A stretch of DNA of 47,121 nt from an uncultured Bacteroidales bacterium. Its GTDB lineage: Bacteria > Bacteroidota > Bacteroidia > Bacteroidales > Muribaculaceae. Shown here piece by piece: positions 1 through 47,121 of the stretch. Position 1 is the stretch's first letter. Every line of letters starts with the position of its first letter. Under the pieces are notes generated by a model that was not told the origin of the DNA, searched no databases, and saw only the letters and a program-made list of their open reading frames with translations. The stretch spans positions 1 through 47,121 of the forward strand of contig CACZVR010000005.1 in NCBI GenBank assembly GCA_902784675.1, in the 5' to 3' direction. The position numbers and the translations under genes were made by a program.

Positions 1-157
1 TAACAGCTTCTGGATGACCGCCTTGCGCCAACGAGCTCTGGGGGTTGACATCATCGGCGGCTACAACCGCCTCTTCCCCACCCTGACGCAAGAGAGCCTT
101 AACCACTACATCGCTGCACTGCGCCCGCACACTCGCCTGCGCATCGTGATGAACTAA
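1..157 (+). CDS. C-terminal fragment of probable M16 (pitrilysin-like) peptidase
   Basis: An open frame from base 2 ends in TAA at 155-157 and encodes the last 51 residues of a protein whose start lies left of the window. The tail has the pattern seen at the end of Bacteroidetes M16 zinc peptidases: an N..W...L motif, then G.D, an LT.E....Y..AL stretch and a final RIVMN. The catalytic HxxEH domain is not in the window, so the family call rests on this pattern only. It converges with the M3 peptidase gene and shares the terminator hairpin at 207-248. Confidence 0.5.
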   Translation, partial: NSFWMTALRQRALGVDIIGGYNRLFPTLTQESLNHYIAALRPHTRLRIVMN

Positions 158-206
158 CCAGGGCTGTGGCTGTAGTCACAGCATAGAAAAACTGGTTGCA
201 AGAAAT

Positions 207-248
207 AATTATCGGGGCCTTGCCTGTTGTGGCAAGGTCCCGATAATT
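207..248. terminator. Bidirectional terminator hairpin
   Basis: An 18-bp stem (AATTATCGGGGCCTTGCC with its complement, one G-U pair) closes on a 6-nt loop. The A/T-rich outer end gives T-rich tails on either strand. It lies between two convergent genes and probably ends both. Confidence 0.8.
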
Positions 249-272
249 GTGATTAGCAGTATTGATGGCCGC

Positions 273-2379
273 TTATTTCAGGCCGCGGTTGCGCAGCAGA
301 GCATCGGCTGTAGGAGCCTGGCCACGGAATTTCTTGTACAATACCATGGGATCCTCGGTGTCACCAGCCTCCAAGAGAGCGCGGTAAGCATCGGCAGTTG
401 CCTTGTCAAAGCAACCGGCTTTCTCAAATGCCATGTAGCCGTCGGCCTCAAGTACCTGAGACCACAGGTAGGTGTAGTAACCGCAAGCATACTGGTCAGA
501 AGTAGGGGCTGCGATAGCGGAACTCAACGAGTGCGGGCATGTTGAGCTGGTTCTTCACGTCCTGCTCAAAGGCCTTCACATCGATGTTCTTCACCTCCTC
601 GGGAGTCCAAGCCTTCTTGTGCCAGTACATGTCGAGCAGAGCAGCACCAACGAGCTCGGTGGTCATGAAGCCCATGTTGAACTGAGCGGTCTCATTAAGT
701 TTCTGCACAAGGCTGTCGGGAATCACTTCACCAGTCTTGTAATGGCGAGCGTAGTTCTTCAGCACCTCGGGCTCAAATGCCCAGTGCTCGTTGATCTGCG
801 AAGGCATCTCGACGAGGTCACGGTCGGTATTGGTGCCTGCCAGTCCGCGATACTGCACGCGGGTGAGCATGCCGTGCAATGCGTGACCGAACTCGTGGAA
901 GACGGTCTGCACCTCATCCCAAGTGAGCAATGAGGGAGTGTCGCCTGCAGGAGGCGTCATGCTGGCCACGTTGTAGATGATGGGACGGATGTTCTCGCCA
1001 CCGTAGTTGTAGGCCTCCTGCATGGCTTCCATCCAGGCGCCCTGAGCCTTGACGGGACGGGGCAGATAGTCGGTCATGAAGACGGCGAGGTGCTTACCCT
1101 CGGCATCCTTCACGTCATAGACCTTAACCTGGGGATGATACTTGGGTGCATCGGGCATCTCCTCGAAGGTGAGGCCGTAGAGCTTGTTGGCAGCAAAGAA
1201 GATACCGTTCTTCACCACACTGTCGAGTGCGAAATAGGGGCGCACATCGTCCTCGCTGAAGTTGAATTTCTCCTTCTTTACCTTCTCGGCATAGTAGTAA
1301 TAGTCGCAAGCCTCGATTTTAGCAGTGTCGCCATGCTCGTTGGCATACTTCTGCATGTCGGCCACTTCCTGGTCAACGACCTTGATGGCGGGACGGAACA
1401 GTGACATGAGCAGATCCTCGGCAGCCTTGGGAGTCTTGGCCATGTAAGGATCGGTAGCATAGTCGGCATAGGTGTTGAAACCGAGCAGGTTAGCCTTCTG
1501 CTGACGCAGGAGCAGGATGTTGCGGATGTTCTCGCTGTTGTCCCACTCATCGCCATGGCTGGCAGTGCTGGTGTAGGTCTCATACATCTGGCGGCGCAAG
1601 TCGCGGTCCTCGGCATTGGTCAGAACGGCAAGGCGAGTCGAAGCAGTAGCAGTGAAAGCCCACTGGCCCTTCTTACCCTTGTCGGCTGCAAGCTGGGCGG
1701 CATTGTCGATGATGCTCTGAGGCAGACCCTTGAGTTGCTCCTCCTTCTCGATGAAGAAGACGCAGTTGTCCATGTCATGCATCACGTTGTTACCGAACTT
1801 GAGCTTGAACTCACCCAACTTGCGGTTGATCTCCTTGAGGGTGTCCTTCTGCGCAGCGGTGAGCAAGGCACCGTTGCGAACGAACTCCTTGTAATACTTC
1901 TCGGTGAGACGCTTCTGGATGGGGTCCATACCCAGCTTGTCGGCGTTGTCATAAACGGCTTTCACCTTGGCGAACAGGCCGTCGTTCATATACATGCCGT
2001 CGCTCTGGGCGGTCAGCTTGGGCAGCAGAACCTCTGAGAGCTTCTGCATCTCGGGGGTGTTGTCACTGCTGCTCAATGCGTTGAACACTCTCGACACCTT
2101 GTCCAGGATGCGTCCGCTGTTATCGAGCGCGAGGATGGTGTTCTCGAAGTTGGGCTCAGCCGTGTTCTTGATGATGGAATCAATCTCGGCATTCTGCTGC
2201 TCGATACCGGCATCGACAGCGGGCTCATAGTCACCAATGGTGATCTTGTCAAACGGCGGGATGCCGTACTCGTTGGCGTACTCCGACATAAACGGATTGT
2301 TCTCGGTTGACTTCTGCTTATCACAGCTCACAAACAGGAGAGCTGCAAGAGCAAAAACGGTGAATAAAACTTTCTTCAT
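273..2379 (-). pseudogene. dcp: M3 family peptidase lipoprotein (Dcp-like), frameshifted near the C-terminus
   Basis: This would be a zinc oligopeptidase of the M3 family (peptidyl-dipeptidase Dcp type), about 700 residues, anchored outside the cytoplasm as a lipoprotein: the signal peptide ends in LLFVSC with Cys19. The HEFGH zinc motif is at residues 495-499. The first frame stops after RYRSPYF at 496-498 (TGA). The remaining 80 or so residues (SDQYACGYYTYLW to the terminal RGLK) continue in another frame down to 273. Family members read YF.HIF.xxY here, so about 14 nt including HIF are missing. The gene is either a real pseudogene or a sequence error. It is last in the operon after the rhomboids and the EEP protein, 29 nt behind the latter. 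Confidence 0.85.
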
Positions 2380-2408
2380 TTTACACTAGAATTTAGTTAC
2401 TATTTAAT

Positions 2409-3548
2409 TCAATTGATATCAATGTCAAATGTGGCCATTATCGGGTAGTGGTCACTATCACCACCCTTGATTCTCTCGGCTCGGATAGCTTTCAGGTCGC
2501 CACGATAAAGGATGTGGTCGATGCGGTATTTCAGGTGGTGACGGTTATAAGTGAAGGCATAGCCGCGTCCCACGTCACTCCACGCGTCGTTCAGGTCATC
2601 GCCCTTGATGACACGATAGACATGGGATGTGGGCACATCGTTCATGTCGCCACACACGATCACATTCTTGGGACACCCGTCAATGAAATGGCGCAAGTCC
2701 TCGGCATTGCCGCTGCGCAGGGCGAACGAACGCCTCATGCGCTCCAGGGGATTGGGTTTCACATCGGGCGAGACACGCACATTGGGGTTCTTGCCGAAAC
2801 TCAAATGATAGGACTGGAGTCGGAAGTCCACCAGCCTCAACTGCTTGCCACTGGGCAATTCCAAATCAAAGCTGCGAGCCAAATAAGCATTCTGCTTGCG
2901 GTTATAGCCTAATGCAGTGCGAGTGCCCAGCTGCTCACCCACGGTCTGTGCCTTGAACGGGAATTTTGACATGATGCACAGGCCCTCGTCACCCAGGAAG
3001 CGATAAGGATACTTGGCTTTGACCTCGGCCATGAGCGGTTTGAGTGTGGTCAACTCCTCCCAGTCGGCATCGGCAGCGCCCTCTTGCAGCATCACCACAT
3101 CGGGGTCAGCGTCCAGAATCATGCGCATCGAAGCCGACGGCTTGTCCTTTTTCTCCACATCATGATGATTGAACATGAGCGCGTTGAAGGTCATCACCTT
3201 GAGCATCGCCTTGGGGTCGGCAGGAACTGCTGGCGCGTTCTCGGCTGTGTTCATGGGCAAAAATACTGTAATCACGGGCAATGTAATCACAATGGCAACT
3301 ATCACAGCAATCACAGCAAGCCATCGGCGCCACAACAGCGCGATGACCAACAGCAGCAACATCAACAGGAGCATAGGGACAAACGCCAACGTCATGAATG
3401 CCGAGGGGAAGAAGGTCTTTGGGTCCACATTCCCCGAAAAAGCGCAAGCAATCGTGATCACCACCAATATCGCACACGCAATCTCAAACGTCCTGTTGGG
3501 ACGTTTCTTGCGGCGTCGCAAATTATAGTCGTAGGTACTTTTTGCCAT
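2409..3548 (-). CDS. Membrane-anchored endonuclease/exonuclease/phosphatase (EEP) family protein
   Basis: The protein has 379 residues. A basic N-terminus is followed by three hydrophobic segments (about residues 22-40, 48-70 and 72-98) and then an EEP domain from about residue 115. The EEP blocks are visible: LKVMTFNALMF (metal-site Asn), DVVMLQEG (metal-ligand Glu), CGDMNDVP, RIDHILY and the terminal GGDSDHYPI with the catalytic Asp-His pair. The substrate (phosphodiester, phospholipid or nucleic acid) cannot be told. The gene sits 37 nt after the rhomboid gene and 29 nt before the M3 peptidase, so it is probably co-transcribed. Similar membrane EEP proteins are common next to rhomboids in Bacteroidetes. 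Confidence 0.85.
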   Translation of the reverse strand: MAKSTYDYNLRRRKKRPNRTFEIACAILVVITIACAFSGNVDPKTFFPSAFMTLAFVPMLLLMLLLLVIALLWRRWLAVIAVIVAIVITLPVITVFLPMNTAENAPAVPADPKAMLKVMTFNALMFNHHDVEKKDKPSASMRMILDADPDVVMLQEGAADADWEELTTLKPLMAEVKAKYPYRFLGDEGLCIMSKFPFKAQTVGEQLGTRTALGYNRKQNAYLARSFDLELPSGKQLRLVDFRLQSYHLSFGKNPNVRVSPDVKPNPLERMRRSFALRSGNAEDLRHFIDGCPKNVIVCGDMNDVPTSHVYRVIKGDDLNDAWSDVGRGYAFTYNRHHLKYRIDHILYRGDLKAIRAERIKGGDSDHYPIMATFDIDIN

Positions 3549-3585
3549 CTGTTATCTCTTAACCTTCAATAATATAAATAATGTG

Positions 3586-4506
3586 TCATGGTGTGCGACG
3601 TTGTGATGCCTTGAAGAGTTTGCCACGCTCCTCTTCGCTCAAGGAATCATATCCTGCCGCCTTGATTTTCTTTAAGATTTCGTCGAGTTCGGCCTCGGGC
3701 ACGCCTCCACTTTCACGTTTTACGCCGTCTTGAGGTTTGACGCGTTCCTGCTTAGCCTCGGACTTTTCAGACTTCTTGAATCGGGGCATCTTCAAACTGC
3801 GACCGTTGAACAGGCCGACAATGGCATCGATGCATGCGTTCAGGGGCCTCGTGATATCGGCGCCACGCTTGATGCTCAGAGCGAACCAAGCACCCACAAT
3901 CGCGCCACCAATGTGAGCGATGTTGCCCCCCACATTACCGCCGCCATCCATGCTCACCAGCGAGATGAGGACCGTGACGATGGCAATCCACTTGATCGAC
4001 ACATCGCCCAGGAACAAGAGCCCGATCTTGTAGTCGGGCGCATAGACGGCCGTTGCCACGACAATGGCGACAACCGATGCCGATGCACCACGCAAATAAA
4101 ACACATTGGGTTGGCTTGTGAAATAGGGCAACGTGTTGGCAGCCAACAGGTAGAGCACGGCACCACCCAAACCGCCCAAGAGATAAAGCCCCGCAAGTTG
4201 TTTGGGTGAGAAGAACTCCATGAAGATGCGCCCCAACCAGTAGAACCACAACATGTTGAACAGGATGTGGATGAAGTCCAGGTGGGTGAACATGTAGGTG
4301 ATTAATGTCCATGGTCTCCTCAACAGCAAGCCCAAGTCGCTGGGCAGCTGCACCCAATTTGTCATCACATCAGGGTTGCCATTAAAGAGCACGGCACCCA
4401 CTGCAAAGAGCAGCAAGACCACAAATACAGCGATGTTGATGAAGATGAGCCTCATCAGCATCGAGCCTTGAGAGTATATGCTTTTTATTTCATCAATAAA
4501 AGCCAT
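3586..4506 (-). CDS. Rhomboid family intramembrane serine protease with cytosolic tail
   Basis: The protein has 306 residues with six predicted membrane segments. The rhomboid features are complete: HILFN (80-84), the catalytic serine S142 in GASAS and the catalytic histidine H198 in AHIGG. After the last helix there is a charged cytosolic extension of about 90 residues ending in a small helical motif (LDEILKKIKAAGYDSLSEEE), which is typical of Bacteroidetes rhomboids. The start overlaps the upstream rhomboid by 14 nt, which suggests translational coupling. The substrate is unknown. Confidence 0.92.
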   Translation of the reverse strand: MAFIDEIKSIYSQGSMLMRLIFINIAVFVVLLLFAVGAVLFNGNPDVMTNWVQLPSDLGLLLRRPWTLITYMFTHLDFIHILFNMLWFYWLGRIFMEFFSPKQLAGLYLLGGLGGAVLYLLAANTLPYFTSQPNVFYLRGASASVVAIVVATAVYAPDYKIGLLFLGDVSIKWIAIVTVLISLVSMDGGGNVGGNIAHIGGAIVGAWFALSIKRGADITRPLNACIDAIVGLFNGRSLKMPRFKKSEKSEAKQERVKPQDGVKRESGGVPEAELDEILKKIKAAGYDSLSEEERGKLFKASQRRTP

Positions 4507-5149
4507 TCCAACGATTCAGTTTACCAGTGCGTTTCCAATAAAGGATGATGGCCAAACCGACGAGCATACCGCCCAAGTGGGCAAAATGTGCCACGTCGCC
4601 CATTGTACCCGAAATGCCGAAGTAAAGTTCAAAAAGGCCATAACCAATCACGACCCATTTTGCCTTGATGGGAAACGGGAACGGGATGATGAACATCTTC
4701 ATGTTAGGGAATAACATACCGAATGCCAGAAGAATGCCAAACACCGCACCCGATGCACCGACAGTGATAGAATAATAGGAATCGAATGAGAAAAACTGCC
4801 AGACCAGTTGCTGAGCCACTGCAGCACCAAGTCCACAAGCGATATAATAGATCAAAAATCGTTTAGACGTCAGGGCCCGTTCAATCAGGCTACCAAACAT
4901 CCATAACGAGAACATGTTGCAGAAGATGTGGAAGAAATAGTTCAAGTCATGCATGAACATATAGGTCACAAACTGGTAAAGCACGAACGAGTCACTTTTC
5001 CAGTAGTGCAGACCCAAGATGTAATTCAAGTCGATGTGTGCCGTCTTTTGCAGCACAAGAGCAGCAAGCCACAAGATGACGTTGATGATCAGCAAATGCA
5101 GTGTGACTGGAGCAATTGATGTGAAATGTGAGTTATTATTTATCCGCAT
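4493..5149 (-). CDS. Rhomboid family intramembrane serine protease
   Basis: This second, compact rhomboid has 218 residues, only the membrane core, and no long tail. HIFCN is at 74-78, the catalytic serine is S133 in GASG and the catalytic histidine is H191 in AHLGG, so it looks active. It is the first gene of a minus-strand operon (rhomboid, rhomboid, EEP protein, M3 peptidase), with a -7 box at 5171-5178. The two rhomboids differ clearly in sequence, so this is not a recent tandem duplication. Confidence 0.92.
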   Translation of the reverse strand: MRINNNSHFTSIAPVTLHLLIINVILWLAALVLQKTAHIDLNYILGLHYWKSDSFVLYQFVTYMFMHDLNYFFHIFCNMFSLWMFGSLIERALTSKRFLIYYIACGLGAAVAQQLVWQFFSFDSYYSITVGASGAVFGILLAFGMLFPNMKMFIIPFPFPIKAKWVVIGYGLFELYFGISGTMGDVAHFAHLGGMLVGLAIILYWKRTGKLNRWNGFY

Positions 5150-5170
5150 GAAGTCTTATTATTTACCGCA

Positions 5171-5178
5171 CAAAATTA
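5171..5178 (-). promoter_or_regulatory. -7 box of the rhomboid operon
   Basis: The minus strand reads TAATTTTG, an exact TAnnTTTG Bacteroidetes -7 element, 22 nt before the ATG at 5149. No clear TTTG -33 element was seen at the expected distance. Confidence 0.5.
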
Positions 5179-5270
5179 GCTAAAAAGTCCCTAATCAGCG
5201 CGTTTTTAAGTCTAAAAAACCAAAAAAACGTAATTTTTGGATAAGTTTCGGCATTTTTTTTTGCTTTTTT

Positions 5271-5301
5271 TTTGCAGAAACTGTTGTTATACTTATATTT
5301 G
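5271..5301 (+). promoter_or_regulatory. Promoter of the HU gene
   Basis: A TTTG at 5271-5274 (-33 element) and TATATTTG at 5294-5301 (-7 element) are separated by 19 nt, the normal Bacteroidetes spacing. The start codon follows 59 nt later, after an A/T-rich leader. Confidence 0.75.
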
Positions 5302-5360
5302 CGCAAAGAAAATAACATTTATTTTATTCACATAATTAATTTCAATTAAAACTTTACACT

Positions 5361-5645
5361 ATGAACAAGACTGAATTAATCCAAGCAATTGCCGAAAAGG
5401 CTAATCTCACCAAGGTACAGGCTAAGGCTGCTCTCGATGCTATGCTCGAATCAATGGGTGGCGCCCTGAAGGATGGCAAGAAGGTTGCTCTGATTGGCTT
5501 CGGAACCTTCCAGGTTGTTAAGAAAGATGCTCGTCAGGGCATCAACCCGATGACCAAGGCCAAAATCAAAATCCCCGCAAAGAAGGTCGTTAAGTTCAAA
5601 GCTGGTGCCGACCTGGCCCTGAAGGTGAACAGCAAGAAGAAATAA
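5361..5645 (+). CDS. hup: HU family DNA-binding protein
   Basis: This is a small basic nucleoid protein of 94 residues, the usual length for HU. It starts with the canonical MNKTELIQAIAEKANLTK helix-turn-helix dimerisation region. The beta-arm segment follows (GFGTFQVVKKDARQGINPMTKAKIKIPAKK), with Arg/Asn-Pro at the DNA-kinking tip. The C-terminus is lysine-rich. It binds and bends DNA as a dimer. It is monocistronic, with its own strong promoter and a hairpin terminator at 5669-5701. Confidence 0.96.
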   Translation: MNKTELIQAIAEKANLTKVQAKAALDAMLESMGGALKDGKKVALIGFGTFQVVKKDARQGINPMTKAKIKIPAKKVVKFKAGADLALKVNSKKK

Positions 5646-5668
5646 GCTATTGCTTGTCGCTAAATTTA

Positions 5669-5701
5669 ACTGCCGTCGCTCGTTGACCGAGTGGCGGCAG
5701 T
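5669..5701 (+). terminator. Hairpin terminator after the HU gene
   Basis: A stem of ACTGCCGTCGCTCG with CGAGTGGCGGCAGT closes on a short TTGAC-type loop, with two G-U pairs. It lies 24 nt after the HU stop and is followed by an A/T-rich tract (TCGTTATATTATA). Confidence 0.75.
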
Positions 5702-5997
5702 CGTTATATTATATCAATGTGTTAGCGATATCGGCCATGCCGTCGACATTAACTATATCAAGCATGCAAAAAAGAATGGATTAACCACTCTGTTGTCACA
5801 ACAGTATAGTTAATCCGAAACTCTTTGATAAATCAAAATTGATTTTTCCCTTTTATGCGATGCAAAAATAATATCTTTTTTTTACATACAAAAAAAATTT
5901 ATTGCTTTTTTTGGTAAAAAAACCGTTTTACAAGATAAGCGGGCCATTTTGTCCCAATCAAATCCAATGAACGAATGAATGATGAACAAATGAAACG
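5702..5997. other. Gene-free convergent spacer with a long palindrome
   Basis: No coding frame or RNA gene was recognised in these 296 bases. It holds one striking hairpin at 5778-5816 (listed separately), an A/T-rich block with long T and A runs at 5840-5925, and a short degenerate stretch near 5965-5995 (repeats of GAATGAATGATGAA type) just beyond the symporter stop codon. Confidence 0.6.
5778..5816. repeat. Two-step palindrome (interrupted inverted repeat)
   Basis: GGATTAAC pairs with GTTAATCC, and inside it CTGTTGT pairs with ACAACAG around a single central C. A symmetric 4x4 internal loop separates the two stems. As DNA it is a 39-bp near-palindrome; as RNA it is a strong hairpin without a clear T-tract. 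It may be a second terminator for the convergent genes or a protein-binding site. Confidence 0.65.
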
Positions 5998-7185
5998 TCA
6001 TGCCGTTGGTGACTTTTCGCCCTGCTTGTCATAGATGCGGTCAACAACAAGGGCAATAGCGCCATCACCGGTCACATTGCATGCCGTGCCGAAACTGTCC
6101 ATGGTGATGTACAATGCAATCATGACAGCCTGTTGCTCGGGAGTGAACCCTAGGATAGACTGCAAGACGCCCAAGGCCGCCATAATGGCACCTCCAGGCA
6201 CACCGGGTGCAGCCACCATCATCACACCCAACATCAGAATGAAACCCGTAAACTGCCCGAGGGCTATAGAGCCACCTTGCATGATGACCAGTGCCACTGC
6301 ACATGCCGTGATCTTCATCGCACTGCCCGACAAGTGAATCGTCGCACACAAGGGTACCACAAAGCCAGCGATGCCATCGCTCACACCGTTGAGTTTCACC
6401 TGCTTGAGCGTCACAGGAATGGTTGCCGCCGAGGATGAGGTGCCTAAAGCAGTGAAATAGGCAGGAAGCATATTATACAATGCCTTGAACGGGTTGCGCT
6501 GTGAAATGGCACCTGCTACACAGTACTGCAACACCAGCAAGAAAATGTGCATCACAAAGATGACACCGATGATAGCGACGAACACATTGATGATGCGCCA
6601 TGCTTGCCCGGTGAAAGACATCTTGATGAAAATCGAGAAGATATAAAGAGGCAAGATAGGGATAAGGGCCACCTCGATGGTCTTGGCGATGATTTCCCTG
6701 AACTCATCAAAGGCCTTTTTCAAATTAGATGATTCAAAAAAGCTGATTCCCAGACCCATGACAAATGCCGTGATGAGTGCACTCATCACATCAAGCAAGG
6801 GAGGTATCTCGATTGTGAAGAACGGCTCCAGTTCATCGGCCGAGGCAACGGCCTGAGCAGCCTGCCCCCTGTCGATGAGCGACGGGAAGATTGTCGTGCC
6901 CGTGAAATAGCTCAGGTAACCCGAGAAGACCGTGTCGGCATAAGCAATAATTGCCGTAATCAGCAACAACTTGCCTGCCCCCTTGCCAATATCGGCAATG
7001 GCTGGTGTCACCAGTCCCAAGATGATGAGCGGTATCAAGAACGACAGGAAATGGCTGAAGATACTGTTGAAGGTGACGAAGCACCTGACAGCCCACTCGG
7101 GGAAAAACATACCACAAGCCACACCCAGGATGATGGCAATGACGATGCGTGGCAGCAGTCCGATTTTAGACAAGTTGAATGACAT
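5998..7185 (-). CDS. Dicarboxylate/amino acid:cation symporter (DAACS family)
   Basis: This inner-membrane symporter of 395 residues belongs to the GltP/DctA/SstT family, which couples uptake of glutamate, serine/threonine or C4-dicarboxylates to Na+ or H+. The family signatures are present: the serine-rich loop ALGTSSSAATIPVTL, the re-entrant region IHLSGSAMKITA, VPGGAIMAALGV, and the substrate/cation motif NVTGDGA in the last helix. The substrate cannot be fixed from these motifs. It is a single gene, divergent from the acyltransferase-like gene, with overlapping promoter regions at 7224-7252. Confidence 0.9.
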   Translation of the reverse strand: MSFNLSKIGLLPRIVIAIILGVACGMFFPEWAVRCFVTFNSIFSHFLSFLIPLIILGLVTPAIADIGKGAGKLLLITAIIAYADTVFSGYLSYFTGTTIFPSLIDRGQAAQAVASADELEPFFTIEIPPLLDVMSALITAFVMGLGISFFESSNLKKAFDEFREIIAKTIEVALIPILPLYIFSIFIKMSFTGQAWRIINVFVAIIGVIFVMHIFLLVLQYCVAGAISQRNPFKALYNMLPAYFTALGTSSSAATIPVTLKQVKLNGVSDGIAGFVVPLCATIHLSGSAMKITACAVALVIMQGGSIALGQFTGFILMLGVMMVAAPGVPGGAIMAALGVLQSILGFTPEQQAVMIALYITMDSFGTACNVTGDGAIALVVDRIYDKQGEKSPTA

Positions 7186-7223
7186 GATGCGTAATTAAAG
7201 GATGATTTTTTCGAATTAATGGA

Positions 7224-7231
7224 CAAAGGTA
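7224..7231 (-). promoter_or_regulatory. -7 box of the symporter gene
   Basis: The minus strand reads TACCTTTG, a perfect -7 element, 38 nt before the symporter ATG. It lies only 13 nt from the divergent -7 box at 7245-7252. Confidence 0.6.
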
Positions 7232-7244
7232 ATATTATTTCCTG

Positions 7245-7252
7245 TATTTTTG
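7245..7252 (+). promoter_or_regulatory. -7 box of the acyltransferase-flippase operon
   Basis: TATTTTTG matches TAnnTTTG. Transcription would start near 7258, which excludes the ATG-like start at 7250 and supports translation from 7274. Confidence 0.55.
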
Positions 7253-7273
7253 CGTTATAATAATGTGAGAACG

Positions 7274-8212
7274 ATGGAAATTATCAGATATGACTCCACC
7301 ATGGCGCCCATGTGGAATGAGCTGGCACGGCAGAGCCGTAACGGCACGTTCCTGCATCAGCGTGGCTACATGGACTATCACAGTGACCGCTTTGAGGACT
7401 GCTCGCTTGTTGCCATGCACAATGGCAAGCCTTGCGCTTTGCTGCCAGCCTGCATCGAGGATGACACGCTGTGGTCGCATCGTGGTTTGACTTATGGTGG
7501 CTGGCTGGTGCCGCTCAAACACTTTGATGCCACCGTCATGATTGGCGTAATGGACTCGGCCTGTGACTGGATGCGGTCTAATGGTCTGAAACGTCTGGTT
7601 TACAAGCCCGTGCCTCACATCTATCATCGCTATCCATGCGAGGAGGACCTGTATGCCCTCTTTCGTCATCAAGCAAGGATCATCGAAACCAACATCTCCA
7701 CGACTATAGATCTGACCTGCCCGTTGCCACTGGACCGCGGCAACAAGAGTGGAGCCAATGCCGCCCGCAAAGCAGGCATCACGGTTGGCCCCAGCGAGGA
7801 CTGGACTGGCTATTGGCAACTGCTATCCACGTTGTTAGACTCGCGCTACGGCACCCGCCCTGTCCACACACTCGACGAGATGTGCTTGCTGCAAGGACGT
7901 TTTCCTGAGAACATCCGCCTCTACACCGCCACTTTGGGCAACGAGTTGCTCTCGGGTGTGGTGATGTATTACAGCCATCCTGTGGCCCATTGCCAGTATA
8001 TCGGTTCTTCACCCAAGGGCAAGGAAAGCAAAGCCTTGACTTTACTCTTCGCCCAGCTGATTGACGAGTGTGCACGTCAAGGATACAGGTATTTCGACTT
8101 CGGCATATCCAACGAAGACCACGGCCGATACCTTAACGAGGGGCTGGTTATCCAAAAATCCCGCCTTGGAGGTCGGGGAATCGTGTATAACACATTTGAA
8201 GTCCTATTATAA
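7274..8212 (+). CDS. GNAT/FemAB-like acyltransferase family protein
   Basis: The protein has 312 residues from the ATG at 7274; an upstream in-frame start at 7250 overlaps the predicted -7 box and is unlikely. There are no membrane segments. The layout suggests a double GNAT (FemAB/BioF2-like) fold: an N-terminal half with GTFLHQRGYMDYH and a C-terminal half with a central SGVVMYYSHP strand, YIGSSPKGK and YRYFDFGISNEDHG. Such proteins are often found beside O-antigen flippases and are thought to acylate sugar or peptide precursors. Here the gene is 13 nt before a Wzx-type flippase. The substrate is unknown. Confidence 0.7.
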   Translation: MEIIRYDSTMAPMWNELARQSRNGTFLHQRGYMDYHSDRFEDCSLVAMHNGKPCALLPACIEDDTLWSHRGLTYGGWLVPLKHFDATVMIGVMDSACDWMRSNGLKRLVYKPVPHIYHRYPCEEDLYALFRHQARIIETNISTTIDLTCPLPLDRGNKSGANAARKAGITVGPSEDWTGYWQLLSTLLDSRYGTRPVHTLDEMCLLQGRFPENIRLYTATLGNELLSGVVMYYSHPVAHCQYIGSSPKGKESKALTLLFAQLIDECARQGYRYFDFGISNEDHGRYLNEGLVIQKSRLGGRGIVYNTFEVLL

Positions 8213-8225
8213 TTAATGATGTGTG

Positions 8226-9659
8226 ATGGCTGGGAACGGTAACATCTCACGCAGGGCGATGAAAGCCATGGGGCTGTTCGGTGGTGTTCAAGTGATGGGC
8301 ATCCTCTGCTCCATTGTGCGCACCAAACTCGTCGCCATGTGGATAGGTCCCGTGGGCATCGGCCTGTTCGGCCTGTTCAACAATGCGTTGGAGATGATTT
8401 CCACCGGCACCAACTTGGGCATCCGTTCCAGCAGCGTGCGCGATATCTCCCAAGCACACGACAGCACCACGCCCGGTCTGGTAGCAAAGATGGTCGCTGT
8501 GGTGCGCAAGTGGTCCCTGTGGTTGGGACTGTTCGGCGCATTGGTCACCCTCATGCTGGCACCGCTGCTGAGCGAGCTCACCTTTGGTGACCAAAGCCAC
8601 TTGTGGGGTTTTGTCGCATTAAGCGTCGCCGTATTGCTGGGTGCAATCACCAACGGCGAATATGCCGTGCTGCAAGGCAGTGCCCGTCTCAAACGACTGG
8701 CGAGCGTCACCCTGTGGGGTACGCTAACGGGGTTAGCCGTCTCCATCCCGCTGTTTTACCTGTTGCGAGAACGCAGCATTCTGCCATCGATTCTTGCTTA
8801 CGCCATGGCACTGGCAGCCTTTGCTTGGCTCTTCCGTAACAAGGAGTACGCCAAGCCGCAGTTGAGCCGCCGCGAGACCTTTGACATGGGCAAAGGCTTC
8901 GTCAAGTTGGGCATCTTCATGACACTGGGCAACTTTGCGAGCATCCTTGCCAGCTATGCTTTCAACGCCTGGCTCAACATGAACGCCGGCACCGAGGCCG
9001 TGGGTTTCTATCAAGCCGGCTACACATTAATCAACAAGTACACAGGACTGATTCTGACCGCCCTGGGTATGGAGTATTATCCCAGACTTTCCAAGGTTGC
9101 AAACAGCCGCTTGAGGCTTCGCGCCTTTGTCTCGCAAGAAATCAATGTTGCCATTGCTGTGATGGCACCTGTCGTGGCTCTGTTCATCCTGCTGCGGGAA
9201 CTTGTGGTGTGGATTCTCTATACGCCTGAGTTCAACGTCATCCTCACCTTTGTGTCCTGGGGCATGATCGGCACCGTGCTGCGCACCCTGTCGTGGTGCC
9301 TGGCATTCACTATCCTTGCCAAGGGCGACGGTAAGACCTACCTGTGGACCGAAGTGGCCAGTGCCGTCATCAACCTGGTGCTTAACATCGTGTTCTACCG
9401 CTGGTGGGGCCTGACGGGCCTGGGTATCGCCTTCCTCGTGTCCTATCTGCTCTACACCGCCATCGTCGCCGTGGTTTACTTCAAGATGTACCGCTTGAGT
9501 GTTTCGCGTGGTTGTCTGGTCAACTTGCTGTGGACGCTTGCCGTGGCATCGGTGGTGATGTGGGCCATGGAGCATGATGTCCTTGCCGTGGCCATCGCGC
9601 TCACCGTCGTGAGCATCGCCATCGCATGGCGACAGCTAGTAGCTTTGTGGCGCCGTTAA
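8226..9659 (+). CDS. Wzx-type polysaccharide flippase (O-antigen translocase)
   Basis: This multispan membrane protein of about 477 residues has roughly 12-14 hydrophobic segments. It belongs to the MOP/polysaccharide-synthase superfamily and would flip undecaprenyl-linked oligosaccharides across the inner membrane. The N-terminus (GGVQVMGILCSIVRTKLVAMWIGP, cut here to its core GGVQ...RTKL.A..IGP.G.GL.GL) is typical of Wzx/WzxE. The start is ATG 8226; a GTG at 8223 is also in frame. It pairs with the upstream acyltransferase-like gene, but no glycosyltransferase lies nearby, which is unusual for a surface-polysaccharide flippase. Confidence 0.85.
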   Translation: MAGNGNISRRAMKAMGLFGGVQVMGILCSIVRTKLVAMWIGPVGIGLFGLFNNALEMISTGTNLGIRSSSVRDISQAHDSTTPGLVAKMVAVVRKWSLWLGLFGALVTLMLAPLLSELTFGDQSHLWGFVALSVAVLLGAITNGEYAVLQGSARLKRLASVTLWGTLTGLAVSIPLFYLLRERSILPSILAYAMALAAFAWLFRNKEYAKPQLSRRETFDMGKGFVKLGIFMTLGNFASILASYAFNAWLNMNAGTEAVGFYQAGYTLINKYTGLILTALGMEYYPRLSKVANSRLRLRAFVSQEINVAIAVMAPVVALFILLRELVVWILYTPEFNVILTFVSWGMIGTVLRTLSWCLAFTILAKGDGKTYLWTEVASAVINLVLNIVFYRWWGLTGLGIAFLVSYLLYTAIVAVVYFKMYRLSVSRGCLVNLLWTLAVASVVMWAMEHDVLAVAIALTVVSIAIAWRQLVALWRR

Positions 9660-9748
9660 CAAGCCCAGCATGAATACCCTATTGTAAACCGTTATAGAAC
9701 CACTCAAGACGGTTAATTTTCAATAAAAAAGCTGGTTTTTATTAACAA

Positions 9749-9783
9749 GTTGGCGCCTAAAACAAATAAAATGTCTATCTTTG
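9749..9783 (+). promoter_or_regulatory. Probable promoter of greA-HIT
   Basis: TATCTTTG at 9776-9783 is an exact -7 element. A GTTG at 9749-9752 could be the -33 element, with 23 nt between, at the long end of the usual range. The greA ATG follows about 100 nt downstream. Confidence 0.5.
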
Positions 9784-9884
9784 CAGCGCAAAAGTAGATA
9801 TTAACCGCGAGGGATCTCACTACATACCAGTTGAGATTCTTCTCATTTTTTGAATCTTAAAAATTAAAAAAACACTGAAATAGC

Positions 9885-10355
9885 ATGGCTATTACTTACA
9901 TGACACAGGAAGGTTACGACAAGAAAATGGCCGAACTTTCCCACCTCGAGAATGTAGAACGCCCGGAGGTTGTCCGCGCTATCGTTGAGGCCCGCGATAA
10001 GGGTGACCTCTCGGAGAATGCGGAGTATGATGCCGCCAAGGAGCGTCAGGGCATGCTCGAAGCCAAGATTGCCGAATTGAAAAGCCTGATAGCATCGGCT
10101 CGCATTATTGACGAAAGCAACATTTCAACCGAGGAGGTGCAATTGCTCAACAGAGTTACCATCAAAAATCTCAAGAACAAGGCTACGATGACCTACACTA
10201 TCGTCACCGAGACCGAAGCCAACCTGCGCGAAGGCAAGATTTCAATCTCTACCCCCATCGCCAAGGGTCTGCTGGGTCACAAAGTGGGAGACAAGGTTGA
10301 AGTGCAGGCTCCCGCCGGATTGATGAAGTTTGAAATCCTCAAAATTGAAATTTAA
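9885..10355 (+). CDS. greA: Transcription elongation factor GreA
   Basis: The protein has 156 residues, the standard GreA length. The N-terminal coiled coil carries the acidic tip that enters the RNA polymerase secondary channel (RDKGDLSENAEYDAAKE, with the catalytic Asp/Glu pair in D.SEN.EY). The C-terminal FKBP-like domain ends in ISTPIAKGLLGHKVGDKVEVQAPAG. It rescues backtracked polymerase by stimulating transcript cleavage. It is followed after 3 nt by the HIT protein, so the two are co-transcribed. Confidence 0.96.
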   Translation: MAITYMTQEGYDKKMAELSHLENVERPEVVRAIVEARDKGDLSENAEYDAAKERQGMLEAKIAELKSLIASARIIDESNISTEEVQLLNRVTIKNLKNKATMTYTIVTETEANLREGKISISTPIAKGLLGHKVGDKVEVQAPAGLMKFEILKIEI

Positions 10356-10358
10356 GAC

Positions 10359-10751
10359 ATGGCTACCATTTTCAGCAAAATCGCCGCTGGTGAAATCCCC
10401 AGCTATAAAGTGGCCGAGGACGACCGCTATTTTGCGTTCCTCGATATCAACCCCATGACCAAAGGTCACACGCTGGTCATTCCCAAGCACGAGGTGGATT
10501 ACATGTTTGACCTCGATGAGGAGGAATATGCCGGTCTGTGGGCTTTTGCCCGCAAGGTTGCCATGGCAGTTGAGCAAGCAATCCCCTGCAAGCGCATCGG
10601 CATCGCTGTGCTGGGCATGGAGGTACCCCATTGCCACATCCATCTCGTGCCACTGCAGAGCGAGAAGGACATGGCCTTTGGTGGTCACAAGTTGAGTCTG
10701 CCCGCCGAGGAGATGCAGGCTATCGCTGCTGCCATCGCCGCAAAGTTTTAA
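10359..10751 (+). CDS. HIT family protein (Hint-like nucleotide hydrolase)
   Basis: This cytosolic protein has 130 residues. The histidine triad HCHIHLVPL is at residues 91-99 (H91, H93, H95), and the N-terminal half has the family pattern IPSYKVAEDD..FAFLDI.P...GH.LVIPK. Members hydrolyse phosphoramidates or dinucleotides such as AMP-lysine. The start follows the greA stop by 3 nt, and a hairpin terminator lies at 10779-10814. Confidence 0.93.
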   Translation: MATIFSKIAAGEIPSYKVAEDDRYFAFLDINPMTKGHTLVIPKHEVDYMFDLDEEEYAGLWAFARKVAMAVEQAIPCKRIGIAVLGMEVPHCHIHLVPLQSEKDMAFGGHKLSLPAEEMQAIAAAIAAKF

Positions 10752-10778
10752 TCATCGCTTTTCAGGCGAACACATCAC

Positions 10779-10814
10779 AAGGCGCATTTCCTGTCAAGGG
10801 TGATGCGCCTTTTA
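10779..10814 (+). terminator. Terminator after the HIT gene
   Basis: The 9-bp stem AAGGCGCAT/ATGCGCCTT with a 15-nt loop is followed by TTT. It lies between the HIT gene and the NhaC-like gene. Confidence 0.75.
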
Positions 10815-10837
10815 ACAAAATACAGGACTGAACGATT

Positions 10838-12316
10838 ATGAATGACCGCCGTCTACCTCATCCACTTGTCGCACTGATTCCGATTGTCGTGCTCATCGGC
10901 TTGCTCGCTACTGCCATTGCCCTGTTCGGGAGTGACTCACTGAGTGGTGGAAGCCAGATTGCCCTTGTGCTGGGCATGGCCGTGTGTGTGGTGATTTCCA
11001 CCGCATTTTATCATGTGCCGTGGAAAGCGTTTGAAGAGCAGATGACCAAGACCATGGGTGGCATCTTCATCACCTTGCTGATCCTGCTGTCGGTGGGAAT
11101 GCTCTCGGGTTCATGGATGATCAGTGGTGTTGTTCCCACGTTGATTTACTATGGCGTGCAGATCTTGTCGCCAAAATTTTTCCTGTTGAGTGCCTGCTTG
11201 ATCTGCGCACTGGTCTCCTTGCTGTCGGGCAGTTCATGGACAACCATTGCCACCATCGGCGTCGCATTGCTGGGTATCGGTCAAGCTTTGGGCATCAGTG
11301 AGGCATGGACGGCAGGTGCCATCATCTCGGGCGCTTACTTCGGCGACAAGATGTCTCCGTTGAGCGATACGACCATCCTGGCGTCATCGTCAACGCGTGT
11401 TGACATCTTCAAGCACATCCGATACATGGTTTACACTACCGTGCCCACCATCAGCATCGCACTGCTCATTTTCTTTATCGCCGGATTCGGAAACAGTGCT
11501 ACGGAGGCTTTGCACGTCGAGGAGTATACCCATGGCCTGTCCTCCACATTCAACATCTCGCTGTGGACTTTGCTGGTGCCATTGATAACGGGTATTCTGA
11601 TCGCGAAAAAAGTGCCGTCGTGCATCGTGCTGTTTGTATCTTCGATCATGGCGGGAATCATGGCGCTCATCCTGCAACCTCACATCCTGCGCGAGATTGC
11701 CGCCGATCCATCGTTAAGCAATGTTGCAGCCCAGTGCAAGGGCCTTGCAATCACCTTCTACGGTGCAACTGCTGTTGATACGGGCAGCAGCGCACTCAAT
11801 GACCTGGTTTCAACGGGCGGTATGGCAGGAATGCTCAACACCATCTGGCTGATTATCTGCGCCATGTGCTTTGGTGCATCGATGCTGGCCAGCGGCATGT
11901 TGGAGAGCATCACACGCGTCATCATCAAGTGGGTGCGCACACGTGTAAGCCTCGTTGCATCAACCGTGAGCACGGGCATCTTCCTGAATGTTGCTACTGG
12001 CGACCAGTTCATTAGCATTGTGCTCACTGCCGACATGTATCGTAATGTGTATGAAAAGGAAGGCTATGAGGCACGACTGTTGAGCCGCACCTGTGAGGAT
12101 GCCGCCACGGTGACCTCGGTGCTGATTCCATGGAACACTTGCGGCATGACGCAGGCCACAGTGCTGGGCGTCCCTACCCTCACCTATCTGCCCTACTGCT
12201 TCTTCAATTACCTGAGTCCGTTGATGTCGATTTTCATCGCTGCCATCGGCTGGAAGATCAAGCGACACAAACCCAATGAAGAAAGCGCTGTGAGCAACGC
12301 TCCAGTGAAGGAATAA
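10838..12316 (+). CDS. nhaC: NhaC family Na+/H+ antiporter-like transporter
   Basis: This inner-membrane protein of 492 residues has about 11-12 membrane segments. It shows family stretches such as LLSGSSWTTIATIGVA, GAIISGAYFGDKMSPLSDTT and GDQFISIVLTADMY. NhaC-type proteins exchange Na+ for H+, and some relatives exchange organic acids. The gene runs toward the lysine operon and shares a bidirectional terminator with etfA. A role in lysine or product exchange is possible from position alone but not shown by the sequence. Confidence 0.88.
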   Translation: MNDRRLPHPLVALIPIVVLIGLLATAIALFGSDSLSGGSQIALVLGMAVCVVISTAFYHVPWKAFEEQMTKTMGGIFITLLILLSVGMLSGSWMISGVVPTLIYYGVQILSPKFFLLSACLICALVSLLSGSSWTTIATIGVALLGIGQALGISEAWTAGAIISGAYFGDKMSPLSDTTILASSSTRVDIFKHIRYMVYTTVPTISIALLIFFIAGFGNSATEALHVEEYTHGLSSTFNISLWTLLVPLITGILIAKKVPSCIVLFVSSIMAGIMALILQPHILREIAADPSLSNVAAQCKGLAITFYGATAVDTGSSALNDLVSTGGMAGMLNTIWLIICAMCFGASMLASGMLESITRVIIKWVRTRVSLVASTVSTGIFLNVATGDQFISIVLTADMYRNVYEKEGYEARLLSRTCEDAATVTSVLIPWNTCGMTQATVLGVPTLTYLPYCFFNYLSPLMSIFIAAIGWKIKRHKPNEESAVSNAPVKE

Positions 12317-12333
12317 CGATTAATACTAATACA

Positions 12334-12366
12334 AAGCGTGGCCAGGAGGACCTGACCACGCTTTTT
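12334..12366. terminator. Bidirectional terminator between nhaC and etfA
   Basis: AAGCGTGG pairs with CCACGCTT, and inside it CAGG pairs with CCTG around AGGA. The plus strand continues with TTTTT and the minus strand with TTTGT, so it can end the antiporter gene and the 15-gene lysine operon. Confidence 0.8.
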
Positions 12367-12385
12367 CAATCTGTGTGGAAGAATC

Positions 12386-13402
12386 TTACTTCTCGAGTTC
12401 TTTCTTGATGCGCTCGGTCAACATGGGAACAATCTTGTGGAGGTCGCCCACGATACCCAGGTCAGCGACGCTGAAGATGGGAGCGAATTTGTCCTTGTTG
12501 ATGGCGATGATGAAATCGCTCTCTTCCATGCCGGCAAGGTGCTGGATCGCACCGCTGATACCGCATGCCATGTAGAGGTTGGGGCGAACGGTCTTACCCG
12601 TCTGACCCACCTGGCACTCGTGAGGCATCACACCGTTGTCGACCATGGCACGTGACGAAGCCACTTGACCGCCAAGCACGTCGGCGAGAGCCTGCAGTTT
12701 GTCAAAACCTTCCTTGTCATGAACACCGCGACCACCGCTGACGAGAATCTTGGCCTCGCTGATGTCGGCAATCGTCTTGTCGGCCTTGATGGTCTTGACG
12801 AGTTTCACCTTGAATTTGCTGGTGTCGAACTTGGGCGCGAACTCGGTAACGATACCCTCGCGGCCAGGCTGGCGCTGCATCTTCTGCATCACACCGGGGC
12901 GCACGGTTGACATCTGAGGACGGTTGTTCGGGCAGATGATGGTAGCCATCAGGTTACCACCAAATGCGGGACGCGTCATGCGGAATTCGGGCTCGTTGTT
13001 GGCATCGGGCTCGATGTCGAGTTTGGTGCAGTCGGCGGTCAGACCAGTCTTGAGGCGTGAAGCGATGCGCGGAGCCAAGTCACGGCCGATGGTGGTGGCA
13101 CCATAGAGCACGATGCTGGGCTTGCGGTCCAGAATGATTTGACCAACGGCCTGTGAATACTGCTCGCTGAGGAAGTCCTTCAACTCAGGGGCATCAACAA
13201 CGATTACCTCGTCGGCACCCTGCTCGATGAGCATTTGAGCCTGGTCCTTGATACCCTCACCCAGCAACATGGCAACCACCTTCTCACCGAGGGCGTCGGC
13301 CAGGTCACGGGCCTTACCTAAAAGTTCGAGTGCAACGGGCTGGATGACACCTTCGCGCTGCTCAGCAAAAACGAATACGTTCTTATAATCTTTCTTATCC
13401 AT
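12386..13402 (-). CDS. etfA: Electron transfer flavoprotein subunit alpha
   Basis: The protein has 338 residues. The C-terminal FAD-binding domain is clear: SGGRG, SSRAMVDNG, GQTGKTVRPNLYMACGISG, then INKD, APIF and GIVGD. With EtfB it carries electrons to or from the acyl-CoA dehydrogenase encoded next door. In lysine- and butyrate-forming anaerobes the Bcd-Etf complex can bifurcate electrons from NADH to crotonyl-CoA and ferredoxin; whether this one does is inferred. It is the last gene of the operon. The 104-nt leader is a heptamer-repeat spacer. Confidence 0.95.
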   Translation of the reverse strand: MDKKDYKNVFVFAEQREGVIQPVALELLGKARDLADALGEKVVAMLLGEGIKDQAQMLIEQGADEVIVVDAPELKDFLSEQYSQAVGQIILDRKPSIVLYGATTIGRDLAPRIASRLKTGLTADCTKLDIEPDANNEPEFRMTRPAFGGNLMATIICPNNRPQMSTVRPGVMQKMQRQPGREGIVTEFAPKFDTSKFKVKLVKTIKADKTIADISEAKILVSGGRGVHDKEGFDKLQALADVLGGQVASSRAMVDNGVMPHECQVGQTGKTVRPNLYMACGISGAIQHLAGMEESDFIIAINKDKFAPIFSVADLGIVGDLHKIVPMLTERIKKELEK

Positions 13403-13408
13403 AATATT

Positions 13409-13503
13409 CAGTTTTTAGGTTTCTAGTCCTTAGTTTCGTCCCTAGTTAGCATCCGCCAATTGCTGACAACTAACAACTAAGGACTACGACGAACTAGAAA
13501 CTA
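13409..13503 (-). repeat. Heptamer-repeat spacer, etfB-etfA
   Basis: On the gene strand, an arm of TAGTCCT TAGTTGT type units precedes the core TTGGCGGATGCTAA (within 13444-13460), and an arm ending AACTAAGGACTAGAAAC leads to the etfA start. The two arms are imperfect inverted repeats. The core is reversed relative to the other spacers. Confidence 0.7.
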
Positions 13504-13506
13504 CTT

Positions 13507-14289
13507 TTAGATAATGTGTTTAACTTTCAGTTGATTAACGATCAGCTCAACAGCCTCCTCGGGAGTCACCTCGTGAACCTCGCCGGGAGCCTTCATGGCC
13601 TTGGGGAATGACTTGAACACCTTGGTGGGCGAGCCAGCGAGACCCAGCTTGCCTTCCTCGACGTCAATCTTGTCGGCACTCCACACCTCGACTTCCTTGT
13701 CATAGGCTTCCATGATGCCACTCACGCTCATGTAGCGAGCGTCAAAGGCTGAAGCGAGCACGGTCAACAGGCACTTGCCCTCGACCTCGAGAACCTGGAT
13801 GCCATCCTCGTTCTCTTTGTCCACTTGCAAGTTACCGTTTTCAAGCACCTTGGCATCAGCAACGTAGGTGATTTGCGGCAGATCGAGGTGCTCGGCGAGC
13901 TCGGGACCCACCTGGGCGGTATCACCATCGATAGCCTGACGACCAGCGATGATAAGGTCATAGTCCAACACGCGGCACAGGCCAGACAATGCATAAGAGG
14001 TTGCCAGGGTGTCGGCACCGGCGAATTTGCGGTCACTCAACAGGATGGCACGGTCAGCACCCATAGCGAGAGCCTCACGCAGCATCACGTCGGCTTGGGG
14101 AGGTCCCATCGAGATAACAGTTACATGGGCACCAAACTGGTCCTTGAGCCTCAAAGCGAGTTCAAGGCCGCCCTTGTCATCGGGGTTCATAATGCTGGGA
14201 ACGCCTTCACGAATCAAAGTACCCTTCACGGGGTCAATCTTGACAACGGTGGTATCGGGAACTTGTTTTACACAAACAATTATATTCAT
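13507..14289 (-). CDS. etfB: Electron transfer flavoprotein subunit beta
   Basis: The protein has 260 residues, normal for EtfB of anaerobic Bcd-Etf systems. It begins MNIIVCVKQVPDTT and contains the nucleotide-binding and partner-binding blocks MNPDDKGGLELAL, MGPPQAD, AMGADRAILLSD and GRQAIDGDTAQVGP. It pairs with EtfA and serves the acyl-CoA dehydrogenase encoded immediately upstream. The leader contains a TTAGGC/CCTAAA heptamer array. Confidence 0.95.
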   Translation of the reverse strand: MNIIVCVKQVPDTTVVKIDPVKGTLIREGVPSIMNPDDKGGLELALRLKDQFGAHVTVISMGPPQADVMLREALAMGADRAILLSDRKFAGADTLATSYALSGLCRVLDYDLIIAGRQAIDGDTAQVGPELAEHLDLPQITYVADAKVLENGNLQVDKENEDGIQVLEVEGKCLLTVLASAFDARYMSVSGIMEAYDKEVEVWSADKIDVEEGKLGLAGSPTKVFKSFPKAMKAPGEVHEVTPEEAVELIVNQLKVKHII

Positions 14290-14306
14290 AATCTTGTTCT
14301 TTATAA

Positions 14307-14379
14307 GGCTTTAGGTTTTAGGTTTTAGGCTTTAGGGAAGCAGATGTCACCTAATGCCTAACGCCTAATGCCTAAGAGC
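14307..14379 (-). repeat. TTAGGCN/CCTAAAN heptamer array, bcd-etfB spacer
   Basis: On the gene strand four TTAGGCN units are followed, after about 18 nt, by four CCTAAAN units. Four TTAGG/CCTAA blocks can pair, giving an imperfect hairpin. The second arm ends about 18 nt before the etfB ATG. Confidence 0.75.
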
Positions 14380-14383
14380 TAGT

Positions 14384-15523
14384 TTATTTGAATAATTGAC
14401 CGGCGATAACCATGCGCTGAACCTCGGATGTACCTTCGTAGATCTCGGTAATCTTGGCGTCACGCATCATACGCTCTACAGGATATTCACGGGTGTAACC
14501 ATAGCCACCGTGGAACTGTACGGCCTTGGTCGTCACTTCCATAGCGGTCTCGGCGGCAAAAAGCTTAGCCATAGCGGCATCGGCACTGTAAGGCAGGTGC
14601 ATGTCTTTCTTCCATGCGGCACTGCGCACGAGCAGACGGGCAGCCTCGATCTTGGTCTTGAGGTCGGCCATCTGGAACTGGGTGTTCTGGAACTTGGCGA
14701 TGGCACGGCCAAACTGCTTACGCTCCTTGGTGTACTTCACCGTCTCGTCCAGAGCGCCCTGAGCGATGCCGAGGGCCTGAGAGGCGATACCGATGCGGCC
14801 ACCATCAAGGGTCATCATAGCAATCTTGAAGCCCTTGCCGAGCTGGCCGAGGAGGTTCTCCTTGGGCACAATGCAGTTTTCAAAAATCAACTCACAGGTA
14901 GCACTGCCGCGGATACCCATCTTCAACTCCTTCTTACCGATGGAGAAGCCAGGCATATCCCTTTCGACGATGAATGCCGAGATGCCCTTGGTGCCCTGAG
15001 CCTTGTCGGTCATGGCCATCACGATGAACACGTGGGCATTGGAAGCGTTGGTAATGAAAATCTTGGAGCCATTGAGTACCCAGTGGTCGCCAGCATCTAC
15101 AGCGGTGGTCTGCTGCATAGCGGCATCGGTACCAGCGTTGGGCTCGGTGAGACCAAAGGCGCCAATCCACTCACCCGAAGCGAGCTTGGGCAAGTATTTC
15201 ATCTTCTGCTCCTCGGTGCCATGCTCCAGGATGGGAGCCATACACAGCGAGGTGTGGGCCGAAAGGACAACACCCGTCGTAGCGCACACGCGGGAAAGTT
15301 CCTCAACAGCCATGATATACATTTGCACGGTACCACCAGCACCGCCATACTGCTTGGGAATAGGAATACCCATCATGCCGAGTTTACCCATCTTTTCGAC
15401 GGTCTCGATCGGGAAGCGTTCCTGCTCATCGATTTCGGCGGCAAGGGGCTTCACCTCGTTCTCTGCAAATGAGCGAACCATCTGCAGGAACAGTTGTTCA
15501 GTCTTAGAATAGCTAAAATCCAT
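14384..15523 (-). CDS. bcd: Acyl-CoA dehydrogenase, probably butyryl-CoA dehydrogenase
   Basis: The protein has 379 residues, typical for short-chain acyl-CoA dehydrogenases. FAD and substrate blocks are visible: FGLTEPNAGTDAA, GSKIFITNA, GYGYTREYPVERMMRDAKI and the active-site IYEGTSEVQR, with catalytic Glu363. In this operon it should reduce crotonyl-CoA to butyryl-CoA with EtfAB as electron partner. The 122-nt leader is a heptamer-repeat quasi-palindrome. Confidence 0.93.
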   Translation of the reverse strand: MDFSYSKTEQLFLQMVRSFAENEVKPLAAEIDEQERFPIETVEKMGKLGMMGIPIPKQYGGAGGTVQMYIMAVEELSRVCATTGVVLSAHTSLCMAPILEHGTEEQKMKYLPKLASGEWIGAFGLTEPNAGTDAAMQQTTAVDAGDHWVLNGSKIFITNASNAHVFIVMAMTDKAQGTKGISAFIVERDMPGFSIGKKELKMGIRGSATCELIFENCIVPKENLLGQLGKGFKIAMMTLDGGRIGIASQALGIAQGALDETVKYTKERKQFGRAIAKFQNTQFQMADLKTKIEAARLLVRSAAWKKDMHLPYSADAAMAKLFAAETAMEVTTKAVQFHGGYGYTREYPVERMMRDAKITEIYEGTSEVQRMVIAGQLFK

Positions 15524-15527
15524 ATCA

Positions 15528-15640
15528 GTTTCTAGTTTCTAGTTTTTAGTCCTTAGTTCATAATCCTCGTTCTTTAGCCTCTCTTTGCCTGATTTGGCGG
15601 ATGCCAACTAGAAACCAGGGACTAAAAACTAAGGACTAAT
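15528..15640 (-). repeat. Heptamer-repeat quasi-palindrome, hbd-bcd spacer
   Basis: On the gene strand the first arm contains TTAGTCCTTAGTT and the last arm AACTAAGGACTAA, which are exact complements. Between them lies the core AGTTGGCATCCGCCAA (15594-15609) and a linker of about 35 nt. Units of ACTAGAA and ACTAAAA continue to within 5 nt of the bcd ATG. Confidence 0.78.
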
Positions 15641-15645
15641 AGTGA

Positions 15646-16482
15646 TTAATACTTGTAGAAGCCTTCTCCCGTCTTGCGGCCAAGCAGACCGGCGCGAACC
15701 ATCTTGCGCAGCAGCGGGTGAGGACGATACTTGGGATCGCCAAACTCGTTATAGAGCACCTCCATGATGGCGAGGTTCACATCGTTACCGATGAGGTCGG
15801 CCAGTGCGAGGGGACCCATGGGATGGTTGGCACCCAGCATCATGCACTTGTCGATGTCCTCGGCGCTGGCAATGCCGTCGGCCAGGATACCAACTGCCTC
15901 GTTGATCATCGGGATGAGAATGCGGTTAACGACAAAACCGGGAGCCTCGTTAACGGGCACGGGAGTCTTGCCGATCTCTGTGGTCAGGTCAATGATGCAC
16001 TTGGCAGTTTCATCGCTGGTGAGCTGGCCCTTGATCACCTCAACGAGCGCCATGCGGTCGGCGGGGTTGAAGAAGTGGCAGCCGATAAACTGAGCGGGAC
16101 GGCTGGTGCAAGCAGCGATCTCGGTAATCGACAATGACGACGAGTTGGTAGCAAAGATGGTCTCGGGCTTGCAAATCTTGTCAAGTTCCATGAACACATC
16201 CTTCTTCAACTGCATGTTCTCGACAGCAGCCTCGATAACGAGATCAGCATCGGCGAAGGTGGCATAGTCGGTCGTGGTGGTGATGTTCGCCATGATGGCA
16301 TCCATCTTCTCCTGGGTGAACTTACCCTTCTCGACGAGCTTGGTGTAACCCTTAGCGATTGAGGCCATAGCCTTGTCTAGACTCTCCTGGGTGCGGCTCT
16401 TCATGACCACGGGCATCTTGGCGGCAAATGCCTTGACGATACCTTTGGCCATCGTACCTGTTCCAATAACACAAATTTTCAT
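15646..16482 (-). CDS. hbd: 3-hydroxybutyryl-CoA dehydrogenase
   Basis: The protein has 278 residues from the ATG at 16482; an upstream in-frame ATG would add 20 residues before the Rossmann motif and is unlikely. The NAD-binding GTGTMAKG motif is at 7-14. The catalytic region has S115/S116 in [11 protein letters not shown] and H136 in GCHFFNP. It interconverts acetoacetyl-CoA and 3-hydroxybutyryl-CoA. With Crt it lets the acetoacetate half of the Kce products be reduced to crotonyl-CoA. Confidence 0.95.
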
Positions 16483-16516
16483 AATCTGTTCTATTATTTT
16501 TATTGATGAATGTTGA

Positions 16517-17293
16517 TTATTCTCCTTTAAAAGTGGCTTCACGTTTGTTCAAGAAAGCGTCCATGCCTTCTTTCTGGTCACTGGTGGCGAAGCATTTGCC
16601 AAAGAGTTTGTTCTCCAAAGCGATGGCACCATCAGCATCCAGGTCATAGCCCTCGTTGATGCTCTGCTTGGCCAGACTGATGGCCACGGGAGCGTTCTTG
16701 AGCATCATGGCAGCCATTTCCATGGCCTTGGCCATCAGTTCCTCGGGCTCATAGGTGGCATTGACAAGACCGATGCGCAGGGCTTCGTCGGCGCGAATCA
16801 CCTTGCCCGTGTAGATCATCTCCTTGGCATAGCCCTGGCCGATGAGTTTGGGCAGGCGATAGGTACCCGAGAATCCGGGGATGATACCCAGACCCACCTC
16901 GGGCTGACCGAACTTGGCCTTCACCGAAGCGATGCGGATGTCACAGGCCATAGCAAGTTCGCAGCCACCACCCAGAGCAAAGCCGTTCACAGCAGCGATG
17001 ACAGGAATGGGCAGCACCTCGATTTTGCGGAAGACCTGAGCGCCCAGGCGACCGAATTCTTCTCCCTGCGGCTCATTGAGGTGAGCCATCTCGGAGATGT
17101 CGGCACCAGCGACAAAGGACTTCTCGCCGTCGCCAGTGATGATGAGCACACGCGTGGCAGCATCCAGTTTGTCAACGAAGTCGCTGATTTCCTTCAGGAT
17201 TGTGGAATTGAGCGCATTCAGCGTCTTGGGCGCTGAAATCTTCATGACGGTGATGCCGTTGTTGTGCTCGACCTTTAAAAAGTTGTATTCCAT
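16517..17293 (-). CDS. crt: Enoyl-CoA hydratase (crotonase)
   Basis: The protein has 258 residues. The crotonase fold shows the oxyanion-hole motifs [10 protein letters not shown] (60-69) and [15 protein letters not shown]. Both catalytic glutamates are present: E112 in GGGCELA and E132 in QPEVGLG. It dehydrates 3-hydroxybutyryl-CoA to crotonyl-CoA. It is 15 nt from the CoA-transferase beta gene and 34 nt from hbd, so the three are tightly packed. Confidence 0.94.
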
Positions 17294-17308
17294 GACAAAG
17301 TGCAGGAA

Positions 17309-17968
17309 TTAAACGTCCATGGGTTTCAAGTCGGGAGAGATGATGAGCTTAGCCTCGGTAGCAGCCTGCACATCCTCGACGGTGAACTCGGGATGGAGCT
17401 CACGCAGCACGATGCCCTCGGGGGTGATGTCCATGACACCCATCTCGGTGATGATCATGTTGACCTGACCAGCAGCGGTGAGGGGCAGAGTGCACTCCTT
17501 CAAAATCTTGGGATTACCCTTCTGGGTGTGTTCCATGGTGAGGATCACACGCTTGGCACCCACAACGAGGTCCATTGCGCCACCCATGCCGGGAGCCATC
17601 TTGCCGGGAATGATCCAGTTGGCGAGGTTACCTTTCTCATCAACCTGCAGTGCGCCCAGGAACGACACGTTCACATGGCCGCCGCGGATGATGGCAAACG
17701 AGGTAGCCGAGTCAAAGGTGCAAGCACCGGGATTCAGTGTGATGGCACCGCCGCCGGCGTTGATAAGGTTTTTGTCTTCCTTGCCTTCCTCGGGTGTGGG
17801 ACCCATACCCATGGCGCCGTTCTCGGTCTGCAATGTCACCGAAACGCCCTCGGGCAGGTAGTTAGGAATCAATGTGGGGATACCAATACCCAGATTCACA
17901 ACATCGCCATCGTGCAACTCTTTGGCAGCACGTTTTGCGATGACTTCTCTCATTTGATATTTATCCAT
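17309..17968 (-). CDS. atoA: CoA-transferase subunit B (butyryl-CoA:acetoacetate/acetate type)
   Basis: The protein has 219 residues of the family I CoA-transferase beta subunit. The catalytic glutamate E49 sits in TENGAMGMG, and [17 protein letters not shown] and [14 protein letters not shown] are typical. With the alpha subunit, encoded nine genes away at 26627-27277, it should move CoA from butyryl-CoA to acetoacetate and release butyrate. The alpha and beta genes are normally adjacent, so their separation here is notable. Confidence 0.9.
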
Positions 17969-18011
17969 AACAAAATAAGGTTTTTGAGATTAATTATATG
18001 TTTTTAAAAAG

Positions 18012-18800
18012 TTATTTCATTCCTCTTTTTACCATCTCTTGCACGACGAATGATGCTACATCGTCGGCATAGGTGTTCATGCCGAAACCGGCATCAAAGC
18101 CCAGCTCCTTGGCCAGCTCGTGGGTGACACGGGCACCACCGCAGCAGCAAATCATCTTGTCACGCAGGCCCTCGGCCTCCATCAGCTCGATGAACTCAGT
18201 CATGTTCTTGATGTGAACGTCCTTCTGGGTCACAGTCTGCGAGACGAGCAACGCATCGGCATGCAGTTCGATGCCCTTGGCGATAAACTCGTCGTTAGGC
18301 ACTTGAGAGCCCAAGTTGTAGGCCTCAATCATCTCGTAGCGTTCCAAGCCATAATGGCCGGCATAGCCTTTCATGTTCATGATGGCATCAATGCCCACGG
18401 TATGCGCATCGGTACCCGTCGAAGCGCCCACGATGACGATTTTGCGACCGATGTTCTCCTTGATGTACTCGTCGGTCTCGTACATGTCCATCGTGTTGCT
18501 CTCCACCTTGGGGACATAGATGGTGCTGTAGTCCACCGTGTGGGTGCAGCTGCCGTAGCAGTTTAAGAAGGTGAAACCTGGTGTCAACTCTTTGTAAAAG
18601 ACCACACTGGGATTCTCCAGACCCATCTTGCGGAGCAACTGCTTGGCGGCCTCAACGGCCTCGGCGCCACAGGGCACGGGCAGGGTGAAGCTCAGCTGCA
18701 CCTTACCGTCATTCATCGTGTCGCCATAGGGCTTTATCTTGGTGAAGTCTAAGGTTTTGTCAAAATCCTTAGCTTCCATGCTATATAATCCTTCGCTCAT
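18012..18800 (-). CDS. kamE: Lysine 5,6-aminomutase beta subunit
   Basis: The protein has 262 residues. The B12-binding motif is DAHTVG (131-136), with H133 as the lower cobalt ligand, and K144 lies in NMKGYAG. These have the same numbers as the cobalt-ligand histidine and PLP-binding lysine of the characterised clostridial enzyme. A Rossmann-like B12 domain follows. With KamD it moves the 6-amino group of beta-lysine (or D-lysine) to C5. It lies 36 nt after kamD. Confidence 0.95.
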   Translation of the reverse strand: MSEGLYSMEAKDFDKTLDFTKIKPYGDTMNDGKVQLSFTLPVPCGAEAVEAAKQLLRKMGLENPSVVFYKELTPGFTFLNCYGSCTHTVDYSTIYVPKVESNTMDMYETDEYIKENIGRKIVIVGASTGTDAHTVGIDAIMNMKGYAGHYGLERYEMIEAYNLGSQVPNDEFIAKGIELHADALLVSQTVTQKDVHIKNMTEFIELMEAEGLRDKMICCCGGARVTHELAKELGFDAGFGMNTYADDVASFVVQEMVKRGMK

Positions 18801-18836
18801 AGTCGTATAGTAACCTTAATTGTGATGTGTTAGTAT

Positions 18837-20393
18837 TTATCTCTTGCCTTTCATCAGTTCCACGAACGGGTTGTAGTAGTTCTCGCCCTTCATGGTTACA
18901 CCCTGCAGGCCCTTACCGCCGTTCTTGGGACGTTTCACGTCACCAAAGATACCCTTTTCAAGCGCGGTGAACAAGCCTTCCTTGGTAATCTCCTCAAGCA
19001 ACTTGATGGTGTTGCCCAACACTTCCTTGACGCGGTTGCGGCAGATACCGCCCTCGACAAACTCCATCTCCTCGCCGATGCTCTTCATGTTGTTGAAGAT
19101 GTACTTGGCGTTCTCGATTGAAAGGTAGCGGTCGCTCATGAACGGGGTGTGGATGGCCTCGGTGGGCATACCCAGCAGTTGGATTCCCTGATGGGTCCAA
19201 ATACCGATCATGTTGAACAGGGCATCCTGAATGTGTCCACGGAAGATGTTGCCCGTCATAAACTTCGTCGGGGGCATATACTTCAGCGTGGCCTTAGGGA
19301 AGATTTCGCGGGTCATCTGCGCCTGAGCCAGCTCCAGCAGGAAGCCGTTCTCAAGCATGGGATCCATCTCGAAGGCATGACCCAAACCCATCTGCTCCTC
19401 GGGCAGACCTGCCATGAGAGCTAGCTGCTCGTTGATGAGATCCGAAGCAAGCACGGTGTGCGCCGCCTCGACAGCGTCGGCAGTGGTCAGGTAGTTATCC
19501 TCACCAGTGTTGATGATGACCCCTGCAAAGCCGTTGATGATGCGGCTCATGTACTGGTCGATGAGGGTGCGTTGCATGTTGATGTCACGGAAGAGGATTC
19601 CGTAGAGAGCATCATTGAGCATCACGTCCAGACCCTCAAAAGCACCCATAATGGCAATCTCGGGCATACACAGACCTGAGCAATAGTTACACAGGCGGAT
19701 GTAACGGCCCTGCTCCTCGCCCACCTCATCGAGCGCCTTGCGCATGATGCGGAAGTTCTCCTGGGTTGCGAAGGTGCCACCAAAGCCCTCGGTAGTTGCG
19801 CCATAAGGCACATAGTCCAACAGGCTCTGACCTGTGGTGCGGATCACTGCGATGACGTCGGCACCTTGACGGGCTCCTGCCTGAGCCTGCACCACGTCCT
19901 CGTAGATGTTACCCGTTGCCACAATGATATAAAGGTAAGGCTTGGGACCCTCACCGATGGTCTCGAGGTAATGCTCGCGACGGGCACGACGGGTGCGGAT
20001 GCGCGCCATGCTTTCGTCCACGACGGGTTGCAAGGCATCTGCAATCTGCTTGGGGTCGCGCGTGACCACCTTGGTGATGTCCAGTTCACCTGTCGCCACC
20101 TTCTCGGCAATCTGCTGCGGGTTGAGCCCTGTCTGAATCATGGCATTGGCGATGAAGAACAAGGCACCCTCGTTCAACACGCCCTTGTCTTTCAAGGCTT
20201 CCACCACCACGTTGGGCAGTGGCACATCGTTGTCATCAACACCGTCGATGCCCATCAAGCGGCACAGCGTGCGCTCAACAGCCACCGTCGTGTATTGCTC
20301 CACAAAGGACTGAACGTCCTCGGCGATGCCTTTGGCAAGACCTCTGGCATACTCAACTTTTTCAAAATCTAGTCCTAACTTGCTCTTTTGCAT
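18837..20393 (-). CDS. kamD: Lysine 5,6-aminomutase alpha subunit
   Basis: The protein has 518 residues, the usual length. It forms the TIM-barrel catalytic subunit that binds PLP and the 5'-deoxyadenosyl group. Recognisable stretches are MQKSKLGLDFEKVEYAR, the region ARIRTRRARREHYLET, GEGPKPYLYIIVATGNI and the C-terminal KNGGKGLQGV. With KamE it makes 3,5-diaminohexanoate from beta-lysine. The leader holds two CTATATA-type heptamers directly before the start. Confidence 0.95.
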   Translation of the reverse strand: MQKSKLGLDFEKVEYARGLAKGIAEDVQSFVEQYTTVAVERTLCRLMGIDGVDDNDVPLPNVVVEALKDKGVLNEGALFFIANAMIQTGLNPQQIAEKVATGELDITKVVTRDPKQIADALQPVVDESMARIRTRRARREHYLETIGEGPKPYLYIIVATGNIYEDVVQAQAGARQGADVIAVIRTTGQSLLDYVPYGATTEGFGGTFATQENFRIMRKALDEVGEEQGRYIRLCNYCSGLCMPEIAIMGAFEGLDVMLNDALYGILFRDINMQRTLIDQYMSRIINGFAGVIINTGEDNYLTTADAVEAAHTVLASDLINEQLALMAGLPEEQMGLGHAFEMDPMLENGFLLELAQAQMTREIFPKATLKYMPPTKFMTGNIFRGHIQDALFNMIGIWTHQGIQLLGMPTEAIHTPFMSDRYLSIENAKYIFNNMKSIGEEMEFVEGGICRNRVKEVLGNTIKLLEEITKEGLFTALEKGIFGDVKRPKNGGKGLQGVTMKGENYYNPFVELMKGKR

Positions 20394-20414
20394 AGTGTAT
20401 ATAGTATATAGTGT
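20394..20414 (-). repeat. Short ACTATAT heptamer repeat before kamD
   Basis: The gene strand reads two ACTATAT units and a partial third immediately before the kamD ATG. The period is again 7 nt, but these units carry no stop codon. Confidence 0.55.
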
Positions 20415-20418
20415 GATG

Positions 20419-21771
20419 TCATTCCGTTTTGCCTGAGGATTCCAGCAGATTCCTCGCCGTCTTTATCCACTCGCTGTCGATGCCCAAACTCTGAGCGATG
20501 TTGAGCGCCTCGTGAGGCACCTCGCCGTCCTGAACCTCGACCAGCGAATAGTCCATTGAGCCGTTCTCAAAGCCTTTTACCCGCAGGCAGCGGGCTTTGC
20601 CTGGCTCTATATCGTAGTGCGTCGTCATGATGAGGCTCATGTCCTTGTCGGCCAGCACCTGCAGCAGTGCTGTCACAAGTGCGGCGCCCTCGGTGGGGTT
20701 CGTCGTGCGTGCCGGCTCATCAACCAACGCCAGTAATTTTCGGTTTTCGCGTGATGCCTTGATGACGGCATCGATATTCTTCATCTCGGCAGCGAACGAT
20801 GACAAGCCTTTTTCAACCGACTGTTCATCGCCGATGCAGAAACGTATCTCGTCTTTCACGGCAATTCGGGCCGAAGCCGCAGGGATGCCGAACCCGAACT
20901 GGAAAAGCAGCTGACACAAGGTCAACGTCTTGAGCACCACGGTTTTGCCACCCATGTTGGCGCCCGTGATGAGTGTGGGCTGCTGCCCAAAGGCGATATC
21001 TACCGGCTGGAACTCGCGTCCGCGAACAGCCAACGCCTCTTTGACCTGGGGGTGGAACATTGCCTCATAGGCTGTCGTTCCGTCTTGAGACAAGTCAGGG
21101 AAGGTCAGCCCCATCTGTTTGATTTGCATCGCTTTGGCCAAATTCACATCAATGCGAGCCAAAGCCAGTTGAGCCTGCTCGATAGCACTGGCAAAGGGAT
21201 GCAGCGCGCGGCTCAAATCTTTTCGCACACCATCCTCCAACTCGCTGGCCTGCAACATGAGGTCATCTTGCTGCTCGGGATGCTGTCGCATGTTAGTACG
21301 CAAATCCATGAGCTGAGCACAATAGGAGTCATAAATATAGAATGTGGCGATTTTCATCCCGTCGGGGTCAAGGATATCGATGACCTTTTCAAGATCGGGA
21401 ATCTCCACCGCATCGGCCATGTCCTGCTGAGCGAGCAACTTTTTCACATCGGTCGCCAAAATTGCGAGATGCTTGACCTCGAACAACTCGATGTCATCGA
21501 GCACAGCTTGGTTGTGCAGGTTTTTGATTGTGGTGCGAATATCCTTCAATCCCTGCAACTTGAAAAGCAAGGTGTCGAGACGGGTCTTGTCGACCTGCTC
21601 GACAAATGTCGTGAAACGGTGCAACTCGTCATAGGCCGCTGCAATCTCTTCGCACTTTGACATCATGGGTGCATCAAGCAGCCAACGACGTGCGAAACCC
21701 GACTGCAATTCCAGCTGGTCGAGCATGAAGCGGATGCCGCAAGGCGATTCTATGACATTCTTCAGTTGCAC
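20419..21771 (-). CDS. kamC: MutS-related ATPase of the lysine aminomutase cluster (KamC)
   Basis: The protein has 450 residues: a helical lever-like region (about 1-240) and a MutS-type ATPase domain with Walker A GANMGGKT (270-277) and Walker B-like LLALVDEPARTTNPTEG. The mismatch-recognition and connector domains of true MutS are missing, so it is not a repair MutS. The start is GTG and overlaps the kamB stop by one base (TAGTG), so the two are coupled. Its place among kam genes suggests a role in keeping the B12 aminomutase active, for example cofactor exchange; this is inferred. Confidence 0.82.
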   Translation of the reverse strand: MQLKNVIESPCGIRFMLDQLELQSGFARRWLLDAPMMSKCEEIAAAYDELHRFTTFVEQVDKTRLDTLLFKLQGLKDIRTTIKNLHNQAVLDDIELFEVKHLAILATDVKKLLAQQDMADAVEIPDLEKVIDILDPDGMKIATFYIYDSYCAQLMDLRTNMRQHPEQQDDLMLQASELEDGVRKDLSRALHPFASAIEQAQLALARIDVNLAKAMQIKQMGLTFPDLSQDGTTAYEAMFHPQVKEALAVRGREFQPVDIAFGQQPTLITGANMGGKTVVLKTLTLCQLLFQFGFGIPAASARIAVKDEIRFCIGDEQSVEKGLSSFAAEMKNIDAVIKASRENRKLLALVDEPARTTNPTEGAALVTALLQVLADKDMSLIMTTHYDIEPGKARCLRVKGFENGSMDYSLVEVQDGEVPHEALNIAQSLGIDSEWIKTARNLLESSGKTE

Positions 21772-22784
21772 TATTGTTGTTTTAATAAATCATACACGGG
21801 AAGCCCGATGGCTTCGCTAAGTTTGCCGCACAGCGTGTCCGAGTCAAGGACATAACCGCTGGGTGATGTGGGGTTGACGGTGACGGCAATGAGTTTGCTC
21901 TTCTGCAGCACGCTGATGCGTCCTCCTGCCTTGACAAACAATCTGAACTGCTGCGGGGTGACGAAAATCTTGGTGAAGTCCCTCACCACCAGTTCCACTT
22001 GTTTGAGGTCTTTGTTCTTCCTCACCTTCTCGAGGAAACCGTCGACCAGTGCTCCCGCCACATACAGGGTTTGGCATCCGTCCATTCCCTCGAAGTGGAT
22101 ATCCTTGGACAAGGAGGTCATTGTGTCCAGGGAATGTAAAGTGCCGTCCTTGTCGATGAACCACAGGCCCTTGTCTAGGGGATCGAGTTTGCGAATGTTT
22201 TCGTCGCTCGTCAATTCCAGATTGATGAGGTCCACCACATGGGCGGTCTTGCTCACCAGTGTGGTCATATTGGCCGAATAGGCTGCTCCTGTCGCCAGAA
22301 TCATCGACTGGCTCACTGCCGGTGAGGCTGAACTCAAGCGCGACAAGGCACCATCAATGATGACCAGGTCGATGTCGAAACGCTGCTGCATCTCGCCCAT
22401 CCAGCGTCTGAGGCTGCTTGCCGACGAGGGTCCTGACAAGAGAATCTTGCCGCTTGTGAGCGCCCGTGCTGTCACTACCCTGCCCAATGATGTGCTTTCA
22501 TCACTCACGTCGATGAGTTCTGAGGTCAACCGCCGCTGGCGGTAGTGCATCTCACTGGTGCCGAAGAACATGCCCTCGGGAAGGACGATTTCGGGCTTTT
22601 GCGTGCGCGTCACTTGGTCCACACTCTCTCCATCAATACCGATCGAAGTCACGGCAATGCGTCTGGTCTGGACGGGCAGGCGGTCGAGCACATACTTGAG
22701 GCACTCGGTCTTGCCTGTGTTTTTCTCCAGTCCCACGATAGACAGGCTATCGTAACGCAATATGTCATTGATGAAGGGCAGCAC
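21771..22784 (-). CDS. kamB: P-loop protein of the lysine aminomutase cluster (KamB)
   Basis: The protein has 337 residues. A Walker A motif, GLEKNTGKT, is at 18-26 near the N-terminus, and a probable Walker B segment is DLVIIDGAL. No membrane segment or other known domain was seen. The gene lies between kamA and kamC, overlaps kamC by one base, and is conserved in this position in other lysine fermenters. It probably forms an ATP-dependent accessory pair with KamC. The symbol follows cluster usage and is less certain than those of the enzymes. Confidence 0.78.
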   Translation of the reverse strand: MLPFINDILRYDSLSIVGLEKNTGKTECLKYVLDRLPVQTRRIAVTSIGIDGESVDQVTRTQKPEIVLPEGMFFGTSEMHYRQRRLTSELIDVSDESTSLGRVVTARALTSGKILLSGPSSASSLRRWMGEMQQRFDIDLVIIDGALSRLSSASPAVSQSMILATGAAYSANMTTLVSKTAHVVDLINLELTSDENIRKLDPLDKGLWFIDKDGTLHSLDTMTSLSKDIHFEGMDGCQTLYVAGALVDGFLEKVRKNKDLKQVELVVRDFTKIFVTPQQFRLFVKAGGRISVLQKSKLIAVTVNPTSPSGYVLDSDTLCGKLSEAIGLPVYDLLKQQ

Positions 22785-22807
22785 TGCAAGAAAACGAGTC
22801 AGTCACC

Positions 22808-22837
22808 GTGGAGATGTGCATAAAGGCACATCTCCAC
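22808..22837 (-). promoter_or_regulatory. Perfect hairpin between kamA and kamB
   Basis: GTGGAGATGTGC and GCACATCTCCAC form a 12-bp perfect stem with a 6-nt loop. Outside it TCAGT and ACTGA can extend the pairing. There is no T-tract on the minus strand, so it is not a normal terminator. An RNA-processing or stability element within the operon is more likely. Confidence 0.7.
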
Positions 22838-22854
22838 AGCACTGACATCTTATT

Positions 22855-24138
22855 TTACTTCTTGTTACGGCCTTCGTTGCGCTCATGACGCTTCAGCGCC
22901 CTGGGCTCAATGTTCATGCGTTCGCCTTCAAGCAGCGAGATCACACCGTCCACAGCCTTGTCGGCAGCCACCTGCTCCTTGGCGCGTGCAGCCTGACACT
23001 CGGGGCAGTTGCACTCGCTATGATAATCGGTGGGCTCGGTGTAGGTGGTGATTACGCCCTCGAAGTTGCGCAATACCACACGGCCGGGAGCCTGTGAGAT
23101 GATGTACTGGGGCATGACCGGCGTCTTGCCGCCACCACTGGGAGCGTCCACCACGAAGGTGGGCACGCAATAGCCGCTGGTGTGGCCGCGCAGGCCCTCG
23201 ATGATCTCGATACCCTTGCTGACGGGAGTGCGGAAGTGCTCCAGACCCATCGACAGGTCACACTGATAGATGTAGTAAGGACGCACACGAATCTTGACGA
23301 TTTCGTGAACGAGCTTCTTCATCACATGAACGCAGTCATTCACACCGCGCAACAGCACGCTCTGGTTGCCCAGGGGGATACCGGCGTCGGCCAACATCTC
23401 GCAAGCACGGCTCGATTCGGGAGTCACCTCGTTGGGATGGTTGAAGTGAGTATTGATCCAGATGGGATGATACTTCTTCAACATGTCACACAACTCGGGA
23501 GTGATGCGCTGCGGGCAAACCACGGGAGTGCGTGTACCCAAGCGAACAATCTCCACGTGAGGAATCTTCCTCAGTTCCGAGATGATGTATTCCAGTCGCT
23601 TGTCGCTCACCATGAGGGCGTCACCACCCGAGAGGAGGACGTCGCGCACGGTGGGAGTCTGACGGATGTATTCCAGCGCCTTCTCGATGCGGTCAAGACC
23701 ACACTCGTTATCGGTCTGGCCGGCAAAGCGGCGACGGGTGCAGTGACGGCAGTACATCGAGCACATGTCGGTGATGAGCAACAGCACGCGATCAGGATAA
23801 CGGTGCGTCAAACCGGGCGTGGGTGAATCCTCGTCCTCATGCAGCGGGTCGAGCAAGTCGGCAGCAGCCTGATGCGTCTCGGCACCGGTGGGGATGCACT
23901 GGCGGCGGATGGGATCATGCGGGTCATCGGGATTGATGAGGCTCAGGTAGTAAGGCGTGATAGCCATGCGCAGGGTTTTGAGGGTCTGCTTAACTCCCTC
24001 TTCCTCCTCGGCACTCAACTTCACATACTTCTTGAGTTCCTCAAGGGTCTCGATGCGGTTCTTCACCTGCCATTTCCAATCGTTCCACTGCTCGTCGGTG
24101 ACGTCGGGAAACAATTGTTTTCTTCTTGATTCTACCAT
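22855..24138 (-). CDS. kamA: Lysine 2,3-aminomutase
   Basis: The protein has 427 residues. The radical-SAM cluster cysteines are C126, C130 and C133 (CSMYCRHC). Lysine-binding aspartates D294 and D331 and PLP lysine K338 (DAPSGGGKTP) are all shifted by one from the characterised clostridial enzyme. The C-terminal CNCPEC matches its zinc site. It converts L-lysine to L-beta-lysine, the first step of the pathway. It is 16 nt behind kdd, and a strong hairpin follows it. Confidence 0.97.
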   Translation of the reverse strand: MVESRRKQLFPDVTDEQWNDWKWQVKNRIETLEELKKYVKLSAEEEEGVKQTLKTLRMAITPYYLSLINPDDPHDPIRRQCIPTGAETHQAAADLLDPLHEDEDSPTPGLTHRYPDRVLLLITDMCSMYCRHCTRRRFAGQTDNECGLDRIEKALEYIRQTPTVRDVLLSGGDALMVSDKRLEYIISELRKIPHVEIVRLGTRTPVVCPQRITPELCDMLKKYHPIWINTHFNHPNEVTPESSRACEMLADAGIPLGNQSVLLRGVNDCVHVMKKLVHEIVKIRVRPYYIYQCDLSMGLEHFRTPVSKGIEIIEGLRGHTSGYCVPTFVVDAPSGGGKTPVMPQYIISQAPGRVVLRNFEGVITTYTEPTDYHSECNCPECQAARAKEQVAADKAVDGVISLLEGERMNIEPRALKRHERNEGRNKK

Positions 24139-24154
24139 AATAACTTATGATTGA

Positions 24155-25228
24155 TTAGGCGTAGAGTTCCTCAAAGATCTTGCGCAGCTCGGGGCACTCG
24201 CGCAGCTCCTGCAAGGTAAAGTCGGCATGGCCCTTGGTGTAGCCGTTACCGATGATCATGTTCACGTCAGCACCAATACCCTCGGCACCCAGAGCAGCCT
24301 TGGTGAAGCTGGTGGCCATCGAGAAGAAGTAAACAATACCGTCATCCTTGGTGCACAGCACAGCTGTCATCTCGCAATCGGGCACGTTCACGCAGTTGAT
24401 AGTAGTGTCGGCCATCTTGCCGTCGGTGAGTTTGTAAACCAACTCGTAAACCTCAACGGGAGTCATGCCAGCAACGCTCTCGACAACGTCGCAGAAGCCG
24501 AGATCCTTGATGCGCTGGGTCGATTTGGGGCTGTTGGCGAGACCGATCACCTTACCGGTAACGCCTACGCGCTTCTTGGCCTCGTAGCAGCACAGCATAC
24601 CGCTCTTGCCGCCTGCACCCAGGATAACAACATTCTGGCCATACTGGCACAGCTTTGCGGTCTGTGCGGGAGCACCAGCGACGTCGAGGGCGCTCAAAGC
24701 GAGCTTCTCGGGCATGTCATCGGGAATCTTGGCATAAATGCCGCTCTCGAACAGGATAGCCTTACCCTTGATGTCCACCTGGTCAACATCGGCACGGATT
24801 TCGAGAATCTCATCAATGCGCAGCGGGGTCAACGACAGCGATACGAGGGTAGCGATGCGGTCGCCCTCCTTGAGATCGATCTTGCCCTTGAGAGCGTCAC
24901 CAATCTTCTCTACCTTACCCAGGAGCATACCACCTGAACCGGTGCGACGGTTGCGGTGCTTGCCTTGCAGCTCAACGTTGAGGAGCATCTCCTTCTTGAT
25001 TTCCTCCATTACCTCGGCCTCGTTGTTGGGATCCTTGGCCTGCTGCTTAGCATAGTTGTGGATGTCGGTGAACGAAGCGGAGTCAATGTTCAAGGTCTGT
25101 ACATCGATCAGGATCTCGTTGTCGTAGATCTCGTCCATGTTGTTGTCCAGCTTGTTAGCGGGCTGAGGAAGAATGCCCTTGGGCTCGATTACTCGGTGCG
25201 TACCGAATCTGTTTCCGTGTTTCTGCAT
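24155..25228 (-). CDS. kdd: L-erythro-3,5-diaminohexanoate dehydrogenase
   Basis: The protein has 357 residues with an alcohol-dehydrogenase-like layout. The N-terminal region contains NRFGTHRVIEPKGILPQPA, followed by a catalytic-domain part with GSGGMLLGKV, and a Rossmann domain near residue 190 with VVILGAGGKSGMLC. It oxidises 3,5-diaminohexanoate to 5-amino-3-oxohexanoate with NAD(P)+. The position between kce and kamA matches the known lysine fermentation clusters. Confidence 0.93.
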   Translation of the reverse strand: MQKHGNRFGTHRVIEPKGILPQPANKLDNNMDEIYDNEILIDVQTLNIDSASFTDIHNYAKQQAKDPNNEAEVMEEIKKEMLLNVELQGKHRNRRTGSGGMLLGKVEKIGDALKGKIDLKEGDRIATLVSLSLTPLRIDEILEIRADVDQVDIKGKAILFESGIYAKIPDDMPEKLALSALDVAGAPAQTAKLCQYGQNVVILGAGGKSGMLCCYEAKKRVGVTGKVIGLANSPKSTQRIKDLGFCDVVESVAGMTPVEVYELVYKLTDGKMADTTINCVNVPDCEMTAVLCTKDDGIVYFFSMATSFTKAALGAEGIGADVNMIIGNGYTKGHADFTLQELRECPELRKIFEELYA

Positions 25229-25277
25229 TGTTTTAATTGATTTTAAATGTTATACGATAATTGTGATTTTCTTGTTT

Positions 25278-26111
25278 TTAGTTGCGCTTGGGAAGACCCA
25301 GAATTTCGCGTGCCTCGTCGCTGGTGGCGATGGGACGGCCCAGTTCCTTGGCGATGCGGACAACCTTCTCCACGAGTTCGCCGTTGCTCTTGGCAAGCAC
25401 ACCCTTTGAGAGGTAGAGGTTATCCTCGAAGCCCACGCGCACGTTACCGCCCATGGCGATAGCGGCGGCAGCCATCGGGAAGGCATGGCGGCCCACACCA
25501 GTCACCGTCCAGGTCGAACCGGCGGGAATGCCATTTACAAGCCAGCACAGGTTGGCCACAGTGGCAGGAGTACAACCGGGAACACCCAGCACGAAGTTGA
25601 ACTGCATGGGATTGCCGGGAACCTCGCCCTTGCGGGCCATCGTGAGGATAGTGTCGAGGTGACCCATCTCAAAGCACTCATACTCGGGCTTGATGCCGCG
25701 CTCGATCATGCGCTTGCCAAAGGCACGCATGGTGGGCATGGTGTTGTCAAAGATTTCGTCGCCAAAGTTGCAGGTACCGCAGTCGAGGGTTGCCATCTCG
25801 GGCAGCGGAGTCGTGTCGGTCGATTGCAGGCGCTCGTCGGGAGTCATGCCCACAGCACCGCCAGTCGACGGGATGAGGATGACATTGGGGCACACCTTGA
25901 GGATGGCCTCTTCGCACTCTTGGAAGCGGGCACGGTCCTGAGTGGGCGTACCGTCGTCCCAGCGCACGTGCAGGTGCACGATGGCAGCACCAGCGTCAAC
26001 AGCCGACTTGGCCTCACGCACGATTTCTTCAACAGTATAGGGCACGTTGGGATTCTGCTCCTTGGTAACCTCGGCGCCGCAGATGGCGGCAGTGATAATC
26101 AATTTATCCAT
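25278..26111 (-). CDS. kce: 3-keto-5-aminohexanoate cleavage enzyme
   Basis: The protein has 277 residues of the BKACE family with a TIM-barrel fold. Zinc ligands are H46 and H48 in VHLHVR, with E229 in VGFED as the likely third. Other family blocks are IPSTGGAVGM and FNFVLGVPGC. It condenses 5-amino-3-oxohexanoate with acetyl-CoA to give 3-aminobutyryl-CoA and acetoacetate. The leader is a heptamer-repeat quasi-palindrome ending 3 nt before the ATG. Confidence 0.95.
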   Translation of the reverse strand: MDKLIITAAICGAEVTKEQNPNVPYTVEEIVREAKSAVDAGAAIVHLHVRWDDGTPTQDRARFQECEEAILKVCPNVILIPSTGGAVGMTPDERLQSTDTTPLPEMATLDCGTCNFGDEIFDNTMPTMRAFGKRMIERGIKPEYECFEMGHLDTILTMARKGEVPGNPMQFNFVLGVPGCTPATVANLCWLVNGIPAGSTWTVTGVGRHAFPMAAAAIAMGGNVRVGFEDNLYLSKGVLAKSNGELVEKVVRIAKELGRPIATSDEAREILGLPKRN

Positions 26112-26113
26112 TT

Positions 26114-26206
26114 TAGTTTCTAGTCCTTAGTTTCTAGTCCTTAGTTTAGTCATCAGTTTTCTGTTGGCGGATGCCAACTCCTAACTTCTAACTTCTAATT
26201 CCTAAT
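26114..26206 (-). repeat. Heptamer-repeat quasi-palindrome, kal-kce spacer
   Basis: On the gene strand the spacer starts with TTAGAAG and TTAGGAG units, passes the perfect core AGTTGGCATCCGCCAAC (26163-26179), and ends with alternating ACTAAGG and ACTAGAA units directly before the kce ATG. It fills almost the whole gap after the kal stop codon. Confidence 0.8.
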
Positions 26207-26593
26207 TTATTTGCGTTGGCAATCTTTGGGAGTTACACAGGTGCCTGATGCGCGGCAAACGATGACGGGCTCGTCAAGGATGTCGGCAGCCGATGCACTG
26301 ATGTCAGGACGAGCCTGAGCCACCTTGCGGGCCTCGAAAACCATGTGACGCGAAGTGTTGCCCTCGCGGTCAATCCAACCCTCGGCCTCGATGAAGTCAC
26401 CGGCATAGACGGGAGCCAGGAACTCGATATTGTCATAGGCGCAGAACAGTCCTTCGTCACCGTCACGCATAATCAACAACTCGGTAGCCACGTCACCAAA
26501 GAGGTGAACCATGTGTGCTCCGTCAACCAAATTACCACCGTAGTGTGCATCTTTAGCGCTCATGCGCAACCTGATCATTGTCTTGTATTCCAT
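26207..26593 (-). CDS. kal: 3-aminobutyryl-CoA ammonia-lyase
   Basis: The protein has 128 residues with a single hot-dog fold, the length and start ([20 protein letters not shown]) of Kal. [14 protein letters not shown] and [14 protein letters not shown] are further family features. It removes ammonia from L-3-aminobutyryl-CoA to form crotonyl-CoA. It is the second gene of the operon, with only a 33-nt repeat-filled gap behind the CoA-transferase alpha gene. Confidence 0.92.
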
Positions 26594-26595
26594 AT

Positions 26596-26629
26596 TAGTT
26601 TCTAGTCCTTAGTTATGAGTCCCTAGTTA
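26596..26629 (-). repeat. Heptamer repeats filling the CoA-transferase alpha-kal gap
   Basis: The gene strand reads TAACTAG, GGACTCA, TAACTAA, GGACTAG, AAACTAA in unbroken 7-nt register from the upstream stop codon to the kal ATG. No palindromic core is present. Confidence 0.75.
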
Positions 26630-27277
26630 TTTCTCAACGTAGATGCCGTCAACATAGATACCCGAAGCATGAACGTGCTCAGGAGCGATCTCACCAACGG
26701 GAACGAGCTTCTCGGCCTCAACGACTACATAGTCGGCTGCGGTCGCCATCAGCGGGTTGAAGTTGTTGGTGGTGCCCAGGAAGACCATGTTACCGAACTC
26801 GTCAACGATGTTGGCACGCAGGAAAGCAATGTCGGCACGCAGGGGCTTTTCCAAGAGGAACTCCTTGCCGTCAACCTTGATGATCTCCTTGCCATCGGCC
26901 ATGATGGTGCCCAGACCAGTGGGAGTCAAGACGCCGCCCAAGCCAGCACCTGCCGCACGGATGCGCTCGGCCAGTGTACCCTGGGGAACGTATTCCACGA
27001 TGAGGGTGCCCTCATTCTTCTGCAGAGCGGTCTGCTTGTTGGTTCCCGTGTGGGAAACGATGGCCTTCTTTACCTGGTGATTGCTGACCAACTTGCCGTG
27101 AGCGACCTCGTCATAGGCTGTGTCGTTGGCAATGATCGTCAAGTCCTTTACACCCTTTTCTACAATGGCGTCGATGATCTGGGTGGCGCTGCCGTTACCC
27201 AAGAAACCGCCAAACATGATTGTCATGCCGTCCTGTACTTTCTCGACGGCTTGTTGCAATGTGATTTGTTTGTTCAT
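26627..27277 (-). CDS. atoD: CoA-transferase subunit A (butyryl-CoA:acetoacetate/acetate type)
   Basis: The protein has 216 residues from the ATG at 27277; the longer frame to 27346 would start upstream of the -7 box and is rejected. Alpha-subunit features are MFGGFLGNGSATQIID, PQGTLAERIRAAGAGLGG and FLRANIVDEFGN. It is the first gene of the lysine operon, while its beta partner lies at 17309-17968. The promoter box at 27324-27331 leaves only a short leader, with no room for a lysine or cobalamin riboswitch. Confidence 0.9.
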   Translation of the reverse strand: MNKQITLQQAVEKVQDGMTIMFGGFLGNGSATQIIDAIVEKGVKDLTIIANDTAYDEVAHGKLVSNHQVKKAIVSHTGTNKQTALQKNEGTLIVEYVPQGTLAERIRAAGAGLGGVLTPTGLGTIMADGKEIIKVDGKEFLLEKPLRADIAFLRANIVDEFGNMVFLGTTNNFNPLMATAADYVVVEAEKLVPVGEIAPEHVHASGIYVDGIYVEK

Positions 27278-27323
27278 AATGTTTATGTTTTTGGAGTTGG
27301 TTGGTTTATGTCTATATTGGCTG

Positions 27324-27331
27324 CAAATATA
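27324..27331 (-). promoter_or_regulatory. -7 box of the lysine fermentation operon
   Basis: The minus strand reads TATATTTG, an exact TAnnTTTG, 46 nt before the first start codon. No clear -33 element was found, so activation by a regulator is possible. Confidence 0.6.
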
Positions 27332-27492
27332 GTGAAAAATACTCATTTCCCATCGCTTTTTTACTCTTTTTTTATTAATGTAAATCTAACGGCAATAAAA
27401 ACAGCACTTTGCGCAAACAGCACAAATTGAGAAAAAGTCTTGAAAATCGCAATTCACCCCTTGGAAACACCCTAAAAAAGGCACATAAAGGC

Positions 27493-27535
27493 AAAAAAAT
27501 CCCCTGAAGACCCGCAGGCCATCAGGGGAAAAACT
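27493..27535 (-). terminator. Terminator after groL
   Basis: TCCCCTGA pairs with TCAGGGGA around a 14-nt loop. On the minus strand it is followed by a run of seven T. It lies 38 nt after the groL stop codon and separates the chaperonin operon from the lysine operon. Confidence 0.88.
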
Positions 27536-27567
27536 ATTAGCGTTATGAAAAAAGTTGTCAGTGGGGA

Positions 27568-29291
<1,724 letters not shown>

Positions 29292-29294
29292 AAA

Positions 29295-29567
29295 TCAGTC
29301 AATGACGATGGCCAGGATGTCGTTCTGGCGCATCATGAGCAGCTTTTCACCGTCGATTTCGATTTCGTTACCGGCATACTTGCCATAGAGCACGGTGTCA
29401 CCGGGCTTGACGATCATTTCCTCGTCCTTGGTACCGTTGCCTGCAGCACGCACTTTGCCCTTGAGAGGTTTTTCTTTTGCACTGTCGGGGATGATGATTC
29501 CGCCAACAACTTCTTCAGCCTTTGCCGGTTCGATGAGAACGCGGTCATTTAATGGTTTAATAGTCAT
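29295..29567 (-). CDS. groS: Co-chaperonin GroES
   Basis: The protein has 90 residues: [16 protein letters not shown], the mobile loop [15 protein letters not shown] and the roof region [22 protein letters not shown]. It caps the GroEL ring. It is the first gene of the groS-groL operon. No CIRCE element (TTAGCACTC-N9-GAGTGCTAA) was found upstream, so HrcA control is not supported. Confidence 0.97.
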
Positions 29568-29759
29568 GATTACTGTAGTTGTTAATTATGTTGTTAAATA
29601 ATTTTCTCGCCTTGCAAAAGTGCAACGAGTGTGCCAACGGGCAAAAACCGACACCGATAGGACAATTTGTCACCCCACCCTGCCAATTCGGGTAACTGCC
29701 GCCACCGTCGCCACACGATTGCCAAAAAAGCACAAAAAATGTTACACACTCCTATAATA

Positions 29760-29791
29760 TTGGCAGGGACAGGAAAAAATAACTAATTTCG
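29760..29791 (+). promoter_or_regulatory. Probable promoter of the WG-repeat lipoprotein-queDE run
   Basis: TTGG at 29760-29763 and TAATTTCG at 29784-29791 (one mismatch from TAnnTTTG) are 20 nt apart. The ATG follows 26 nt downstream. Confidence 0.5.
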
Positions 29792-29817
29792 CACCGCAAA
29801 AAACAGTATTATTTATA

Positions 29818-31338
29818 ATGAAGACGATTATTTCAAGAATAGCTCTTGCCGCAGTGGCAGCGCTGTTACTCACCGCTTGCGGCGGCAACGAGACAACTTA
29901 CCAGTACCGGACCGATTACTTGCCCGTTCAGCTTGTGGGCAGTGAGAAGTGGTCAATACTCGACGTGAACACCGGCGAAGTGGTGGCCAAGGACGCGTTT
30001 GACAGCGCACCGTCGCCCATCGTGGCAGGCATGTTCTATGTGAGGAACAGCGACGGCAGCTACGACTACTATGATGTGAGCGCCCCGACGACTCCGGTGG
30101 CAGGTCACTTCGGCAGTGTGACAGCCTTCAGCGACGACGGCGTGGCTGTGTGCAGCAAGGTGGGTGGTCCGTTGCTCGTGATTGACCGCAAGGGTCAGGT
30201 ATTGAAAGAGTTACCCAAGGAGGTGTCACAGTGCTCGATGTTCGCTCGCGGCATGGCGATGTTCCAGAACGACAACGGTCAGTGGGGCTACATCAATGCC
30301 AGTGGTGACACCATCGTCCCCGCCGTCTACAGCAGTGCCAACCTGTTCATGTACAACGATTATGCTCTGGTCATCGACGAGCATCAGCCCAATGACAGCG
30401 CCTTGAGTTTTACAATCATTGACAAAACCGGAAAGGTGAAATTCACGTCCAACACCAGCATTTACCAGCCCATCCAGCCCTACTACATCAATGGTGTGCT
30501 GCCGGTGATGAAGGGTGACACCATCGTTTGCCTTAACGAGGATGGCAAGGAGGTAGCCAATCCCATCAACGATCAAGAGAAAGTGGAGAAAGGCGGCTAT
30601 ACCGACTTCTCACGCACGCCTAACGGCAACTATATCGTCACCAAGGACAAGAAGACGGGCATGGTGGACAAGGACAACAATATCCTTATCCCCCTCGAGC
30701 ATGACAACCTCATCGACATCAACGGTGAGCGACTGATCGCTGTGGACAGCACAATCTTCAGCATCATCGATGCCAACGGCAAAGCGGTGGGCAGTGTGAA
30801 GTTCGAGAATGCCCACGTGAGCGAGGATAACCCTTATGCTGCCCGCGGTTACATCAACAACGACATGGTGGCAGCCTCAATCATGATGATGTTTGACGAG
30901 ACGAGCGCATGTGGTGCCAATGCATCGACAACCCTCATGGACATGAACAACCTGGTGGGCACCAACGCCCGCCTGTATGCCGGCAGCAACACACTCATTC
31001 TGCCCCAGGGTCCATACATCATCCAATATGTGTTCGACCGTGAGGTGGCAACCGCCAACGCCGACAGCACCTCGGCCAGCTTCAACTATGACGCCAAGGT
31101 GAACCGTGTCATCATTTCGCTTGACGTGAATCATTGCCCGCCCGTCACCGAGCCCGCCATCGTTAACAAGGTGGAGAGCCGCTTGGGCACCAAGGGCTTT
31201 GTGTTCGCCCGCGACGGCATCTTCTGCAGTGACTATCTGACCGCATTGACGATGGGCTATGACAAGGGTATCATGAACCTCACCTATTACATGCACTTCA
31301 ACGAGTCAGTTCCTCAAGACAAGAAAAAGAGGAATTGA
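29818..31338 (+). CDS. WG-repeat-containing lipoprotein
   Basis: The protein has 506 residues with a lipoprotein signal peptide ending LLLTAC (Cys21). The mature part contains degenerate WG/KWG-type beta repeats, best seen in GQWGYINASGDTIVPAVYSS and TGMVDKDNNILIPLEHDN. Such repeats build surface or periplasmic beta structures of unknown function in Bacteroidetes. It lies upstream of queD on the same strand, separated by a 7-nt-repeat leader. No enzymatic motif was seen. Confidence 0.8.
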   Translation: MKTIISRIALAAVAALLLTACGGNETTYQYRTDYLPVQLVGSEKWSILDVNTGEVVAKDAFDSAPSPIVAGMFYVRNSDGSYDYYDVSAPTTPVAGHFGSVTAFSDDGVAVCSKVGGPLLVIDRKGQVLKELPKEVSQCSMFARGMAMFQNDNGQWGYINASGDTIVPAVYSSANLFMYNDYALVIDEHQPNDSALSFTIIDKTGKVKFTSNTSIYQPIQPYYINGVLPVMKGDTIVCLNEDGKEVANPINDQEKVEKGGYTDFSRTPNGNYIVTKDKKTGMVDKDNNILIPLEHDNLIDINGERLIAVDSTIFSIIDANGKAVGSVKFENAHVSEDNPYAARGYINNDMVAASIMMMFDETSACGANASTTLMDMNNLVGTNARLYAGSNTLILPQGPYIIQYVFDREVATANADSTSASFNYDAKVNRVIISLDVNHCPPVTEPAIVNKVESRLGTKGFVFARDGIFCSDYLTALTMGYDKGIMNLTYYMHFNESVPQDKKKRN

Positions 31339-31366
31339 AAACTAAAGACCAAGGACTAAAAACAAA
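31337..31366 (+). repeat. Heptamer repeats before queD
   Basis: Units AAAACTA, AAGACCA, AGGACTA and AAAACAA run in register from the end of the WG gene to 4 nt before the queD ATG. Confidence 0.6.
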
Positions 31367-31370
31367 TAAT

Positions 31371-31706
31371 ATGTATTACGTACAAAAGACACTGGAGATT
31401 TCATCGGCCCACATGCTGTACCTGGACCACAACAGCAAGTGCGAGAACCTGCATGGCCACAACTGGATTGTAAACGTCTATTGCAAGGCCAAGGAACTTG
31501 ATGACAACGGCATGGTGACCGATTTCACCATCATCAAGGAGATGGTGCACGGCAAGCTTGACCACAAGTACCTGAACGAGGTTCTCGACTTCAACCCCAC
31601 CGCCGAGAACATCGCCCGTTGGATTGTGGACACCGTGCCCAACTGCTACCGCGCCGACGTGCGCGAGAGCGCCAACAACCTGGCCATCTACATCAAGGAC
31701 GAATAG
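31371..31706 (+). CDS. queD: 6-carboxytetrahydropterin synthase QueD
   Basis: The protein has 111 residues from the ATG at 31371; the longer frame to 31335 translates the repeat leader and is rejected. Zinc ligands are H14 (SSAHML) and H28/H30 (LHGHNW), and C24 is the catalytic cysteine. RESANNLAIYI carries the C-terminal catalytic glutamate. It converts dihydroneopterin triphosphate to 6-carboxytetrahydropterin in preQ1 synthesis for tRNA queuosine. It is followed by queE. Confidence 0.93.
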   Translation: MYYVQKTLEISSAHMLYLDHNSKCENLHGHNWIVNVYCKAKELDDNGMVTDFTIIKEMVHGKLDHKYLNEVLDFNPTAENIARWIVDTVPNCYRADVRESANNLAIYIKDE

Positions 31707-31707
31707 G

Positions 31708-31783
31708 AGTCAGAAGTTAGGAGTGAGGAGTTGACATCCGCCTCCTTTACAACTAAGGACTAAGGACTAGGGACTAAGGACTA
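31708..31783 (+). repeat. Heptamer-repeat spacer, queD-queE
   Basis: GTTAGGA and GTGAGGA units lead into the core AGTTGACATCCGCC (31729-31742). Then GGACTAA, GGACTAG, GGACTAA and GGACTAT run in exact 7-nt register to 2 nt before the queE ATG. The AAGGA in the last unit could act as a ribosome-binding site. Confidence 0.75.
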
Positions 31784-31785
31784 TA

Positions 31786-32376
31786 ATGTACAAAGTTAAC
31801 GAAATCTTCCATTCGCTGCAGGGCGAGGGCTACAATACAGGCACCGCCAGCGTGTTTATCAGGCTGAGCGGTTGCAATCTGCATTGCGCCTTCTGCGACA
31901 CTCGTCACGAGGAGGGCACGATGATGTCGCTGCCCGAAATCGTCGAGCAAGTGATGTGCTACCCCAAGGCCCCGCTCATCGTGCTCACGGGCGGCGAGCC
32001 GTCGTTGTGGATTGACGAGGATTTCGTGATGGGGCTCAAACAGATGACGGGCAAGCGCATCGCCATCGAGACCAACGGCACCCGTCCCCTGCCCCACGGC
32101 ATCGACTGGGTGACCCTGTCGCCCAAGACGGGCCTCGGCGACAGCGGCGACTTGCCAGTGGTGCTCACCCATTGTGACGAGTTGAAGGTGGTGTATCTGG
32201 GTCAGGACCTGTCACAATATGACAACATCACTGCCGACCACCGCTACCTGCAGCCCTGCTGGGTGAGCAACGAAAGCGACCGCAAGCGCAACATGCTGGC
32301 CACCGTCCAGGCCGTGCTCGACCACCCCGACTGGCGCCTGTCGCTGCAGACCCACCGCATCCTCAACATCCGCTAG
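31786..32376 (+). CDS. queE: 7-carboxy-7-deazaguanine synthase QueE
   Basis: The protein has 196 residues, a short radical-SAM enzyme. The cluster cysteines are C30, C34 and C37 (CNLHCAFC), a CxxxCxxC motif. The N-terminus VNEIFHSLQGEG and the SAM-binding VLTGGEPSL are typical of QueE. It converts the QueD product to 7-carboxy-7-deazaguanine. The next enzymes, QueC and QueF, are encoded about 2 kb away on the opposite strand. Confidence 0.95.
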   Translation: MYKVNEIFHSLQGEGYNTGTASVFIRLSGCNLHCAFCDTRHEEGTMMSLPEIVEQVMCYPKAPLIVLTGGEPSLWIDEDFVMGLKQMTGKRIAIETNGTRPLPHGIDWVTLSPKTGLGDSGDLPVVLTHCDELKVVYLGQDLSQYDNITADHRYLQPCWVSNESDRKRNMLATVQAVLDHPDWRLSLQTHRILNIR

Positions 32377-32392
32377 TAAACTGTCACCGTCT

Positions 32393-32411
32393 GTTGCGTT
32401 GTCAACGCAAC
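32393..32411. repeat. Perfect 19-bp palindrome after queE
   Basis: GTTGCGTTG and CAACGCAAC are exact complements around one central T. It lies 16 nt after the queE stop and before the terminator hairpin. Confidence 0.6.
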
Positions 32412-32432
32412 AAACTGAACTCAAATAACAAG

Positions 32433-32466
32433 CGCCCGCACTCCTTTGGCTGGAATGCGGGCGTTT
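32433..32466. terminator. Terminator between queE and fabD
   Basis: CGCCCGCA pairs with TGCGGGCG around a 15-nt loop, followed by TTT on the plus strand and TTGTTA on the minus strand. It probably serves both convergent units. Confidence 0.72.
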
Positions 32467-32467
32467 C

Positions 32468-32496
32468 TCTAAACTCTAAACCCTACACGCTAAACT
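32468..32496. repeat. TCTAAAC heptamer repeat after fabD
   Basis: Units TCTAAAC, TCTAAAC, CCTACAC and GCTAAAC follow each other in 7-nt register between the terminator and the fabD stop codon. This copy is not next to a start codon. Confidence 0.5.
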
Positions 32497-32514
32497 GCGA
32501 GCAGGGCGAGCATA

Positions 32515-33393
32515 TTACTGGCGACCTGACAGGACAACCTCGCGGCTAGTCTTGGCAATGAGGCCCTGGAGGACCTTGCCCGGGCCCAGTTCCTCGGCCT
32601 CGGTCATGCCGTCGGCAACCATGTTGGCAACGATGTGGCTCCAGCGAACGGGAGCGGTGAGCTGTTGCAGCAGGTTGGCCTTGATTTCGGCAGGATCGGT
32701 GTGGGGCTTAGCGTCCACATCCTGGTAGATGGGGCAAACGGGAGCCGAGAAGTCGGCAGCCTCGATAGCCTTGGCCAGTTCGGCGCGGGCAGGCTCCATC
32801 AGGGGCGAGTGGAAAGCACCACCCACCTTGAGGGGCAACGCGCGGCGAGCGCCAGCCTCCTTGAATTTCTCACAAGCGGCCTCGATAGCGGCAATCTCAC
32901 CCGAGATGACCACCTGACCGGGGCAGTTATAGTTGGCGGGAACACAGATGCCGTCGATAGTGGCACAAATTTCCTCCACCTTAGCGTCGTCCATACCGAT
33001 GATGGCAGCCATCGTCGAGGGAGCAGCCTCACAAGCCTTCTGCATAGCCAGGGCGCGTGCTTCGACCAGCTTCAAGCCCTGCTCAAAGGGCAGTGCGCCA
33101 GCGGCAACCAGTGCCGAGAACTCTCCCAGCGAGTGACCGGCAACCATGTCGGGCTTGAAGTCGTCGCCCATGGTGAGCGCGAGAATAACCGAGTGCAGGA
33201 AAACGGCAGGCTGGGTGACCTTGGTCTGCTTCAGGTCGTCCTCGGTGCCTTCAAACATGAGGTCGGTGATGCGGAATCCCAGCACCTCATTGGCTTTTTC
33301 AAACAATTCTTTGGCCTGGGGATTGTTGTCGTACAGGTCCTTGCCCATACCCACAAACTGTGCGCCCTGACCGGGGAATACGAATGCTTTCAT
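32515..33393 (-). CDS. fabD: Malonyl-CoA:ACP transacylase
   Basis: The protein has 292 residues. The start is FPGQGAQFVGMG, the nucleophile is S88 in GHSLGE and the catalytic histidine is H195 in GAFHSPLM. It loads malonyl groups on acyl carrier protein for fatty-acid synthesis. It is a single gene with an exact -7 box (33451-33458) and lies between the queE terminator and the FGE-like lipoprotein. Confidence 0.96.
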   Translation of the reverse strand: MKAFVFPGQGAQFVGMGKDLYDNNPQAKELFEKANEVLGFRITDLMFEGTEDDLKQTKVTQPAVFLHSVILALTMGDDFKPDMVAGHSLGEFSALVAAGALPFEQGLKLVEARALAMQKACEAAPSTMAAIIGMDDAKVEEICATIDGICVPANYNCPGQVVISGEIAAIEAACEKFKEAGARRALPLKVGGAFHSPLMEPARAELAKAIEAADFSAPVCPIYQDVDAKPHTDPAEIKANLLQQLTAPVRWSHIVANMVADGMTEAEELGPGKVLQGLIAKTSREVVLSGRQ

Positions 33394-33450
33394 TACTTAA
33401 TTCTTTCTATTTTTATTGTTGTTTATGGAAATTTTTCTTTAATGCGGCTG

Positions 33451-33458
33451 CAAAGGTA
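33451..33458 (-). promoter_or_regulatory. -7 box of fabD
   Basis: The minus strand reads TACCTTTG, a perfect -7 element, 57 nt before the fabD ATG. The region where -33 would lie is occupied by AGATAAN-type heptamers. Confidence 0.65.
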
Positions 33459-33465
33459 GTACTTT

Positions 33466-33576
33466 TTTAGATAATAGATATAAAGATAAGAGATAAAAGA
33501 TGCTTTTTTCATCGTCATTCGACGAATACGCATCTCTTATCTCTTCTCTTTTATCTCTTAACAAACAAGGTATTTG
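33466..33576. repeat. AGATAAN heptamer inverted repeat upstream of fabD
   Basis: Units AGATAAT, AGATATA, AAGATAA, GAGATAA and AAGATGC face GCATCTC, TTATCTC, TTCTCTT and TTATCTC. AAGAGATAAAAGATGC pairs with its counterpart with one mismatch. The loop contains an inner hairpin, TCGTC/GACGA. Confidence 0.7.
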
Positions 33577-33586
33577 GTAGACATCA

Positions 33587-33637
33587 TTTAGTGATTGGCA
33601 TGGGCGGCAAAAGCACCGCCCGAGCCAAACCACTAAA
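33587..33637. terminator. Large hairpin downstream of the FGE-like gene
   Basis: TTTAGTG pairs with CACTAAA, TTGGC with GCCAA, and GGGCGG with CCGCCC around a CAAAAGCA loop. There is no T-tract on the minus strand, so it may act as a terminator or 3'-end stabiliser for the gene ending at 33664. Confidence 0.5.
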
Positions 33638-33663
33638 TCACGTTGAATTGACGAGGAATAAGA

Positions 33664-34482
33664 CTAAAGAGCGAGTCGCAATCCAATACAGTCGACCGTG
33701 CTCGTCGGGTCGTAGCCGACGCGTAACGACACACGGCAGTTGTAGGCGTGGTTGAGCCAACTGCCACCACGGAACACGCGGCCATAGCCCGTTGAAGGAC
33801 CGACAGGGTTGGTCTGCGCATCACTGCTGTAACTGCCATACCTGTCCTGGCACCACTCAAACACGTTGCCGCTCATGTCATACAGACCCAATTCGTTAGG
33901 GGCTTTTGTGGCAACTGTTTGTGTTGTGCCATATTCTTCATTATGTGAGGGAATATTAAACCAATACCACGCCACATCATCAGGGTTGTTGCTACCCGAG
34001 TATTTGTAGCCCTGGCTCCGGTTACCGCCGCGGGCTGCAAACTCCCATTCAGCCTCGGTAGGCAGGCGGAACGTCTTACCTGTCAATTGGTTCAACTTGG
34101 TGATAAACGTCTGGCAATCGTTCCATGAGACGAACTCTACAGGACGCTGAAGGTTAGTGTCGTAATTGTTACGACTACTAAAGTAGCTTGGGTTGCTACC
34201 CATCACGGCCTGCCACAAGGCCTGCGTCACCTCGGTCTGTCCGATGCAGTAACTCGAGAGCGTCACCTCGTGGGCGGGCTGTTCGACATCGAAGGCATCA
34301 CTTTCCTGTTCGGCAGTCATGCCCATCGTGAAGGTGCCGCCCTCTATCGCCACCATATTGAACGTCACGCCGTTCACGATAAAGGTTTCGGCGGGATTCA
34401 CGGGTTCATCCTTTCCGCATGACGTGGAAACTACTGTCATCAGAATCAACACAAATAAAATTGAACTAATTTTTTTCATCAT
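33664..34482 (-). CDS. SUMF1/FGE-like domain lipoprotein
   Basis: The protein has about 272 residues; the ATGs at 34482 and 34479 are both possible starts. The lipoprotein signal ends STSC. The rest is a formylglycine-generating-enzyme-like fold: F.MVAIEGGTFTMG, IGQTEVTQALWQAVMG, PVEFVSWNDCQTF, FRLPTEAEWEFAARGG, GNVFEWCQD and RVFRGGSWLN. In Bacteroidetes such lipoproteins are usually not sulfatase activators but structural or unknown. It is 18 nt after queC, so it may be transcribed with queF and queC. Confidence 0.88.
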   Translation of the reverse strand: MMKKISSILFVLILMTVVSTSCGKDEPVNPAETFIVNGVTFNMVAIEGGTFTMGMTAEQESDAFDVEQPAHEVTLSSYCIGQTEVTQALWQAVMGSNPSYFSSRNNYDTNLQRPVEFVSWNDCQTFITKLNQLTGKTFRLPTEAEWEFAARGGNRSQGYKYSGSNNPDDVAWYWFNIPSHNEEYGTTQTVATKAPNELGLYDMSGNVFEWCQDRYGSYSSDAQTNPVGPSTGYGRVFRGGSWLNHAYNCRVSLRVGYDPTSTVDCIGLRLAL

Positions 34483-34503
34483 CAATTCGTTTTATCTGTT
34501 ATC

Positions 34504-35160
34504 TTATACCAAATATTCTGTGGGATCGTCGATGCCGGCTTCGCGCAGGGCTTGGCGACGCTCGGTGCAGGTGCCGCAGGTGCCGCAGTGTTTCTCCCCG
34601 CCCTTGTAGCAGGAGTAGGTCTCGCTGTAGTCCAGTCCCAGGGCAGCACCATGTCGCGCGATGTCGGCTTTGCTCAAGTCGGTATAAGGCGCATAGACCT
34701 TGACACCCTCATAGGTGCCCGTCATCATGGCCGTGCTCATGGCCTCGATAAAAGGTGAACGGCAGTCGGGATAGATGGTGTGATCGCCGGCATGGTTGGC
34801 AATCATCACGCGCTTGAGACCGTTGCTCTCGGCGATGCCGCAGGCAATAGCCAGCATAATGCCATTGCGGAACGGCACCACGGTGGATTTCATGTTCTCG
34901 TCGTTGTAGTTGCCGTCGGGGATGGCATCGGCACTCTCGAGCAGGGCGCTCTTGAAGTACTTGTGCATGAAGTCCAGGGGAATGATCAGATGCTTAATGC
35001 CCAAACGCTCGCAATGCATGATGGCGCAACGGCGCTCACGGCCGTTCTGGGTGCTGCCATAGTCAAAGGTGATGGCCATGGCAATCTCGTCCTTGTACTC
35101 ATAGAGCATGGTCGTTGAATCCATGCCGCCCGAGGTGATGATAACCGCGTCTTTAGCCAT
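34504..35160 (-). CDS. queC: 7-cyano-7-deazaguanine synthase QueC
   Basis: The protein has 218 residues. The PP-loop is SGGMDSTTMLYEY near the N-terminus, and the C-terminal zinc site is CYKGGEKHCGTCGTC. It makes preQ0 from 7-carboxy-7-deazaguanine, ATP and ammonia. It starts 2 nt after the queF stop codon, so the two are co-transcribed from the promoter before queF. Confidence 0.96.
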   Translation of the reverse strand: MAKDAVIITSGGMDSTTMLYEYKDEIAMAITFDYGSTQNGRERRCAIMHCERLGIKHLIIPLDFMHKYFKSALLESADAIPDGNYNDENMKSTVVPFRNGIMLAIACGIAESNGLKRVMIANHAGDHTIYPDCRSPFIEAMSTAMMTGTYEGVKVYAPYTDLSKADIARHGAALGLDYSETYSCYKGGEKHCGTCGTCTERRQALREAGIDDPTEYLV

Positions 35161-35162
35161 AA

Positions 35163-35633
35163 TCAGTCGTTGTGGAAATTAGCGATGAGACGAGCACGCA
35201 CCATGTCCTGATGCTCACGGTCGCCATGGTTGGCAAACGGCTTGATGCTAATGCCGCCACGCGGGTTGAACAGGCCGATGACCTCAATATATTTGGGATC
35301 CATGAGCTTGATCAGGTCCTTCATGATGATGTTCACACAATCCTCATGGAAGTCGCCGTGGTTGCGGAAACTGAACAGGTAAAGCTTCAGGCTCTTGCTC
35401 TCGACCATGCGCACGCGCGGGATGTAATTGATGATGATGTGGCCGAAGTCGGGTTGACCCGTCTTGGGGCATAACGACGTGAACTCGGGACAATCGAGCG
35501 TCACCACATATTCGTTCTCGGGGTGCTTGTTCTCGAAGGTCTCAAGCACGTCGGGACGGTAGTCGAACTCATATTGCGTGCCCTGGTTGCCCAGCAGCGT
35601 CACGCCTTCCAGTTCTTGTTCGGTTCTAGACAT
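35163..35633 (-). CDS. queF: NADPH-dependent 7-cyano-7-deazaguanine reductase QueF
   Basis: The protein has 156 residues from the ATG at 35633; an upstream in-frame start at 35675 would lie on the -7 box and is rejected. The catalytic C55 ([11 protein letters not shown]) and D62 have the same numbers as in the well-studied short QueF type, and VESKSLKLY is the QueF signature. It reduces preQ0 to preQ1. Confidence 0.95.
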
Positions 35634-35663
35634 AATTTCTATCAGTTTTTGTATTCTTGTCTG

Positions 35664-35671
35664 CAAAGGTA
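35664..35671 (-). promoter_or_regulatory. -7 box of queF-queC
   Basis: The minus strand reads TACCTTTG, a perfect -7 element, 30 nt before the queF ATG. The short leader leaves no room for a preQ1 riboswitch. Confidence 0.62.
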
Positions 35672-35710
35672 GCAAAAAAACAGCATGTGCCCACCATCAA
35701 TGGCTCGCAA

Positions 35711-36421
35711 TCATTGATTCAGCAACACATCCAGGGCAAAACGGGCCGCAATGTCCCCTTGTGGCTTCATGCCGTCAAGACTGAGCAAAGCGGCACTCCT
35801 GACAACAGGGTCAACATCATCGCTGCAGTTGGTGAGCAAGTGGCGGCTATAGGCCACAGTGAACTCGGGGTGACCCTGAAAAGTGATTACCTGATGTCCT
35901 ATCCTGAAGGACTCATTCTCGCAGAAATCGCTGGTGGCACACAACTCGGCATCTTGCGGCAATGCCACCACTTGGTCATGGTGACTGTAGAACAGTCGCA
36001 TCTCCTGTCCAGGAAAATAAGTCTTCATGTCGCGGTCTATCACACGAGAAGCACGCACCCCGACACCGAATCCGCCAGCGAATTGCCTCACCGCGCCACC
36101 CAGCGCCCTCGCAATCGCCTGATGCCCGAAACAGACACCCATCAAACGAGCGCCACGCACATAGGCTTTTTCAATCCATTGCAGCAGGGCGACAATCCAG
36201 GGTTTGTCATCATAGGCAGCGTCAAGGCTGCCCGGCACCAGGTAAATCTCATCGGCATTGATGACCGAAGGCAATTCGCCTTGCCATGTCTGGAACACAC
36301 GATAATTGACCTGCTCACCGATGCCGACAAACAAGTCCATGAACAATGACTCGTAGTTGGGAATGAAATCAGGGAGACGCCCTGGAAAGGTGTCACACAA
36401 CAGGATGTTGACCCGGGTCAT
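35711..36421 (-). CDS. Class I glutamine amidotransferase-like protein
   Basis: The protein has 236 residues with a GATase1 fold: the nucleophile C97 in GVCFGHQ, and H184 and E186 in GHPEF. The VPGSLDAAYDD segment resembles stand-alone amidotransferases of the GuaA-N/YfeJ or gamma-glutamyl hydrolase-like type. The acceptor is unknown. Its ATG overlaps the HD gene stop (ATGA), so it is coupled to that gene. Confidence 0.82.
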   Translation of the reverse strand: MTRVNILLCDTFPGRLPDFIPNYESLFMDLFVGIGEQVNYRVFQTWQGELPSVINADEIYLVPGSLDAAYDDKPWIVALLQWIEKAYVRGARLMGVCFGHQAIARALGGAVRQFAGGFGVGVRASRVIDRDMKTYFPGQEMRLFYSHHDQVVALPQDAELCATSDFCENESFRIGHQVITFQGHPEFTVAYSRHLLTNCSDDVDPVVRSAALLSLDGMKPQGDIAARFALDVLLNQ

Positions 36422-37050
36422 AACTCGTCAAGTTCCTCGCCTGTGCGTTCCATGATGCTGGCGGCAAGGCCGTCGGCCGTCTGGACGATGGTCACCAGCG
36501 GATAGAGCTTGCGGGCAGCGTCATAGTTGCGCACGTCCTCATAGCTGTTCTGGTTCACGCCCCATGCACCCATGTGCCAGCGTATGGCGAGCATCTCATC
36601 ATCATTGAGCATCAACCCACTGCACAACAGCAGGGCCAATGACTTCTCGCCATGCCCCATGGGAAAGCCTTTGTAGGTGATTTTGTAACCCTCGGCATCT
36701 TCCCAAATGCCCAGCGCGTTCTTGCGCTTCTTGACCGTGCGTTTATAGATATCGCACTTGCACACGTCATGCAGCAAGCTGGCCAAAATGATGCTCTCGC
36801 GCTTTACTTCATGTTCCAAGCTCGGCTCAACCGTTTTCATTGCTTCCCACACGGCCAGTGCAGCCTGGCAGGTGTTGAGGGAATGACGTGCCAGTCCGCC
36901 CTCGACATTCAAGTGGTGTCCGGCCGAGGCGGGAGCGGTAAAAAAGCCCCACTCCTCGAGGTCACCTATCACATCCTCGATGCCGTCACGCCCAGTCGAA
37001 CGCAGCAGCTCGAGTATCTCTTCCTTACAATTCTTATCGCTGGTTTTCAT
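36418..37050 (-). CDS. HD domain protein (probable phosphohydrolase)
   Basis: The protein has 210 residues. The metal site comprises H56 (GGLARHSL), H94-D95 (SLLHDVCKCD) and a later histidine in MGHGEKS or RWHMGAWG. HD proteins cleave phosphate mono- or diesters, often nucleotides. It overlaps the glutamine amidotransferase by 4 nt. The leader contains a heptamer-repeat spacer after the ABC transporter ATPase gene. Confidence 0.83.
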   Translation of the reverse strand: MKTSDKNCKEEILELLRSTGRDGIEDVIGDLEEWGFFTAPASAGHHLNVEGGLARHSLNTCQAALAVWEAMKTVEPSLEHEVKRESIILASLLHDVCKCDIYKRTVKKRKNALGIWEDAEGYKITYKGFPMGHGEKSLALLLCSGLMLNDDEMLAIRWHMGAWGVNQNSYEDVRNYDAARKLYPLVTIVQTADGLAASIMERTGEELDEL

Positions 37051-37051
37051 T

Positions 37052-37156
37052 ATTTAGTTTTTTAGTTTTTAGTCCCTAGTTGTCGTGCACGCGCGGATGA
37101 AACGGACGAAACGAATGGAACAGACAGAGCAGATGCCAACTGTTCACTATTAACTG
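37052..37156 (-). repeat. Heptamer-repeat spacer, mlaF-HD gene
   Basis: On the gene strand AACAGTT and AATAGTG units precede the core AGTTGGCATCTGC (37129-37141). A linker with degenerate CGTTTCG/TCCGTTT units follows, then ACTAGGG, ACTAAAA and ACTAAAA units up to the ATG. Confidence 0.65.
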
Positions 37157-37951
37157 TTAACGCTTTGTCGGTTTGTAGCCGTGTTCGCGGCGGTACTTGC
37201 GCACGTCGCGGAACAGGTCGGTGGCATACACGAAATTGTTCAAATCGTCATTGTCCACGTCATAGATCTGGTCCTTGTTACCGATCCAACCCACATGGCC
37301 CTTGTTGATGAACACGATGTTCTCGCCGATGCCCATTACCGAGTTCATGTCGTGAGTGTTGATGATGGTGGTAATGCCGAACTCATGGGTGATGTCACTC
37401 AAGAGCTCGTCGATGACAATCGAAGTCTTGGGGTCAAGGCCCGAGTTAGGTTCATCGCAGAAGAGGTACTTGGGATTCAAGGCGATGGCACGGGCTATGG
37501 CGCATCGTTTTTGCATACCGCCCGACAACTCACTGGGGAACTTGTTCTCGCTGCCGGTGAGGTTCACACGGTCGATGCAGAACTGGGCACGGTCGCGCAT
37601 CTCACTGTTAGACATGCCACCGAACATCACCAGCGGAAACATCACATTGCCCATCACAGTCTCACTGTCGAACAGTGCCGACCCCTGGAAGAGCATGCCG
37701 ATCTCCTTGCGCAATTCCTTGCGCTGCTTGCGGCTCATCTTGGTGATGTCGCGCCCGTCATAGAGGATTTCGCCCTCATCGGGGTCAAACAAGCCCACAA
37801 TGTTCTTGACAAGCACCGTCTTGCCCGAGCCCGACTGGCCGATGATGAGGTTGGTCTTGCCGTCATAGAGCTTGCAACTCACGTCAAACAGCACCTGTCG
37901 CACGCCACCGTCTTCCTTGAAGGATTTGGATATATGCTTAACTTCAATCAT
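37157..37951 (-). CDS. mlaF: ABC transporter ATP-binding protein, MlaF-like
   Basis: The protein has 264 residues. Walker A is GQSGSGKT (38-45), the signature motif is LSGGMQKR and Walker B is KYLFCDEP. The MlaF/Ttg2A pattern is strong (GMLFQGSALFDSETVMGNVMFPL, NSGLDPKTS). It would power phospholipid transport between inner and outer membrane with the MlaE-like permease encoded 5 nt upstream. No MlaD-type MCE gene follows in this window, so that part must lie elsewhere. Confidence 0.92.
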   Translation of the reverse strand: MIEVKHISKSFKEDGGVRQVLFDVSCKLYDGKTNLIIGQSGSGKTVLVKNIVGLFDPDEGEILYDGRDITKMSRKQRKELRKEIGMLFQGSALFDSETVMGNVMFPLVMFGGMSNSEMRDRAQFCIDRVNLTGSENKFPSELSGGMQKRCAIARAIALNPKYLFCDEPNSGLDPKTSIVIDELLSDITHEFGITTIINTHDMNSVMGIGENIVFINKGHVGWIGNKDQIYDVDNDDLNNFVYATDLFRDVRKYRREHGYKPTKR

Positions 37952-37956
37952 GCCTT

Positions 37957-38703
37957 TTACAGTAATAAGAGGGTTAAAATGACGTCAGCCACCAGAATCA
38001 TGATGTTGCTCATCACCACGGTGTCGGTACTAGCCTGGCCCACCTCAACCGAGCCGCCCTTGACCGTATAGCCATAGTAGCAGGCAATGGTGGACATGAG
38101 GAAAGCGAACACCAGAGACTTGATGAGTGCAAACCACACATACCACTCGATAAAGAGCGATTGTATACCGAAGATAAATGTGTCTGGCTCCACTATGCCT
38201 GTGATGATGCAGATGAGCCAGCCGCCAAACAGACTCGTCGCCATGCAAATGACCACCAGGAACGGCAGGATGGAAATAAGAGCCAAAATCTTGGGCGCAG
38301 CCAGGAAATTGGCGCTGTTGATGCCCATGATGTCGAGGGCGTCAATCTGCTCGGTGGCACGCATGGTGCCAATCTCGCTGGCGATATTCGAGCCGATTTT
38401 ACCCGAGAGAATCAGGCACAAAATCGTGGACGAGAATTCCAACAAGATAATCTCGCGCGTGGTCAAACCCACCGTGTAACGCGGCAGCAACGGGTTGGAG
38501 ATGTTAAGCTTGATGAGAATCGTGCACAACGAGCCGATGAACAGTGACACGATAATAATCAGCGGTATTGAGTCAATACCCAGTTTATAGATTTCGTTGA
38601 AATAACGCTTGAAGAACACTTTCCACTTGTCAGGGATGGCGATGACACGCCACATGAACATGCAGTAATCTCCAAACTTATCGAGCATTTTTGTCAACAA
38701 CAT
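37957..38703 (-). CDS. mlaE: MlaE family lipid ABC transporter permease
   Basis: The protein has 248 residues with five to six membrane segments. The MlaE signature is SGKIGSNIASEIGTMRATEQ followed by IDALDIMG. The start at 38703 is preceded by a good promoter; an ATG five codons later is also possible. It forms the membrane channel of a retrograde or anterograde phospholipid transporter with MlaF. Confidence 0.93.
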   Translation of the reverse strand: MLLTKMLDKFGDYCMFMWRVIAIPDKWKVFFKRYFNEIYKLGIDSIPLIIIVSLFIGSLCTILIKLNISNPLLPRYTVGLTTREIILLEFSSTILCLILSGKIGSNIASEIGTMRATEQIDALDIMGINSANFLAAPKILALISILPFLVVICMATSLFGGWLICIITGIVEPDTFIFGIQSLFIEWYVWFALIKSLVFAFLMSTIACYYGYTVKGGSVEVGQASTDTVVMSNIMILVADVILTLLLL

Positions 38704-38730
38704 ATCGTTATTCGTCTAAGATTCTACCCG

Positions 38731-38760
38731 CAAAGATAGGAAAAACTTTTCACATTCAAG
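38731..38760 (-). promoter_or_regulatory. Promoter of mlaE-mlaF
   Basis: On the minus strand, CTTG at 38757-38760 (-33) and TATCTTTG at 38731-38738 (-7) are 18 nt apart. The ATG follows 27 nt downstream. Confidence 0.68.
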
Positions 38761-38771
38761 CCATTTCAAGC

Positions 38772-39341
38772 TCACAACAGGCTGCTCTCGTCAATGAGAT
38801 TGTTGAGCATGGCATAAACGGTAAGGCCCGCGACGCTCTTGATGCCTGTCTTGTGGGTGATGTTCTTGCGGTGTGAGATGACGGTGTGGACACTCACATT
38901 GAGGGCGTCGGCAATCTCCTTGTTGGTCTTGCCTTGAGCCAGCTGCACCAGCACAGCGGTCTCGCGCTTGGTCAGCTCGTAGCTGCCCGTGCTGGAATCG
39001 ACCTCACTGGGCAACGCCTGCGACAGCGTCTCAATGACTTGGGCTCGGCTGTCACGAATGTCGATCACGGCATCATACTGCTTGAGCACATCGCGTTCAA
39101 CATACTGATAGACCAGTGCCACCACTGCCAAGGAATTGTCGGCCCGCAAGCGCGACAAGTTGTTCACCAGGGTGGGATTGATGAGCAAAACATCGGGGCG
39201 TGCTGCCAACACACGCTCCTCCACTCGCTCGGCACTCATCTCCGGCTCAAGGACCTTGAAGCGAATCTGCTCCTCAAGAATGGCCTTGAGGCCCTCGATG
39301 ATGACCTCGGAGGGTTCAACTATTAACAGTCTCTTTTTCAT
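38772..39341 (-). CDS. LuxR-family regulator with degenerate receiver domain
   Basis: The protein has 189 residues. The N-terminal CheY-like domain (1-110) has N55 in DVLLINPTL where active receivers carry the phosphorylated Asp, and the acidic pocket is reduced. The C-terminal LuxR helix-turn-helix (122-180) is intact: LTKRETAVLVQLAQGKTNKE and SVHTVISHRKNI. It probably binds DNA without phosphorylation. Its ATG overlaps the stop of the hemerythrin gene (ATGA), so the two act as a pair. Confidence 0.87.
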   Translation of the reverse strand: MKKRLLIVEPSEVIIEGLKAILEEQIRFKVLEPEMSAERVEERVLAARPDVLLINPTLVNNLSRLRADNSLAVVALVYQYVERDVLKQYDAVIDIRDSRAQVIETLSQALPSEVDSSTGSYELTKRETAVLVQLAQGKTNKEIADALNVSVHTVISHRKNITHKTGIKSVAGLTVYAMLNNLIDESSLL

Positions 39342-40042
39342 GACAAGATAGCGTGTTCAAGGTGTTGAACCAGGGGCACCATGATTTTCTCCTCAATGAA
39401 GGTGTGCTTCTTGAGGTCTTCCCTCAGTCGCAGGATATCATAGACCACGTCCATCACGTTATCGTCATCGACCTGTGGCGGCAGATACTTGAAGACAATG
39501 TTCAAGAGGTCATCGAGTTTACCCTCAATGTCGCTGTGGGTGGCGATAAACTTGTCGATACTGTAAGTCGTGTCACGCTCGCCGCTCATCAGGGCACGGA
39601 TGTGGGGAAAGACGTCACGTTCCTCGTGAGCGAAATGATCTTCGACCTCGGCCTTGTATTCCTGAAAAAAACTGATGAAAACCTGTCCGATGCGACCGCT
39701 CAAATTTTGGGCGATGGCATCCAGGTGGCGCTCAATGTGCGGCAAGCGTTTGTCAACATAATACCTATGGGATTTCTCCAGATAAGGCACCAGCCTTGTC
39801 ATATCAGTTCCCAGTATCGCTGCCGTGGAGGGCACATAATTGTTGAAGGTGTACACATTGCAGATGAGCAGGAAGAAATCGGTATTCACCCCGCTCGCCT
39901 CGCACACGTCATCAATCGAGCGGTCACCGAAACCCAACGAGATGCCCAGCCTGTTCAACAGGGTAAGCAATGACGGGTGGGCGGTGATGAGGTCGCTCAA
40001 TCGTGTGTCACCCGAGAAAAGTCGTGATTTGATATCTTTCAT
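39338..40042 (-). CDS. Hemerythrin-domain protein with ScdA/RIC-like N-terminus
   Basis: The protein has 234 residues. The N-terminal 60 or so (LITAHPSLLTLLNRLGISLGFGDRSIDDVC, core LITAHPS..LNRLGI.LG.G) resemble the DUF542/ScdA_N domain. The rest is a four-helix hemerythrin domain with SHRYYVDKRLPHIERH, FAHEERDVFPHI, THSDIEGKL and KHTFIEEKIMVPL supplying diiron ligands. It may sense O2 or NO, or repair iron centres. It is coupled by a 4-nt overlap to the LuxR-type regulator, which suggests a sensor-regulator unit. Confidence 0.85.
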   Translation of the reverse strand: MKDIKSRLFSGDTRLSDLITAHPSLLTLLNRLGISLGFGDRSIDDVCEASGVNTDFFLLICNVYTFNNYVPSTAAILGTDMTRLVPYLEKSHRYYVDKRLPHIERHLDAIAQNLSGRIGQVFISFFQEYKAEVEDHFAHEERDVFPHIRALMSGERDTTYSIDKFIATHSDIEGKLDDLLNIVFKYLPPQVDDDNVMDVVYDILRLREDLKKHTFIEEKIMVPLVQHLEHAILS

Positions 40043-40062
40043 ATTAATATGATGGTTAGTAG

Positions 40063-41832
40063 TTAGCGATTTGTTGCCCGAGAAATGGGTGCGCAGCTGT
40101 CAAAAATGAGGAAGCGACTGATATCCCATGCCTCGCGCTGGTGACGCGTTAGACTGGTGCTGTCACCCAGAACCGACATGTTGCGTGGTTGGATGGCCCC
40201 ACTCACTGGATAACGCAAGATGCTGTAGCCCAGTCCTTTCCATGGATAGGCATTGGCACCCATCACATCTAATAAAGTGGGATACACATCCACCTGGCCG
40301 ATGACAGGCTCATAGTGCAAGGTGGTGTCACAACCCGCAATAATCAAGGGAATGCCCCAGTCATCGGGTTCCCACTCATAGTCCGTCTTTCCCTTGACAC
40401 GGTTGAGATAGACCTGGGTGTGGTCGCTCACAATGGCCACCACTGTGTTCTCGTCCAAATGAAGCCGTTTCAATTCATCCAGGAAAGCGCCGATGCAACT
40501 GTCGGTGATATTGACACAATTGAGATATCCTCGAGCCTCGGCGGTGAGGGTGTCACTTTGCATGATCCACGATGTGGGCATCGTCCGGTTGGTGTAGGGC
40601 GCATGCATCGTCATTGTGACCATCTCCAAGAAGAATGGCTGCTGCAGTTTCGGCAGCAGTGTGGAGGCAAAATGCGTGAGCGCCGCATCATCGACATTGT
40701 CATGTTGTTGCAACAGGCCGGCCTTAATGAGATCATCGCGCGTGTACAGTGTTTCAAACCCATAGGTGCGTGCAGTCATCGTCTGATTCCAATTCACTCC
40801 TGGGGTGCAGATGATCTCGCGGCAATCATATCCCTCTAACGCCGCAGCCAACGTAGGATAAGGCCCGTTTCCCCAATTGACGGCAACAACACCGTCACGC
40901 AAAGGCAACAATCCGGTGTTGTAGATAAAATGCGCATCACTGGAATGTCCGTGGCTGGTCTGGAACAACACATGAGGCGCATAGATGACACCATCACCCT
41001 TGACCAGACTTTTCAGCACAGGTGTCACCTCACGACCGTCAACCTTCATGACGATGGGCCAAGTGTGCAATGACTCCACAATGAAGAGCACCAGATTGCG
41101 GTTAGCAACGCTCGAAAAACGGTTATCGGTATATTGCGGACATTCCTGATCAAGAAAGCGAATGACCTGCTCTCGTTGTTCATCACTCACCTTTTCACTG
41201 AGAAACAACGTGTTATACAATGAAATCGCCCCATAGGGCAACAACCCGTTTTGGGCAAAATATTCCCGATTGCTGAAATTGTAGAAAAAGCGCTTTTCGT
41301 AGCATTCAGTGCCATCTAAATATCCGACACAGCCCGTCACCGTGGCTGCCAGCAAGGTGTACAAGAATTTCTTGGCACTCGGTTTGTTGTCATCTGTTCG
41401 CTTGGAAAGCACACACATTGCAAGCAAAGCAAGATATGGGATAATGATGCACAAGTCCTGCCAACGCAACAAGGCCATCGTGCTGGCCAACAGTGTGTTA
41501 TTGACGTTTTCAGTCAGGGTTAAACTCTGCCACGGCATCAGGTCCTCATAGGCTCGGCAATAGCACATCTGCATGATGCACCACAGGGTGAGCAACGTCA
41601 TGGGAACCCATACCAGCCAGCGCCACCGACGACGCAGCAGCCAGTAAGGCGAAAGCAACAAGAGCGCATTAGCCAATGAAACGGCAATCACATGCCACTC
41701 GCGAAACACACGCCCGATTCCGCCCAACTGCGTGTCCAGGGCGACGACATAGCACTGCCACGCGACCACCGCAACACTCAGCACGAAGAAAGCCAAGCCA
41801 TAGCGACTGATATGTGCACTGCCTTTCTTCAT
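40063..41832 (-). CDS. LTA synthase-like membrane sulfatase/phosphoglycerol transferase
   Basis: The protein has 589 residues. Five N-terminal membrane helices (about residues 10-175) are followed by an extracytoplasmic alkaline-phosphatase/sulfatase domain: NLVLFIVESLHTW (metal Glu), QTSHGHSSDAHF (nucleophile region), FLEMVTMTMHAPY and VAIVSDHTQVY (metal Asp-His). In Bacteroidetes such proteins may transfer phosphoglycerol or phosphoethanolamine to glycans. It starts 6 nt after the UmuD-like gene. The acceptor is unknown. Confidence 0.85.
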   Translation of the reverse strand: MKKGSAHISRYGLAFFVLSVAVVAWQCYVVALDTQLGGIGRVFREWHVIAVSLANALLLLSPYWLLRRRWRWLVWVPMTLLTLWCIMQMCYCRAYEDLMPWQSLTLTENVNNTLLASTMALLRWQDLCIIIPYLALLAMCVLSKRTDDNKPSAKKFLYTLLAATVTGCVGYLDGTECYEKRFFYNFSNREYFAQNGLLPYGAISLYNTLFLSEKVSDEQREQVIRFLDQECPQYTDNRFSSVANRNLVLFIVESLHTWPIVMKVDGREVTPVLKSLVKGDGVIYAPHVLFQTSHGHSSDAHFIYNTGLLPLRDGVVAVNWGNGPYPTLAAALEGYDCREIICTPGVNWNQTMTARTYGFETLYTRDDLIKAGLLQQHDNVDDAALTHFASTLLPKLQQPFFLEMVTMTMHAPYTNRTMPTSWIMQSDTLTAEARGYLNCVNITDSCIGAFLDELKRLHLDENTVVAIVSDHTQVYLNRVKGKTDYEWEPDDWGIPLIIAGCDTTLHYEPVIGQVDVYPTLLDVMGANAYPWKGLGYSILRYPVSGAIQPRNMSVLGDSTSLTRHQREAWDISRFLIFDSCAPISRATNR

Positions 41833-41838
41833 TTCACA

Positions 41839-42270
41839 TCACACTTTTTTCACAATGTGTGAGACAACACCCCAAATCTGGAAACTGCTCTCCTCGGGAA
41901 CCTTCAGTTCAGGGAATGTTGCATTGGCTGGCGTCAAGTAAACACCATCATCGCGGATGCTGATGCGCTTGACCGTGAAATCGCCGTCGATAAAGCACAC
42001 AGCGATTGACCCGTCATGCGGCGTGAGCGAGCGGTCAATGATGATCAAGTCTCCCTCGTTGATTCCCGCGTCCACCATCGAATTGCCTATCACACGAGCG
42101 CAAAACGTGGCAGCAGGATTACTGATGAGCGCACGGTTCAGGTCAATGGTGTCGGCATACTCGCCTTGCGCCGGACTGGGAAAACCAGCCTGGACACGGC
42201 CCTCAAAGAACTGCAATCCAACAGTTTTCTCGTCAGGCTTGACCTGTGATATTTTAATTTCTTCTTGCAT
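41839..42270 (-). CDS. umuD: UmuD/LexA-like S24 family autoprotease
   Basis: The protein has 143 residues, the UmuD length, without a LexA DNA-binding domain. The self-cleavage site is A28-G29 in VQAGFPSP, and the catalytic dyad is S64 (GNSMVDAG) and K101 (FTVKRI). UmuD normally pairs with UmuC to form DNA polymerase V. No umuC follows: the next gene is the LTA-synthase-like enzyme. It lies 3 nt after the MBL gene, so it sits within an operon unrelated to SOS repair. Confidence 0.85.
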   Translation of the reverse strand: MQEEIKISQVKPDEKTVGLQFFEGRVQAGFPSPAQGEYADTIDLNRALISNPAATFCARVIGNSMVDAGINEGDLIIIDRSLTPHDGSIAVCFIDGDFTVKRISIRDDGVYLTPANATFPELKVPEESSFQIWGVVSHIVKKV

Positions 42271-42273
42271 GGT

Positions 42274-43047
42274 TCAGACTTTCACAATCAGACCGTCATA
42301 GGCCAGTTCCACACCTTGCGGCAGCAGTTTCGGCGACTCTGCATGCAGCCCGATTCGGTCGCTCATGTGTATCAGATAGGCTTTACCTGGCTTGATGCGT
42401 TCAATAGCCTTTAATGTCTCACCAAGGCACATGTGTGACAAGTGTTCCTGCCCCACCCTCAAGGAATTAATCACCAGCAAGGGGATTCCTTTGAGGCTGT
42501 CAAGCACCTTGTCGTCTATTGTCTTGGCATCGGTGATATAGGCAAGCGGCCCGATGCGGAAACCCACGATGGGCAGTTTATAGTGCATCACAGGAATCGG
42601 CTCGACACGCACACCAGCCACGAGAAACGGCCCATCACCGATCACATGTTCCTCAAAGCGAGGCACACCAGGATAAGGGTGCTCCGAGAAGCAATACGGG
42701 ATGCGGTCATGCAGATTGCGCAACACATCTGAACGGGCATACAGCGGCATGGGTCTTTCGAAACAGTAGGCGCGCAAGTCATCCAAGCCAGCAACATGGT
42801 CAAAATGGATGTGGGTGATGAGCACTGCGTCAAGATTATCATCGCTGGCACGCAACATCTGTGTGCGAAAATCCGGGCCACAATCAATGAGCAAGCGTGC
42901 TCCCTGATAGCGCACGATGGCCGAGCAGCGCAACCGCTTGTCGCGAGGGTCGTCACTCAAGCACACCGGGCAATGACATCGCAACATGGGCACGCCAGTT
43001 GAGGTTCCCGTTCCCAAAAACTCTATTTCAAGCGTTGTCGGTTCCAT
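42274..43047 (-). CDS. MBL-fold metallohydrolase, PhnP-like
   Basis: The protein has 257 residues. The metallo-beta-lactamase motif is THIHFDHVAG with H79, H81, D83 and H84. The N-terminus LGTGTSTGVPMLRCHCPVC is typical of the PhnP/RNase Z-like cyclic phosphodiesterase group. It probably cleaves a cyclic phosphodiester. The start overlaps the upstream lipoprotein stop by one base (TAATG). Confidence 0.88.
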   Translation of the reverse strand: MEPTTLEIEFLGTGTSTGVPMLRCHCPVCLSDDPRDKRLRCSAIVRYQGARLLIDCGPDFRTQMLRASDDNLDAVLITHIHFDHVAGLDDLRAYCFERPMPLYARSDVLRNLHDRIPYCFSEHPYPGVPRFEEHVIGDGPFLVAGVRVEPIPVMHYKLPIVGFRIGPLAYITDAKTIDDKVLDSLKGIPLLVINSLRVGQEHLSHMCLGETLKAIERIKPGKAYLIHMSDRIGLHAESPKLLPQGVELAYDGLIVKV

Positions 43048-44021
43048 TATCTCCTGAACTGATTAAGCAAGCCGTCCACAAAAAACAAATATGAACCACC
43101 GTCATAGTACCAGTACTCACGCAATCCAGCCTGGTCAGGGTTGGTGCTGATGCGATTGGGACTACCCAACGACAGCCGGCACTCCTCCTTAGTCATGCCC
43201 TCGGCCACCTCACCTCGCGTGATACGCAGCCAAGTAGCATCGGTGATGGCCGGATAGAACAAATGGGGGTCGGATGCGATGAACATGGCGTCAAAGTCAC
43301 GCCCCCGCATCACCGAATTATTATCGCTCATCCAGACCATCGCACGCTCACCGCTATCGACAGTAGTGAACATCAACCGCAAGGGCATCACCGCATTACC
43401 AGGCAACACGCTGTCAACATGTATCTTGATGAAGTGGCGACCGTCCATCATCTGTTCAGTCTGACGGTCATACCAGATGGGGGTGCGGATGTAATACTCC
43501 TTTCCCACGACTTGACGAGCGATATGTTCCACCATGTCCATGTCTACAAGCATGGGAATACTGAAACCGGGACGAAACTCATCGATGGTTTTTCCGGTGC
43601 GATAGACATAAGTCTTTTCGTCGGCCACATCTTTGAATTGCAAGTTGACTGTCTGTCGATTGTCATACAACCCGCCAGTATCATAGCCCGTGAAAGCAAG
43701 CACATGAGCGGCCAACTTGACCGAGTCAATATCAAAGTCTCCGCTGCGGGCAAACAACTGCCTCACCTGATTGTCGGCGACCCAAAAACGCTTACCTTGC
43801 CGCCAAGCGGGCACCGAGTCGACATAGGCTGAAAGCGTCACCGGTTGCTGATGGGCGTCGGTCTGTTCAATGACACGGCGCACATCCTTGTCGGTCACAT
43901 GCTCGGTCACCTCAATGCCGGTGCCGCAAGCCACTGTCGCGACACACAATGCCAACCCCACCGCCAACTGGCAGAAGGGTTGCTGCACATTGCGCCATAG
44001 ATGACTACAGGTCAGGCACAT
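43047..44021 (-). CDS. Lipoprotein of unknown function with SmpA/BamE-like C-terminus
   Basis: The protein has 324 residues. An N-terminal signal ends VATVAC, which suggests lipidation, although the first ATG gives a rather long n-region. The middle has no recognised domain. The last 60 residues (GMTKEECRLSLGSPNRIS and then a YWYYDGGSYLFF strand) resemble the two-layer fold of SmpA/BamE-type proteins. It is translationally coupled to the MBL gene. The function is unknown. Confidence 0.65.
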   Translation of the reverse strand: MCLTCSHLWRNVQQPFCQLAVGLALCVATVACGTGIEVTEHVTDKDVRRVIEQTDAHQQPVTLSAYVDSVPAWRQGKRFWVADNQVRQLFARSGDFDIDSVKLAAHVLAFTGYDTGGLYDNRQTVNLQFKDVADEKTYVYRTGKTIDEFRPGFSIPMLVDMDMVEHIARQVVGKEYYIRTPIWYDRQTEQMMDGRHFIKIHVDSVLPGNAVMPLRLMFTTVDSGERAMVWMSDNNSVMRGRDFDAMFIASDPHLFYPAITDATWLRITRGEVAEGMTKEECRLSLGSPNRISTNPDQAGLREYWYYDGGSYLFFVDGLLNQFRR

Positions 44022-44052
44022 GAGGTATGATTCAGTTATAGCTCCAAGAAGA

Positions 44053-44481
44053 TTACTCCTTAGAGGCGCCTTTCTTCATTTCGCCCTCAGCCTCAAGCAT
44101 TTTATTAGCAGCAGCCGTCAAGGCGTCCATATCGATGTCTCCATCCATGGCTTGTTGCTGCACTTGCTTCATGACCTCTTCTTTCTTGGCACCATTCTTC
44201 ACCTTCAATGCCGAAATGTAAGGTACATTGCGCTTTTTTGATTCTTTCAAGGCTTCCTTGAAGTCGGCAATAGCAGCCGTGTCACCACTGGCGGCAATGG
44301 CAGCCTCTTCTTCACTGATGCTCTTGTCCAATGCCAGCACTGCCTGCTCGTCTTGTTTGTCGCACAATTCATTGAGCTGGCGAGCCATTTCAGCACCCTT
44401 TGCCTTATAATCAGTTTCTCCTTGGCAACTTGTCAATGCCAGTGCTGCAACAACAGCTATCGTCAACAAAAGTTTCTTCAT
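44053..44481 (-). CDS. Small helical lipoprotein of unknown function
   Basis: The protein has 142 residues with a signal peptide ending ALTSC (Cys19). The mature part is charged, rich in Ala, Glu and Lys, and predicted to be mostly helical. No family was recognised. It lies 42 nt after the Crp/Fnr gene and 31 nt before the next lipoprotein gene. Confidence 0.7.
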   Translation of the reverse strand: MKKLLLTIAVVAALALTSCQGETDYKAKGAEMARQLNELCDKQDEQAVLALDKSISEEEAAIAASGDTAAIADFKEALKESKKRNVPYISALKVKNGAKKEEVMKQVQQQAMDGDIDMDALTAAANKMLEAEGEMKKGASKE

Positions 44482-44523
44482 AATTGTCCTGTTAGTATTT
44501 ATAATTGATGTTTTTGTTCTTTA

Positions 44524-45201
44524 TTATTCTTTGAGCAGAGCATCGAGTGCATCCATGTCGAGGAACCTCATTTCACTACTGTCATACTCAAGTATCTCTT
44601 GTTCACTCAATCGGTCAAGCATGGAGACCAGTGTGGTGCGTTGGGTTCCCAGTAGTGAACACAGGTCCTTTTGCTTGAATTTCAAGACGACATCAGTAGC
44701 CCCCGGGGCCACCAATACGTTCATCAGCATCGCCAACCGTTCTTCCAACGACCCGTCTCTTGCCGCGAGAGCCATTGCGATCCCTCGTTGGCTTCCCGAA
44801 CTCAAGAAATTCAAGATGTTAAACAGGAAGACCTTGTCGGTATTGATCATCTTGATGTAATCCCCCTTGAGCAACTGCAGGATACCACAGCCTCCCTCGG
44901 CAAAAGCCGAAAACGGATAGGTAGTATCGCGACCGAACAGGTAGTCAGGTGCCAGGACATTTGGCGTTGCCAAAATCTGTTCCAGAGACACCTTGAGCCT
45001 TGATGAACTCGTCTCCAGTCTCACCTTTCCCGACACGATAAACCTGATGTGTGTGCAAGGATCTCCAGCAGCGACGATTTGCTCGCCACTGCGATACTTG
45101 AGGAAATGAAACGGCAATTTCTCGACAAGTTCAGTGATCTTCTCGGTGCTCACACCCTGAAAGAGCGGCAACTGCATCAACTGTTGGTACATGCTGTTCA
45201 T
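44524..45201 (-). CDS. Crp/Fnr family transcriptional regulator
   Basis: The protein has 225 residues. An N-terminal cyclic-nucleotide-binding-like beta roll (LPLFQGVSTEKI, IRFIVSGKVRLE) is followed by a C-terminal winged helix (FKQKDLCSLLGTQRTTLVSML). No N-terminal Fe-S cysteine cluster of the Fnr kind is present, so the signal is unknown. It is 13 nt after hisS. Confidence 0.87.
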   Translation of the reverse strand: MNSMYQQLMQLPLFQGVSTEKITELVEKLPFHFLKYRSGEQIVAAGDPCTHIRFIVSGKVRLETSSSRLKVSLEQILATPNVLAPDYLFGRDTTYPFSAFAEGGCGILQLLKGDYIKMINTDKVFLFNILNFLSSGSQRGIAMALAARDGSLEERLAMLMNVLVAPGATDVVLKFKQKDLCSLLGTQRTTLVSMLDRLSEQEILEYDSSEMRFLDMDALDALLKE

Positions 45202-45214
45202 GAGCGCATCACTG

Positions 45215-46548
45215 CTATTTGGCCAGGCGTTCTATCATCTGTTCAACAGTGAGGGTAACCTGCTCGCCGCTGGCCATGTCCTTGAGTGCGATGGTGCCGT
45301 TCTGAACTTCGTCAGCACCGACGATAGCCACAAAGGGAATCTGACGGTCGTTGGCATAGTTCATCTGCTTTTTCATCTTTGCACTGTCAGGATACAGCTC
45401 TGCGCTAACGCCAGCGCGACGCAATGCCATGATGTGACTCAGGGATGCCACAGCCTCCTGTTCGCCAAAATTGACGAACATCACCCTTGCCGTCGCCATG
45501 GTGTCGGCAGGATACAAATCGAGAGCGTTGAGCACGTCGTAGATGCGGTCGGCACCGAAGCTGATGCCCACGCCCGACAATCCCGGCATGCCGAACACAC
45601 CCGTCAGGTTGTCATAGCGTCCACCGCCAGTGATGCTGCCGATGGCTACATCCAGAGCTTTGACCTCGAGAATGGTGCCAGTGTAATAATTCAGGCCACG
45701 GGCCAACGACACATCCAGTTCAACGCGAGCACGGGTGCCCAGCGCTGCCACATGGTCAAGGACATAGCGCATCTCCTCGATGCCCTTCATGCCCACTTCG
45801 CTGCTGGCCAACATGCCCGATAATGCTGTGAGACGTTCCTCGTTGGTGCCGTCAAGCGCCAGCAACGGCTGCAGCGTGGCTATCGCCTCGTCGGTCAGGC
45901 CTTTCTCTTTAAGCTCGGTGTTGACATTGTCGATGCCTATTTTATCTAACTTGTCGATTGCGACCGTGATGTCAATGATTTTGTCAGCGGCACCGATGAT
46001 TTCGGCAATGCCGCTCAAAATCTTGCGGTTGTTCAGCTTGATGGCGACATTGATGTTGAAACGGTTGAACACCTCATCGATCATCGTCACCAGTTCCACC
46101 TCGTTCAACAGCGAGTCGCTGCCCACGATATCGGCGTCACACTGATAGAACTCACGATAACGCCCCTTCTGTGGTAACGCTTGAACGGCATCTGCAGGTC
46201 GTTGCGGTGCTGCACGACGTAGCGTGCGAAGGGCACAGTCAAGTCATAACGCAGTCCCTTCTCACTGATCTTGGTTGTCAAGTGCAACGAGTCATGAGCC
46301 GTGAGCAGGTCATCGGGCGCATCCTTAAGGTAGTCACCGCTGTTGAGAATCTTGAACAACAGTTTGTCGCCCTCCTCGCCATACTTGCCCATCAGTGTAG
46401 ACAGGTTCTCGATAGCGGGAGTCTCAATCTGCTGGAAACCATAAAGCAGGAACACGTCCTTAATGGTGTTGAAGATATAATTGCGACGCGCCATCTCGAT
46501 GGGCGAGAAGTCGCGTGTCCCTTTAGGGATTGAAGGTTTTTGTGCCAT
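45215..46548 (-). pseudogene. hisS: Histidyl-tRNA synthetase, interrupted by a 31-nt deletion
   Basis: The first frame starts at ATG 46548 ([16 protein letters not shown]) and holds motif 1. It loses homology after LQMPFKRYH. The second frame resumes with [17 protein letters not shown] and continues through the HisA motifs ([14 protein letters not shown]) and the anticodon-binding domain to 45215. Comparison with the family shows that IQPVWRADRPQ, part of class II motif 2 with its ATP-binding arginine, is missing. hisS is essential, so an assembly or sequencing error is likelier than a true pseudogene. Confidence 0.9.
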
Positions 46549-46577
46549 TATCTGATATTGATCTGTTTTTGTTTTCT

Positions 46578-47121
46578 TTATCTGCGACGGCCACCCAAGA
46601 ACATTACCGCATAGTATAATAATGTGGCCAGCGAGCCCAAAGCAGCCACCACATAGGTGTAGGCGGCAGCCTTCAAGGCATCCTTGGCATAATCCAATTG
46701 CTGACCGCTGGCAATTCCAGAGCCTTCGAGCCACTTGACGGCACGGCGGCTTGCGTCAATCTCAACGGGCAAGGTGACGAAGCTGAACAGCACTGTCAGC
46801 GCGAACATGGCGAGTGCGATGTAGAGCGGAAGTGCTGTGAACTCATACACCAAGACGCCTGCCAGCAACAGCCATTGCACCGTATTGGAAGCGAACGAAA
46901 CGATGGGGACCATCTTGGTGCGCAGTTGCAGCATGCTGTAACCCACCTTGTGCTGCACAGCGTGGCCACACTCATGTGCAGCGACAGCCGCAGCGGCAAT
47001 GCTGTTGGTGGCATAGACCGGTTCACTCAGGTTCACCGTCTTGTTGGCAGGATTGAAATGGTCGGTCAACTGGCCGCTCACGCTAGTCACTTGCACGTCG
47101 CCACAACCATTCTGCTGAAGC
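46578..47121 (-). CDS. Membrane zinc metallopeptidase (YugP-like), partial
   Basis: The visible 180 residues lack the N-terminus, which lies right of the window; the frame stays open to 47121. The zinc motif [11 protein letters not shown] is followed by hydrophobic segments and the conserved [11 protein letters not shown] stretch. This matches the PF04298-type membrane peptidases of the YugP group. The substrate is unknown. The gene is 29 nt before hisS on the same strand. Confidence 0.88.

Follow-up and report, generated by a model that had tools for sequence, protein, structure and literature searches.

Heptanucleotide tandem arrays, the STRR, lie between the genes of filamentous cyanobacteria, and the REP/BIME elements of enterobacteria are dispersed palindromes between operon genes and serve here as the model for protection of upstream mRNA. 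Intergenic heptamers have so far been reported motif by motif, each with its own tentative function. The accessible part of one report describes TAACTGA heptamers from five Bacteroidetes, one of which has them mostly ahead of start codons and once reversed after a stop, with direct repeats also in Beggiatoaceae and cyanobacteria (MacGregor 2015, PMC4679880). The available part of a second report describes GGGNATC heptamers in Xanthomonas and Nostoc, where the G-rich strand lies in sense at most 50 bp after stops and in antisense at most 50 bp before starts, with inverted pairs in Xanthomonas in 70 and 75 cases (Rehm 2015, PMC4692102).

In this work the analysed window was a stretch of 47,121 nucleotides from an uncultured Bacteroidales bacterium, for which a preliminary description had listed nine intergenic places built from degenerate 7-nt units. 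Genes were called with our own codon-score script, and start positions may be off. In a lag-match test requiring 12 or more of 14 matches, 8 of the 37 called spacers of at least 21 nt carried a lag-7 array; lags 4-6 and 8-12 gave no array in the same 37 spacers and local shuffles (n = 200) gave a mean of 0.03 array spacers and a maximum of 1, which indicates that the intergenic 7-nt arrays are real. Six of the nine places pass this test, while 37051-37156 is one match short (11/14) and two short spacers with F units only, 26594-26626 and ~31339-31370, do not pass it, the arrays there being visible by eye. Tandem Repeats Finder reported a period of 7 or 14 at 8/9 places, the exception being 31337-31366. 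Two more arrays, outside that list, lie in spacers 32377-32514 and 33394-33663. The units are better expressed as CTAANNN and TTAGNNN, plus CTAG, CTGA and CTTA variants. Several array spacers are palindromic, some with a central core, GGCATCCGC, which in the own genome has 29 copies in 84 kb of spacer vs 10 in 745 kb of coding sequence. The features are as follows.

13403-13506, minus strand: spacer between two electron-transfer flavoprotein subunit genes; facing ACTAAGG-type arms; core variant with 1 mismatch at 13446-13457; hairpin MFE -34.2, z -4.43; lag-7 array
14290-14383, minus strand: spacer with TTAGGCN 5' arm and CCTAAAN 3' arm; hairpin MFE -29.6, z -3.87; lag-7 array
15524-15645, minus strand: 3-hydroxybutyryl-CoA dehydrogenase/acyl-CoA dehydrogenase spacer; facing ACTAAGG-type arms; core GGCATCCGC at 15596-15607 (plus strand); hairpin MFE -39.3, z -4.73
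26112-26206, minus strand: 3-aminobutyryl-CoA ammonia lyase/3-keto-5-aminohexanoate cleavage enzyme spacer; GTTAGRA 5' arm, core at 26166-26177, ACTARRR 3' arm from a different dialect; MFE -20.6, z -3.94; lag-7 array
26594-26626, minus strand: short spacer with ACTARRR units only (F arm); no hairpin (z -0.79)
29209-29294, minus strand: groES-groEL spacer; TTAGGCT 5' arm and ACTGAAA 3' units, which are unlike dialects; weak fold (z -1.72); lag-7 array
31339-31370, plus strand: short spacer preceding queD; a few F-type units, read from the sequence by eye
31707-31785, plus strand: queD-queE spacer; purine-rich 5' part, core variant at 31731-31742, ACTAAGG 3' arm; no significant hairpin (z -0.51); lag-7 array
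32467-32496, unstranded: CTCTAAA heptad array in the convergent spacer 32377-32514 (lag-7 test, Tandem Repeats Finder)
33469-33560, unstranded: AGATAAA (33469-33501) and ATCTCTT (33532-33560) heptad arrays in spacer 33394-33663 (lag-7 test, Tandem Repeats Finder)
37051-37156, minus strand: spacer with ACTARRR units ahead of the start; no hairpin (z 0.12); 11/14 matches

The periodicity extends to the rest of the genome, as the preliminary description had proposed to check: CTAAN3CTAAN3CTAA has 231+194 = 425 matches in 2.70 Mb, against 8+5 = 13 for the reversed control, and three-unit arrays of the CTAANNN/TTAGNNN-type forms were absent from 392 kb of coding sequence. Two samples of the own genome were taken, the first picked partly around matches and the second not. 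G/T-rich TTAGNNN units follow stops and A/C-rich CTAANNN units precede starts; over 0.83 Mb of the own genome, 114/137 two-unit YYAG matches were nearer the previous stop, and 75/95 two-unit CTRR matches were nearer the next start (18 nearer the stop). Arrays nearer a stop had G over C in 105/127 cases, those nearer a start had C over G in 75/109, and polarity at convergent genes was fixed in 22/25. The claimed constant orientation is thereby borne out, and so is the view of a general operon-spacer element adjoining unrelated genes. Few arrays lie in divergent spacers: strict arrays were present in 89/681 tandem vs 4/93 divergent spacers at the named loci, and in 10/174 vs 1/42 in the own-genome sample drawn irrespective of matches (both for spacers of at most 600 nt); for all spacer lengths in the latter sample, arrays were present in 3/48 divergent vs 10/251 tandem pairs. 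The named loci (L) and the G handles overlap in part (G009=L029, G082=L033, G017=L040, G019=L032), so that joint counts lack independence; some pairs also have a species in common. Array copy number differs between species.

The likeness to the cyanobacterial STRR that had been suggested holds in part, as intergenic heptamer tandem arrays, and was drawn at the level of description. Unlike REP/BIME, the arms here are 7-nt repeats, there is no constant palindrome, and no clear link to Y1 transposase counts was seen. The statement that nothing of the kind is described in Bacteroidales stands only narrowly, since the accessible parts of the two reports place TAACTGA in five Bacteroidetes (PMC4679880) and give GGGNATC the same placement (PMC4692102). 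As with TAACTGA, heptamers lie forward and directly ahead of the starts of unrelated genes, as seen in the CTRR counts, and are patchy in relatives; TAACTGA is, in the available text, a single favoured unit whose related heptamers are rarely repeated and whose repeats have themselves no predicted hairpin (PMC4679880), whereas the present units are degenerate, with facing arms and several dialects. As with GGGNATC, arrays lie between aligned genes, sense after stops and antisense before starts, are under-represented in coding and divergent positions, occur in inverted pairs, differ in length between species and adjoin unrelated genes; the accessible text gives GGGNATC as one G-rich, quadruplex-capable unit with four copies preferred (PMC4692102). 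The present arrays, in contrast, come in many dialects with G runs that are short, some cassettes have a core, and one dialect can stand in for another at an orthologous site. What goes beyond the earlier heptamer reports is one orthologous site with a hairpin in five dialects and a dialect swap between sister species.

That site is the spacer 15524-15645, which was located at 19/22 loci and is only 23 nt long at one of these. All of the remaining 18 loci bear arrays and fold into a hairpin at z < -2, in five repeat dialects (assigned by eye). Spacer identity was 0.77 for the 28 pairs that share a dialect and 0.60 for the 125 pairs that do not, compared with 0.54 after shuffling of the spacers, the flanks being similar, and the sister pairs L040/L041 and L033/L035 carry different dialects despite flanks that are 0.95-0.98 identical. 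Among array-bearing spacers an MFE < -25 was reached in 16/18 cases at this site vs 16/45 at four other sites (Fisher p 0.0002, two sites with a single array spacer being excluded); the Fisher and Kruskal site tests count related species as independent. Folding goes with the site, because four sites of the operon never reached z < -2 (0/20, 0/10, 0/17, 0/20) and one folds in 21/21 loci without heptads. Hairpin strength depends on the site and not just on the presence of an array. At site 17969 the fold is strong in 7/7 carriers, yet the site is empty in 14/21 loci; the kal-kce spacer is nearly missing at three loci (6, 10 and 17 nt), and spacer 26112-26206 differs between species. By sequence reading the 15524 stems run into A-rich sequence in all 18 loci, unlike an intrinsic terminator, whose G+C-rich hairpin precedes a T run.

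A hairpin in every array spacer can be rejected, as the fold is strong in only 4/8 window spacers folded. In a swap test on 64 spacers from 33 genomes, the two halves of a spacer paired more strongly with each other than with exchanged halves (-22.4 vs -15.9, z -7.5), weakly so in the own genome alone (n = 19, p 0.024); array-free spacers also show half pairing (z -14.1, 120 of 547 sampled), so that it is not special to heptads. The order of the heptad units matters for the fold (2.1 kcal/mol, p 2e-4). The paired-probability profile near stops and starts shows hardly any contrast between array and array-free spacers, and inside dialects the aligned arms are too similar to inform on covariation. 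The window gave 0 Rfam matches at gathering score. The preliminary description had noted neither the hairpin made by the facing arms nor the common core nor the replacement of dialects at one site.

From the observed period, placement, polarity, arm pairing in part of the spacers, cassette dispersal and one-site hairpin across five dialects, the reading that we tentatively favour, at somewhat under an even chance, is that the arrays represent intercistronic RNA hairpins, as their arms or as remnants, that selection keeps these hairpins at some sites, and that 7-nt slippage, inverted copying and cassette dispersal remake them. In transcript sense the G/T-rich arm (TTAGNNN here) would start a few bases past the stop codon and be followed by the loop, with GGCATCCGC in some cassettes; the A/C-rich arm (CTAANNN) would then extend toward the next start, leaving the last bases before it unpaired. 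Selection at such sites would act on structure, the letters hardly mattering, and the hairpin would most likely shield the 3' end of the upstream message and keep the leader of the next gene open, for which REP/BIME may be the model. The 7-nt unit would be the trace of the arm-building process (slippage, inverted copying and whole-cassette copying between spacers), and where only one arm is present, or the two arms are unlike, the cassette would have decayed or been replaced by half.

More doubtful, and to our mind rather improbable than probable, is the wider proposition that Bacteroidales keep sequence-free intercistronic hairpins in which position, polarity and stem are inherited and the whole stem-loop is swapped between heptad cassettes, the heptamers of Beggiatoaceae, Xanthomonas and Nostoc being single dialects of one phenomenon and not specific regulatory or quadruplex motifs. 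If this were true, sister species would carry unrelated letters at one site, and structure would be preserved through sequence replacement in a way that homology searches miss. If position, polarity and pairing persist with an exchangeable unit, motif-specific explanations would address the wrong level, and reporters and orthologous spacers could be used to test the old question of why bacterial genes have heptamers between them.

Neutral turnover, which we consider unlikely though the best of the alternatives, would have inverted heptad arrays arise again and again in little-constrained operon spacers, through slippage by 7 nt and through template switching at quasi-palindromes, with hairpins as a by-product and selection merely removing arrays that harm promoters, coding sequence or starts. 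It is consistent with a seven-nt preference without a common unit, with repeat matches that range from 0 to 614 per congener, with near pairs 14 nt apart (L028/L030, at two spacers), with species whose spacers are almost empty, with the many array spacers that have no hairpin and with the lower frequency of arrays per nt in divergent spacers. Median spacer identity, array vs array-free, was 0.83 vs 0.98 for flanks of 97% or more (9 and 9 pairs), 0.39 vs 0.93 for flanks of 95-97% (12 and 12 pairs) and 0.57 vs 0.65 for flanks of 93-95% (25 and 32 pairs), which is suggestive of a faster turnover of array spacers, the pairs being few and non-independent. Length differences in multiples of 7 were not in excess (28/179 orthologous array pairs), which disfavours slippage as the sole process; neutrality also sits poorly with the site-specific hairpin strength among array-bearing spacers and the 18/18 hairpins over five dialects, and protection of starts leaves the polarity at convergent genes unexplained.

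An improbable alternative is a MITE- or REP-like element with heptad arms that is dispersed by mobility or by copying and inserts between genes, its sites and orientation being the survivors of selection. Such an element would account for the cassette of core and both arms at many positions within one genome, for the dispersed copies in congeners of the cassette of spacer 14290-14383, and for TTAGGNGGCATCCGC, which is present in 16/61 congeners with 0 matches for its control. At site 17969-18011 carriers have an insert directly after the stop, and 5/7 have a second GAATGAAATAA copy at the far end, a direct repeat beside the insert. The core cassettes have no constant ends, however, and the dialect of the arms changes around the same core; one attempt to find an empty site with a duplication for a core cassette (that of G009, which had no close synteny) gave none. 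PF01797 (Y1) occurs in 55/61 congeners, but no transposase could be tied to the arrays, and Y1_Tnp counts correlate only weakly with repeat counts (Spearman 0.31, p 0.06, 37 genomes), so that mobilisation by RAYT is doubtful.

Still less probable are the roles suggested for TAACTGA and GGGNATC repeats, namely binding of a protein to RNA or DNA or formation of G-quadruplexes: the placement matches the available parts of both reports, but at one site sister species differ in the unit, and the four consecutive G-tracts of three required in the accessible text of Rehm 2015 are, by reading, absent from the window arrays. Very improbable are arrays of all-frame stop codons (7 not being divisible by 3) that would halt stray ribosomes ahead of the next start, a feature noted for TAACTGA in the available part of MacGregor 2015 (PMC4679880): of 68 arrays at most 20 nt from a start, counted one per unit and genome, 0.90 have a sense stop vs 0.56 expected from permuted units, and 18 have sense-only vs 4 antisense-only stops, but antisense stops are enriched as well (0.69), the bias falls to 8 vs 3 of 39 when each unit is counted once, and the 5' arms of the ACTGAAA dialect (TCAGTTT) have no stop at all. 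Shine-Dalgarno mimicry via the AAGGA of ACTAAGG was dismissed, as AAGGA is by reading missing from the other dialects. In the own genome, whose window units are ACTAAGG, CCTAAAN, GTTAGRA and similar, the TAACTGA-type unit showed no enrichment (14 CTGA matches vs 25 in the control); CTGATAA, its cyclic equivalent, was found in congeners, e.g. G078 and G081.

The assembly that holds the window comprises 2.70 Mb in 131 contigs, and the named genomes nearest to it are metagenome-derived and bear the titles Prevotellaceae, Muribaculaceae or Bacteroidales; several of them come, going by their titles, from ruminant stomach. Of the proteins encoded next to array spacers, 3-keto-5-aminohexanoate cleavage enzyme, 3-aminobutyryl-CoA ammonia lyase, GroEL, GroES and QueD score above the curated NCBIfam cut-off; the names electron-transfer, acyl-CoA dehydrogenase, 3-hydroxybutyryl-CoA dehydrogenase and QueE are approximate, their NCBIfam scores being below it. 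The 7-nt periodicity noted in the preliminary description stands well above shuffled background. Arrays at lag 7 were found in eight of the 37 window spacers of at least 21 nt, against 0.03 array spacers on average after local shuffling, and the same 37 spacers held no arrays at lags 4-6 and 8-12; genome-wide, there were 425 matches to CTAAN3CTAAN3CTAA and 13 to its reversed control. The commonest lags in same-strand spacers were likewise 7 and its double, 14, both in our first sample of the window's genome (28 and 24; lag 9 next with 8) and in 80 named loci (104 and 59; lag 8 next with 17), and local shuffles of these spacers gave none at any lag.

The claim that the arrays keep a constant orientation to the genes was borne out: read in gene sense, TTAGNNN units come after the stop and CTAANNN units ahead of the next start. 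In the genomes sampled, G exceeded C in 105 of 127 arrays nearer the stop (reverse in 15, equal in 7), including 39 of 47 where the next start lay more than 100 nt off, and C exceeded G in 75 of 109 arrays nearer the start (reverse in 24, equal in 10). GC skew after stops was +0.30 (own genome), +0.15 (named loci) and +0.24 (congeners) in array spacers, and -0.05, +0.06 and -0.05, respectively, in array-free short spacers; in a small sample from other families (20 spacers) array-free spacers also reached +0.24. The same placement rule is given for GGGNATC repeats in Rehm 2015 (PMC4692102). Strict arrays lay mostly between same-strand genes: in the named loci, counting spacers 21-600 nt long, they occurred in 89/681 tandem, 3/61 convergent and 4/93 divergent spacers, and in an own-genome sample not chosen by hits in 10/174, 1/40 and 1/42. 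For convergent pairs, read outward from the nearest stop, G exceeded C in 22 of 25, which suggests that the order of G first and C last is a property of the cassette itself (facing arms, in some cases with a short core between them) and goes beyond the need to keep starts open.

The spacer at 15524-15645 was sought in 22 loci, the window and L023-L043, and located in 19 (no site in L031, L036 and L042). The L039 orthologue is just 23 nt long; the remaining 18 all carry arrays and all have predicted folds with z < -2, in which the main stem starts 3-9 bases past the stop and at least the final 8 bases before the start are unpaired. The arms of these 18 are built from five sets of heptad units, or dialects.

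Dialects at the 15524 site, assigned by eye
ACTAAGG: window, L023, L024 (without core), L032, L040
CCTAAAG: L029, L033
ACTGAAA: L027, L028, L030, L038
ACTTAAA or ACTAACA: L025, L026, L034, L041, L043
CCCC...GGGG-loop type, arms similar to the ACTAAGG dialect: L035, L037

Mean spacer identity was 0.60 between dialects (125 pairs) and 0.77 within them (28 pairs), with 0.54 for shuffled spacers; flank identities were similar for both groups of pairs (0.86/0.93 and 0.84/0.95). Sister species carry different dialects at this one site: in the two fully supported sister pairs, L040/L041 and L033/L035, the flanks are 0.974/0.952 and 0.971/0.978 identical and the spacers 0.59 and 0.60.

The heptad arms face each other and are in part complementary. 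For 64 spacers from 33 genomes in which each half holds an array, pairing of a spacer's own halves gave -22.4 kcal/mol, as against -15.9 for swapped halves (z -7.5; own genome alone, p 0.024, n 19), and permuting the order of units lost 2.1 kcal/mol (p 2e-4). Own-half pairing was also seen in array-free spacers (z -14.1; 120 of 547, sampled), which indicates that intergenic hairpins are common and heptads one means of forming them. Among array-bearing spacers, an MFE below -25 kcal/mol was reached in 16/18 at 15524 vs 16/45 at four other sites (3/12, 4/14, 2/12, and 7/7 at 17969); Fisher's test gave p 0.0002 and a Kruskal test across sites p 4e-6. At a further four sites in the region no spacer reached z < -2 (0/20, 0/10, 0/17, 0/20), and the orthologues of 22785-22854 have a strong predicted intercistronic hairpin (z < -2) in 21/21 loci with no heptad and much altered sequence. 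Predicted folding thus depends on the site. Of eight window spacers folded, those starting at 13403, 14290, 15524 and 26112 were strong and 29209 weak, and the predicted folds at 26594, 31707 and 37051 were not above shuffles. The kal-kce spacer at 26112, between the ammonia lyase and cleavage enzyme genes, has arrays in 12/22 loci and measures 6, 10 and 17 nt in three. Profiles of paired probability around stops and starts showed little.

Cassettes have spread from spacer to spacer, as their relatives at many spacers show. The core GGCATCCGC, common to different arm dialects, has 29 copies in 84 kb of spacer vs 10 in 745 kb of coding sequence; in the 15 tandem spacers with it, TTAGNNN-type units lie ahead in 11, and in six of these CTAANNN-type units lie behind. 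Relatives at least 79% identical to spacer 14290-14383 occupy at least 14 places in the congener genome G009, and nine that were inspected have the exact core (seven) or a variant (two). In a second congener, G082, three successive spacers of the same operon share 77-84% identity with spacer 14290-14383. At the 15524 position, the spacer of G009 is 85% identical to window spacer 14290 vs 57% to window spacer 15524, and when a G009 cassette was searched with its flanks, the cassette part alone matched many further congener places among the matches listed. Of the 61 congeners, 16 contain TTAGGNGGCATCCGC, and the control gave no match. A second recurrent loop, near AGGCGATA, accompanies ACTTAAA-type arms in several species (L221, L228 and L112, and at the 15524 site L025, L026 and L034).

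Slippage may alter arm length unit by unit, as a 14 nt difference between L028 and L030 at two spacers suggests; a multiple-of-7 test on length differences between orthologous array spacers was negative, and turnover statistics for array spacers rest on few pairs. Arms could be renewed by copying, either through the hairpin or from one spacer to another, and at some sites selection would retain the stem, perhaps because this structure, placed behind the stop, protects the upstream message while the next gene's leader stays open. Heptamers between bacterial genes and their placement are already described in PMC4679880 and PMC4692102, the latter also giving inverted heptamer pairs for Xanthomonas. 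Searches of open-licence PMC text brought up no precedent for dialect exchange at one kept hairpin site or for a core cassette with several dialects.

CTAA matches ranged from 0 to 614 per congener. CTGA arrays predominate in other congeners (462 in G074, for example), a count whose reversed control is itself inflated by ACTAAGG arrays, and three congeners (G003, G012, G029) had neither type. Outside the genus counts were low, often near the control level, and stretches from other families, several of them chosen around hits, carry heptads of different sequence. Facing heptad arms of unrelated sequence were seen in other Bacteroidales (L042, L047, L054, L071, L073, L075, L084, L097, L100), such as AGAAGAC/GTCTTCT, CGAGACT/AGTCCCG, CTTCTGG/CCAGTAG and TTTAGGG/CCCTAAA.

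At the orthologues of 17969-18011, seven of 21 loci (L023, L024, L028, L030, L031, L040, L041) contain an insert of about 90-220 nt composed of a hairpin and TTTAGAG or GATTAGT heptads, lying directly behind the stop and ahead of a leader common to the 14 insert-free loci. Five of the seven have a second exact GAATGAAATAA at the far end of the insert, resembling a target-site duplication; L041 has an altered copy there and L031 none visible. Relatives of the insert are present elsewhere in congeners. A second class of spacer arrays in the window's genome has period 9, with units TCCAGTCCG, CCGTTTCGT and CGGATTACG (for example L008:7553-7603, L015:8980-9027 and L020:14459-14491). In L027, L040 and L041 the orthologues of window spacer 26594-26626 have period 9, not 7, and keep the CTAG tetramer (CTAGAGTAT).
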